In this document: piece after piece, positions 1-64,000 of the stretch
How positions within the stretch are numbered: the stretch's first letter is position 1
Layout of the letters: every line of letters starts with the position of its first letter
Origin: Thelephora terrestris
Taxonomy: Eukaryota > Basidiomycota > Agaricomycetes > Thelephorales > Thelephoraceae
DNA: 64,000 bases
NCBI GenBank assembly: GCA_015956445.1
Contig: WIUZ02000003.1
Span: 310,001-374,000 of the forward strand
Direction: 5' to 3'
The notes under the pieces: generated by a model
Database searches by the model: none
What the model was told of the DNA's origin: nothing
The model's input: the letters and a program-made list of their open reading frames with translations, nothing else
Made by a program: the position numbers and the translations under genes

Positions 1-595
1 CAGTTCTCAAGTCAAGTTCTCGGCTTCTCTGTGCCTTCTCTCTTGCTCCTACCAAAAACCTGCTTCAGCTACTTTACGACTTCGCGGTGATTCTCCATCG
101 CAACTCTCCGCAACCTCGGTTCCCATCCCCCTCTGCTTTGTCTCGAAACTCGTGCTTTACTCTAGTCGTCGCGGTCTTCCCCGGCGATTCTCCAGACATC
201 TTCGGGCATCTCTGAACAGATCTTCTGTTCCAGTGGTCGTACAGAACTCAACACTCAACCGGTACCCACCCCAACTGCTTGTACACTCTTTTTAGGGTAT
301 CCGACTACCCGGAGTGTTCAGCTAGTTCAACGTGGTGACTAATGCTACAAATTATCAGCTGATAAACGAAAGTGTGGCGGCCAATAGCAATTTGAGAGCA
401 TTACAAAGCAGTTACAAAGCATGACGTAGCCTGGGAATGTTCGGAAGGAATGTGGGTATGACTGACTAACAGCCAATGGCAAAAGGGGAGCATATGACTA
501 AGAAATAGGGGCATATGATGTCATGTGGGTCATGCGCAGTAAACAATAGAAATGATGACTCAACTCCTGAGTCGTGGAAAGGGCGTGGCATTTGG
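1..595. other. 5' flank, no gene recognised
   Basis: No convincing coding frame is visible. The first 250 bases are rich in C and T on the plus strand. The stretch near 340-348 ends in CTACA, which could be the end of an old LTR, but no partner or target repeat is visible, so I do not call one. The last part is the promoter region of the gene at 664. Confidence 0.4.
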
Positions 596-602
596 TATAT
601 AA
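556..602 (+). promoter_or_regulatory. TATA box and AP-1/Gcn4-like site upstream of the coiled-coil gene
   Basis: TATATAA lies at 596-602, about 62 bp before the ATG at 664. TGACTCA at 556-562 and a second half-site TGAGTC at 568-573 match the Gcn4/AP-1 type of bZIP site. TATA spacing matches other genes of this window. Binding by a Gcn4-like factor is inference. Confidence 0.5.
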
Positions 603-663
603 CCAAAGGGGGTTGGATGACTGGTCTCCCAACAAACCCACCTTTGTTACACACACAGCCAAC

Positions 664-1923
664 ATGCCTCGTGCTCAAACTCGTGTTCCCACTCGTCGTT
701 CTTCTTCTTACTCTCCTGTCCAGGAGAACAACTTCAATATCGACCGCTTCTCTCATGCTCGTCAGGATGCTTCCCGCCCTTATCCCACTTTGGGAAACGT
801 CATGGACCGGACCGCCACCGCCGACCCTAATGAGGGTTTTACCGACTTAGGTTTGGGATGCCGGTTGACATATTTAGCATGTCTGCTGACGTTCCGCTTT
901 AGGATTTAGGGATTTCATCCAGGCTTCTCGTAGGGTGTCTCGGCGCAAGTTGGCGCGCATCGAGACAAACCCTTATGCGACCGAACTCCTTAATAGGGGT
1001 GTCGAGTTCGTCACTGAGACCAACAAGACCTTCAACTCAGTGTTGGAGGCCAGCGTTATCCATACGGGTAACGTTGGGTCCATGTTGATGGATGAGATAG
1101 CTCATGTCAATGAGCGAGTTGATGGTCGTCGCGAAGAGATTGAGAAGTTGGAGAAGGAGTTCCTCGGATGTCATGAGGGCATCTTGAAGATTGAAGATGA
1201 ACAGGAGCAGCATGGTATGGCGATTGATAGGTTGAAGGTAAATGTGGGGTCGGGAGATATTTGACATCTCTAACCTAACATTTCCTTTAGGGAGAGGTGA
1301 TCACTCTGAAGGACTTGGTCCGGAGTCTTGTTGCCAAGACTGGAGAATTGGAAGACAATGAGGTACGGGGACTGGGATCGAAGATAGTTGTCATCTTCTA
1401 ACCCTGTTCCTTTGAGGTTCGCCTTACTCGTCGTGTCTCCGAGTTGACCGGAGAAGTCCGGGATCTCCAGAGGAGGTGTAGCGAGCCGGAGGTCCGAGTT
1501 GAAGAAGAGGAGCCAGAGGTTCCGTATTGGGCCGGGTCGCCGATCATCCCTAATCGGGCTGAGTCGCCACCTGCTCGTTTGTTGGTCCGTCACGAGAACA
1601 GGTTGGTTCCCATCGACGATGAGGTCATTGAGATTGGGAGCGACGAATTCTATCAGAACGTAGGAGTCGTCCGTAGGGACACTCCTCGTCCTGAGTTCGT
1701 TTCTACTCCTTGGGGTAGTCGCCGTCAATGGCCTGCTCTGGAGTATGATCCGTACGCCGAGTTCGTTCCCGATAGTGAACCAAACTCTGATACGGAGCTT
1801 CCAGATTACGATGACTTGTCGGACGTGGACCCAAACGAGATCCGGGAGCAGAACTGGTTGAATGAGGAGTTGGTGAGATCGGCATTGGAAGTAGTACAAA
1901 GGATCCGAAGAGATATTGATTAG
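664..1923 (+). CDS. Acidic coiled-coil protein of unknown function
   Basis: A four-exon model stays in frame throughout: 664-850, 903-1237, 1291-1362 and 1417-1923 (stop TAG), giving about 366 residues. All introns are 52-54 bp with GT/AG ends. The N-terminus is basic and serine rich. Residues about 90-200 are heptad-like, including VNERVDGRREEIEKLEKEF, and should form a long coiled coil. The last 100 residues are very acidic, for example DYDDLSDVDPNEIRE. No catalytic motif or known domain is seen. It could be a scaffold or a chromatin- or element-associated protein, but I do not recognise it. The start is supported by a TATA box 62 bp upstream. The gene stands alone, with no coding neighbour within 3 kb. 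Confidence 0.75.
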
Positions 1924-4778
1924 ATAACTCTTTTGTACTGTTGGCTTCCAATGAATCTTCTTTCTTGTCTATTGCGCGTGATCCATGAGTCGTAAAGCAT
2001 AATGGTTTTCATAAGTCCAATCCAAGGGTCAGATTAATAAGCCGGTTGACTTCTGCAAGAGGTCAGCGCGCGACGCTTATTAATACATCCCTTGTTGTCG
2101 GTAGCCTGAATATCTACTAGTCGTCCAGGGGCAACGGAGGGCCAGGTAGGGGGGATCTTCATATGAAGGTCCGCCGGTACATGTTCACGTATTATACCTC
2201 GGGTCTTCTGGGGTATCTTGACTAGTAGCACGTTCCACGTATTGGACTTTGAGTCGTTAAGCATAGGGCATACTGCATAATAAACAGTTTACCGCCGTGT
2301 TTAGGGCAGGGCACCAACTGACTTAGTGGTGATGAGGCGTTAAATAAAGAAAATGAAAGGGGGTAAACGGCGAAATCATCACAGCGACCAAGCTCATGAA
2401 TGGATCAGTTTCTTCAGGTGAACCACCTGCCCACTCTTGGGTGGGGTGGTAGCTATTGTTCCCGCTACCTAGGGATGTTGTTGCCACACGAATATTGTCG
2501 CGGTGCACTGGTGTGTGTTCGTGAGTCATTGAGGGTAGTAGAATCGTCCTGATTCCTCGTGTTGACGGCTGCTGCTACAGGTAACAAGTCAATAAAAACT
2601 CACTCTCAAACAATCACACTCACCACATCTCCCCGTGCGCCCCCGCGAGTCACAGTCGACGACGGGAGCGTTACCTCTGGAAGCTACAAGACGATGATGA
2701 ACCGACCTTCCATCCATAGGGAGTTGTCAAAAGTACCGTTATCAATCTCTCTAACGGTGTTGGCAACGCATCAGGTGAGGGTATATCGTGAAAGATGCCT
2801 TGTGATGTTTGTTGTTTAATGAGTCTATACTCGAAGGAGAGCCGCGATATGCAAATACACACCTAGCAGGTTCAAGGGTTCAAAGTCCAAGGGCTCGTGT
2901 ACTAGCAATGGTGATTGGAGTTAACTCAGCCAACCACCGCTAAGCTGAAACTGTGAGAAAACACGTACCTGAACTCTCAGTCCCCGAGGGAGGTTGTGGT
3001 TCGGTGAAGTTATTAATGCTCATGTTCGAGAGCCGCTTCAGTGGAGGGGAGCAGCGCAACTTCCGGAGGGGTGAAGGGAGACTCTATATATAAGGCGACA
3101 CAGCCAAACATCCTCTTCCTACAGGATGGACATACCCTGCAGCACCAGGCAAGTTGGACGGACGACTGGACAGACGAGGCACCTCACCTGAGGACTCACG
3201 GCATCTGCACCCTCGAGAGATTCGCAGAGAGAAAAACAGTTCGTCATGAGGGGCGGTGTGGAAAGTATACACCACATAAGAATGGCCTTGTTATGTTTTA
3301 CTAGCGCGGCAGTGAACTGAAACATAGTGGTTCCAGTTGGCCAATAGAAAGGGTGCGTAAGATGTGGACGTGCGGATACGTGTGTTCCGTGACCGATTCT
3401 GACAGGTGGGACTGAGGGGGAGACAATAAGACAGCGGTAAATGAGAGATGGAGGGCACAGCAAGTAATGCAATTTATCATGCTTGGACCCGGGAGTGCTC
3501 TTTGCACCGGTAACCAGCATGCTTATGCGTATACTCCCAGAAAGTGTTGCAGGACGTGCCTTCCACTGCCAAAACAGACCGCTTGTCATATCAACAAAAG
3601 AGTTCTTGGCTGCATTATCTTATTGGGTCTTGAACGGATGCAAAGTCGAGGAGAAATCGAAAATTGCCCAAATCTTCTGTGTGCATTTCAAGGAGGGCTG
3701 TGGGTAGAGGGTGCATCCATCGTGGGAGGAGGGAAGACGTTCCGGGTGGATCCGGTTCGACGGCAACGCACCTTGACTTGACCCACCACCCAAACCTCAT
3801 AGCAGGTGACAACTTCTCCGACATTGCTTCACGGCACTTCAGCTAAACTAAACTCAGGTGGACAAAGCAATGGGGACGAAACTGCGGGTTAGGTCATGCA
3901 AGGGTCAGAAGCCGGTTGCGGTTGGGCTCGCAAATGAAAATGTCGGTTTGTTTCTGGTACATTCACTAATCTACATATCTCGCCTTTTAGAAGGTTTGAT
4001 AGCCTTGCAAAATATCATCTGTATTTCTCAGCCTGATCGCAAATCGTCAGTCACCTTTCGGTCTCGCCCCAATCTCATCAGGTTGCATGGCAAGAAGCAA
4101 GTTTCTAACGACCAGTCGTACGCAGCCCATAACATCTACAAGTCTCGCTGGGTCACCATGTCCAGGGCTTCTGCAGGGACTCATTCGTGTCAATGGGGCA
4201 ACTTGAATCCCTGAACAGGAACTCCGCCTAGCCCCAGCCCATGGGCCACAACTTTGATGCCAACCACCGGGGAACACTGACCCTTCTGTCAATAGGGTCG
4301 TGGGCGAGTTTTCATCGGAGGTGGTCGAATTACGCGTGGAAACGGAACGGCCGTACTCGAATCCAGACTAACGGATGATCATTGAAGATGAAAAATTGGT
4401 TCCTGGCTCGCATCAGTGAACCGGGGGCCTTGGTATATCACCGCAAGAATGGTGCCTGTCTGGGCGCCGCTGCTCCACTCGTCCTCCTATGGACATTCTC
4501 CTCACGCGTCCTCTCCGACTCCCTCGGCGACTCAGTGAACGCAGTCTTACACTCTTTTGATGTTTGTACTAAATATGTGAACGAGGGAGACTCCGATAGG
4601 CAAAAAGAAGATGAATGGATCCACAAACCCTTCAGCTGTTCGCTCATAGTGCGGTGCCACTAGCCGAAAGTCTGCAATCCACCACTGGACGGAGAGCAGA
4701 GCAAACTGTGTCGTGCGCTACTCTCTACCTCGAGGTGCATTTGATTACTTTGCATACATCACAGTCACGCATGCACTG
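1924..4778. other. Gene-poor stretch
   Basis: Only short overlapping open frames with no protein-like composition or splice-consistent continuation are seen. A TATA-like run (CTATATATAAG) near 3080 on the plus strand has no credible gene behind it. It may be decayed coding DNA. Confidence 0.4.
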
Positions 4779-4870
4779 AAGACCCTACGAGCCCATTGTG
4801 AGCGACTGCGACGGGCCTTTCGTCGTTGCGAACGGCCCACTGGTCATTCAGGTCAAAGAGCGCGTCCAAC
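4779..4870 (+). pseudogene. Relic of a coding exon, copy 1
   Basis: About 90 bp are shared with 13540-13628 at roughly 85 percent by eye. In the frame reading PYEPIVSDCDGPFVVANG, many differences between the copies fall at third codon positions (for example tgc gac versus tgt gat), as expected if both derive from a coding exon. No flanking exons continue it. The parent gene is not in the window and I do not recognise the family. Confidence 0.45.
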
Positions 4871-5609
4871 CCCGAGGCTACCCACCACATGTCCACAACT
4901 CGTTCTTCGTCATTTCCGGTTCTTCCACTTCCACTTCGGCCTTTGACAGTGGGACGGCAACTGTGATAATGCTTTTCGCCAGTTCCTCCTTTCCGAAAAC
5001 CAATGCCAGGTACTAAGGCGTCTGCATATCGTCCTGCTAGCCTCCAGGTCCATCACGACTTCTACGCCGCCTCCAGACTTCAGTTTCACTAGTGACACGT
5101 TAACGAATGACCAAACCGAAATCAAACTCTAGAACCCTGTGGGCTTCCCCTCTTGCTTCCCCATAGAGTGATCTGTGACACAAACTAGATTTTGATAGTA
5201 TGGTGAGAGTGGGGGCTAAGGCATGAAACGATGAAACGAGTGGTGTATGTGTTGTCGAAAGAGCGTCGGGCGCAAATCAAAGACTCGATCGAAACATATC
5301 TCTCTGACACATTGCTCGCCAGTGCTCCATTGGTGATCACATCGGCCATTGAACACTCCTCGCTCGCACGAGACTTCCTCTCTTGCCTCAAGAACACACA
5401 TAACCCACGAGGAGTCTGACAATTCGGCGGCGGTTAGACGCAGTGGAGTAGCACAGACCCAAGGTGTTTGTTGTTTGCGTTTAGCGACCTTATTGTTCTC
5501 CTTGGAGTCAAGGACTGAAGTCACCATAGAGTATGTGGTATTAGACAAGGACACCCGATTGCCGATGGGGAAAAGATAAGGTACAAACATCCGCAGAGAA
5601 AAAAAAAGA
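4871..5609. other. No gene recognised
   Basis: Several overlapping short frames on both strands show no splice-consistent model and no familiar motif. Confidence 0.35.
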
Positions 5610-5917
5610 AAAGGTGGTCGATGCGGGTACAGTGCGAGTCCACAAATACAGGTGCTCGAAAACAGGAACGAACAACGAGGAACTTGTACGAAGACATTGA
5701 AGGAGGAAGGGGAAATTTTGACATGACGGAAGCCGAAAATGGGGTGAACAATAAGCATATGAGTGAGTCGCGGGAGTCCCAAGCGGCCAAAGCGCCGTCG
5801 ACCTCGTCAAGAGCTGGGGTATATGGTACTACAACAAAAGAAAAGGAAAGAAAAGAGAATGCGACGAGTTGGAGATAAGTTCCAAAGCCCGTGGCGGCGG
5901 GTTCTAGATCCATCCAC

Positions 5918-5927
5918 TATATATAAG
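5918..5927 (+). promoter_or_regulatory. TATA-like site antisense to the 3' end of M1
   Basis: TATATATAAG followed by AGGACGGGCTCTC lies on the plus strand just past the M1 stop. Similar blocks follow M2 (AAATACAAAAGGCGGGCTCTC near 9153) and M4 (CCTATAAGAGAAGGGTGCTC near 22594). No plus-strand ORF follows. It may drive antisense RNA or may simply be conserved 3' UTR. Confidence 0.3.
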
Positions 5928-5992
5928 AGGACGGGCTCTCGTCCGAAAAACCCACAATTGGCCACATCGCACAGGCGTGCTCCATTCCTTCA

Positions 5993-7294
5993 TCAGGCAC
6001 GAAACACGCCATAATGCTGGTTCTCCCCCTCGGAGCTTCTCTGGCCACCGGCCTGCGAGGTCACCCGAGCCAATGCTTCAAACACGCAAAGTGACTAAGT
6101 CTCCAAAAATCGTAGGAAAATAATGGATACATACCGCGGTCGAGCACCTTGAGATCACCCAGCTTGGTGTCTTGTGGGCTCACGATGTTCCTTAGTTCGT
6201 CAAAGCACTCGCGAAGCTCTAACCGCTTCTTCGCTAGTCGTTGAGGCTTGGTTTGCCAACCTTGGGTCGTCTCGCGCTCCGGAACATTCCCTCCTAAGTG
6301 TGTGATGACTAACAGACAAGCATCAGTAACGCTTCTAGACGTCGAAGAAGCTGACATACGTGTTTGAAGGGTCAAGAGTTCATCCTGCGTTGAGGGAATC
6401 CCCAATGCTTTGCGGATATGAGAAAGGCACGTCTTCTTTCCATCCTCATTTTGGGTACGGTCGTATCTACTCCTCGAGGTCGATGGGGTTGGCTCGCTCG
6501 ACTGCTGCCAAGGCCGAGCCGAGCCGGTCGAAGTTCCTGCCACTTGGGCTGAAGTGTTTGTCCACTCCTGGTGCTCACTAGTCCCAGCGTCTGGGAGGTT
6601 GTCGTCTGCTTCGTTGTTGCCACCGTCGCCACTGAAGTGACCCCTGTTGTCATACCATGGACCCACCGGAGGAAGCGGTATCGTCTCCGACCTAGGCGCC
6701 GACGGCGACTTCCAAGGATAAGAAACCAAGGGGTCACCGACGTTCAATACAAGCAGTCGAGGGTCCGATGGCATGGCTCCGTAGAACTCTGCAGGACCAG
6801 GTGGCGGTGGCATCTCCGGTGACAGCTGCAACACCCGCATTCGAGAGTAAGTGCTCCGTCATGAAGCAACAGTGGCGGTACGTACCATTTGAAAGTCGGT
6901 GACGGTTTGCGGAATGGGCATTGGAGTAGGGTCTAGCCTCATTCGATGGTCGCCATCGAAGACCGCAGGTGGTACTAGTCGGTGAATAAAGACCGTATAT
7001 TAGTGATAGACTGTGAAAAGTGTAGCATATAACATACCAAACGGATCTGAATCCGAATCATTTGAGAAGTCTCCATGCCACGACCAGTCCTCGTCGGTGG
7101 GAGCGACCCCCGGTATAGAATCGGAGGGATACATACGGCTCCAAGCCTCTCGAGCTGTAGGTGAACAACGTTTAGTAAACGGCCAAGCGGAACGAGGGAT
7201 AAACCACGAAGGGGTCCGCACCTTCCATCCCATACCTCTCGATGTCGTCATCAAGGTCAAACCATGTGAGTTCGGGTACCCTCGTTGAAGACAT
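5993..7294 (-). CDS. Double helix-loop-helix-like protein M1
   Basis: Six exons remain in frame: 7294-7222, about 7154-7037, 6974-6886, 6825-6360, 6308-6135 and 6075-5993 (stop TGA). The N-terminus MSSTRVPELTWFDLDDDIE is acidic, followed by a long Pro/Ser/Thr-rich linker. Module 1 has basic helix 1 GKKTCLSHIRKALGI and helix 2 LQTLITHLGGNVPE. Module 2 has KKRLELRECFDELRNIV and LKVLDRALARVTSQ. Both match the general bHLH pattern (basic/Leu helix, loop, helix with [VI]L..A....L), though the usual DNA-contact Glu is not clear. Each helix 2 is split by a phase-1 intron at the same codon. It is probably a nuclear dimerising regulator, by inference. Closest relative is M2 in the duplicated unit. The start is supported by a TATA box 57 bp upstream. 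Confidence 0.7.
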
Positions 7295-7350
7295 AGCACT
7301 AGCAGAGACGAGTATTTGGTTGGCGGAACCCCAAGCGATGGGATGCGGTC

Positions 7351-7379
7351 TATATACCAGACGGCACACCGGAACGTCC
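7351..7379 (-). promoter_or_regulatory. M1 promoter: TATA box plus ACGT-core motif
   Basis: Read on the minus strand, GGACGTTCC (7371-7379) precedes the TATATA box (7351-7356) by about 20 bp, and the ATG follows 57 bp later. The same arrangement is present at M2, M4 and M5. Confidence 0.55.
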
Positions 7380-8480
7380 GTCTCATCCAAGGCGGGGTGG
7401 TGTACTCATCCACACGCGAGAAACTACAATGAACAGTTGGACGGGCAGAATTTGCAGGGTTCCACAGAGAACTTACCGCGTTACTATTCCTGCGCAGCTC
7501 AACAGAAGACCGTGAGGAGGCGATGCAGAATTGGTGAAATGCATCGCGTAAGATTCGTTTTACTCTGGCGAAGGGAGCAGTTCAGAATGCATGAGGATAT
7601 ATTCCGTCTATCAGGACGATGGTATGTGGACGTTCGAATGGACGTTTTGGGCCTTTGCCATGCAGCCCATTCATATCGGTTGGTGATGCCATCAGGAGTT
7701 TAGCCATGCAGGTAGGATTAGGACAGCCGCCGCCGCCGCGATACTGCCTCAAGTACCGACGGTGATCAGCCTGAACTCATTGAAGGTTTCTGATTGGCTA
7801 GAGAGTGATGGCATCACCTTGCCTAGATTGGTGTCAATGGGATGGTGTATCGTTGTGCATGGTCCCTCTAACACTGGCTGCACCGGTCAGCCATGCCCTC
7901 TCACGTATAGCCCTACAAAAAAGCCGCAGCAGAGGGTTTGGACGGGTCGTTCGTCGTTGCCAAATTGCCAACGTAAGAAGTCAGCTGTACACGTAGCTTC
8001 ACTGAAATCACCTTCGTCCTCGGGCCAGAACGAACAAAGGGACGACGTATAGATCAGGGAAGACGTCGCGATAGATTTGGGTGGGTCTAGACTCTAGACG
8101 GGGAGTCGATATGAGACTGGAGGGTTTCAGCTGTTTCAGTCCAGCTTGAGCGAGGGCCATGCGGCGTGAGCTGGGCGTGTCGGTCGCCCTAAAAGATGTT
8201 CTCGGGTAGAGCCGGAATCCACCTTGATGGTGGCTTGCGTTCTAACTTCTCGGGCTTTGCCACAATCGTCAAGGACAGAAATAAATCAGGGGAGAATTCA
8301 CCACGCCACCACTTGCGCAAACGGATTGTGCAAATTCGGGCCAAATACCATCCCATTGCCTTCCAGCACTCGTCCCCCTCGGGTTCGCGTTCCCCGTACA
8401 GAAATTACACGACAGCTGATCCGGACGGCAGCGGATCATTAAGAGCGATTCCGAACTCCGAACCCGCAACTCGACCAACC

Positions 8481-8899
8481 GTCGAAAATGGCTGAGGTGG
8501 TTACGATCCAGAAACTCCTGAAACTTGACCACGAAAACGCCCGCGGTTCTAGGTGATTCTCCAAACCCTTTGTTGCCTGTGCTAGTTGCCAACCTGCCTT
8601 TATCTCTGCATAGTGGATGGGTAACGTCGAACCGAGCGTCTAATGCATTCGTTTTCCACGTTCACGATTGACTTGACACATCGTTGCCTCATACCTTCTG
8701 ACCACCTTGCTCAGAACCCCAGTTCGTCATCCGCATAAGCTCAAGTTCTGGACGCTCGAACCACCGTAAGAGAGCTTGTATCGGAGGGTGCAATATGCGC
8801 GTGATCGATATCTGGCCATGGTCAATATGTAAACGCGGACACACGACCGCCAACGATAAAACATGAGGCACACATGCCACAAAACAAAAAACGAAGGTG
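8481..8899. other. Spacer between the two duplication units
   Basis: No coding frame with protein-like features is seen. It joins the upstream flank of M1 to the downstream flank of M2. Confidence 0.4.
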
Positions 8900-9270
8900 A
8901 TAGATATGGGTACAACGTACTAGGTCCACAATTACAAAAACGATATGAAAACAGCCAGATAGGCACTGAACAATGAAAACAACAATTTGACACGGAAACC
9001 GAAAACGGGGAAACAATGAGTGAGTGAGTCGCGCCGATCCCAAGCGGCCAAAGCGCCGTCGTGTCGTCAAGAGCTAGTTAGAAAGAAAAGAAAAGAGAGT
9101 GCGAAAGATTTGGAATTCATTCCCTAGTCCGTGCGGATGCTCCCGGTCCGCCAAATACAAAAGGCGGGCTCTCCACACGAGAACGCCTCGCGCCCATACC
9201 CTGTTATTCCCGCCATCCGCCACATCACACCACAATACAACACCGAGCCACACAGGCGTACTCCGCCCTC

Positions 9271-10411
9271 TCATCGGACACGAAACACGCCGTATTGCTG
9301 GTACTCTCCCTCAGAGCCCCTCTGGCCAACAACCTGCGAAGTCACCAACTCCCATGCTAAAAATCCACAAGAGTCTTGAGCTTATGGTTTTCGCGTGAAA
9401 TGAATGGTTAATTTACCAAGGGTTAGGACTTTGAGGTCCCCCAGCCTCGCGTTCCGTGGGCTAACTATGTTCCTCAGCTCACGAAAGCACTCGCGAAGCT
9501 CCGCCCGCTTCTTCGCTTGCCGCCGAGGCTTCGTTAGCCAGCCATGGGAGGTCTCGTGCTCCGGAACAGTTCCGCCCAGGTGCTGAATGACTGGCGCAGG
9601 GAGGTGTCAAGGTCCACTTCCGAGACCAGAAAATCTGACGTACGTTTCTGGAGGGTCGGGAGCTCATCCTCCGTCGAAGAAATTCCCAGCGCTTCGCGGA
9701 TATGAGAGAGGCGCGACCTCTTTCCCTCCTCGTTTTCGGCGCGGTTGTACTTGCCCCTGGAGCTTGATGGGGTTGACCTGCTTGACTGCTGCCAAGGCCG
9801 TGATTATAGACGATTGTTTCTGGTCGGGGTGAAAAATGCTGCTCGCCTCAGAGTGGATATCATTCTCTATTATTTCGGGCTTGGCTGGAGCCAAGCTGGC
9901 CGATGCTCCAGACCCTTGGGCTGAAGTAGGCCTTGGTGTTATCCCCGGCGCTAGCTGCAATACCAGCGTTTGAGGATAAGCGCTCCGTCATTAAACGATC
10001 GTCGCGGTGCGTACCATTTGAAATTCGTGACCAGTTTGCGAAATGAACTGTGGAGCGGGTGCTAGTCCTCTATCGAAGGTCCCCGGTGGTACTGATTTGT
10101 GAATATGATATGGACCATATGTTACTAATAGCTTGTGTAAGGCGTAGTGAACACCCACCAAACAGATCGGGATCAGAAAGATTTGAAGAGTCTCCAGGCC
10201 AAAGCCACTTTTGGTTGGTGGGAATGGCCCCCGCTGTGGAAGTGGAGGGAAACAGGCGGTTCCAATCCTCCTGCGCTGTAGGTGAGATGTATTTAAAACT
10301 CCCATGCGGGACAAGGGTATGCTACTAGGGGGACGAACCTTCAATCAAGAACCTCTCGAGATCATCATCTAGATCAACCCATGTGAGTTCGGGTGCCCCC
10401 GTTGTAGACAT
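9271..10411 (-). CDS. Double helix-loop-helix-like protein M2
   Basis: Paralogue of M1 with the same exon plan. It starts MSTTGAPELTWVDLDDDLER at 10411 and ends ...GEYQQYGVFRVR at 9271 (TGA). Module 1 has NEEGKRSRLSHIREALGI and LIQHLGGTVPEHE. Module 2 has KKRAELRECFRELRNIVS and LKVLTLAWELVTSQ. The intron-split codon is conserved in both modules. The linker exon is shorter than in M1. The frame that carries module 1 has a stop just upstream, near 9805, so either an extra intron is used or the linker is damaged. The flanking exons look under constraint. A TATA box lies 60 bp upstream. Confidence 0.6.
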
Positions 10412-10470
10412 ACTGGTAAAGGCCAGTATACGCGATTGATGGAACCCCAAGCGATGGTTCATGGTCTGTC

Positions 10471-10499
10471 TATATACCAGACGGCATACCGGAACGTCC
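10471..10499 (-). promoter_or_regulatory. M2 promoter: TATA box plus ACGT-core motif
   Basis: TATATA at 10471-10476 and GGACGTTCC at 10491-10499 (minus-strand reading) have the same 20-bp spacing as in M1. Upstream both share a GGCGGGG-rich stretch. Confidence 0.55.
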
Positions 10500-11480
10500 G
10501 TTTTAGCTGGGGGCGGGGTTTAATGTATGGCAACAATTCTTCTGCGGATGCGGGAACCTACATCAACCGGTTCGACGGTTGGACAGATAGAAAGCTGAAC
10601 ATTTCCACAGCGAACTCACCACGTCCCTGTTCCTCCACAGTTCAACAAAACAAACCCGCAAGGATGCTTTGCAAAAATAGGTGAAATGCATCACCTAATA
10701 TCACCACTGTCGCGGTGAAGTCAGCGGGGTAGTAAAACTAATCCAGGACACATGAGGATATATGCCGTCTATCGAAACGCAGACGTTCAGAAGGACGTTT
10801 TGGGGGTTCCGCCCTGAAGTTCGGTCGTATCAGTCAATGATGCAGGAAAGATTGGCGGGACAGCCACCGCCGCAATACTGTCCCGTTCCGGATAAGTCGG
10901 TGATCATCCTGAACTTATTGGAGGTTTCCGATTGGCTGGAGAGTGAGATTGTGTGACATCCACCGTGACCAGGTGGGGGAAATGGAACAGCGGCGTCACT
11001 CAAGGTCCCTCCAGCGCCGGATGAGCTGGCAAGCCATGCCCTCTCGCGTACAACCCGACGAGGAAGCTGCAGGAGGGGCGTTGGACGGGTCGTTCGTCGT
11101 TGTCAAGTTGCCAGCGGAAGAATCCATCTGTCCGTGTAGCTGCCCCGTCGCTGCGAAATCGCCTACATTCTCGGTTTAGAACGAACAGAAGGACGGTGAT
11201 AGATCAGGGAAGGTTTCATGATAAATTTGGGTGGGTCTAGACCGCAAGTCGATATGAAACTGGAGGGTTTCAGTCCAGTCCAAGCAGGGTCCGTGAGCTG
11301 GACGTGTCGGTCACCAAAAAAGATGTTTCGGGTAGAACCGACATCCGCCTTCATGGCACCTTGTCAGCGCCCTTGAGCTTTGCCACGATCATCTTCCCCG
11401 ACCTCGGCAAATTCCATCAGTCAGCGCAACCCCGCGGCCCCCAACTTCAGCTTCAACTTCGGCTCCCGAGCCGGTACCAG

Positions 11481-12394
11481 TTCCCCAGGCATCGATGGTC
11501 AACTTTCCACGCGAGCAGCCCTTTGGGAACAGCTCGTGAACTCATGTTTTTCACGACACGTCTCAACATGCCTCCAGACAATGGTCAGGTTAGTAACTCT
11601 TCCCTCAATGTTCACATTGAATTTTTGCACAACAGAAGCTCCGACCGGTGGAAAAGAAAGCTTAATGGAAACGCAAATCCGTCCACCATCTATTCACATC
11701 ACCACGCCACTGGCCAACTCAAAGCCCGCGACGCACAATCGCGCGGAACGGAAAGCGACACCCGCCCTACCTACTTGCTGCCTTGTGGAATACTTTTTTA
11801 GGGCAGCTTCTAGCACACCTGCATCCTAAACTGTTCAATTTTCAGTGTTCAACGGCTGGGCGTGGGCAATGGAAGAATACCTGCTCGAATTCGTCGCGAA
11901 GTGAAACAACCCACACACTAACCAATGAGAGCAGCTCCCGTCTATCTCACGACAATGCTCTCAGAAGTCTCCGTTCGCTCCGGGATCTGCAGGTGTGCCT
12001 CACTGGGCCGGGCGTCTCCCATATCTCCCTCGCCTATCCTTGTTATCTCCGACTTTCTTGTTACCTACCCCGGTATCTTCTCAGTCACAATTCTATCACA
12101 ACACTGATATAACGTCAAAGCGTGCGGTAGATTCTACGGTATACACACTCTACCCACAGACAATAGACTAGGAATTACGAGGGCACGACCGTAAAAACTT
12201 TGTGAAACCGCCGAGTAGGAGAACAGTAATACAAGTCGTTGTCACAAAATGGACCAGTGAGGGGACCGCATAAACTAGAAAACGAAACAAGTACGAAAAT
12301 AGGAAGGTGTATGGCGGACGAGGCGCTTGTAGGACAAACCCGTCAGCGCAGAGCACGATCTCTGGCCAGGGTAAAATAAAACAATTCCCTCCGA
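11481..12394. other. No gene recognised
   Basis: Plus-strand frames between 11304 and 12112 overlap one another and lack protein-like composition. Nothing familiar is present on the minus strand. Confidence 0.4.
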
Positions 12395-13172
12395 CTAGAT
12401 ATCGTCCTCTGCCCTGTAGGGTTCGGTAACGGTCGAGGGGGTGGACGGTTCAGCTCCCTGACCTAAACCGTCCGCCCACACTCCATGGCCCGAAGTCTGA
12501 CCGCTGGGGTTCGCCGGAGGGAACGATGTCGAGTTTAGTGGCTTTCTCAGACAAAGCGTCAGATTGCTCACACTTGGATGGAAACCAATCGACACACTCA
12601 CTGGATCCATCCATATGCCGTCCACAAACACCATTGACGCGGGCAACGTACTCGTCGTGGGCTGCAGTGGCGGTATCTCTGCTTGCGGGGGATTATACGA
12701 CCCGCCAGCGATTCCTGGCAGCACTTTTGTCAGCTGAGAGTACACGTGGATCAGGCACAACAAGGGGCAGATACGCACCCCCATCATCGTGTTCCTCGAA
12801 GTATAAACTACCATCCTGGTACAAACTGTCGTTGGGGTCTATCCCAGGATTGGATTCTGCAGTCATTATGTCCGACGCCTCCCCCACTAGTGATGAGGGT
12901 GGGAGTCAGCCAGCAGTCATGCAGAAAAACGTGTCGTGGAACATACTCGAGCCCTCAAACTGTGCCTCAGACGACGGGCCACTCCATCCCGTGTTCGCGG
13001 CACTGGAGAAACCACGAGAGTCAAGCACGTAGTTACCTACGCCGAATTGCGCTAAAACTAAATCGAGCTTTCGATTTAGTAGATCAACTTTGCATTCAAG
13101 GCTGTGGATGTGTTGTTGCACAAGGCAAACGCCGGTCTCCAGTCGTCCCAGAATAAACTCTTCTGATTGCAT
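12395..13172 (-). CDS. Coiled-coil protein M5, related to the M4 N-terminus, without HLH part
   Basis: Start at 13172: MQSEEFILGRLETGV, then the coiled-coil segment SLECKVDLLNRKLDLVLAQ, which aligns with LDRKIDIMNRNFDLLL of M4. Likely exons are 13172 to about 12965, about 12894-12795, and about 12715-12395. The last may contain a further intron, since GTGAGTGT follows WMDP, but it stays open either way. The C-terminus is Pro/Ser/Thr rich and ends EPYRAEDDI. No HLH module is found before or after the stop. The promoter matches M4 closely. It may be a partner or decoy for M4-type proteins, by inference only. Confidence 0.5.
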
Positions 13173-13250
13173 ATTTGCCACCGTATTGAGCTGAAAGTAG
13201 AGGAACTGGAGATGGAGAGAGATGGAGAGACAGGCTGAAGCGAGTTGATT

Positions 13251-13331
13251 TATATAAGGAGGGGGCACGGCTGGACGTCCATCCTACGCGAGGGACGTTG
13301 CAGGAGCAATAGGTGAGCCATGGCCAAAAAA
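13251..13331 (-). promoter_or_regulatory. M5 promoter: TATA, ACGT motif and a CCATGGCC block
   Basis: TATATAA lies at 13251-13257, GGACGTCC at 13273-13280, and on the plus strand AGCCATGGCCAAAAAA at 13316-13331. The same three elements with nearly the same spacing precede M4 (24267, 24288 and 24328). Confidence 0.6.
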
Positions 13332-13539
13332 CTGTTACTCCTAGCGTAAAAATAACACTGCCTGCGCCGTGCCATACGTGAACGTGATGATGACTCTCAA
13401 GGTTCACCGAGATCAAGAACTGGATGAGGTGATAAGCGGGGCAGCGATGTTATATCGGTGATGCGGGAGAACGCGACCGATACGATGGATCTATCGAGCA
13501 CAGGCCGTGGCACACCGGAAGACAATCATGAGTACACCA
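13332..13539. other. Upstream spacer
   Basis: This is intergenic DNA beyond the M5 promoter. Nothing further is recognised. Confidence 0.3.
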
Positions 13540-13628
13540 AAAACCCTACGAGCCCATTGTGAGCGACTGTGATGGGTTCTTCGTCATTGCGAACGGCTCA
13601 CCGGTCATTGAGGTCAAAGAGCCTCACC
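13540..13628 (+). pseudogene. Relic of a coding exon, copy 2
   Basis: Partner of 4779-4870, reading PYEPIVSDCDGFFVIANG in the shared frame. The copies are about 8.8 kb apart and in the same orientation. No adjoining exon is seen. Confidence 0.45.
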
Positions 13629-14569
13629 TGTGGCTCGGAAGGCCACCGTGGTCCAACGCAATTAGCTGTGCAGCGTGTGCACCGTAGAGTACGAGGTCGA
13701 GAAACGGGGTATCTCTAGGGACTCTTTGGCGGGGAGACAAAGCTAGACAAAGGTGGGGATGGAGGAACGAAAGAATCCAGCTCATGGCGGGGACAATCAA
13801 GTGGTCGGATCTCCAGAAAGGGCGCCGGGTGTAACCGAGTGCGGTCAGTCCTTTGTGAGCGAGCGCCTTATTAGACAGCAAATTGCAATGGGAATCCGCC
13901 AAGAACTCCGTATCAGTGATGGTGGCGGAAAGTGTCTGCGACGTTAATATACGGGTGCCGCTTTGACTCGCAAGCGTTTTGACCCAGGTTCAGGCCGCCG
14001 GGGGGGTTACGACGAGAGTGGTGGAGTACTAGATAGATGACATACGTAAGGTATGGACCGAACATCTGGTAGAGTGATCCGATAGTGAAATACTTTCGTT
14101 GCCCTGATGAGGACGTTCCTTTATCAAGGGGCATGGGTGACCTGGATATTGTTCAGCAGCAGAGCGTGCGAGACACTGACTGACTATAAGCATGTCGTTC
14201 TCCAGATGTGGTGCTGGCGCAGCTTTCCGGTGAGACCAATGCGGGGGGGTGTTTATGCAGACCTTGAGTACTCGTTGATGCCATGGCACACAGCCGACTC
14301 GTACGCGATACCCATGAGATGCGCCAGACTGAAAAGTTCCGAAGCACAAGGAATTGCCCGAATGGATCGGGCGCCCTCGAGACGTGCGGACGGGTTGCCC
14401 AAACGGGCTAATGAGTTCAAAGAAAATTACACAATAAGACACCCGGCGGCAAAAAAAAAGCACTAAATCTGGATTTGTGCCATGATGTCGAGAACGGTCA
14501 GGCCTGAGAGCGCCAGAGTTATGGGGGAGCCGTGGGGTAACGCGGTCACCCCCGCACCCCAGCACGCGC
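13629..14569. other. No gene recognised
   Basis: Only short overlapping frames on both strands are seen. No splice-consistent model was found. Confidence 0.35.
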
Positions 14570-14680
14570 TAGGGATGCTCGACCTGAGACCCTTCATGGA
14601 GAAGTTACGAACGTCCATCGGGATGCCTACTAGCTTTGCATGACTTTGAGAGCACCGTTGGATGATGGGTCTGACCTCAG
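14570..14680 (-). pseudogene. Short relic of an MDR oxidoreductase gene
   Basis: The stretch GATGCTCGACCTGAGACCC and, further on, GCATGACTTTGAGAGC match the intact oxidoreductase gene near 28323 and 28438 closely, but the bases between are deleted or scrambled. It is decayed beyond translation. Confidence 0.45.
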
Positions 14681-15703
14681 AGATCGAAACTACACGGACG
14701 CCGTATCCACCTCGAAGGAATCGGATGATGTGAAGGGTGTCGGTGGACGGGATGAAGGGCTGGAGAACGGTTCAGCTGGAGGACAAAATCCTGAGAGGGG
14801 GTAGAGGTGGTGATGAACGGAAGCGGACGAGCCTTTTCCACACCCAAAGTCCCGCACTCCCTTGATACTGTCAAGTAAATTCCTGGTACGGCAGAGACGT
14901 TCGAGGACCGCGAGGGGAACTTCGAAGGCCCGTTAGCCACTGCAAACGATGTCTCGGCACCAGCAATCCGCCGTCGCCCTGACGCTTGCCAAATAAGAGG
15001 CGTTCGCTTTGCGGTCTCTCCAGCTTGGATTTTATTCAGGAATACGATGGAATCCGCCGCCGTGGGGCATGCGGATTCGCGGTAGTGTGAAATCGAGTAT
15101 GTTCACGATGGCGAAGTCTGAGAAACTGTAGACCGGCGCTAAATTCCAGGCACATCATCACTTCCGTCTTACCTCGAACTACCACTTAATCACATACCTT
15201 CTATCGACACCTTACCTCAGAGGCATAAACACGATGTTCGCCAGTGCCAAACGATTTGAAGATGCCCGGCGCGAGCAACATGTGGATGAACGCCCTCCTC
15301 ACCCGCCAGGCTGACCGGAATTGGAAACGGAGACGAACCCATTGCCAGTGCGGATGCGGTCCTTGGGATGTTGGTCGATAAGCGCAAGCCTCTACGGTCA
15401 GGAACGATTATCGCTGTGGACGAGAAACACTCCAGGGTCGCTCCGCCCATCCGGGTGGGAGATATACCCCTTCGGATTCTTCGTTTTCGCCCCCCCCCCC
15501 AGAGTTGACACTGGAAGAGGCTCCTATTACTTCCAAACGACCTCTTCGCCTATCTGGAGATCGACCGCTTCAAACCACTCAAGGAAAAAACCCCTTCTCC
15601 CTGCTGTAGACGAACACCGGCCTTGGCATGCCAGCTTCACAGCGCCCATCTCATGTGACAGCCTCTATACGACTCAGTTACATCGAGCTTGCCAAGTCTG
15701 ATC
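14681..15703. other. No gene recognised
   Basis: No open frame here can be tied to a protein. A short poly-C run lies near 15490. Confidence 0.35.
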
Positions 15704-15858
15704 CTTCCCCGTCCCCGATGAAAAAGCGGTTCCAAACTGCATTCAAGCCGGAAGGAAAGAATCCCTACTAGAGCACTGGTTGGGGGCTCAGAAGCGGGCA
15801 CATGCGAACCTTGTCGCTATGCAGGGCTGGAGGACCTTGGCCGAAGAGCGTATACAGG
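15704..15858 (+). pseudogene. Orphan exon-like fragment
   Basis: About 50 codons stay open and read like protein, including LLEHWLGAQKRAHANLVAMQ and GWRTLAEERIQ, followed directly by a plausible donor (CAG/GTATTC). No neighbouring exon is found within 1 kb and the family is not recognised. It may be a gene fragment or chance. Confidence 0.3.
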
Positions 15859-16646
15859 TATTCAACACTCGTGTCTCGGTTTCTCGCAGTTTCTCATTCT
15901 ATTTGCGCTTGCGTTCGCGCTTTTTATAGAGAGCACTCGCGTACAAGGTCGGTTTGACGACATCAAGGGTGTCTGACGGAAACTGTCGATGAGTTGAGAG
16001 TAAGCTTGGGAGCATGACAGGGTGTGAACGACGAATTCATCTCCTCCGACTCCATGGGGCACTTCCGCCACAATGTTCCCGCGTCGCTGGGTCGTTTGTA
16101 AGGAGAAGGGGGCTTATCGGAGGGACGAAGCCCATCAGCGCTTATGCTACGCGCAGGGATTACGCGCCCGCCACCGGGAAAGATGCTCTGGTGGGTAGGC
16201 CTGTACCAAGTGTTATTCTCTGCTCATTTCGATGCTAATTCCACCTTGAATTGCAGTGTAGAATATTAAAACCAGAGATGAGCAGAGATTGCGAGCTCCT
16301 CAGTGATTACAGAGCCGACAAATCCCAATAAATACAACCACATGAATCGCTTTCGTTCTCTCTGCTTATTTCGATTGGTCACCAAGTGGATCACAATTAT
16401 ATCGAGTACATATTCAAGACAATCGGGTGAAAGCCTCAGCGCTCAGCAACCAATCCGCGGATTCGCAGAGTTGACTGGGCGACCTGGAGTGGGGAAGTCA
16501 ACGCTCAGACTTACTCCACTCCAAAACTGATTGCTCGCCTTCCTGTTCAAGACGACCCCCTCATTTGCTTTTCGAGGAGGCCGCCAGCTCCGTTTTGGTT
16601 ATCCGGTAAAGATGGGGATGGTCTGTTAATACTCAACGTACAACGC
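15859..16646. other. No gene recognised
   Basis: Downstream flank of M3. Short frames only. Confidence 0.35.
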
Positions 16647-17542
16647 TCAATCGCTAGACCCGCTAGGCTGGCCCTGGTGAATAAACACCAAAGTATTTTC
16701 TCCTTTGACCGCCTTGAGAGCTGTCAGCGAAGCAAGGTCAGAGGCGCATTTAGGAGGGAAAAGGGGTGGTGAATCTCATTTACCCCATTGCAGACAGCGA
16801 ACGTGCTCCAATCTACCGTGCATCCCGGACAGCCTGTGAAGCTCCTGATACGCAAATCTGATCGCCTTAACTCTTGCCCCAGCATCCGCTTGAGGGACCA
16901 CACCGCCCAACCGCTCAATAGCTAGCAGCAAAATGAAGGTGATAAATTCCCAAACCGAAATTTACCAGCAAACAAACGCCCGCACCTGCACTCAGGATCT
17001 CGAGAAACGGGGTTCCGTAGGGAAGACACATGGCCTCGCGGAGTTCATCCATGTGGTCGGCTTTCCGGGAGTTTAGCTCCCTCCGTTTCGCTGGATCTTT
17101 TGACTGCTTCTGAGCAGACTGTTGCTGTGGAAAAAAGATTAGCGAACGCGGAGATGAAGGACTAGATGCCACGCACCGCAGCTGACGCCTGGTGAGCCCT
17201 GGCATGAGGGTTGGATCGAGCGCTGGGATTTCTGTCTGCAGGGTTGCTTGTCTCGGCAATATCTCCGGGAGATCCTGTGTAGTTCTGGGTGCAGGCGTCA
17301 ATGCACAGATTCATGGGCCTGGGGGGACTTACTGTCTGTTGGTCGGGAGGAAACGCAGAATGAAACATATGGGCAAAAGATGGTACCGCCGTGAGCCAAT
17401 CTTCAGGGTTGATGTAAGCATCGCCATCCTGGCAGTCTCGCCTGGAGGGATCCCACTCAGACGGACCGACTGCTGGCTGCAAAGGGGTAACCTGTCTGGG
17501 ATCCTGGGTCGTTGTCTCGGAGGGAGAATGGTAGAAGTCCAT
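16647..17542 (-). CDS. Double helix-loop-helix-like protein M3
   Basis: Start at 17542: MDFYHSPSETTTQDPRQ. The exon chain remains in frame to ...HQGQPSGSSD and TGA at 16647. Module 1: KRRELNSRKADHMDELREAM, loop, then FLEILSAAIERLGGVVP. Module 2: KAIRFAYQELHRLSGMHG, then LEHVRCLQWALKAVKGE. Module 1 is the most bHLH-like of the family, with a basic KRRELNSRK start and [IV]L..AI..L in helix 2. Each helix 2 is cut by a phase-1 intron whose split codon encodes Ala. It pairs with M6 as a subfamily sharing the C-terminus VKGE.TL..I..G.PSGS. It lacks the ACGT-TATA promoter of M1, M2, M4 and M5. Confidence 0.72.
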
Positions 17543-17953
17543 TGTAGCTGTGGTCGTGAGACAGTGAGAATGAGAAGGAGTGGGGAGGGATAACGAGAGA
17601 AGTGAGTTATACCTCCCGCCAACCCTCGCTCCCCATTTAAACGCTTGTTGACAACGTAGGGTCTGCATCGTCCAGAGTCCGTACGGGTACACCGAATCGT
17701 GAGAAAGTTCGACGATCGGTGTTTCTGAATACGGAAGCGAGGGACCCGACCGGATGCCGTTGTGCTTTGTATTTTTCGCCCTGTAATTCAAACATAAGAA
17801 GGGGCGACCCGTTGTTTTTTGTCCCGCAGCAGTCACGGGTAACGTTGTGTGGTAATTTCGAAGGTCTTATTGAGGCGGACAGACGACACAATCGAGTAGA
17901 CGGGGACCTCAAGTAGCAGGGGCGCCAGCAAACAATCCGAATTTCTGAAATTA

Positions 17954-18222
17954 CAGCGAGTTGCAAATCGATAGACGTGTTTTTGAAAAGACAGGATAGT
18001 TTTTTTTTGTTTACACCGTGACACATAAACAAAGATTTATGACCCCGAGGCCCACTGAACTGAGCGCTCTCCGTGGTTTGCCGTCCCACGGCACCATCCA
18101 TCGACACCCAATTTTGATCTCCGTCAGATTTTGAATTTAAATATCTTTGTTTATATGTCACAGTGTAAACAAAAAAAACAGTCCTGTTTTCAAAAACACG
18201 TCCATCGATTTGCAACTTGCTG
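17954..18222. mobile_element. Tc1/mariner-like MITE
   Basis: Terminal inverted repeats of about 85 bp, roughly 85 percent identical by eye, flank a 90-bp spacer. The left end runs CAGCGAGTTGCAAATCGAT inwards. The right end is the reverse complement of CAGCAAGTTGCAAATCGAT. The element is flanked by TA on both sides, as Tc1/mariner elements are. It has no coding capacity, is 269 bp long, and inserted upstream of M3 in intergenic DNA. Confidence 0.75.
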
Positions 18223-19687
18223 TAATGAAGAAACCCTTCCTTACCCAAATTTGGCATTCAGACCGTCCACTCTGCACGCACCGTTGCACGGTGATGCGGA
18301 TCAGACTGACGAGATCCCGAGCCCGGTTTCTTTCCTCCAGCCTCGATTTCCGCATTTCTGTTTTGTGGGAAGTGATTCGGATCAGCCGAACAGAGAACCT
18401 CTAGAGGGGAGGAGCAAATAGTTTCGGATCGGGTAGTGGAATACCCATAAGACTAGGTATAGGATGTAGACGAACACCGACGGTCACAATTCACCTTGCC
18501 GACGGTCTGGTACGGCGAACAATCGTTTGTAAATGACATGTGCACCGGACGGGACTGACCCGACAGTGACAGATATGCAAGGTTCTGCATCGTGTTGTTT
18601 CGCCGCAGGCAAGCGCTCGGTCGTGGATAATTCTCCCGCGATAAACTTCACTGACCCTCGAAACTTCCTCCAAGATCTCGCCCGATTCAGAAAAGGCCCC
18701 GGAGGGAATACGTCAAGCCAGCACAACTCGTTCGAACCCATGTGTCATGCATTCAGTCGAATCTCTTTCGGGACGTGAAACGAATCGGAGGAACGTCCTC
18801 GCCGCGGCAACAGAATACATACGTTCTAGTTGGTGGCAACCGGTCAGAAGTGCTGTAATGGCAGAAAGTCCCGATGTTGCGCGCGGCCCCTGAGATCTTG
18901 AGACCTGATGCAAATTCCCGATGGCTCACCAGATCTCCTTGTCACGCTCATAAACCTTCGAATCTTAAGTTTGAAAAGTCATCTATCTGGTTGGAGGAGG
19001 CTCATTAGCAAATTTACAGAAATGATGATTGCGGTTTATGCCTAACCGTGCTTATGGAGTGATGAGGCTTGACATCATTGACAAGATTCGTGTGTGCCTT
19101 TTTCCGAATGTGCTTTTCATACTTTACGTGATATCCCACCCAACGTGCTGATCAGCGTGACCGGCATATTTGTGAATTCCCTGCTGCGTCCATTCCAGGA
19201 CCGTCACCCCAGCTCCAAACCCTTCTCAACCGTTGACTGTAGACCGTCAACGAAGCACTGAGCGCGCCCGCAATGTACGCGTACCAGGAATTAGTATCTC
19301 CTATATTTTTAGTTGAGGAATTGCACAGATGTTCTCGAGTCGATTGAATGAGGTCGGAGTAGCCAAAACGAGTCACCCCGTGTTACTTTGGTATTTCGAG
19401 GAATCGACGCATACTTCTGTGATGGGTGATGAAAAGAAGCTTCATATCCGGTTCTCCGAAGGCAAATAACGCTAAGCTTGATGTACAGGGGAGTTACTGC
19501 GCATCGGAGACGCCGAGGGAATCCACAGAATCAGAGGGCAACACAGTCATTGCGGCGCAAGTTGGAAATGCGTTAGAAGGCCAGGATGATCAACGCCCCA
19601 TGGCAGGATACCGATGCGGCCCATTGTCGCCATCATCTTACCTCCCTGAGATTCTTTATCGACAGCCGCAACCTTCTTTGAGGGTCC
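18223..19687. other. No gene recognised
   Basis: Open frames are short and overlapping. No familiar motif was found on either strand. Confidence 0.35.
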
Positions 19688-20050
19688 TCACCGGTCCATT
19701 TTCGTGCTTCCTCGACATGTAATCCAACGACCCCACTGCAAGCCCGTTGGCGATGCTAAACTTGGGGCCCTCATGGCGAAAGACCACATGTAGAACGTGC
19801 GAAGATCGACCGTCGATAGACGGCCGCCACGACGACCGAGCTTGTCAAGCACGGCTTTGAAACCCGCGCTGTAGACAAACACGCCAATCTCCCCAGAGCT
19901 GGTGATAGGGCGTTGGGGATGGTGGCAAGCTTGAGACCTAAGGTGGGTCGGAAGACAAGTGTGGTATGTGCCACAAATGTTTGTTACGCCCTTCTTGAAT
20001 AGCTGGGCAACGCCGTCGCAATGCATCGTGTATAAGCCGTCGTGGGCCGA
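19688..20050 (-). pseudogene. Degenerate copy of the MDR oxidoreductase C-terminal half
   Basis: Reading KKGVTNICGTYHTC and later LSTVDLRTFYMWSFAMR, it matches KEKGVTNIYGTYRTA and FNIDLRTFYMKSLVMK of the intact gene at 28145-29341. The segment between carries deletions and substitutions and the cofactor-binding part is missing. The open frame extends upstream to 20845 without any similarity, so that extension is probably chance. Confidence 0.65.
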
Positions 20051-22687
20051 CTGTGCTGGGTGGCAAAGTGTTTGCGCGTGCAGTCCTGGGAATGCGTTAC
20101 AGAACTGGTGGGTCGGTTGTTGATCTTCAGCGAAAAGGCCGTGCCACGAAATCATCTCGTCGGGTCGTGAGTTCGAGCGAACAGGCGGGGGAAACGATGA
20201 AGTGTAAGACCTTGAACACTGCGATACTTGGTGAGTCCATTGACAACTGGTGATGTGAGTACCTTCTGACTGAGCGTAATTTGGGTGGCTATAATATCCA
20301 AAGAGAATCCCCTCCGCTGTGCCGGGGGTGGGAATAGTATTCCGGTTGCGATGCTGATTGAGGGGCGAGCCTCTATCGAGGATTCCAATCGGGCCGGAAG
20401 AAATAACGGACGCTGAGTACACCAACGTCCTTACACCCATGATTGGTGCGCCCTTGCGACATGCAGCGGGGTGTCGGGATTGTTCGCCACGAATGTCCGG
20501 TTCTGTGGTGCAGCTCGATGGCGTTGAACGCTCAGCCAATCGGAATTCGAGATCGCTCTGTGAAACGCCTTGCCAAGGCCAGAATTTGGTTTGCATGCCC
20601 ACTTTCAGGGTTCGTCGAGAACAGTATCCTCCCTGTAAGGCGTCAGCAAGGTCGCTGCTGGTGTCGTAGCCCGTCTGAATCTGGTGTGGCCGTTCGGAGT
20701 TGAGGATCGGGTAGCATCGCAGAGGAATAAAGTCTTTGTTCCTAAATATGGAAGAAGTCACTGCGGGATCATGAGACAGTACGTCAAGGAACGAGTAAAC
20801 TTTCATAACCAGCGGTGCCCTGATAAGGGATACTCTTTCGTACAAGTCCGTCGAGACACGGGATTCTTTTACAGTATGCTCGCGAGACCTGCTAAGGCAT
20901 GTTCCATTTGATGCAGAGATAGTCGACTGTCCTCGGAAATGAAATCATTGTTCCCAACAGCGGCAACATCCTCGAGTGATGGGGTGCTCTCCAGATTATG
21001 AGTTCCTTCTTTTTATGTAGAGTCTCCACAGCGTATGCAACAATCTGCAGACTAAGTCAAGCAGCCCATTTCTTAGATTGAGATCGTGCCTCACCGACCT
21101 CTCTAGAAAGGCTGCCTCGATGGCGAGCTCACTGAGCTCCAGGTGACCATATCACTGATCCAAATCAAGCAGATGGAATGTTTGTTCACGGGGTTCTGCT
21201 AAAACCGTCTGCTGAATTACGTGTCGCACATATCATGCTGGGGTGCTATCAACAATCCGCCTATTGAAACGTATGCCGGGTGATCAACAGACTTATGTAC
21301 AAACAAAACAAAACGACGCACTCCTTCGAAAGCGGGCCGCATGGGCCGTTGCGCGCGGTCCAATTCGAGGTGAAGGAAGACGTACGGGCCTAGAACCCCC
21401 ACGGTGGTTAAGAATGGTCACCGGATACGTCGAAAACATCCACGTCTTCCGCAACTCCGTACCCCACGACGAGGTAAGGCAACGCCTCGGTGGAGCTACC
21501 GAGATAATCAATCCCAAGCACGCGTTCTAAAACCTCGGGTCTAATGCAAGAAGAAGTACGGCGCTGTGAGTCACTCACAATCGGTATGGAACGACTTTTC
21601 CGGTTTCCCAAACTCTGCGCAGCGCGTACTAGGCTAACATCCCGTCTTGAAGAGGTTGCCAGGGGACTAGTACGGGAAGGGAACAAGAAGGGAAGCGGGA
21701 GCACAGGTCGCGTTGGTCTTCTCGCATCTTGGAATCCCCGGTCACAAGGCCGAACGTGGGTGATGAATCGATGGCTGCTCCGTGCACGCCAACGCGCTTG
21801 AGAGCGAGATTCGGTATCTTCGTCGTGTTGAAGTCTGCGAGGTTAGGATAGCCGAGCGTTACGAGCTGGTAGCTCCCACCTGTTGAAAGTGGCTCACACT
21901 ACTAGCTGCATATCAGAGCAATCGGTTTCAGAGGCAGAGTCAGTAATATGCATCGATTCCGGGAAACTTGGACGACGACGCGAGCAGCATTTGCGGGCCG
22001 GGAACTCCGGGCCGGCCGGGGTTAGCACCATCGGAGTTGCATACGCCGCCCGGAACGCCGGATCTACAAGCATCAACGACTCAGTTCAGTTGCAAAAACT
22101 GCCAGATGCAGTTACCCACGTCTCAAGGCATCTCAGGATCTCGACGGCTACGCTGCCAATCTCCGACACTGGCTGCACCAAACGCAAAAACTTCTGACGG
22201 TGAATCACCACGCTGCTAGACTCGGCGCCTTCTGATTGTCTCTCGAACCCTTGACTGGTCTTTTTACTCGGGCAGAGAGTAGAGTTGATCTATTGTCGCT
22301 CGCGGTGCTTTCTCCCAACAGCCTACGACTCGTGGACTATGCCGAGCCGAAACTATGATAATGCAGCACCGGAAACGACGTCGACCGAACATAACCGACG
22401 TGGTAATCCGCAAAGGCGGCCGTACACTGCGAACGTTCGAACAGCGAAGACAAAAAGTGATAGAAGGCGACCAGAAGGGAACAACAAAGTCCTGGAACCG
22501 GAAGCGATTGGCAAGTGACCGTCGACAAATATGAGAATGAAGTGGGAGGTAGTGACAAGGGCAGAGGGGTCCATGCGAATTTTTTCGATCCCACCTATAA
22601 GAGAAGGGTGCTCTCTCGGTCAAATTTCTGCCCCTCACCACACTCGCCCGCATACTCCCAGCCAGACTAAACCGCACGCTCCTCGGC
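20051..22687. other. Gene-poor stretch
   Basis: A minus-strand frame runs open to 20845 but shows no recognisable protein features. Frames near 21250-22220 overlap on both strands. No credible gene is called. Confidence 0.35.
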
Positions 22688-24189
22688 CTACAGAGAAAAC
22701 ACGATCCTGCCGGATCCTGACCCTTCAGGAGGCTCTGCACCGCCACGTCGCACCATCGCTAGGACTGCCGAACAATCAGTTTGCCGAATATCTCAGAAAG
22801 ATTTCCAAGGACATGTACCATTCTCGAGCACGCTCAGCTCAATGATCCTCTCAGTCCAAGGCCCCACGTGTTTCCTCAACTCCTCGTAGCACGATTTGCA
22901 TGCGTTCTCCTTCCATCGCCTCCCCCTGGTGGAAAGACCGCTTTGCGGAATATTCCATCCCAATCCCTCGATGACTAAAAGCAGGCAAGTGTCAGATGTT
23001 GCACTATCTCCTGCACTAAAAGAGCGGTTTACTGTTTTGAAGGTCTGTAAGTCTATCCCCAGTACATTCGATTTTCTTCAAGTCGCAGATCTTTTTCACG
23101 CAGCGGGCCTTCTGGTCCTCCCTTTCCGCGCGCTTGCCATTGTCATGCTTCGGGTTCAGAGTGACTGGACTACATGACTGTTGCCGATCCGTGAGCAAAG
23201 ACCACAATCTGGCGGGGTAAAGAGAAATGCGTACCTCCTGGGTATCACCCTGTTCGCTGTCTGGCACGGCAACGGCCAAGCCCACGGACGATTCAGGCTC
23301 TCGGGCTGGATTTACCGCCGCGGGTTGGATGAACTGGTCGTCGGCGTGATCATAACCTGTGTAGTTACTGTGATATCCGTCGAAACCGCCGTCAACGTGC
23401 GCTCCGTAATCGGCTATGTCATCACCAGGGGTTACTGGAGGCAATGGAATAGGAGCGCTAAAGGTCTGTGGGAGCACCTTCCACAGACGGAAAAAGTCAA
23501 AACCACCCGCCCGAGCTGCAGTGGTTCGAGATACTCACCTGGTCTATCCAGTTGTAAGGAACATCCACCGTAGATGCTGGAGCCATCATATGTGGTAACT
23601 ACAACACCCACATGGAGTCAAGGATCCATACGCGGGAAACTCTGGACATCAAGTACCGTAGAAATATCGTTTGACATTCCTGGCAAGGGCACTAGGTCGG
23701 ATTGCAATTGGTGGGTACCTCCGGTGATGCCTGGCGGCAGCTATTGATGAGTTGGGAGCACACTTGGTGGTATGACAGGGTGCGGACACAGACCCAACGA
23801 GTTCGATTCCTCGAAATACGAGGGATCTCCCCGCCACAATGTGTCCATATGGCCGGGAACTATCCCTGGCGTATGAGGAGGGGTCCCCATAGGATGAAGC
23901 GTCCCTCCCGCTAGAGACGAAAGTATGAATCGCCCAGCCGTCATACGGTCACGAGCTTCGACTAAGAGCACGTACCTGGCCTTCCACACATCTCCCCAAA
24001 GCTTGGATCATTCCAACCTACGTTGCTAGCATCAAAGGGATTCTGGCCACCCATCCCATTGTCCGCATTGGACTGAATTAAGAGAAGGTCGAAATTGCGG
24101 TTCATGATGTCAATCTTGCGATCCAACTCGTCGAGGCGTCGTAGGATGTTGCTTAAGGTGTTCTGTAAGTCAACGGAGGTGACTGACAT
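22688..24189 (-). CDS. Double helix-loop-helix-like protein M4
   Basis: Start at 24189: MSVTSVDLQNTLSNILRRLD, followed by a coiled coil DELDRKIDIMNRNFDLLL. Middle exons include LPQTFSAPIPLPPVTPGDD, an acidic Gly/Tyr-rich stretch. Module 1 has ARCVKKICDLKKIECTGD and LTDLQNIIEGLGWNIPQ. Module 2 has RRWKENACKSCYEELRKHV and IIELSVLENAMVRRGG. It ends GSGSGRIVFSL with TAG at 22688. Phase-1 introns split the helix-2 codon in both modules, as in the other members. One middle exon junction (about 23740-23950) is not resolved. M4 joins the M5-type coiled coil to the HLH pair, so N-termini appear to be exchanged within the family. Confidence 0.6.
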
Positions 24190-24266
24190 CGAAACCTGCG
24201 TCGAAGCTGAACTGGGGAATGATTTCCGAGAATGAGTGGAGTTAGTTGTTCGAGGCGGGTTGGGAC

Positions 24267-24344
24267 TATATATAGGAAAGGTGTGGCGGAACGTCCTTCC
24301 TGAAGGACGGACGCGACACGGGTAATAAGCCATGGCCAAAAAAA
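24267..24344 (-). promoter_or_regulatory. M4 promoter: TATA, ACGT motif and a CCATGGCC block
   Basis: TATATATA lies at 24267-24274, GGACGTTCC (minus reading) at 24288-24296, and AGCCATGGCCAAAAAA begins at 24328 on the plus strand. Order and spacing match M5. Confidence 0.6.
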
Positions 24345-25249
24345 TGGACCGCCTCTAAAATGAAAAGTACATACAGATTGTACAGCCCCACAGTCCCGCA
24401 GGGGCGGGTGGCATATACGTACTCGAAGGGTTCGCCAACCAAGCAAGCCGCCTCGAATCGGCGAGGACGATGAGTAGGGTTGCCAGGATAGATAGAGAGG
24501 TGGGGAGAAAAGCAACTGTCGTGATATATCGCGCTAGGACCATCAAGCACAGGTTCTCTATACACTCGCACGTACAACCCCCGCAGACTTTGTTCTTTGT
24601 TGTCGGGTGCACAGGTCATTCTAGTGGAGAGCCCTTTGTTCAATGTCGCCGTTACGTCCAACGGAATCACCTCATCGGGTTGCCACCGAGAGAAGAGCAG
24701 GCAAACTTGTGCGAGATATCTCGACAGGAAAGCCGAGATGGATGCGGGGGGATGAAGTTCGTCAAATCCCAGGTCGGACGGCACGTCGCCATTGTAAAAA
24801 GGCTCAGGGACTAACGCCACAGGCCCCGTCACAACATTGACGCCGACAAGGTCCAGATCATTGGCTACTCGGAAGTGGATGACCTCCCCCCTCCAAAGTC
24901 GGGGCTGGATTCACTGGGCATAGTCCCACATCATCGGCGCTCGAAATATCCGACTCGGAGGTGAACAGATAACCCGCGAGCTCTTCAATGTTATATATTC
25001 TGTAATAATTTGTGCATAGCTGACCTAAAACCCAGATGAAAATGTCTACATATCGCCTCTTCTCTCTTCTATTTCAACTTCTCTGGAAAGCACTGGGTGA
25101 TCGCCCGTAGGATTCGGTAGAAAGATATCGAGAGTCCGCGCGATCCGATGGGGCAGTCATTGTCTCTGCGCCCTCAGTCCCCAGAGATCCGCTCATGCGA
25201 ACGCGTAGAGTGTAGCGCCACCCATTCAATTCTCTCGCCCACAGGGGTC
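24345..25249. other. No gene recognised
   Basis: Upstream flank of M4 and downstream flank of M6. Frames are short and overlapping. Confidence 0.35.
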
Positions 25250-26134
25250 TTACTCAGCAGAGCCGCTGGGTCGACCTTCGTGGATAATTTCCAAGGTGTC
25301 TTCCCCTTTGACCATCTTTATGGCTACCAACAGATCATACTTAGGGGGGAGGGTTAAGAATCAAAAGAAACCGTAAATTTCACGCACCCCGCTCCAGGCA
25401 GCGAACATGCTTCAATCTACCCTGTTCGCCCAAGACCCTGTGAAGCTCTTTAAACGCCAACCTTATTCTCTTTGCGCTTTCTCTGGTGTTGGACTGCGGT
25501 ACAGTGCCCCCTAGCCGCGCTATGGCTGGGGAGGAATTGAAGTGAATAAACGACTGACTCAAGAGCCGCCACCAAATACTCGCACCTTCGTTCAGCACCT
25601 TGAGGCTCGAATCTTTGTGCGAAAGGCCCATAGCTTCACGGAGCTCACTAATGTAGCGAGACTTTTGAGCGTTCAACTTCCGCCGCTTTTCTGGAGATTT
25701 TGGTCCATTCCCTGAGGACTGTCGGTTAAAAGGAAAGTCAACGTAAGTAAAATAGGCGGAGATGAGAGAGACTAGACGTCACATACTCCTTGCGGGGTCT
25801 GATGGTCCTCAACAACGTCGGGACAGACGCTAGTATCCCTGTCTGAGGAATGATCTTCACTAGCCGCAGTACCGAATAGTTGGATATCCTGAAACTAGAC
25901 TCTACGTCAACAACGCAAATCCAGGGATCGACTGGGCTTACGATATGCCAGTCTGGACAGAACGCTGGCGACGGTTGAGGTTGAGGGGGGGCGAGTAGGT
26001 GTTCAGGGATTTCTGAAGTCTGGAGGGCAGTCGGGAAGGCTCGTTCTGTGTTCAGTGCATTCATAAGCGTGTTGGGCTCCCAGTGGAACTGGGGGGGGGT
26101 CCCACTCCGTCGATTCGGTGGGATAGGGGTCCAT
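25250..26134 (-). CDS. Double helix-loop-helix-like protein M6
   Basis: Start at 26134: MDPYPTESTEWDPPP, resembling SEWDPS of M3. Later exons read: acidic SSDRDTSVCPDVVEDHQTP; module 1 EKRRKLNAQKSRYISELREA with LKVLNEAIARLGGTVPQ; module 2 SAKRIRLAFKELHRVLGEQG with LKHVRCLERAIKMVKGE; end IIHEGRPSGSAE, TAA at 25250. Module introns split the Ala codon as in M3. A run of C on the coding strand near 26090-26098 separates the N-terminal frame from the one that continues (FHWEPNTLMNALNTERAF), so the reading frame changes there. This is either a real slip in a homopolymer or an assembly error. TATA-like GGTATATAAC lies near 26250. Confidence 0.6.
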
Positions 26135-27032
26135 TGTACCTGTAGCCACGAGATTGCGAGATGAAAAGACAAGCGTGGGACGGAAATGAATGGCAAGGAA
26201 GAATGGGGTGGGAAGTCAGCGGTGTCTCCGGCGAACCCTCCTCCCTGTTATATACCCCATTAGAACTTACAATCTGCGCTGTCAAAGCGTAGGCAATACT
26301 TTTGGTACACCAAAACGCAATGTCTTGAAATGGTTCATGGAAGCCCAGACCATAGGCACCGGCTAGAGCCGAACTCTCGTCCAGGCCGCTGGGGGGGACA
26401 ACATTTCCAATTGACATATACGGGAATCATGGTAATGAAAAGGAGTTGCGTAGAATGCGAAAAGCAGCGGGGAGGGTGGGGGGAAACTGGTCCCGGGTGA
26501 TTGTATGCGTGCATACTATGGGCTGTATTGGTGGGGCACGAAGACATGGGTCTGGCGACAGCGTAGGTAGGGTAGACAGGGAGACAACCCTCAAGCAAAG
26601 AAACAATTTAGGTTCTGATCATCAAGATGGATCGTTCTGACCTCACCATAGCCGAGATCAAGAGATATGCCTGGCCTGCCCACCTACCGCAGTTGAGCCA
26701 GTAGAACCTCCCTTCGCTCTACAGACGCCGTTCGAGACCCCGCGTGATCGGAGAAAGATCCTCAGATCTTCAACTCGTTGGTCCGACGGTCGGACAACAG
26801 AGGGGCCACCGATGACTCAAGCGCTCGAATATGTGATGCCCGCGTGACTGTGGAATGGCCGCGGCTTGAACGATTGAATAGCCCTAGGAACGCAGAATTT
26901 TGGGGATAGAGCCGGTGTGTTCCCTCGCCCCCATTGCTTTGCATTTATGCTATAAGAGGACGTTTCCCTTACGGCGAGGTGGCTCATAATTCAGTTCATC
27001 GAGAAAACAATCAAGGAACAGCTCCAACTCAC
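26135..27032. other. No gene recognised
   Basis: Nothing beyond the M6 promoter region and short frames. Confidence 0.35.
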
Positions 27033-27135
27033 CTAGGGTCATTGATGATCTCGATCGACAGCCAGCTGCACAGCGTGTCATCTTTCGGAACGAGCCCGCG
27101 GAAGTTTCCAACCGAGGTGCTCGGTTTGGGAATGT
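27033..27135 (-). pseudogene. Orphan exon-like fragment
   Basis: The minus-strand frame reads FRGLVPKDDTLCSWLSIEI and INDPR and is followed by a good donor (AGG/GTGAGTTGG). No further exons are found. It is either a gene fragment or chance. Confidence 0.25.
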
Positions 27136-28144
27136 AGTTTGTTGGTTATGGCGGGCATCTGATCGGCGCGCAATTGGCAATCTAACAACCCATCTCTCCG
27201 CATGTCAGCAACCCTCCATCTCGAATAGTGCCACCCGAGCTTTCTAGACGCTAACTGCCCGCTACCAGTGGAAAATTGACTAGAATTTTGGTTTCCGATG
27301 CATCAATGTCGCTGAGTGAAGGAATACAAGGGGACCTTCTTCGCTGAAACGAGAAGGATCAGTTAGCACCACAACTGAATTAGCATCATGTCTAAAGATG
27401 CACCTGCGCCCAAATCACCACGTCATATTTTCCGCGGCGGATCGAGTTTACCGGTTGCTCTAGAGCATGGAACAAATCGTCGGAATGTCCTCACCACGGC
27501 GATGAACGGAGGGCTATCAAACAGATCACCGAGTCACTATCCGTGAGAGTCGAAATGTCTCCTCTCCTAGAAGGGCACCAATGACCGAGTTCCGCACCAA
27601 CCCTTGACAGGGCGGGGAAAGCCCCGATGGTCCTTCCATAAGTCCACCGTAAGTATCTGTGTGCAATTTCACGGTCTTACGGGCCGCCGCCCAGTCATCT
27701 AGTTCGTATTTTCGGCACGCTCAAAACCATTTCCTGCCACGGGTTGCAATTCGGAACGTCGCGCTCCACACACGCTGTATAGCCCCGATATTCCACATAC
27801 CGGTTGCCCCACGTACACTGCCTGGACCCGATTATGCAGGGGCTGCCAGACCGCAAGGAGATAAGAATGATGTGAGGGATTCGCAGGAACGTCCACGGGC
27901 CAAATGGGGAAAGCCCAGACAAATTACTGGGTCAATGGGATCGTCCGACTCGAGACTGTTGATTTGGCAAGAATACCCATTAATCAAGATCGCGCTGTGC
28001 GGCCGGAACCATCACTCCAGTTTGAGAAACGAGGAAAGAAAGGAGACGCTGAGGAAAAGGACGTCGATGATCCGCAAGAGACATGGGTTTTTCGACGCAC
28101 GTTGAGAATGTATTTGAAGACGAAACAACAGGGTAGTCAACGTC
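27136..28144. other. No gene recognised
   Basis: Overlapping short frames only. This is the downstream flank of the oxidoreductase gene. Confidence 0.35.
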
Positions 28145-29341
28145 TCATGGTAGGATAACAATGCGGTCCTGTGACCTCGTCGTCACCGCCGACAATGCTT
28201 TATGAACCTCGTTGAGCTCCTTCATCGACACGGTCCCGACCTTCTTCGGGGGTTCTATTGACCCGTTATCGTACTTCCCCGACAAGTAATCCAGCATCTC
28301 CTTCACCTCGGTTTCGTTCATGATGCTGGACTTGAGACCCTTCATGACGAGAGACTTCATGTAGAACGTGCGAAGATCTATGTTGAACCGCCCGTCAGAA
28401 CGATGGACGGCCATGACGACGACGCGACCCTGGTCCCGCATGGCTTTGAGAGCGTCGTTGAGAGGGTCTTCGTACCCCGCACAGTCGACCATAACGTCGA
28501 TCTTTCCAAAGTCGCCGGAAGTTTTCAAGGCGGTTGAGATGGCAGTAGCGTCAGGGAGGGCGATGGGCTTGAGACCCGAAGGCGGGTCGGATGGGGCAGT
28601 GCGATAGGTGCCATATATGTTCGTTACGCCTTTCTCTTTGAGGAGCTGGATAACACTGGAGCCGATCCCACCTCTAGCACCTGCCGAACGTTAAGCACTT
28701 GAAAACGCGTGGGGTGGGAGTGTAGAGCTACCGATGACAAGAACGTTATCCGTCGGCTTTACTTCAGAAAGACGGTTTACAGCGATCCATGCGCACACCA
28801 GGGAGAGACCCAGGCTTGCTGCTTGCGGATGGGTCAAGACTTTAGGTTTCTTGCTAAGTTCCGCCACCTTCACTTTCGTGAACCTGAAAATAGCAGTGAG
28901 CGCCACGCGAAAGGATTTCTCTGAGCGAAAACTGCGAGAAATTTACTCTGCGTAGGATCCATCGAAGGCGAAACCTCTGGCACCCCCAGTCCCCCAGACT
29001 TCCTTTCCAACCCATTCCTTAGCGGTCTCGTCGAAAACGTCAACTACCTCTCCGGAGAAATCTCGACCAGGAATACGAGGTACTGTGGTGATTGGGATCC
29101 AACCTTGGATCCCAACGCTATCTGACTGGACACAGCTATCAGTTGGCATAGCACACAGCAAGAAGCGGGATTGTTCGAGAGAAAAGCTCGTCAAACTTAC
29201 GCCGTTTACGCCCGCCGCTTTGACCCTGATCAAGGCTTCGCCAGTGGAAAGGGAAGGTTTTGAAACCTGCTCGAGCTTGAGCACGGATTCGATGGCACCC
29301 TTTTGTGCGAAACGGAGAGCGTTCATGGTGGTCCTGAGCAT
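28145..29341 (-). CDS. MDR-superfamily quinone oxidoreductase / zinc-less alcohol dehydrogenase
   Basis: Four exons with three short introns give a complete protein of roughly 340 residues. Landmarks in order: N-terminal MNALRFAQKGAIESVLKLEQ; AAGVNG-SDSVG (the GVNxSD motif of the family); TVPRIPGRDFSGEVVDVFDE; nucleotide-binding VLVIGARGGIGSSVIQLLKE; C-terminal FNIDLRTFYMKSLVMKGLKS; end RIVILP. The structural-zinc cysteine cluster of classical alcohol dehydrogenases is not seen, so it belongs with the quinone-oxidoreductase/zeta-crystallin type, reducing quinones or enals with NADPH in the cytosol. Two decayed relics of the same gene lie at 19.7 and 14.6 kb. The start could be 29341 or the ATG 15 bp later; a TATA box sits just upstream. 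Confidence 0.8.
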
Positions 29342-29372
29342 AGATGCGTAAGGGAGAGAATTGATGCCATGG

Positions 29373-29380
29373 TTTTATAT
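29373..29380 (-). promoter_or_regulatory. TATA box of the oxidoreductase gene
   Basis: ATATAAAA on the minus strand lies about 32 bp before the first ATG (29341), implying a very short leader or use of the second ATG. Confidence 0.5.
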
Positions 29381-29725
29381 CGTTCACTTCGCGTTCAACT
29401 TCTTGATATTGTTGGAAATTTCCGTTTATAGGTTGTCACGTGCAATTTCCCACGGTCCTGGCCAACTGTGGCTGAGAGTTGGAACAAGGTCTCACACCGA
29501 CGGCCATTGTCGGAATCCTCAACTTCCCGAATCATAGTGGGTACCGGCGAATGGTGTCCACGTCCGGGGATGGATTGACAAACAGGGTTCTCTCGACCAC
29601 GTTCCAACAGGCTGCGTGATCTGCTTGATCTGTCTGATCTGTTGGTCGTTTCATGGCTTTCCTCGCGAACTTCCGAGCTCTCTGACCGACTCTTTGGAGA
29701 TAGCTCTACGACGGATACAAGCGTA

Positions 29726-32457
<2,732 letters not shown>

Positions 32458-32631
32458 AATATACCGCGGGACACGGTTTAATAAAGAGTCCACTAAGTGA
32501 CTATGCGCATATAAATACTAACATGTTGTAGAATAGCTACGCGTCACGATCACTGTCGTCTCTCGTTAGTTGAAGATCGGGGCTATCGTTGCACGCTGCC
32601 CAGAACCCTCAGTCACTACATCCAACACAGA

Positions 32632-34470
32632 TCACGGAAATGGGGAACGAACGATGACCCGTTTGGCCCGCTTGAGCCGATCCAAAAAGGATTTCTTGCC
32701 CTTAGCACGGACCTTGGGCAAGCATCGGTCAGTTTCGGTAGGAGATATCGGGCCCTCGGAGCTTTCGCCTACATCTGATCCGTTCTTTGATGAGCGGCTG
32801 GTTTGGGTTGTAGAACGCTTCTTCCCGGGTGTGCCCTTCTCTTTGGCTTCGGATATATCATCCTGACCGATGCGATCGTACGAATGAGCGGTGGTATCGG
32901 ATGATGGAGAATGAACGTCTGTTCCAAAACCGCGAGAAGCTGATATAACGCGTCAAATCAGACTATCAGTGATTTGTACAAGTACATGTGACTTGACTTA
33001 CAAGATCGATTTGTGAAAAACGAGCTTCGAGAGTCGACAGAATTCTGCCTACCGGGGTCATCCAGCTGAGCTTCGGCACCCAACGCAGAGTCAGTGGTCT
33101 TCCTCTCCCCAGTAATGTCGCAAAACGTCCCTAGGATTTTTGAGATGTCTGGCCTCTTTGTCCTATCCTCCCTCCACGTCTCCTGCAAGAGGTTCCAAAT
33201 GTCCTCCGTCATCCCAATCGCCTCCGCGTTCTCCGGCTTGATGGGGCGCACGCCTGAGATGATGGGAAGGATGATCTCTAACTCTTTCTTCGGAAAGAAC
33301 GGCCATTTCCCCGTCAAGACCTGATACACCGTCATGCCCAATGCGTAGATATCCGCCTCCTTAGATGGAACCCCTTTATCAAGGCCGAATTTTGGCGGAG
33401 CGAGGAGCTCTGGAGCCATGAAAGATACTGTGCCGTCTTCTGCACTCGACGCCTTCGCCGAAATCGTTGACACACGCGTGAAACCAAGGTCTGCGAGGAT
33501 GGCCCTTGGCGGAGTGGTATCAGCGATGAGGACGTTTGGCTGGGGGTGGGATGAGTTCATGATTAGACGTTCGCACGAGTAAGAGAGCCTACCCCTTTGA
33601 TATCTCCGTGCGCGATGTTGCAACTGTGGAGATATTTGACTCCTTTGATCACACACAAAAGCTAAATAGCGGCAGAGCGTTGAGTGATGTGACGGTTGGC
33701 GCTGGGAGAATATTTAAGCTTACCAGACGTAACCGATTCGCATCGGGGAATCGCAACAAATACTCGGTGATGTTTCCCTTATCCATCCAAGGTGTGACGA
33801 TAGCTGGTACATCGTTGTGGTAGAACACGCCTTGGAACGTGAGGATATATGGACACGACACGTGTTTCCAGAGGATCGCCTCCTTGCAAAAACGCTGTAT
33901 CCAGTAATGTCAGTGTGAAACGCGGGCCATTTCAACCCACTCACCTTCTTGAGTACCATCGGAGTCTCCTGGCCTGAACTCCTCAAGACCTTTACCGCGA
34001 CAGTGTCGTCGTTCCGTTTTCCAATATAGACGTTGGCACATGTTCCGGATGTATGGGGCTCGCTTTTAGGTACCACCGTACTTGGGTCAATCCAGTATGA
34101 ACGAGGGAGGTATTGGCATCGACGAGAAAGTCTCGAGATGGTGGAAAATACCCTTGAGCGTGTTTCAATATCTTTGGCCCTAAACGGATTGGAAGAGATA
34201 ATCTACAGCGTGATAAGTGTTTGACGTACAGGAGTCCGATCCAAATTCGCTCACCTTGTCAAGACACTCAATCACCAGGACCGCAACATCGCCGGTCAGC
34301 GATAGGATCTCATTTCGTTGAGAATCGTCGTCAAGCGCTCCCGTCAACTTTTTGACGAGATCTTCCAAATCGAGATCCCCGGCCTCAAGCAGCTCTACGC
34401 TAGGGAGGGAGAGTACAATGTCTGGGAATTCCGTTTGAAGACCACGGATAGAGGAGGGTAAAAGGTCATG
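32632..34470 (-). CDS. TKL-like kinase K1 with basic C-terminal tail
   Basis: Landmarks in order: helical N-terminal region DIVLSLPSVELLEAGDLDL ... VAVLVIECLDK; DIETRSRVFSTISRLSRR; kinase N-lobe GTCANVYIGKRNDDTVAVKV (ATP Lys kept, Gly loop weak); RFCKEAILWKHVSCPYILTF; HGD loop CNIAHGDIKGPNVLI; DLG in ADLGFTRV; MAPELLAPPKFGLDKGVPSK; ADIYALGMTVYQVLTGKWPF. A last exon adds a Ser/Lys-rich tail ending KKSFLDRLKRAKRV and stop at 32632. Coding sequence further 5' (to about 34950) is clearly related to K2 but has indels that shift frame, so the true start is unresolved. HGD in place of HRD is common in this fungal family; activity is possible. Tail-to-tail with the helicase gene. Confidence 0.65.
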
Positions 34471-34599
34471 CTTCAGATATTTGAATGTGATTTGAGCTCA
34501 TGAAGGGGGGCGTACTGGAGATAGCAGGTGAAGGCATTATGTAGGGGGCGGGCAGTGAGGTGCGGTGAATGGTGGGACACAACTAGGATACAGCGCTCG

Positions 34600-35600
34600 G
34601 CGACGTTCAATCGTTGTTGGAGGTAGTGTTAATAGGATCGAGAACCACGAGGCGTCCTATCTGTGCAACACGCTTGGGCCGCGCGGCGAACTGGCGCTTC
34701 TGCCGGGGAGCAGTACAGTTGTGAGTAGGGATCCAAAGTAGATTCGTCCTTCTGGCAGGTAGAACTTTTAATTGGTTGTACCTCCGCATGACAGACCGAG
34801 GACGCTACAAAGTTGCGGCTCAGCCCCAGACCTTGCCACTCCCGAGCTGCTAGCACCAAGTCGGAAATGCGATTTTCGGTGATTTCCGTGAGGCGGGAAC
34901 GGTTGGTATATAGGTTATAAGTTTCATGGTGCCGCTTGTATGTAAGCATCACTGAACCTCCCTTGGTCGTCTGGGAATGCAGTCGGACTTTGCAGATGGT
35001 GGAATCTGCTCTAGAGGTTCGGATTAACCCGACCGAATCACCCTCTGCCGATCACCGTGCCGTCACGGAACGCGGGGACATAAATTAGCACAGAACAGTC
35101 GACTTCGCACGACACGATTCCGCGAGCTCCCCAACAGTCGGAAACGGCTGGACCGGAGGCCATTCTCACTGCTCCTCACGGGGTCTGCTCAACCGGACAA
35201 TGCTCTCGGTCACGCAGAAGTGTGAATTCCTTGTCACCGTGACGGGCCTTACGCCCTTCTTTTTCTTCACGGCTATCCTTCAAATTATGATCTACGCCGG
35301 TCCACGTTCGGACCCCTCGGATACTCATTCACCTCTTGCGCTCCCTCCCAGATTCACAGAACAACAAGACCCACCCTCTCTCTCTCTCGGTAGACAACAA
35401 TCTAGCTCTTCGACTGTATTTTTACGGAACTTGTCGGATGTAATCCTCGTTCCATCCCTCTCCCTTGGGTTCTTCATCCTGACGACTGTTGTGGAGACTG
35501 CGCGACCGGGCTGCGCTCCCCAGCGAAAGAAATCCCAGGGAAGGGTTTTTTCCCCGTCGTGGATGACCAACGCGCCTCCCTAACGCTTGATGAGGCTATA
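34600..35600. repeat. Duplicated 5' part of the kinase array, K1 copy
   Basis: Matches 39470-40470 in the same order: CTCGATCCTATYAAC, TGCAAAGTYCGRCTGCATTC, and upstream the TCGACTGTATTTTTACGGAA / TCGACTGCATGTTTGCGGAA block. This shows that promoter and N-terminal exons were duplicated together with the kinase. Confidence 0.6.
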
Positions 35601-35894
35601 CCGATATTGAACAAATCGGCGGTGATCACACGTATACGCAGTAGTTTCCCAAGTCGACGAACTCCCCTCGAGTGCCTGGAAAAGCCAATCGCATGAAACT
35701 AGTAGAGAACTCCTCCAAAGGCACAGGTAGTTCTGAAGGAGGGAAGCAGCCGAAATAAATTATCATAAAGCAAGCATTGGGTACACAGGTAAGACCCCAT
35801 CAGCCCCAGAAAGTGCTGCCGGGTCGAAGCAAGGTGGAGGAGGAGGTTGTGAAATGGATCCAATAGAATATTACTCTAACCCGGTGTCTCATCA

Positions 35895-38800
35895 CTAGTC
35901 CACATCGTACGCTGCCGGCGCGGGTGAGACGCGTTGTTGAGAGGCGATAAGCGACAGATTTGCAGACTCTTCTTGTGTGGCTGCGGGCAACCTATTCGCA
36001 GGATCTTCTTGTGCAGTGGTAGGTAAGGTATTTGCGCGATCTTCTTGCGTGATAACAGGTGGGATATTCGTATAATTGTCTTGTAGGGCGGTGTACGGAA
36101 TATTCTCAGGATCTTGCCCGTCGACGAGGACGGCGGGTACCGTTTTGCGGCCGAAGAGAGCAAGGAGTTCTACCGGGAATCAATTGGGTCAGCCGTAAGG
36201 AACGAGTAATTAGGATGATGTGTTTACTTCTCTTTACGATTTGCTGCAGTCTTCTGATCCATTTCCATTTCCTTGGGGGAGTTTCGAGGTGTGGGTTTGT
36301 GTGGGATGAGCTATTACCAGAGGGACCACGGGTGAACACAACAGGACCTTTGAGAAGGCGTTACGTCATTCCCACGAAACATATGAGGCGACGGGAAGGA
36401 CATACATGATCGTCGATGCGCACAGTCAGTGTCCCTGGGAGTAAAGAGCCAATCATCTGGCGGTCCTTGGGTATAGACAGGAATCCCTTCAAAATTTTGG
36501 AACTCAACAGCCATGGAATGGGTACAATGAGGGGGACATACACGCTGGCGCAGGCATACATTCAGGACCCCATTTGATAATTTCCTCCGTTTCCGTATAC
36601 ACGATCATAGACTTCAGAAAGTAGAACCGGAGGGGCCAAAGCATTTTCAGAACTCCGCCTTGGCGATAAACGAGGGAAAATTTGCAAAGCACATCAACCA
36701 CCTCACTCACTCCGTCCGTCCCGTGAAAGATCCCCTCCAATTGGCGTTCCATGATTCCAGACTGGAAGTTGAAGCATGCAATTGCCCCGAGTACATCCCG
36801 AGCCTTGGTCCCTAGCTCTTCGATCCTCGGAAAGCGAAACACCGGCTCAATGGCGACTTTCAGCATTTCGTAATAGTTCGATCTCAACGCGCTTTTTCGG
36901 TCATCCCAGGCCTTCAAGAGCATCTCTTCGTCCCAACCATTTTCGCGTGCGTGCTTCGCAAGCAGTCCAATAGTTAACTGGTGGAAGTCGAGTTCCGCAA
37001 TAAGGGAGTCCAGCACAGGCGTTCTGCTGAAGTTGCAGAGACTGTAGAAGATCTCTCGTGCGCCATCCTCGGGGGGAGTTGGTACTTCTACCCGGTGGAA
37101 ACCATGAATTCTGGGTACACCCTGCTGGTAGTCAGCAGGCAAACATGCTCATAGCTACCAAATTCTTCTATCCTTGCATATATCTCCTCAGCATCGGGTA
37201 CGAGTGGGTCGAGGGCAAGGTCCACGCCGTCGAGCAACAACATGAGCGGAGGAGAGGACTGGAGGTACGAGTGAAGTTGTGTTGGATTGGTGTGGATTGT
37301 GTCAGATAGGCGCTCCATGAAACCCTCCAGCGAGTTCGAGAGGTCATCACAGCGCATGAAGTAACGCTTTTCACCGAACTTGGCTCTGGTTCGGCCGTGG
37401 TCTAGGACATTGCGGGCCACGAATGACTTTACGATGCCCATCGACCCGAAAAGAGCGACCGATACGACCTGATCGGTGAGATCCAATATCTCGCTCATGA
37501 TTTGAGGAGACCGTTTGGTGGACGCGTCCAGTTGTGTTTCAAATGACAAAATTTTCGAAAACGAGCTCCGAGAGCCGACAGAATTCTGCCTACTGGCATC
37601 ATCCAGTTGGGGTTCGGCAGTACCCATCAGAGAGTCAGTGGTCTTCCTCTCCGGGCCCTCGGATGTTTTGCCTACATCTGGTCTGTTCTTTGCTGAGTGG
37701 CTAGTTTGGGTTTCAAACGGCTTCTTCCCGGGTGTGGCCTTCTCCTTGGCCTCGGATATCTCGTCCTGACCGAGGTGCACGTACGAATGAGCGATGGAGT
37801 CGGATGAAGAATTCAGGTCTGTAACAGAACCACTAGAAGCTTATACAACGCGTCAAATCAGACTATCAGTGATTTATAAAAGTACATGTGACTTGACTTA
37901 CAAGATCGATATAGGCGGAGCGGGCTTCGGGGGTCGACAAAATTATGCCTACCGGGGGCATCCAGTTGAATGGTCTTCCTCTCCCCAGTAATGTCGCAAA
38001 ACGTCCATAGAATTTTTGAGATGTCTGGCCTCGTTGTCCTATCCTCCCTCCAAGTCTCCTGCAAGAGGCTCCAAATATCCTCCGTCATCCCGATCCCCTC
38101 AGCGTTCTCCGGCTTGGAAGGACGCGCACCTGAGACGATGGGAAAGAAGATATTCAGTCCTTTCGTCGGAAAAAACGGCGATTTTCCCGTCAAAACCTGA
38201 TACACCGTCATGCCCAAAGCGTAGATGTCTGCCTCTTTGGATGGAACCCCGTTTTCAAGCCCGAATTTTTGCGGAACGAGGAGCTCTGGGGCCATAAAAG
38301 ATACTGTGTCTTCTTCTTCCATCGGTGTCTTCGTCAAAATCGCCGCCACACGCGTGAAACCAAGGTCCGCGAGCATGGCCCTTGGCGGAGTGGAATCAGA
38401 GATGAGGACGTTTGACTGGAAATGGGATGGGTTCGTACTAGCTAGACTTTCACACAAGTAAGAGGGCTTACCCCTTTGATATCTCCGTGCGCGATGTTGC
38501 AACTGTGGAGATATCTGACTCCTTTGAACACACACGAAAGCTAAATAGTGGCAGAGCGTTGAGTGATGTAACAGTTTGCACTGGGAGAAGACCTAAGCTT
38601 ACCAGACGTAACCGATTCGCATCGGGACATCTCACCAGAAACTCGGTGACGTTTCCATCGGCCATCCAAGGCGTGACGGTCGCTAGTAAGCCGTTGTGGT
38701 AGAACACGCCTTGGAACGTGAGGATATACGGACACGACACGTGTTTCCAGATGAGCGCCTCCTTGCAAAAACGCTGTATTCAGTCAAGTCAGTCAGCGTC

Positions 38801-39544
38801 CGCGTGACACGCGGGCCATTTTCACCTTCTCGAGAACCGTCGGGCTCTCCTGTCCTGAGCTCCTCAAAACCTTCACCGCGACAGTATCATCGTTCCGTTT
38901 TCCCATGTAGACGTTGGCGCATGTTCCGGATGAATGAGGATCGCTTGCAAGTACCACCGTAGTTGGGTCAATCCAGTAGGAAAGAGGGAGGTATTGACAT
39001 CCACGAGAAAGTCTCGAGATGGTGGAAAATACCCTTGAGCGTGATTTGATATCTTTGGCCCTAAACGTACTGGAAGAGATAATCTATAGCGTGATGAGTA
39101 CTTGACATACAGGAGTCCGATCTAAATTCGCTCACCTTGTCAAGACACTCAATCACCAGGACCGCAACATCGCCGGTCAGCGATAGGATCTCATTTCGTT
39201 GAGAATCGTCGTCAAGCGCTCCCATCAAGTTTTCAACGAGATTTTCCAAATCGAAATCCCCGGCCTCAAGCAGCTCTACGCTAGGGAAGGAGAGTACAAG
39301 ATCTGGAAAGTCCGTTTTGAAATTGCGGGGAGAGGGGGGTAAGGGTTTACGCCTGAAGGTAAATCGAACTCAAGAAGAGGACGTACTGGACATAACAGGC
39401 GAGAGCATTGGATAGGGATTGGACGGAATGACCGGGCAGTTGAGGTGCAATGAGTGGTGGGATCCAAAGGGAATAGAGCTCTGCGGCGTTCAATCGTTGT
39501 TGGAGGTGGCAGTTGATAGGATCGAGGACCACGAGGCATCCCAT
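35895..39544 (-). CDS. Kinase-NB-ARC-like STAND fusion K2
   Basis: The kinase half parallels K1 (GTCANVYMGKRNDDTVAVKV, CNIAHGDIKG, ADLGFTRV, MAPELLVPQKFGLENG) and then, through an intron at the codon where K1 also splices (RSCK), runs into an NTPase half: P-loop-like VALFGSMGIVKSFVARNVL (Gly before Lys is Val), Walker B LMLLLDGVD, sensor LLTTSR, GLPL-like HQLTIGLLA, and the winged-helix-like part ELGTKARDVLGAIACF. This matches NLR-type proteins of Agaricomycetes in which a kinase replaces the usual effector. Further exons add the cationic WKWIRRLQQIVKRKLLALFG and an acidic repeat tail; stop at 35895. Exon joins at about 36340-36600 are uncertain. ATG 39544 (MGCLVVLDPINCHLQQRL) is the first start without an in-frame stop; related sequence continues 5' to about 40200. 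Confidence 0.6.
35930..36115 (-). repeat. Degenerate 36-39-bp tandem repeat in the K2 tail
   Basis: In the K2 frame this gives four to five units of 12-13 residues such as TQEDRANTLPTTA, QEDPANRLPAAT and QEESANLSLIAS. The core is [TA]QE[DE]xAN. It forms an acidic, probably disordered tail directly after the cationic segment. Confidence 0.6.
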
Positions 39545-40489
39545 CTGTGCAACATGCGTGGGCCACGCGGCAAACTAGCGCTTCTTCCAGAAAGCAATAC
39601 AGTCGTTGGTAGGGAGATCGAACGTGGATTTGTCCTTCCGCCGGTAAAACCGACAATTGTTTGAACCTTCGCATGAGAGACCGAGGGCGCAACAAAGTTG
39701 CAGCTCAGCCTCAGGCCGTGCCGCCCCCGAACTGCCAGCCCAGTCGGGAATGAGATGCTCGGTAATTTCTGTGTGGCGAGAAGGGTTGGTGGGTCGTAGG
39801 TTTCATGGTACCGCTTGTACGCATCACCGAACCTTCGTGTACCTCCCTTGGTCGTCTGGGAATGCAGCCGAACTTTGCAGATGGTGAGATTTGCTTGAGA
39901 GGTTCGGATGTACCCGAGCGGATTATTTTCTGTCCCCTTTCGATCATCGTGCCGTCGCGGAGCTTCCGTTCCGCCTACCGACCAGTCGACTTCGTAAAAC
40001 TCGTCGAACGCGATCTCGCCCGTAACACGAGGTTCCGCGAGTTCCTGGATGCATTCTCGACCCCAAGCCGGCGAGGAGCTGTGCGGAGGCCGTCCGTTCC
40101 AGTTGTCTCTGAGTCTACTCACCCGGAAAACGCTCTCGAAGCATGAATCCCCTATGTGATTTTTTGTGTTTGTGGAAGGTTTTTCATGTTTTGTGCTCTT
40201 ATTGCCCTTCACGGTTAGGCTTGTGGCTTACTGTCTGCCCGGGTTCGTACCACTCAGACACACATTTGCCTCTTGCAGACTTTCCCCTCAATCCCACAAA
40301 ACAACAGCATCCGCTCCTCTCTCCTCTTTGTGGCCAACAACCTAATTCCTCGACTGCATGTTTGCGGAACTTGTCTGGTAACACCCTGGAATCCCCCACA
40401 AGCTCCCTCATTCAATCCCCCGTTTCTTGCGCTCCTTGTTGTTCTTCCAGGAAACAATAGTTTGAGGGTAGAATCGATGCCGTTGGGCA

Positions 40490-42620
40490 ATGATGTGACT
40501 GGAGTTAACGCGGATGGGATAGGGTGAGCGCTCGATGAAACCCTCCAACAAGGTCATCACAACGCACGTAACGACGTATTCCACCGAACTTGGCCCTGGT
40601 TTGGCTTTGGTCCGACGGCATGGGCAACGAAAAACCCCCCGATGCCGATCTGCCCGAAAAGCCACTGACGCCACTGGATCGATAGGGCCCGGTCCAATCT
40701 CGTTCGTAACTTGTGAACTCCATTTGGTGGACGCTTCCCATCGGTCTATCGGTGTTTCGGAAAAGCGCATGCGACTTGACTCACATGGCCGAGTTGTGAA
40801 GGCGGGTTTCGGGGATCAATGAGTTCCTTTTTCCAGGATCACCTAATTGAGTTAAGCCATTCCAGTAGATTCAGTGGTCTTCTGCTCCACAGGTTCCAGC
40901 AAGCATCGCAGAACATCCGTAGGTGTTTATGATGTTTAGTCTCTGTCCTATCTTCCCTACAAGGTCACCCGAAGAGATACCACACAACCTCCGTCATCCC
41001 AACCATCCTCATCCTCGCATTCTCCGGCCTGGGAGAACGCTCGCCCGCGATGGCGGGACCCAGAGCGTAGATAAGGTGGCCGAAAGTGAACGACCGCAAC
41101 CTCATCTGCCCCTTTAGACGGGGTCCAATTATTAAGAGCAAATCTTGCTCGGGGAACTCTGGAGCCATGAAGGGTACTGTGCCTTCTTCTTCACTCGATA
41201 TCTGCACCGAGACCGTCGCCATACGCGTGAAACTAGGATTGGTGAGGATTGGCTTTGGCGGAGTAAAATCAGAGGTGGGGACGTTGGGCTGGAAGTAAGA
41301 TGAGTTCGTAACTGGATCTCTCGCGTGAATCAGAGGGCTTACCGCTTTGCCATCTCCGCGCGCGATGGCGCAACGGTGGAGATATTTGACTCCTCTTAAC
41401 GTGCAGAAAAGCTAAATAGTGGCAGAACACTAAGTGAAGCGATAGCCAGCGCTGGGGGACACTTAAGCTTACAGACGCAACTGATTCGCATTGGGATATT
41501 TCTTCCGATACTTGGTAATGTTTCCTGGACACAACAAGTGCTTCCAGACAATCGCCGCCTTGGACAAACGCTGTACCCCATCAAGCCAGTGGTTGGGTGC
41601 CACGCGCGTCAGTTCCCTTGTCGAGTCTCATCCAGTTCTCGTGGTCCACGGAAGAGGTTTGTCGTTCTGTCCTCCGCGGTGAACGTCGGCGTATGTTCCG
41701 GATATGAGGTCTGTTGTGGAGTGCAACCGTACTTGGATTGAGACAGTAGGACCGGGCGAGGTGCCGGCACCCACGAGAAAGTCTCGAGGTGGAGGGGAAT
41801 TTCCTTGAGCGTGTATGTGTATCTTCAGCCCTGAAAAAGCAGAGGAGACGATCTACAGTGCGATGAGCACTGCGAAATACAGGAACTCAGACCAGATTTG
41901 CTCACCTTGTCAAGACACTTGATCGGCAAAACCTCTCCGGCCGACAACAGGATCTCGTTCCCCTGAGAGTAGTCGACGAGCTCGTCCAAGCTGAAACGTC
42001 CAGTCTCAAGCAGCTCTACACTAGGGAGGGAGAGTAGAATGTCTGGAATTCCCGTCAAGCCATGGAGGGGGAGAGTGAACGTTTGCTCTTCAGATAGCTG
42101 ATGGTTTGCTCTAGAACGTTTATTCTTCCCATTATCTCCAGTAAGCTGACCTTCACGGCCCCGATACCGGGTGATCGATATGTGGCAAAGGGTGTGATAC
42201 AATTGACAACCGGCGCTCGAAGATGTTCAATGGTTGTCTGGGGTAGTGGATAATAGGGTTAAGGGTCATGAGGTGCCAATGCCTTCGCGACACGCTTGGA
42301 CCGCGCGGCGAATTATCAACGCTTCCGCCGGGAAGAATAAAGTTGGTCCCTGAGAAACCCTCCTTGCAGCTGTGGGGATAGAAATCATATGAGCCTTCGC
42401 ATCACAGACCGAGCAGCTACAAAGTTGCGGCATAGCCTCGGACTGTGCCACTTCCGCGAATTGCCAGCTAGGCTAGCACGAAGTCAGCAGCAGGGCCGTT
42501 CGGTAATCTCCGTGTGGCGGGTGTGGTTGGCGGGTTGTAGGTTTCATGGTACCGCATCCACGCTATCGCCGAACCCTCTGCGGGCATCCCATCCCTCGGT
42601 ATCCCAGAATTGCAGCACTT
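40490..42620 (-). pseudogene. Broken kinase-NTPase copy K3
   Basis: The same gene order as K2 is recognisable: LEDL-like N-terminal exon (42160-41905), the kinase N-lobe region, the GDGKA-like catalytic exon near 41345, the MAPEFPEQDLL-like segment near 41165, and the NTPase relic RAKFGGIRRYVRCDDL near 40570. Frames change repeatedly (for example at the second exon near 41840), the glycine and lysine regions of the kinase are lost, and the activation segment is short. It is clearly dead. Confidence 0.7.
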
Positions 42621-43645
42621 GAGGTTGAGCCGTTGAGAGAATATTCGCGGAGTTGCAATATGGGTTGCCATTTTTGAATTATTTGGCGACGGGAAGGATC
42701 AGGAACAGTCAAGAACAAATAAACTGTCAACTGATCACGAACGCCCACACCACGTGTAAAGGAACCTCCGTTCCCCCATTGTTGCTTCTCCAGGACCACT
42801 ACTCCCAGATCCGTTTCGTCTACCCACCTTTGCCCAAACTACGTCAAGGTCAAGGTCAAGGTTACACCGGCGGCCTCCTTCGCCACGCCACATTGACGTG
42901 GCGACTTTGCTTTAGTTTCGTCAATCAGCCAATCGTGGGGGAACGTCCACCACGATTGTGTTTCATCTCCCCCTCCCCCAAATTTGTATCCCTCTCGGAA
43001 TGTGGCTACCCATTACTTTCCGGAGCGTGCGCTAACCACAGCATGCTCGACGGCATGGTAACCGATTCGTTTGGCCCTATCAATTTCACTTCATTGCGGT
43101 ATGCGAGAGGGCCCGCCAAGATCAATGCCGAACCCTCATCGGGAACAATGACAATGAACGTGAGATTCCCAATCAACTCACACATTAAGGACTACCGATG
43201 GGTGATGCTAGCGATGGGTGGGTGTTTATGTCAATAAACTCGTAGGGGTTCCTGATATCTCCGTTCAAGCTGCTGACACCTTGTGGCGTGGCCTCGGCCT
43301 CCTTTGCTTTTGTTCCACTGAACCCCGTCCTTTTTCGTTGCCTTCCGGCTCTCCTTCGCTACACTCGGACCCTTTCCACCGCGACGGATGGGAATAAGCA
43401 TCAAGTCAGCCCTCATTGTTCTCGACCATCCGATGTCATCTCCTCAGCCTTCCCTTCCACGTTCCGCCTCCCATTCAAGTTCAAAGACCGCCAATGGCAC
43501 TGAGTGCGTTGGGTCCGAAAAATAAACTCCGAATGTGGCGACTTTTTGTCTCGGGTGTTTTTTTCCAAACGGGATGCGGGAGATAGGCGGTCTTTACTCG
43601 TGATTTAGTCTCCGCGGGCTCGAAAACGGATTGTAGATCGATGAC
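42621..43645. other. No gene recognised; short GTCAAG repeat
   Basis: The 5' end of the kinase array is followed by unassigned DNA. A small (GTCAAG)n run lies near 42845-42864. Frames are short. Confidence 0.35.
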
Positions 43646-43652
43646 TATAAAA
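43646..43652 (+). promoter_or_regulatory. TATA box upstream of M7
   Basis: TATAAAA on the plus strand lies about 226 bp before the M7 ATG, leaving room for a leader exon or intron. This spacing differs from the other members. Confidence 0.35.
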
Positions 43653-43877
43653 TGGTACCCACGCGCTTCTCCATTCACCACCACCCCCATCCCTTCTCTC
43701 CACACTCGTTGTTCGTAGATATCATCCCTTCTCTCTCCGGCCCACAGGTTGATGGCCAGTTCCGACTTTCAATTCCCTTCATTTCCAAACCGCCCTTCAC
43801 GCCAAAGTCCGTGTGCGCCTCCCTTCCCACGTTTATCCACTGTACAATGTTGACTGTTTTCGACAGACCACGACAAC

Positions 43878-45410
43878 ATGAATTTCAACGCCACGCACAT
43901 CGGAGATGGTAGGGGTGTGCAAGGTGAGCCTTCCTCAGCAATCATGCATCCATCGGGCGTCAACTCACAGACGCGGTTGAACGCCACTATTCCCTCTAAG
44001 GCTACGGTACGGCTTCCTGCTATACGTGTCAATCCATTCCTCACGATCAGATAACACAGGACCCAACGAGTGGGCTATTCTGCAGCACAATGGAGGCTGG
44101 GCCCCCAACCAGCATCCGCCCAGAGGTCAATCTACACACCACGGTAGATCAACGTCAGATAATCCGCACGCGACCCCTCTACATATGTCGCAACATCCCG
44201 ATGGTAAGTGGGATTCGCCGTGCACAACGTTGCCCACAGCTCACAGCGTGGGACATGCTAGCGTTCTGTCGTAGATCGTCTGTCCCGACCCTCCACTACA
44301 CTCCCCAATTGCCGTCGACCCCAGGTTATAATACGGGGCTTCAGATGTTGCAAGGGTACCCTCAGGTAGTGGACAATAGTTACCAGCAACATCCGCCGCA
44401 GCCAATCAACCATGGCCCACTCGCGCCTCGCTCTCTTACCCCATTAACGATCCCTGTGACCCCCAGTGGTCCTCCCGATTTCCTCTCCATTTCAGACTCA
44501 TGGTACCCTCCCACGCACCCACATCAACAACTAGGTTCTGGTTTTCACTCTGTGGCCCGTCCCCATCAACCACGCGGCGCGCAACAGCCCTTGCAACCAT
44601 GGGACACTAGAATGAGTGCAGGATCGCTCGGCGACCTTTCCCCGACTGCGTCGGGCAGTCAAATCGTATTCGAGAGTTCGGACTCCGCGACATCCCCGGG
44701 TGCAGATTCGGACCCCTACCGTAGTTTCCCCAACACCCCCGGCTATAACAATGGAACTATGAATGGCGAGTTTGGGGTCGGCCAGGTAAGCAGAAAATTT
44801 GAATGTCTCAGGGTTTTTGGGCGTTCACTCACACGGCCTCGGCTCGCTTTTTTTCATCTTTTTAGGAGGACCAGCGGAAGGTGAAGCAAATGTACAAGAA
44901 ACGGGAAGAGCGAGAACAACTTTCTGCCCAATTTGAGAGGTTGAAGAATGTTTTGGGGTTACCTAAGGCCACCCAGGCTGGCGTTTTGGAAAGAGGCAAG
45001 TAACCACTTTCGTACCTTTGACTGTCCGCCGCCTGGCCAGTGAGGGAATGGCAGCTGACACTTCTACGACCTTTTCTATAGCTATTGACCTCCTCGGCGG
45101 GAAAGTTCCTGTTCGCAAGAACGAGCCGACGCAGAGCCTACAAGGGAGAGAATCTCGGTCCAGCCGTGCTAAGCAAGTTTCCGCCTCCAGGAATGACACA
45201 TCTCGATTGTTCGATGAGATAGCGAGGTGCTTGGGGTACGGTAGCGGCAGCCCCACAAACCAGCAGCCACCGAGACGCGAGATACTTCTGAAACAAGGTA
45301 AGGCATTTGTGTTCTTTCACTTGCTGTCACCTCTTGGCTGACTCCCGAGATTTTGACCCTCGGAAACAGCCGCGGAAAAATTGGAACGACGAATGAAGTC
45401 GGGGATGTAA
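43878..45410 (+). CDS. Double helix-loop-helix-like protein M7
   Basis: The only plus-strand member. Start at 43878 (MNFNATHIGDGRGVQ), then a long Pro/Gln/His/Ser-rich region (GPNEWAILQHNGGW, YQQHPPQPINHGPLAPR). Module 1: KKREEREQLSAQFERLKNVL, loop, then AGVLERAIDLLGGKVP. Module 2: SRNDTSRLFDEIARCLGY, then EILLKQAAEKLERRMKSG. Module introns split the Ala codon in phase 1. The first uses a GC donor (AG/GCAAGT), a known minor splice class. It is the only member with a His/Gln-rich activation-domain-like region. The stop codon is formed at the edge of an LTR-like sequence that starts at 45406, so the C-terminus may have been shortened by that insertion. Confidence 0.7.
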
Positions 45411-45784
45411 CACCCTGCCCCCCAGGAGGGCGCAGGACCGGGTGGACACCACTGGATGGTTTAACGATTTTGCAAGATGCTTTACGGGCCTAATTTCCAA
45501 CTGGATAATACCTCGCTCTTTAATTTCTTTTTCATCGTATTTATGCTTATCCTTTCTTCAGTGTCCTTACGACATCACGATCTTTTCTCATAACGTTTCG
45601 TGTTTTACTCACCTCCTGTCCTTTCGCCTACCCTATCTTACCACAGCATTAATTCTCCCTACGAACTTTACGAGGGTTACTTTCTACACTGTTGTTGTCA
45701 CGCTCTTTTTGTTTCTCATTTATTCGGACATTATATGGACTTTGGATAATCTCGGTTTATACGTTCAAGTGTAACTTTTGCTTA
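45406..45784 (+). mobile_element. Possible solo LTR (Gypsy-like), fossil
   Basis: It begins TGTAACACCCTG, typical of LTR starts in basidiomycetes, is T-rich, and is flanked by GGGGA on both sides (45401-45405 and 45785-45789), as expected for a 5-bp target duplication. The right end (TTGCTTA) does not mirror the left end well, so the call is tentative. No internal retroelement sequence is present. It seems old. Confidence 0.4.
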
Positions 45785-47090
45785 GGGGAATATTTATTCA
45801 AGCGGATTATATCGGATTCTGATCAAGGTTTTGGGGTGTCGAGCTTCATTTATGTCCAGTGGGAAAATAACTGGTCACCGATTCAAGACCTCGGCCGGAG
45901 TGGGAAACTGAAATTGGACGCCTACCTGAAAATGAACACAGACGGTCTCAATCTCAGTCGATTTGAGTGATGGACTTCCAGTGACTGGTTCTTACAGTGA
46001 CTTTCGGCTAGTCCCGCATCGCACGGAGCCAGTCTCGGGTAGGGAACAAACGCGCTCACGGATAGACCTGTTGGAAAAAACCTCCTCGTTCTGTATCAAT
46101 CGCCCACTCTATATATTACGCGTGAAGTGACGACCGGTTGGAGGGGAGAAATGGTATATCCGAGCCACCTACGAGCCGCGGTTAGCTGCCTGGAATGGCG
46201 CTACGCTTACTTGTGCCTTTGTACTTCAATACCGATCGATTTCCCAGTGGCGGTCTTATGCTCAGGAAGACCACCTTGATCTCGTTCTGGAAGTGGAACC
46301 ATTGAAGGTGAGGTCCTGGCGTGGTGATTATCTCAAACCCGGCGGCGTTGACGGGGAGGAGGACAATGGGCCCTTGATGATGCCAATAGTGGCGTAAGCA
46401 CTTTCGCTCGCGGTGTCACCTCGGGCGGTACCACCGGAAGGATGGTCAAGTCGTAACCGCGCAACCAACTGAACCCTGGGCCTCAACCGCTTGCCCTGCG
46501 TTGCCACCTGCCGTTTGGCGCTGGATACAATGCCAGCACATCAGGTAAGTGTTTCTCGCGGAAACGCCTCTCGGAGCCAGAACACCCAATGAGCTACTGC
46601 AGGCCCAAGCCACCCCGCCCGACTGATCGGTCCGTGGGTGCAGTGGTTAAACCGCAAAAGCGCTTTTCCTGTCCTTGAGCCTAGGGTAACTGGAGCGCCA
46701 TGGTTACCCCGAGCCACATGGTACACCTTACTCAATAGGAGACAAACGGACGCCTTGCAGCGTTCTCTATTGCGTGCTTACTTCTGCCCGCCCGAGACGA
46801 GATCGTTCTTCGGATTCTCCCGACCCGGCTCGAGCACCCACAAAGGTCAGAGCTCCACAATTGCTTCCTTCCGCGCTCGGGGCACTCAATCGCAAGCGGC
46901 TGCAACATGTGAAATTGAAGGGCTCTTGACTCACCCGGGTCTTTGATATTCCTTAATCTGTACATCTGTGCCCCCACGATCCCCCCATGTTGTCACGATG
47001 CTATTACAATCAAGTGGAGCAAATACATTCGCGAGGCCGTGAAACGCACGGGCTGGTTCCAAACTAAGTTACCGACCACGGGAGGAGTAC
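45785..47090. other. No gene recognised
   Basis: No open frame here is convincing. I looked for tRNA-like B boxes and found none. Confidence 0.35.
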
Positions 47091-48797
47091 CTAGCGCCTG
47101 AATTTGCGCCCAAGGATTGCGAGAACCCTCTTCAAATAGTATTTCAATCCCTTGTTTCCCTCCAAAGGACAGATGATACGCGGTGGTGGGCTACCCTGGT
47201 TTACAATGTTTCCGCGAGGCGAGCCGTCGGTGTTCGTATCTTCCACAAAAGGTTGGAATATTTCAACTGCACAAAAGATGTAAGGAGATATGGTGCGGCA
47301 TGGAAAGCACCACGGACACACAATTTCTGGGTCTATCAGAGTCTTCCCACAGAACAGAATCTTCCTGTTGTTCTGTGCCACCGGGCGGCATGACTATATG
47401 CCAATTAGCGGCGGCATTACCGACCACCTCCACGACTTCTTTGATCAGCGGTCTTTGCGTTTTATCGCCATCCCAACACCTCTGCATCAGTTCCCACAAG
47501 CGGTCGGAGATTCCGATATCCTCTGCGTTGGTTGGTTTATTTGGACGAACCCCACGCAAGACATGATGAGCAAGTTCCAGGGGTTTGATGTTATGAAACG
47601 GCAGTTCTCCTGTTAGGACCTGACAGGACATCATGAGTGATGTGCAGACGACAATAGCACAACACAATTACCTGAAGTATGACTAATCCGAAGGCATAGA
47701 TATCTCCCTCATTGGTGAGAACCGAGTTTTCGAGACCGAATTCATAATATGCAAACAGCTCCGGAGCCATGAACGTCATCCAACTCCCTTCCAAGGTGAG
47801 AACTGGCAAGTCACCCGTCGGATTTCGCGGATCAAGCGCCGTGTTAACAAATGCAAAATCTGCGAGACACGGTTTAGGGGGTGAGTCGTTCGTCATCAGA
47901 ATATTTGCCTGTTTGGAGGTGAGAAACCGGTGAGCACGTGGCAGTCGGACACGAACCCCTTTGAGGTTGCCGTGGACAACGGCGGCGCGATGTAGATACT
48001 GAAGTCCTTGCCCTGCACCGCGCAACTGATATAAAAGGTCAGCCGGGGGGAATTTGTCGCACACTTGCAGCCCGAAAACACGCACAAGTTCCAACCTGTT
48101 GGTGGCGTTCCTCCGGGTGTACTCAATGATGTTACCGCGTGGCATCCATTCCGATACCGTGACAAAACGACCTTCGGCGACACCTTCCAGAACACCGACA
48201 AGCTTCGAGACGTTGGGATGGGACATGAAATTCCAAAGGACAACCTCTTTACAGAATCGCTGAAAGGTGGTGTCAATGTCAGGAGTCCCTCCTCCGACCG
48301 CGAAGATATTATTCTCACCTTTCGGATTTTTTCGAGGCCATCTGCCATTGTTTCCCTCATTCTCTTCACCGCAACGGTACACCCCTTGTATTGCCCCAGC
48401 TTGAGATCCGTGAGGCCACACGATATGTAGGGGTTCATGGACTCGGAAAAGCTGATCTCGTCTCTGATCACCATCGAGTTGGGCAATCGTGCATGTCTTC
48501 CCGCAAGCTTCCTCAAACAACCAAAGAACGTCGTTTTGTCCCGTGTGCATAGCTTATGCCCCGTGAGGCTCTAGACACATCATCGCTCAGCTAAAAATCA
48601 TCAACCATGGTAAGGGGAGGAATCGATCTCACGTTGTCCATGAGTTCAATACACGGCTCTGCGTCCGATGACCCCAGATTCAAGATGAACATTCTACCAT
48701 CCTTCGACGATAAAATCTCGGCCAGGGTCCGAACAGATTCTGCCTCATCCTCGGTAGTGCGAGCTTTCAGCCACAACCCATTGAAATCGACCCCCAT
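47091..48797 (-). CDS. TKL-like pseudokinase K4
   Basis: Six introns give an in-frame model from MGVDFNGLWLKARTTED (48797) to the stop at 47091. Landmarks: N-terminal FILNLGSSDAEPCIELMDN; FFGCLRKLAGRHARLPNSM; Lys in GCTVAVKRMRE; RFCKEVVLWNFMSHPNVSKL; VVHGNLKG where HRD Asp is Asn; ADFAF where DFG is DFA; FMAPELFAYYEFGLENS; GDIYAFGLVILQVLTGELPF; DRLWELMQRCWDGDKTQRP. The last exon adds YYLKRVLAILGRKFRR, a cationic amphipathic end. Lack of the catalytic Asp and the DFG Gly predicts an inactive kinase fold acting as a scaffold or sensor. It shares a 0.6-kb upstream gap with the divergent F-box gene. Confidence 0.7.
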
Positions 48798-49433
48798 CGA
48801 TGTCGAAGGGGACACGGAGGCAGGAGAGAAGGAAAGGGTCACGGGCAAAGGTCAGGATGCCTTGCGTCCTAGCCACAGCGCAGGGAGGCTTGCACACTCC
48901 AGCCACGTCGAAAATCGGAGGCGTGCACCTCGGAAGCAATCGCGCAACACATCTTTTTGTGGTACAGCGCCGAATTTGGATATGCGTATCTGGGGGATCC
49001 TTACCCGAATCAGAGGCACGTTGTCGATAGAGAGAACTCCGGAAATTAAATATCAGATATTACTCACTTCCCCCCTTGGCCCGTGACCGCCCATTCCATG
49101 CAAGCCCTGTCTGCATACCACTTTATCCTTGAGAATCGGCGTCACGGTCCCGAAGAAATGGTGTGGTCTCGGTAGTCCCCAGTGCTGTGAGAAGGCTAGT
49201 GGTGAAGCTGAAGCACTGGCGAGTCGTTATGTCCTGGAAGATTTCTGGTACCTGGGTATGGATTTCCGCAGCGCGGAACCTCGAGCTCCTCATCGGCGGT
49301 CGCGTTTGGAGTGGACGTGGCAGGCCTGCTCTATATTGCGGAGTTTGAATTTCTTTGGGTGCTGCAGCCACCGCTTCGGCATTGGCGATCCTCGGGCAAG
49401 AACCACTCACTGGTTTGCGGATCCCCATGTGCA
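48798..49433. other. Shared upstream region of K4 and the first F-box gene
   Basis: Divergent genes face away from each other here, so both promoters lie in about 0.6 kb. No clear TATA box. Short frames are not convincing. Confidence 0.4.
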
Positions 49434-51164
49434 ATGTCTGCCCTCATCGACGACAATCGCCCTATCAGTTCATTGTCTGCCGTATCCCAACTGTTGCATG
49501 CAGCTAAAAGAGAGCTCCAGCACATAAACTTCATTTCCGGCGGAAGGTATGTTTACAAAGGAGGCACGCGCGGCGGTGGAGGTATTAATGTTAACCTTCA
49601 GGGCTTCAGTCGTTCCGAGCCAGAGTGAGGTGAAGCTAGCGGACGTGATGGACACTTGACGAAGTCACTAATGCTTATGGCGCTTCAGCTCGACGTCCTC
49701 GAGGGCAACGTTCTGGAAGTCCTCAGGTTGCTCCGATCCACAAGGAACGCGCTGGCACCAATCAGTAGAATCCCTCCAGAAGTGCTCGCTCATATCCCGG
49801 ACTTCTGGGATCATCACGGCCAAGACGTAATCACATTAACCCACGTATGTCAGGCATGGAGGGATATTTTCACCTCGCGTTCCTCCCTGTGGATCGATTT
49901 CGATTGCAATAACCCTCACAAAACCCGGGTTTACCTCGAACGTTCCAAGTCCTTCCCGATCCGCGTAGTGTTGCTGGAGTCTGAGATTGGGGATCTGCCC
50001 CTTGACGATTCCGCTCTCGAGATCGTATCAGGCGCCATTGGCCGGCTCGGATCCCTGGCCATCGATGTTGCACCCGAAAAATTCCAAGATATCACCAACC
50101 GCTTATTCCGCAGCGCACCCCTTCTTGAAAGCTTGGATATACTTATGCATCCTCCATCCGGGGCAAACCCTAATCTCGTCCTCCCACCTCTGCTCTTCGA
50201 TGGAGACCTTTCTTCGTTGCGTAATTTGCATCTGCAAGGCATTTGCACAGAGTTACCTTGGAGGAATATGGTCAATCTCATATCATTCCAGCTGGGTGCC
50301 CCTTCCTCGGGTGAGATATCCCTCACACACCTACTCGACTTCCTGGAGGGCGCACCTCGCCTCCTCAAAGTCGAAATCTACCTCATAACCCTGGCAGAAG
50401 ACGCTCAACGTGGGCGAATGGTTTCATTACCGCGCCTGAAAAGTATCTCCGTCCGTTGGCTCCGGTCACCATCCGCCCTACTGTACCACCTTGTGATGCC
50501 AGCTGGTGTGAAGGTGGCCTTTGAACTCTTTCACGTCGAGGACTTTCCCCCCGAAACTCCCGAAAGCCTCAGGAGCCTCTCGGACTTCAAGGAGATCCGC
50601 ATTAAATTCAGTGAATATTATGAACCCAGCATACGGTTCACGGGATCGAATGGGAAGGCCAATTTCAAACTTTATGCTCCTCAAGCCGAAGCCGCCTGGC
50701 ACACGGCACTCGAACTCCTAGGCCTACTTGACGTCTCGAAGACCGAACACCTCGAGCTGATCTGTAGTGGGCCCATCTCCGGGGATGTTTTATATGCCGG
50801 TCTTCTGCGGATGACAAACCTACACACCCTCACGATTTCCCAATGCCACAATCTATCCTCCTTGGTCTGCGTTCTCGATCCCGATCGAGATCCGTCAAAT
50901 GTTTTGGTATGCCCCAAATTGGAAAAACTCATTCTTTACATCGGCACGGAGCGAGAATTTGATACCTTACGTATGACGAACATGGCAGCAGCAAGAGCGT
51001 CGAGAGGGTCAGTTCTCAAGTTTGTTCGAATCACGAGCCGGGTGGAATTAGCACAGGTCGTGTTGGGGCTCAGGGAACAGGTGTTACACCTAGAGTGCGA
51101 GTCTACGGTTGACGACGAAGATGTCAGTGATGAGGAGGACCCGGATGAAGTTCCGTGTTGGTAA
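49434..51164 (+). CDS. F-box protein with leucine-rich C-terminal region, 1
   Basis: Exons 49434-49546 and 49640-51164 join in phase and give 545 residues. The N-terminus MSALIDDNRPISSLSAV leads into a helical segment and the F-box: ISRIPPEVLAHIPDFWD ... LTHVCQAWRDIFTSRSSLWI. The remaining 400 residues are irregular leucine-rich repeats (LLESLDILMH, LSSLRNLHLQGICTELPWRN, LRTLTI-like HTLTISQCHNLSSLV), ending in an acidic tail DDEDVSDEEDPDEVPCW. F-box proteins bind Skp1 and present a substrate to an SCF ubiquitin ligase; the LRR part would choose the target. This F-box-LRR type is greatly expanded in Agaricomycetes. No defects seen. Confidence 0.8.
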
Positions 51165-51843
51165 CCCCCTAGTGAGTTCCCTTCGTCGGAATCACAAGGT
51201 TTTATCGGTTCTTATAATTTACTATTCTCTAAATGCGATGATGCCAGGGTGGACGCGTCAGTACGAATGCACCTCATACTTTCAATCATAAATCAGCGCT
51301 GCATTCTAATAAGAAAACTCCTCGAGAAACAAAGCCGTCCACGATATTCCTTGGCAACGGCCACTTGGATCCCTCGAGTGAATGCGGTTGCGGGACTGCG
51401 AGAATATTCTCATTTGCGCATACGAACCCGTTTGGTACCTTCCGGTGTGTCGGTATGCTTGATTCTGACTGTGTTATGCCATCGTACACTACACGCCCGC
51501 TCTGAATTATTCTACGTTCAATTCATACCGCTACCCTGTTCGAGTCCACTACATCTCAACAGTCTTCCTCGTCGCAACTTTTCCTTTGACCGACATGGAT
51601 GATAGAGCGAGATTAGTGGTACAGTGTGTTTTGGGTATGTTAGACACTGAATTTGTATGCCATGCCATGCAGGATTCAGTGTTTCCGACCTACGTCCGAT
51701 CTGACGCCCGATTAAATGTTCTGCGCGTGTGATGGTGCCACGCATCATGGGAGTTTCTTACCCAGGGAATTCATCCAGGTTTCGGAAATACCCCCACACG
51801 ACCACAGAGAGACGGCTGTGACTGCGCGATTGATCATCGCTCA
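51165..51843. other. Spacer between the F-box genes
   Basis: Short open frames only. It should contain the terminator of the first and the promoter of the second F-box gene. Confidence 0.4.
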
Positions 51844-53630
51844 ATGTCTCAATTCCTTCGAGTACTATCGGAAAGGCAGTTGGACAAAGATACCGAAGAT
51901 ATCAGGTACGTGCTGGCCATGGTCCTGGACATTCATGAACAGGAAGTGAACTCACGATTATCGGAAAGGAGCGACAACCAAGATACTGTCATGATTGGTA
52001 CTACAGAGGTACGCCAGAAGCGATCGCCCGCCCTGGACTTCTATCGCGACCCCTGACTCACCATTCTCCGTAGATCACGACGCTCAGAAACTCATTGGAT
52101 GCGCAAATCCTGCCGGAACTCCGTTCTCTCGAGTCATCACTACAACCCATAAGCCGGTTGCCGAAGGAGATCTTCATTCTCATACCCCACTACTTCGGAT
52201 GGAAGCCAGATTGGGAACCGGGACCGTACAGTCATCCCACCACGAACATACCTCTGATCGCGATGACGCACGTCTGCCGCTCATGGAGGAGTACCCTACT
52301 CTCTACTCCAAGCCTTTGGACAAAGATCGACTTCTCCGTGTCTACCAACCCTCAACAAGCGCTAGAATTCCTCCATCGGTCGAGTAATCAACTCCTCGAC
52401 GTCTTCCAAAACCTGGAAAGCCTCTACCATCTGGAACCCTTCCTGTCCATCACACTCCGCAACATCCATCGCCTCCGGTCGCTCGAGATATACTCATCGC
52501 ACCCCTATGTTGAGAACGTGTTGGATAAATTAACGATGTCGGCGCCGGAGCTGAGGTATTTCGCAATTTCTAATGACCCCGATATCACCAGAAGGGACGT
52601 AGGATTCCCGACCACAGTTTTCAAGGGCCAACTCCCGAAACTCGCGACTCTTTCGCTACACTATCTCCGCACGAACCTCCGTACTTTCAACTTCCCCTGC
52701 CTCACCCGCTTCGAGTTCACGACAGGAACCACCATGTCTGTTCAGGATATGACATCCTTCTTCGAACGGTCCCCTTCCCTCGAATTCGTCCAAATTTGCC
52801 TTCCTTACCTGTCCCAGCCGTTCGCCGCCCCGCCCAGGAAACGGGTTCAACTTACGGCTCTGAGGGAACTCAGACTCGACCAGACGGCCTGCGTATCCGG
52901 CCTCCTCGATCACCTCACCCTCCCGCGATGCACAGAAATGATGCTGAAGGGGCAGTTCACGGGTGAGACCTCCGATTACTACGGTTTCCCCGCCGCACGA
53001 ATCCACCCATCCTCCATCGACTACCTCCCGGTCACGAGAGAGATCACGAAAGCGGTCGCGATGCCCAACTCGTGTATCCTCTCCGGCCCGAACGGTAACC
53101 TTGGGCTCTGGTGTTTCGAGGGGCGAGCACGTGAGGATTTTGACGCTGAGTTCTTCACCTCGCTCTCCCCGATAGATGTCTTGGAGATCAAAGAGCTCTG
53201 GGTCGGACATAGCACCACATCTTTCTTCTACCCCGGCCCTTGGCTTATAGACATAGCCGGAGTCAGTGGAGCCTTTGCGGCCTTGACGAGGGTGGAAGAT
53301 TTAACCGTCGTCGGTTGTAATTCCGAGCCATTTTCCAGTGCGCTCGGAATGACTGATGCAGACGGCGGTATTCTACTCCCCGAGTTACAGAGTCTGACGA
53401 TCTATGTCGTATTTGGGGATTTGGATATTGAGGGCCTTATTCGATGCGCAAAGACGAGGAAGGAGCATTCACGGCCATTCTGGAGGGTGACGCTCGTATT
53501 CAGGAAGGAGGTTGCGGCTAAACTGATCCGGGAGATGCGGTTGCTCAGGAAGTTTGTGGGGGAGGTAGACCACCGCGTTGGGGAGGCTCCAACATTGATT
53601 TGGAAGGGTGTAGACCGGGATGATTGGTGA
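51844..53630 (+). CDS. F-box protein with leucine-rich C-terminal region, 2
   Basis: Exons 51844-52008 and 52074-53630 join in phase to give about 573 residues, starting MSQFLRVLSERQLDKDTED. The F-box reads ISRLPKEIFILIPHYFGWK ... MTHVCRSWRSTLLSTPSLWT. The LRR-like part contains IHRLRSLEIYSSHPYVENVL, LPKLATLSLHYLRTNLR and LTALRELRLDQTACVSGLL. It is the same class as the gene at 49434 but the two are quite diverged, including in the N-terminus, so this is an old tandem pair. Probably an SCF substrate receptor. Confidence 0.8.
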
Positions 53631-54010
53631 CCCCCATACAAGTTGTAGATGTAGATTAGCTTCTTGTTGTTGATTTGTATGATTGCCCGCGATATACGTT
53701 TATTAAACCAGTGCGCTCATGGCCAGAGGCTTCCATTGGAGTTCACGGTCCGACTCAACCCCAGCGGGTTCTGTACGATTGCGATCGGTGAGTGCTAATA
53801 CTACCCAATTGCCACCATCGCACCTCGAAGCTTGGAGCTGGGGCGGGATTGGAGGAAAGCAAGATTTGATTCAACGCGTATACAACTTCTGTTTTCTATA
53901 GTCTACAACAAACATCTTGGGTGAAAAATACTCGATAACAATATTCTTGTTTTTCACGTCTCGGTGGATTTGGCCATCCAAAACGGTTCATGTGCAGGGG
54001 AGGGACCACT
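53631..54010. other. Convergent 3' spacer
   Basis: The F-box gene and the trehalose gene end tail to tail here. Nothing else is seen. Confidence 0.4.
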
Positions 54011-57000
54011 CTAGGTGGCCATATTCGCAAGCTGAGTCAAGACCCCTCTAACCTGGTCGTAATTAATCCTCCACTTTGCGTCAGTCCCCTTGTTCGGCGG
54101 AGCCGTCGAACAAGTCTCGGCGTTATCGAACTCGTTCAACCTCCTGATCAGCTTCTCATCCGTCCCGATCGCGAGGATGAAATCGACACCGTTTGGAGAA
54201 TCAAAGTCGCTCGCCTCGAGAGTGAACGAAGCAGCGGTAAGGCCTCCGGACACCCGACCCGGGCCACCAGGATGAAGTATGGCGCCGACGGCGGTTGGCC
54301 GAGAGATGTTGTTTGGAATGACAAGGAAGCTGTTAGCTCCGGGGATAATCCTCAATCCGTATCGCTCGCCGAGGCTAAGAGTCAGATTAGTTCCGTACAA
54401 CCAGTGGCTAGACGAATTGGAGGGTTACCTATCAAAGATGTGATTTTGGGCCTCAGCAGCCTGGCGCAGGGCCCATTGACGATCGGAAGCCTGATCAGAA
54501 CTCCCGGTCCAGAAGCGCCAAACTATAGTGGCATCCCTCTGTTCAATGTAAGATCCTGGGGTACGTTCAGTGAACTGAGAACCTTTGGTTAGTCACCCCA
54601 TCACAACACGTGCAAACGCCAGCAGACACACATAGTTTAGGATCTCCATGCACGCTCCTTTCCAGGACAAGTTGAAGTTTGCCACCATGCTAATCCACTC
54701 GCTAGGGTGCTCGCGCGTAGGTAGCGTTTTGATGAAACACCCATTTTCTGCACTAATAACGGGGCAGTGCATCAGTAAGAAAAACAACAGGGATATCTGG
54801 GTCCTGGAGGCTTACATGAGCCCAACCCCTGGTGCGTTACTGGCGAACTGGTCCATCCCCCCCTTTATTGGTAGGCCGCTGAGCACCCAGACTTCGTTCT
54901 TCGGGTCTCCATTCAGTTTGTTCAATAGGTCGAAGACATCCTGAGGGATGGTGCACGGCGTTCCCTGTTTGATAAAACCAGCGGAGCTCTTCCTCGTCCA
55001 AAGGGTGTCCTCAAGATCAAGCAATAACAGGCGTTTGGCGCTGTATTTGTATTGCGTCAGGACCCTCGAAACATCAAACAGCGCCACGCTCTCCACATCA
55101 GTCCCCCGCTGATGATCGTTGTATGCACGGATTACACGAGTGAGGAAAGAGTTCGTGAAGTTTTGTGCGGTTTGTGCAGCTACGTGACGATGTAGATCCT
55201 TATGAATGACCAAATTAGTAAAAACGTTGAAGGGGAATCGACGCGTGACGCGTACCAGCCAACTAGAAGCGGCCTCTTCATCTGACATTGTCAAAGCCTG
55301 TGACAAATAATCAATCGGTTTCGGATCCACGATTAATCTAGGAAAGAAATGACCGTATGAATGGCAGCAGCAGTGTTCCTTTTATCCCAAGGGTTGATGG
55401 GGATACACGAGCGGAATCCGCTGTACGAGTAGGTTCCCGTGAACTGTCCCAAAATTGTAAGAAACCCCCCAAATTGTTGAAGTGAGAACCGAGAACTGTA
55501 GACTAACCTCGCTCAGGATCAAGGGGCGCTTGCGCTCCTCTTGACATTCAACGTATTCGTGGGATCTCAACGCCATTCCTTCCCTCAAACTTGAAACCAT
55601 GAATGTATCGGCCACAGTAAGCAAGGCAAGATATTGATTGAACGTCAAATCTTGGGTGTGAAGGAAGACCACCGGCTGGTAGGTGAGCGTCGAGAAGCGA
55701 GAGTTGATGCGAGAAACGACATCTGCGACACTACCCTGTAATTCATTTTCGCCCGTGGTTTGGAGGGCCACTTGAATGAGGACGGTCTGCGATGTGACAA
55801 GTAAACGAATGTTCACGAGTGGCAAGTGCAGGTTGACCAACCTTTCCTTGGAAGTCGGGATATTTGTCCAAAAATGCCTCAAACGCCTGGATCTTTTGAC
55901 GCACCCCCTACAGGCGGGTCAAAAAAACGCGGCAGACGTGTGGGGTAGCACTCACTTGTACTTCATCCAACTTATCCCTACCAACAATCAACTTCATTCC
56001 TGCATATCGCTGCCGGAGAACCTGAACCCATTGAGCGACCTCCGGATTACGTCTAAGTACAATCAGCATCTGAGGGTCTACCTATCGGGTCACGACAAGG
56101 GATACATACCGCTTTTCCGACAGGGCGGCGACGTCGATGCCAATCGGGATGGCGGCAACGTCAACGAAACGCTCCTCGGTCTGAATGCCTCTCGGAAGTG
56201 CCTCGAGGGCCAATATTCTGCTGACAGTTTGCCTGAATAAGATGTGTATCAGTGACGCGGAGGTAACCTCGAGGGTGAGATATGACCTGAAGTGCCTTGC
56301 AAAGTTTGGCGTCTGGAACCCAATTAGATCTGAAGCAAGAAGACCGTTCAAGAGATGCTCCCGAACGGAGAGGCAACGAAAGATCTCCGAAGACGGAAAG
56401 GCCACATGGAGGAAGAATCCGATTGGGGCGTTTGGAAGCTTTTTGCGGATCATCGCGGGCACGAGCATAAGATGATAATCGTTAACCCAGACTGAAAAAC
56501 ACTTAAATATGACGACAGATCAAAGTCATTTGTACGTACTGATATCTCCTTCACGGTAGTTTGCGATGATAACATCCGCAAACCTCTGGTTTACCGACTG
56601 GTACTGGGTCCAAGACGCGGACTCGTAGAAGGACTTCGTCTTTGGAGCATCGGGAATCGCGTAGTGGAGTGCCGGCCACAGAACCTAGGTGGCGCGGTCA
56701 GTCTCCAAAAGTGAATGATGTAATCTGACGTGCCTGATGACAGAACTCATCGTAGCACTTTTCGAACTCTGCGTCTGGGATCCAAACGGGGACGCTCTCT
56801 GCCTTCTGGAACATTCGTTTGTCGATGCTACGTTTGAGATTGTCTTTAAACGAATCAGTGTGGGTACCAAGGGTCCCGACCCAGAGTTTGCGCCTGATCC
56901 TCGATCCCACACTGCAGACGGCGTTGTACAATCCACCATTGGAGTGCGGGTTAGACTCAGTATGCCAAGTGGGATGGCTGACCAGGAGATCACTTTCTGT

Positions 57001-57511
57001 TCGGCGATTTGCCGATAATGACCTCTGGCGGATCGACGGAGATTTACGGGCAAATCGGGAAGAGTGCGCATTAGTTCCCGTGTGAGTGGTCTGGTGCTCG
57101 TGCTTCAACGTCGAATCAGGAGAAAGACTAGTCGGAGATCCGACCACTTGGCCGAGACTGGCAAACGGATTTGACTGCTCGTTGTTTGGGGTGGTCACCT
57201 GTGGAGTACTTATCCGTGAGGATTTCGCAGTCTGTTATGAAGCTTGTCAGCGAGGGGGTTATTTCGTGAGGAATCGCCTGGCGATTCTAGCTGGCCTTGT
57301 CGCGCATATCCTCTACGATACTTTTCAGCGGGGCAGATGTCTTGTTTCGTCCATAGGCTGGTCGCTCGGGGATCTTCAAGTTGAATAGACTGGGCAATGG
57401 CAACTGGGTTGGGACTGGAGGTGGCGTCTGCGGGGGAGAGTCACCGGGCACTGCGGTTTGTGGTAGGAAAAGAGTGGCGATAATAATCCTATGGTTCCGG
57501 TACGAACTCAT
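54011..57511 (-). CDS. Trehalose-phosphate synthase complex subunit (Tsl1/Tps3-like, GT20 plus HAD)
   Basis: A many-exon gene from MSSYRNHRIIIATLFLPQTA to TQLANMAT, roughly 900 residues. A 150-residue Ser/Pro-rich N-terminus precedes the GT20 domain (NPHSNGGLYNAV, KLWVGTLGTHTDSF, DAEFEKCYDEFCHQ, WVNDYHLMLVPAM, GFFLHVAFPSSEIFRCLSV, GFQTPNFARHFR, VGRDKLDEVQ). A HAD domain follows (LLLLDLEDTLW, VWVLSGLP, ISMVANFNLSWKGACMEILN). Tps1 enzymes have a conserved (E/D)RLDYIKG where this one has GRDKLDEVQG, and the HAD nucleophile motif is DLED instead of DxDGT. Both active sites therefore look impaired, fitting the regulatory large subunits that hold the Tps1-Tps2 complex together. The first intron boundary (near 57290) is not clear and may use a GC donor. 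Confidence 0.8.
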
Positions 57512-57955
57512 GGTGGTAGGAGGGAGTCCAGCGGAAAACAAAGCGGGCCGCAGAATTCTGCGATGATGTTATATCTTGGAGAAGTAGCGGGAAACTCCGG
57601 GATCCTTTGTTAACCGAGGTTTCCCCGCACGCTCATCCTTGTGATCTATCACACTGAGTGGTCCAAGATGGGGCGAAGATAATAAAACTGGCCAAGACCT
57701 GAAAGATTTTGGTAAAATTTCAGCAGCGAACAAGAAACTCGAGCGAACGTGTGAGCCCGAGTGATTCATTGGCGTTACGTACTAAGTACAGAATAAGTTA
57801 AGGATAAGTATTCAACTATTGATGGAAAGACATTGGACACAAGCGGGACGACGCCCCATGGGCTTGTACATATGGGCGAAGTGAAGGGTCATATACTATG
57901 CGAAAAAAATCAACGGTGCCGAAGGAAAAGTACAATGCACCATAAAATCATAAAA

Positions 57956-59772
57956 CTAAGGGCGTCGGCGGAAGGTAAAGAATTCGCGGAGTTTATCTTT
58001 GAAGCTCTGGAAGGGTTTTCGTTTCCGAGCCTGGAAGTTTTGCGCCAGATCTGGAATATGCCGATCCTCATCCTGCGGTTCATGCGGCCGTCGTTCCTCG
58101 GAGTCCCGACGGCCCGCTGGCTTGATGGTCCCCAGGGATGCTTCGTCCTGTGATTCGTTCGAAATTGAGGACGACGAGTCCATACCACTAAATAATGCAG
58201 AGCTGGCTTGTGAATCGGTGGGGCTTCCCGAAATAGCGCTTGGGACTTCTCCACGAATGGCAGCTGCGTCGTTGTTCATTCAATAAACATTACCGAGTTG
58301 GGATTGGGGTTTCAAACTTACCGTATGGTATCGAACTGGAAACCACTTCCTCAGAGGCGACTTTCTCGGTCTCGGTCTTTCCACAAGGAGGCATAGGTCC
58401 ATGCCAGCTCGCTGCTGCTTCCCCAAGGCGCGCCACAACTTCGGCAACTTTTGGTCGCAAGTCCCTATCGAGACCCCAACAGAGCTGGGAAAAGGCCCAT
58501 AGCGAATCAGAAAAACCAATTGCTGGAGCATTCGCCGGTTTCTCCAGGCGGTGCCCAGTGGCCAATCTGAATCCTAACTCTGTCGGCCGGATATCACGAA
58601 ATGGGAGTTCGCCAGTAAGGACCTAGACAGTGTGAGCTAACAGCAGATATCCGCTATGCTCTTCAAGTACCTGAAAGACAACTAAACCAAGTGCGTAGAT
58701 GTCCCCTTTTTGAGTAGGAATCGCATTGTCAAGACCATAAACTGAAGGCATCAAAATTTCCGGAGGCATGAACGTTGTTGTGCCGCCCTCTAATGTTGCG
58801 CTACAAGACATGGGCTTTTGAGGGTCCAGAACCATGGTCATGAACCCGAAGTCAGCGATACATGCGCGGGGAGGCACGCCACTGGACACGAGAATGTTCG
58901 CCTGTTGGACGTCAGCGAGAGGGGGTAGTGCCAAAACGAGATACACTGACTCCTTTGAGGTCTCCATGTGTGAGGCCGGCACCGTGGATGTACTTGAGGC
59001 CTTGAGCTGCTTCATACAACTATAGCCACAGCTCAGTAAGCGAAGCGGCAGAGAGATGAAGTCTCCTACCAATTGCAACCTGTTGACAGAATTCCCCTCG
59101 ATAAAATTCATAATATTCCCGTGAATCATCCACTCGGAAATTGTGATAAATTTTCCCTTTTCCATGTCTCCGTAAACGCCCTTGAGCTTCAATACGTGCG
59201 GGTGACACAGCGTGCTCCAGAGCACAACCTCTTTGCAGAATTGCTGGAGTAGAATGGTTCGGTTTACACGACGGATATCCAAGATCGTAGCATCGAGGCT
59301 TACTTTTCTTATCTTACGCAGGTCGTCGGTCGCTGCAATCCTTAAGGTCTTTACTGCAACGTATTGACCCTTATGCTTCCCGATTCTGACGTCTGCAAAT
59401 CCTCCGTTCGCGAGTACTTTGTCTTCGATTTCGATCTCGTCTGATAAGATCATTGAATCTGGTAGTCGCCCGTGGAGCCCAGCAAGTCTCCTTAGCGTGA
59501 CAAAGAAAGCATGTTTCTCTGTGGTGTTGAGATCGCGTCCGGCGATGCCCTAACCAAACCATCTGAGGCGGCAAATACGACTGGAGGCAAAAATCGCGAC
59601 TTACACGGTCCAAGACGTCAATGCAAAACTCCGCGTCTTTGCGATCCAAATGCAAGATAAAATCCCTGCCTTCTTTTTCGACTAAAATCTTCGCTAGAGC
59701 CAGGACAGTGCTGGTTTCGTCGCTTGCCCTAGTGACACCCTTCCATAGCGGCTGGAAATCTTTGTTGGCCAT
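57956..59772 (-). CDS. TKL-like kinase K5 with basic C-terminal tail
   Basis: Complete gene from MANKDFQPLWKGVTRASDE to the stop at 57956. N-terminal helical part: EGRDFILHLDRKDAEFCIDV, then FFVTLRRLAGLHGRLPDSM. Kinase landmarks: NGGFADVRIGKHKGQYVAVK, FCKEVVLWSTLCHPHVLKL, AAQGLKYIHGAGLTHGDLKG (HGD), CIADFGF (intact DFG), FMPPEILMPSVYGLDN, GDIYALGLVVFQVLTGELPF, LDRDLRPKVAEVVARL. A Ser-rich linker and the end KPFQSFKDKLREFFTFRRRP follow. Same family as K1-K4, best preserved in the catalytic DFG region. Whether HGD supports catalysis is not certain. It lies 445 bp upstream of the trehalose gene on the same strand; no functional link is evident. Confidence 0.75.
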
Positions 59773-60242
59773 TAGTCTTCCGGGTGGGGATCCGGTGTGT
59801 CGGAGGCGAATGGGGGGCAGGGGAGGGGAGGGGAGCTGGCGGCCAACCACATCGGGTGTGGTCTGCCTTTATCAACGAGCGATGTGGCAGGAGGATGCGT
59901 GCCCAGTTATGATTTCTCGGCGTTTGCCGGGCTCATGTGACTTAATGACATTCGAGTGGGTAACTTGGGGTAACACATAACACCGCGCGCTCTACACGCG
60001 TTTCCCTCCTCCAGATCTTCACCAGTCATTATGAGTAGTTCTCTCTATAAATGGGCGGCAATCCAATTGGATCAGCGAAAAAGTGGCTACAACACTCGTT
60101 ATAGGTTCTGGTCATTAAAGTAAATAGGGATGAGATGGGGTCATGGGGCGGTCATGCTATCGTAAAAAAAAAGTGTGTCCCGTCAAGTCGTGCAAAAAAT
60201 CCCCAAATGAAAAGCAGAGAAAATAGAGAGGGAGAGCAACGG
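59773..60242. other. Intergenic region
   Basis: Promoter region of K5 (minus strand). A plus-strand TATAAAT near 60046 is not followed by a credible gene. Confidence 0.35.
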
Positions 60243-61034
60243 CTAAAGCCACCAACGATACCCAATGGGCACCGGTTTGATTCGTTTCTCCACGAGATCT
60301 TGCACATGCCGGCCGACGACGAAAGGGAGTTCCAGATAGGCGTGTTCGAATGTGTAGAGCCAGGGATGTTCCCCAGTTCCGCTCTCCACGCTTTGCTCAC
60401 AAGATTTCCAATACTGCTCCAAGGCACGGCCCCCGAAGCCAGCATCCGCCATCTTCTGTGCAACGTACTTGTGACCGTCTTCGTCGGAGCACCCTTCGGT
60501 CTCCGATGAGAGTTCAAATGGGTATTGGTCGTGTTGGCCGAAGAACTTCATAACCATCGAAGCGAAATTGGACTCGAGGACTTTGGGAAGGTAGGCATCA
60601 TACTCCTCGCAGTGGTCGGCCTCGTGGGGCCAAGGATTCCCGAGCTCGCCGTAGCCGTCTTCAGCGATCCTATCGTAGAATTCGCCATTGGTCCCCTCGT
60701 GAGAGTTGGAGATAAGGGTAAAGTGGGGTGTCGTTGCCCAGGAGGCGGATTGTGTTTCCTCCGTCGACACGGGGACGATATCGAACCACGAGGCTTTCCC
60801 CATGCTGACTGCGCACAAGTTTTTGAATGGAGGGCGTGCCTGCCATGCGGCTGGGTTGGGGGTTACCCTGTAAAAGGTGCTGTGATACCCTAAGGGGTGA
60901 TGCCCGACATTAGATAACGCTATGAAATACTGGCGAGAATGATTGCCGACCTTTTGAACAGAACCGTCGGATGAGCATGAGAATGGGAGTGCCGCGAACC
61001 AGCCACTCCGCACGGATAGGAACAATGGAAGCAT
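60243..61034 (-). CDS. Uncharacterised protein with acidic C-terminal domain
   Basis: An open frame with protein-like composition ends at 60243 (RIKPVPIGYRWWL). The clearly coding part includes MGKASWFDIVPVSTEETQ, ATTPHFTLISNSHEGTNGEF, EADHCEEYDAYLPKVLESNF and EQYWKSCEQSVESGTGEHPW. If translation starts at the ATG at 61034, the N-terminus MLPLFLSVRSGWFAALPF is hydrophobic and could be a signal peptide. However, GT/AG pairs between 60830 and 60960 allow other 5' ends, including a join to the gene at 61141. Not recognised; no catalytic motif seen. Confidence 0.45.
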   Translation of the reverse strand: MLPLFLSVRSGWFAALPFSCSSDGSVQKVGNHSRQYFIALSNVGHHPLGYHSTFYRVTPNPAAWQARPPFKNLCAVSMGKASWFDIVPVSTEETQSASWATTPHFTLISNSHEGTNGEFYDRIAEDGYGELGNPWPHEADHCEEYDAYLPKVLESNFASMVMKFFGQHDQYPFELSSETEGCSDEDGHKYVAQKMADAGFGGRALEQYWKSCEQSVESGTGEHPWLYTFEHAYLELPFVVGRHVQDLVEKRIKPVPIGYRWWL

Positions 61035-61140
61035 GAGAAGCCACACAAGTAATTTGTCTTGGGCTGATCAAAGTCGATGACTGAATATAGCTGAAAGGTT
61101 ACCATGTAAGGGATAGTTAAGAATGCGCAGTGAACATGAT

Positions 61141-62640
61141 CTACCTTCGCATTGAAGCCGTAAGCATGGTTTCTCCAGCGAGTTTCACGCTCCAGTCCGC
61201 TGTCAGCGAAGACAACCAGACTTGAACGGCTTCCTCTTCTCGCGTAAGGTATGTCTTCCTCGCCAGGTCCTCCCAGGTGACCAGCTTGCTCCACGGTACC
61301 TCCTGCTCCGCGGATTCATAGTACTTCTGGATCACCTTCAACGTCTGAGCGTAGATGAACTCGGGGTCCGTTCGCGCTCGGATAGAGGCGTTCGGGAAGC
61401 CAGCTTGGACCTTGGCCCTCTTCCCCACGGAGAGAAGCCGGCAGAGCGAGAGGAATCGAATCATCGTGAGATGATTAGTGATGTCCCACGAACATTCGGA
61501 GGTTATTGACCGATAGGTGTGAGACCCAGTCGTATGGGGAGAGGGAGATTGTGGTGTGCTGGGAGGCTTGCGGAGGGACCATCCGGGTGATAAACCGCGT
61601 GGGAGAAGTAGGTCGTGGATAGTAGAGTACTCGCTGGAAATGGAGGAAGCTCTTGATGGAGACCTTCGGTGCCGGCTCGAAGAGGGTTGGATGAACTCGC
61701 TGTTTGGATAATCCATTTTGAAATCTGAAATCGTCCGATCAGATTCCGACTCCGCGGGGGTCGAAGGCATCGGGGTGGAGATCTCGCTGCTCCAAGACTG
61801 GGAACGCTGATGACCTCTACAAGAGCCACCCGGCCGCTTGTCGAACATATCGACAAAAGAGGACCATCCAACCCTATCCAGGACCTGCCTGTAGCTCACC
61901 CTCGAGCCAAATCCCAACGCTCTCATGTAACCATTCTTCTTGTGTAGGGCGACCATTAGAGTGACCGTATCTGCCTTCACCTGAGCCAAGGCGATCAACG
62001 CCTCGTCAATCCAGGTTCGGGATTCCGGTTCTTGATAATGTTGGTAGACCTCCCAGATCATCTGCGCTCGCATGTGACAGGCGGTGTCACCTACATGAGC
62101 ATCGAAATCTGCGAGGATGCCCTTGTGTTCTGGATCTGAGAGGAGGATGTCGTGGGGAGAGTAGGCAAGGGAAAAGGTCTCAAGTGCATCTTCGACGGCC
62201 TGGAGACCATGGAGTATATGTAACAAAGTTCGTTTCAAATCTTGACCTCGTGTCTCTTTGGAAGGACTGGCAAGAAGAAGCGTAGCCATTGTACAGGAGG
62301 AGTAGGGAATAGTTACAGAAGGCCGAGACTTCGAGACCGTGGCGGAAAAGAGGTGGTCTTTAAACCAAAGAGAAAAAGGGGGGAGGAAACACAGGGCAGC
62401 GATCACCTCGCGTAATGAGGGCCCCGAGCGAGAGGTGATGATATAAGTGCCTGACGGTAAAGAGAGACACGGGACCTCTTGCTCCGGAAGGAAGCAGTCT
62501 GCTGTCTTCAATTGCCTCACCAAAAAAGAAGTAGAATCATCGAGAAGAACCTTATGCTCGGCGTCCACAAATTTGCCGCCTGAACATTGCAAGAGCAGCA
62601 CTAGAAGAACAACGAGGAGTGGCTCGGATGAGATTGTCAT
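61141..62640 (-). CDS. Uncharacterised protein, possibly secreted or membrane anchored
   Basis: A single long open frame. From the Met at 62640, the N-terminus MTISSEPLLVVLLVLLLQCS is strongly hydrophobic. The first 200 residues look globular (LLDDSTSFLVRQLKTADCFL, VEDALETFSLAYSPHDILL, HVGDTACHMRAQMIWEVYQ). A Ser/Pro-rich low-complexity linker follows (SSSRHRRSPSRASSISSEYS), then a helical end (WEDLARKTYLTREEEAVQVW). The frame continues 28 codons upstream to 62724. The family is not recognised. The last codon before the stop overlaps a possible donor (AAGG/GTAGAT-like AAG/GTAGATC), so the C-terminus might be spliced onto the gene at 60243. Confidence 0.5.
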   Translation of the reverse strand: MTISSEPLLVVLLVLLLQCSGGKFVDAEHKVLLDDSTSFLVRQLKTADCFLPEQEVPCLSLPSGTYIITSRSGPSLREVIAALCFLPPFSLWFKDHLFSATVSKSRPSVTIPYSSCTMATLLLASPSKETRGQDLKRTLLHILHGLQAVEDALETFSLAYSPHDILLSDPEHKGILADFDAHVGDTACHMRAQMIWEVYQHYQEPESRTWIDEALIALAQVKADTVTLMVALHKKNGYMRALGFGSRVSYRQVLDRVGWSSFVDMFDKRPGGSCRGHQRSQSWSSEISTPMPSTPAESESDRTISDFKMDYPNSEFIQPSSSRHRRSPSRASSISSEYSTIHDLLLPRGLSPGWSLRKPPSTPQSPSPHTTGSHTYRSITSECSWDITNHLTMIRFLSLCRLLSVGKRAKVQAGFPNASIRARTDPEFIYAQTLKVIQKYYESAEQEVPWSKLVTWEDLARKTYLTREEEAVQVWLSSLTADWSVKLAGETMLTASMRR

Positions 62641-62724
62641 CCACGGCTGGTGAGCCTTGCAGGGGCGGCGACCGTAAGTCTTCACGGAAACACACCGAGA
62701 ATTCTCGATCCCTTGTGGCGTCAT

Positions 62725-64000
62725 CAGAATCGGATAACCCGACGTGAGACCGAGTTCTTGAGGGGAAGACGACCGGTCCTGCCATGTGGCCCCACACCCT
62801 CAACAGGTCCACGTTGAGTGAGGCGAACACGAAGTACTCGTTCGAGAAATAAAGGAAACGGTTGGAAGTGGAGGAAACGAAGCCGCAAGAACCCCGCGCA
62901 TGTTCCGAATGCGGAAGTGCGGGTAGCCTCAAAACCTTCCCACGCTCTGCGCCATCTCCTCCCACGGGCAAAATCTTTTCGATTGTGGCCACCGCGACTC
63001 CGTGCCCAACACTCCTGACTAAGAGCTCTCGTATGCCTCTAGCTTGGATGGTGGAAATTTTTTCACATTTCAGTGTGATTAACGCAACGGTGTGGACGCA
63101 CTGAAGTTGGATCACTGCTTTCTCGGAGAACGCGGGCATCATGTTTCCCGCTTATTCCACCCTCTCGTACTGATGCAACCAAGCGTTCGATCAAATTGTG
63201 CGACACTTTTTGCAATGTATCCGCAATTGCTTCCTTGGACGCCAGCACAAAACACGGCCTCGGCATTTCCGGCGGAAGCTGACGATAGGAAAACCATGGT
63301 TAGAAGACATTAGACTTTCATGGACAGAACAGTGCAGCAGTCAGTCACGCCGTGCCACAAGAACTCGATAACGTTTGACGAAGTGTCCCCCCAGGACGGG
63401 CCGTTTCGGGAGTAAACTAAGACCAGTGTCCATTAGTCCCCTAAAGGCTCAAGCAGACCACGCTGAGGGATGTTGCCTCATGCAGGATAAAACACTTGCA
63501 CGAACTGGTCGCGAGATTCGATCTTGCGCGTCCGTGGCCCGGTCAAAACGTACTCCAACGCTTCTGTTACATGCAACCGTGTGTCAATTCTGCGGGCGGG
63601 GTTGGTGTCCCGTTGCTTCTTATTGTCTATTTCGAGCCCTTTTCTTTTGCACGTCCCGCGGCAAGGTGGAAGCCCACAGCCGAGACCGTTTGGGACCTAG
63701 GCTCCGGAAATTGCCACGCTCCTGGACCCGCCAGAGGCAGCGTTGGTCGTTGTCATGCCAGTTCCGAAACTTGGACAATCTGATTCCTGGGACGTATTAC
63801 TGGTTGTATTGAGACTCTTTGCACTTTGATTAGAGTAGCGCTGTGAGTGGTGCCCGAGATGGTCGAGGCAAATGTGTTCGATCGGTATCAGCGAGGTCCC
63901 CATGAGACCCAGTTCCCTTCATCCCGGCCTTCCAACCTAGGTCCCGTGCAGATTGGTCGGAGAAACACACCTCCTGAGTTCCGTTTATTCACAGATTTGT
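62725..64000. other. No gene recognised
   Basis: A minus-strand frame to 63142 overlaps the gene at 61141 in another phase and may hold a 5' exon, but I cannot support a model. The rest shows short frames only. Confidence 0.35.

Follow-up and report, generated by a model that had tools for sequence, protein, structure and literature searches.

The specificity of bHLH proteins is normally determined by which separate chains pair. Id/extramacrochaetae and the atypical HLH proteins of plants contain a single HLH and lack a canonical DNA-reading region. The REF-1 family of C. elegans, which comprises HLH-25 and five others, is characterized by two bHLH domains per chain; these are animal, HES-like proteins, for which two-hybrid data and binding arrays suggest homodimers on E-box-like sites (PMC4683635). 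Fungal bHLHs have been sorted into 12 groups (PMC3502508). The wording 'two bHLH' does not occur in that text, and no report of a fungal double-bHLH protein was found among the literature matches listed. A 'two bHLH domain' set from rubber tree is designated MYC_N in its description (PMC12608283) and was therefore not counted as a precedent.

Here we describe a gene family of the ectomycorrhizal symbiont Thelephora terrestris with two HLH modules per chain. The window, i.e. the whole stretch of 64,000 nucleotides that was analyzed, corresponds to positions 310001-374000 of contig C23 in the 40.6-Mb genome. The first-pass annotation of this DNA knew of no described fungal family of this kind; this agrees with the literature matches, but two-bHLH chains as such are known from REF-1. 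The family is a variant of the HLH superfamily and is filed neither as canonical bHLH nor as a REF-1 member. It resembles REF-1 only in the arrangement of two HLH modules per chain and as a putative small set of regulators. However, its modules lack Glu9, which together with Arg12/Arg13 (or Lys) we take to be the E-box-reading residue set of the bHLH basic region, and convergence of the two families is assumed. With Id/extramacrochaetae and the atypical HLH proteins it shares an HLH without a canonical DNA-reading region, but the Thelephora chains have two HLHs and a long, acidic N-terminus, and several of their modules retain stretches rich in K/R. Ordinary fungal bHLHs (Pfam PF00010) have the helix-loop-helix core and the helix-2 pattern [IVL]L..A in common with the family, whereas their genes show one module each. 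If naturally fused, a double HLH would fix its partner via covalent linkage and could reveal how pairing and DNA reading evolve once decoupled.

Double-module genes in the window

After splicing, M1, M2, M3, M4 and M6 on the reverse strand and M7 on the forward strand each encode two C-terminal HLH modules, and the spliced models thus bear out a single gene family with this layout. M1 (BJ322DRAFT_527124, P0005) occupies positions 5993..7294 with exons at 7294-7222, 7154-7038, 6974-6886, 6825-6360, 6308-6135 and 6075-5993, the final three of which encode the modules. The spliced model agrees with P0005, and module 2 yields a Pfam HLH match below threshold. The helix-2 introns of M1 lie at 6309..6359 (module 1) and 6076..6134 (module 2). 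M2 (BJ322DRAFT_527174, P0006; 9271..10411), also with a sub-threshold Pfam HLH match, has its helix-2 introns at 9643-9591 and 9416-9357; the deposited model starts further upstream than 10411, and our model contains a GC-donor intron upstream of the modules (9846-9789). The deposited model of M3 (BJ322DRAFT_527348, P0003; 16647..17542; helix-2 introns 16985-16922 and 16783-16721) likewise begins further upstream, beyond 17542. M4 (22688..24189) was modelled as its first two N-terminal exons and the modules, without the middle exons; the module exons are 23177-23033, 22974-22819 and 22764-22688, separated by the helix-2 introns 23032-22975 and 22818-22765. The limits of M6 (BJ322DRAFT_1041548, partial, P0009; 25250..26417) combine a model of the modules (25718-25250; helix-2 introns 25585-25526 and 25387-25324) with a start taken from P0009. 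In an upstream exon of M6 (26005-26134) the reading meets a stop after a C run, which may reflect an assembly error or a real change, and the deposited P0009 is flagged as partial. M7 (BJ322DRAFT_1041595, P0001; 44185..45410) consists of exons 44185-44203 and 44262-44785, both from the deposited protein, followed by 44866-44995, 45082-45297 and 45370-45410, with helix-2 introns at 44996-45081 and 45298-45369. In our models the first of these has a GC donor, as has the intron at the same module-1 position of M1', a copy outside the window (L046:5509-5559).

The deposited T. terrestris proteins match the models over the modules for five of the six genes (M1, M2, M3, M6 and M7); a protein database search returned no deposited protein for M4. 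The UniRef entries of M1, M2 and M2', another copy outside the window, are named 'BHLH domain-containing', so the HLH character of these three was already known to automatic annotation, and the databases list M3, M6 and M7 under the names 'hypothetical' or 'uncharacterized'. A further gene, M5 (12395..13172, reverse strand, ends tentative), was found by tblastn with the M4 N-terminus (E 3.3e-7). It has an M4-related, coiled-coil-like N-terminal region, no HLH modules were found in it, and a profile of the middle exon gave no match there. M5 is tentatively regarded as a truncated or diverged relative.

All helix-2 introns listed above are in phase 1, and 18 of 18 modules of the family are interrupted by a phase-1 intron at one and the same position of helix 2. 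Two of the eight readable ordinary bHLH genes of the genome (L009 and L014) share it. This shared intron position is unusually clean evidence for how the double domain arose, which probably happened when a single bHLH gene was duplicated in tandem and the copies became fused. Two relatives, P0002 and P0004, are Logan contigs of 1,755 and 1,074 bases with both modules in one uninterrupted frame. Two genomic relatives bear introns. P0011 aligns with P0002 over 121 columns at 72% identity; the alignment begins at the module-1 intron site, and 23 columns are inserted in P0011 at that of module 2. In P0008, 17 additional residues correspond to the M1 intron of 51 bases. Because they are intron-free, P0002 and P0004 are read as transcripts and probably derive from cDNA, which suggests that both modules lie on one transcript, as had been supposed.

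Basic regions, partners and possible role

The modules had initially been described as beginning with a basic/Leu helix. For comparison, 14 places in the rest of the genome exceed the PF00010 HLH cut-off; ten of these (L007-L016) served as the ordinary bHLH set, and four (L017-L020) were excluded because their match spans no more than 20 positions of the profile. Glu9, located by an ungapped back-count from helix-1 Leu23 in a register that is uncertain for some modules, is missing from 22 of 22 family modules, which come from the nine genes and from P0002 and P0004, and is present in 10 of 10 ordinary bHLHs. The combination E9/R12/R13 occurs in none of the 22, compared with nine of the ten; with register slips of up to four residues, E..[RK][RK] would be possible in seven of the 22. 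Since Glu9 is absent throughout, the 'basic' part departs from the canonical basic region of bHLH proteins, and the initial description does not hold in this respect. K/R stretches remain nevertheless: the segment before helix 1 has a net charge of +4 to +6 in the first module of M6 and M7 and in the second module of M1 and M2. The N-termini vary, as first described: they carry net charges of -3 to -21 in the six deposited T. terrestris members, whose modules are net positive, and the N-terminus of the relative P0002 is neutral.

Loss of Glu9, the remaining K/R stretches and the acidic N-termini together favour a regulator with a covalently linked HLH pair, in which DNA reading may be altered or lost. 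Accounting for the family as lineage-restricted Thelephora regulators of the HLH superfamily, derived from a fused bHLH duplicate, which pair their HLHs and are placed on DNA in a non-E-box manner, has in our judgement about an even chance of being correct. An ordinary bHLH gene would have been duplicated in tandem and the copies fused, giving a protein in which a short linker connects two HLH modules at the C-terminus and the N-terminal region is acidic and poorly conserved, and the family would later have multiplied within one 215-kb region. We infer a nuclear role in which the two HLHs of a chain would pair with each other as a single-chain pseudo-dimer or, alternatively, would each find a partner HLH in another member of the family; the basic stretches might then be set on DNA, and the acidic N-terminus might act as a regulatory region.

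The main rival, which we consider distinctly less probable, is an HLH-only partner role comparable to that of Id/extramacrochaetae or the atypical HLH proteins of plants, in which a chain would bind one or two ordinary bHLH factors through its HLHs and block or redirect them. The uniform loss of Glu9 would fit this, two HLHs per chain could take two partners, and the 14 genomic HLH places are possible partners. However, K/R stretches before helix 1 remain in several modules, and the long acidic N-termini are unlike small Id-type proteins. A bolder version of the linked-pair reading appears rather doubtful. It would make the proteins single-chain HLH heterodimers with diverged halves, an obligate pseudo-dimer with an altered DNA code, forming a locus-bound, fast-evolving regulatory or recognition set.

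Extent and constraint of the family

All six members first described lie between positions 5993 and 45410, limits that coincide with the ends of M1 and M7, but the family comprises at least nine genes and extends beyond the window. The double-module genes M8 (L044), M2' (L045) and M1' (L046) are located outside it on the same contig. When six proteins were matched exon by exon to the whole genome, with only the best candidates scored, 44 of 44 matches (M1, 13; M8, 12; M3 and M6, 6 each; M4, 5; M7, 2) fell on C23 at 207,080-421,872. Distant subfamilies miss one another in such searches, as the M6 query finds M3 and not M1. When 6,303 open frames covering 201 kb of this region were scanned with a middle-exon profile, the nine genes were recovered at E 4e-16 or better, followed at E 0.078 by the module-1 exon of M7 itself. 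As seven of the nine genes had been built into the profile, only M1' and M2' are independent finds. The cluster was read directly except for 40 kb (C23:221-261k), and the models of M6 and M8 cover their N-terminal exons in part. At the sensitivity used, the family is confined to one locus. Window positions 4733-14507 recur in inverted orientation as a segmental duplicate at C23:392-423k, and long pieces of the two copies share 82-92% identity. Between the distal copies and next to them lie two frames that look by eye like a Ty3/gypsy element (L046:441-3578) and a transposase (L045:5966-7466).

Confinement to one locus, the inverted duplicate and strong divergence (M6 and M1 are 27% identical) would also fit a self/non-self or mating-type recognition locus, in which diverged regulator paralogs pair in permitted combinations only. 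The basidiomycete HD mating-type locus consists of homeodomain genes flanked by mitochondrial intermediate peptidase. In the genome profile matches, however, Homeobox_KN exceeds the cut-off on C15 and C56 only, the match at 559 kb on C23 is weak (E 0.19), and Peptidase_M3, the marker of the flank, is matched on C45 only, so that neither component was found at the cluster. In addition, omega is below 1 in modules and N-terminal parts alike, and a recognition locus is quite improbable.

The modules of the recent duplicates are under purifying selection, with omega about 0.35. The dN/dS ratio is 0.36 for M1/M1' and 0.34 for M2/M2' in the modules, and 0.63 and 0.50, respectively, in the N-terminal parts. 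The pooled deficit of amino-acid changes in the modules is significant (Fisher p 5e-4, rounded counts), and for the N-terminal parts the p values are 0.048 and 0.020. This argues against a non-functional repeat family that is decaying or associated with transposons, as do open frames and usable splice sites in the modules of nine of nine double-module genes and relatives from other samples at 51-59% identity. M5 and M5', which have an M4-like N-terminus and no modules, the adjoining mobile-element-like frames and the GC splice donor of M1' are compatible with decay, which we nonetheless regard as very unlikely. As it diverges fast and occurs in an ectomycorrhizal symbiont, the family is a candidate for lineage-specific regulation.

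Homology of the modules and neighbouring genes

The assignment of the modules to the HLH superfamily is well supported. In the profile-profile comparison that the first-pass annotation had proposed, both modules resembled bHLH above shuffled controls, in line with their description as HLH-like. None of 300 column-shuffled profiles reached the real score for module 2 against the ordinary bHLH profile or for module 1 against module 2, and two of 300 did so for module 1 against ordinary bHLH; the HHalign probabilities for module 2 and module 1 are low (61.9% and 4.7%, respectively). No module reached the gathering cut-off of Pfam PF00010 (20.7 bits), the best being M1' with 18.5 bits, and PDB sequence searches gave no match. 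AF2 models were obtained for two of the nine members. M6 shows four confident helices (160-181/189-199 and 212-227/235-246). M7 has a helix pair in each module as anticipated, 184-211/218-228 and 247-274/290-307, the second pair with low confidence. The linker between the predicted helices is 12 residues long in M6 and 18 in M7. In structural alignments, module 1 of M7 as modelled agrees best, although weakly, with the bHLH domains of Myc-Max and TCF4. An unrelated helical module resembling bHLH by chance would suit the weak single-sequence scores, the negative PDB searches and the low HHalign probabilities, but is very improbable given the shuffled controls, the helix-2 intron shared with two ordinary bHLH genes and these alignments.

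The sequence patterns first proposed stand in part. In its strict form the motif [VI]L..A[IL]..L is found in the first module of M3, M6 and M7, three of the 12 modules; a relaxed form, chosen after viewing the sequences, fits all 12. The segment [RQ]LGG.VP is exact in two of six proteins; five contain LGG.VP and M4 has LGWNIP. It serves as a linker only in part, as it begins at the end of module-1 helix 2, which in the M6 model stops at residue 199 immediately before LGG.VP.

The remainder of the window contains repeated protein-kinase genes in tandem (32749-42578, 47354-48788 and 58384-59856). Pfam Pkinase was detected in four of the five kinase-like frames tested and not in 40968-41411, and DNA copies of these genes are present in L047, L048 and L051. 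The frame 37091-37840 is P-loop/STAND ATPase-like by eye and has no Pfam match. Two adjoining genes at 49629-53630 have F-box-like N-termini slightly below the Pfam cut-off. By eye, a trehalose-6-phosphate synthase-like frame (54812-57234, reverse strand) and a DEAH-box helicase-like frame (30216-32266, forward strand) were recognized, which are probably conserved neighbours of the variable cluster.
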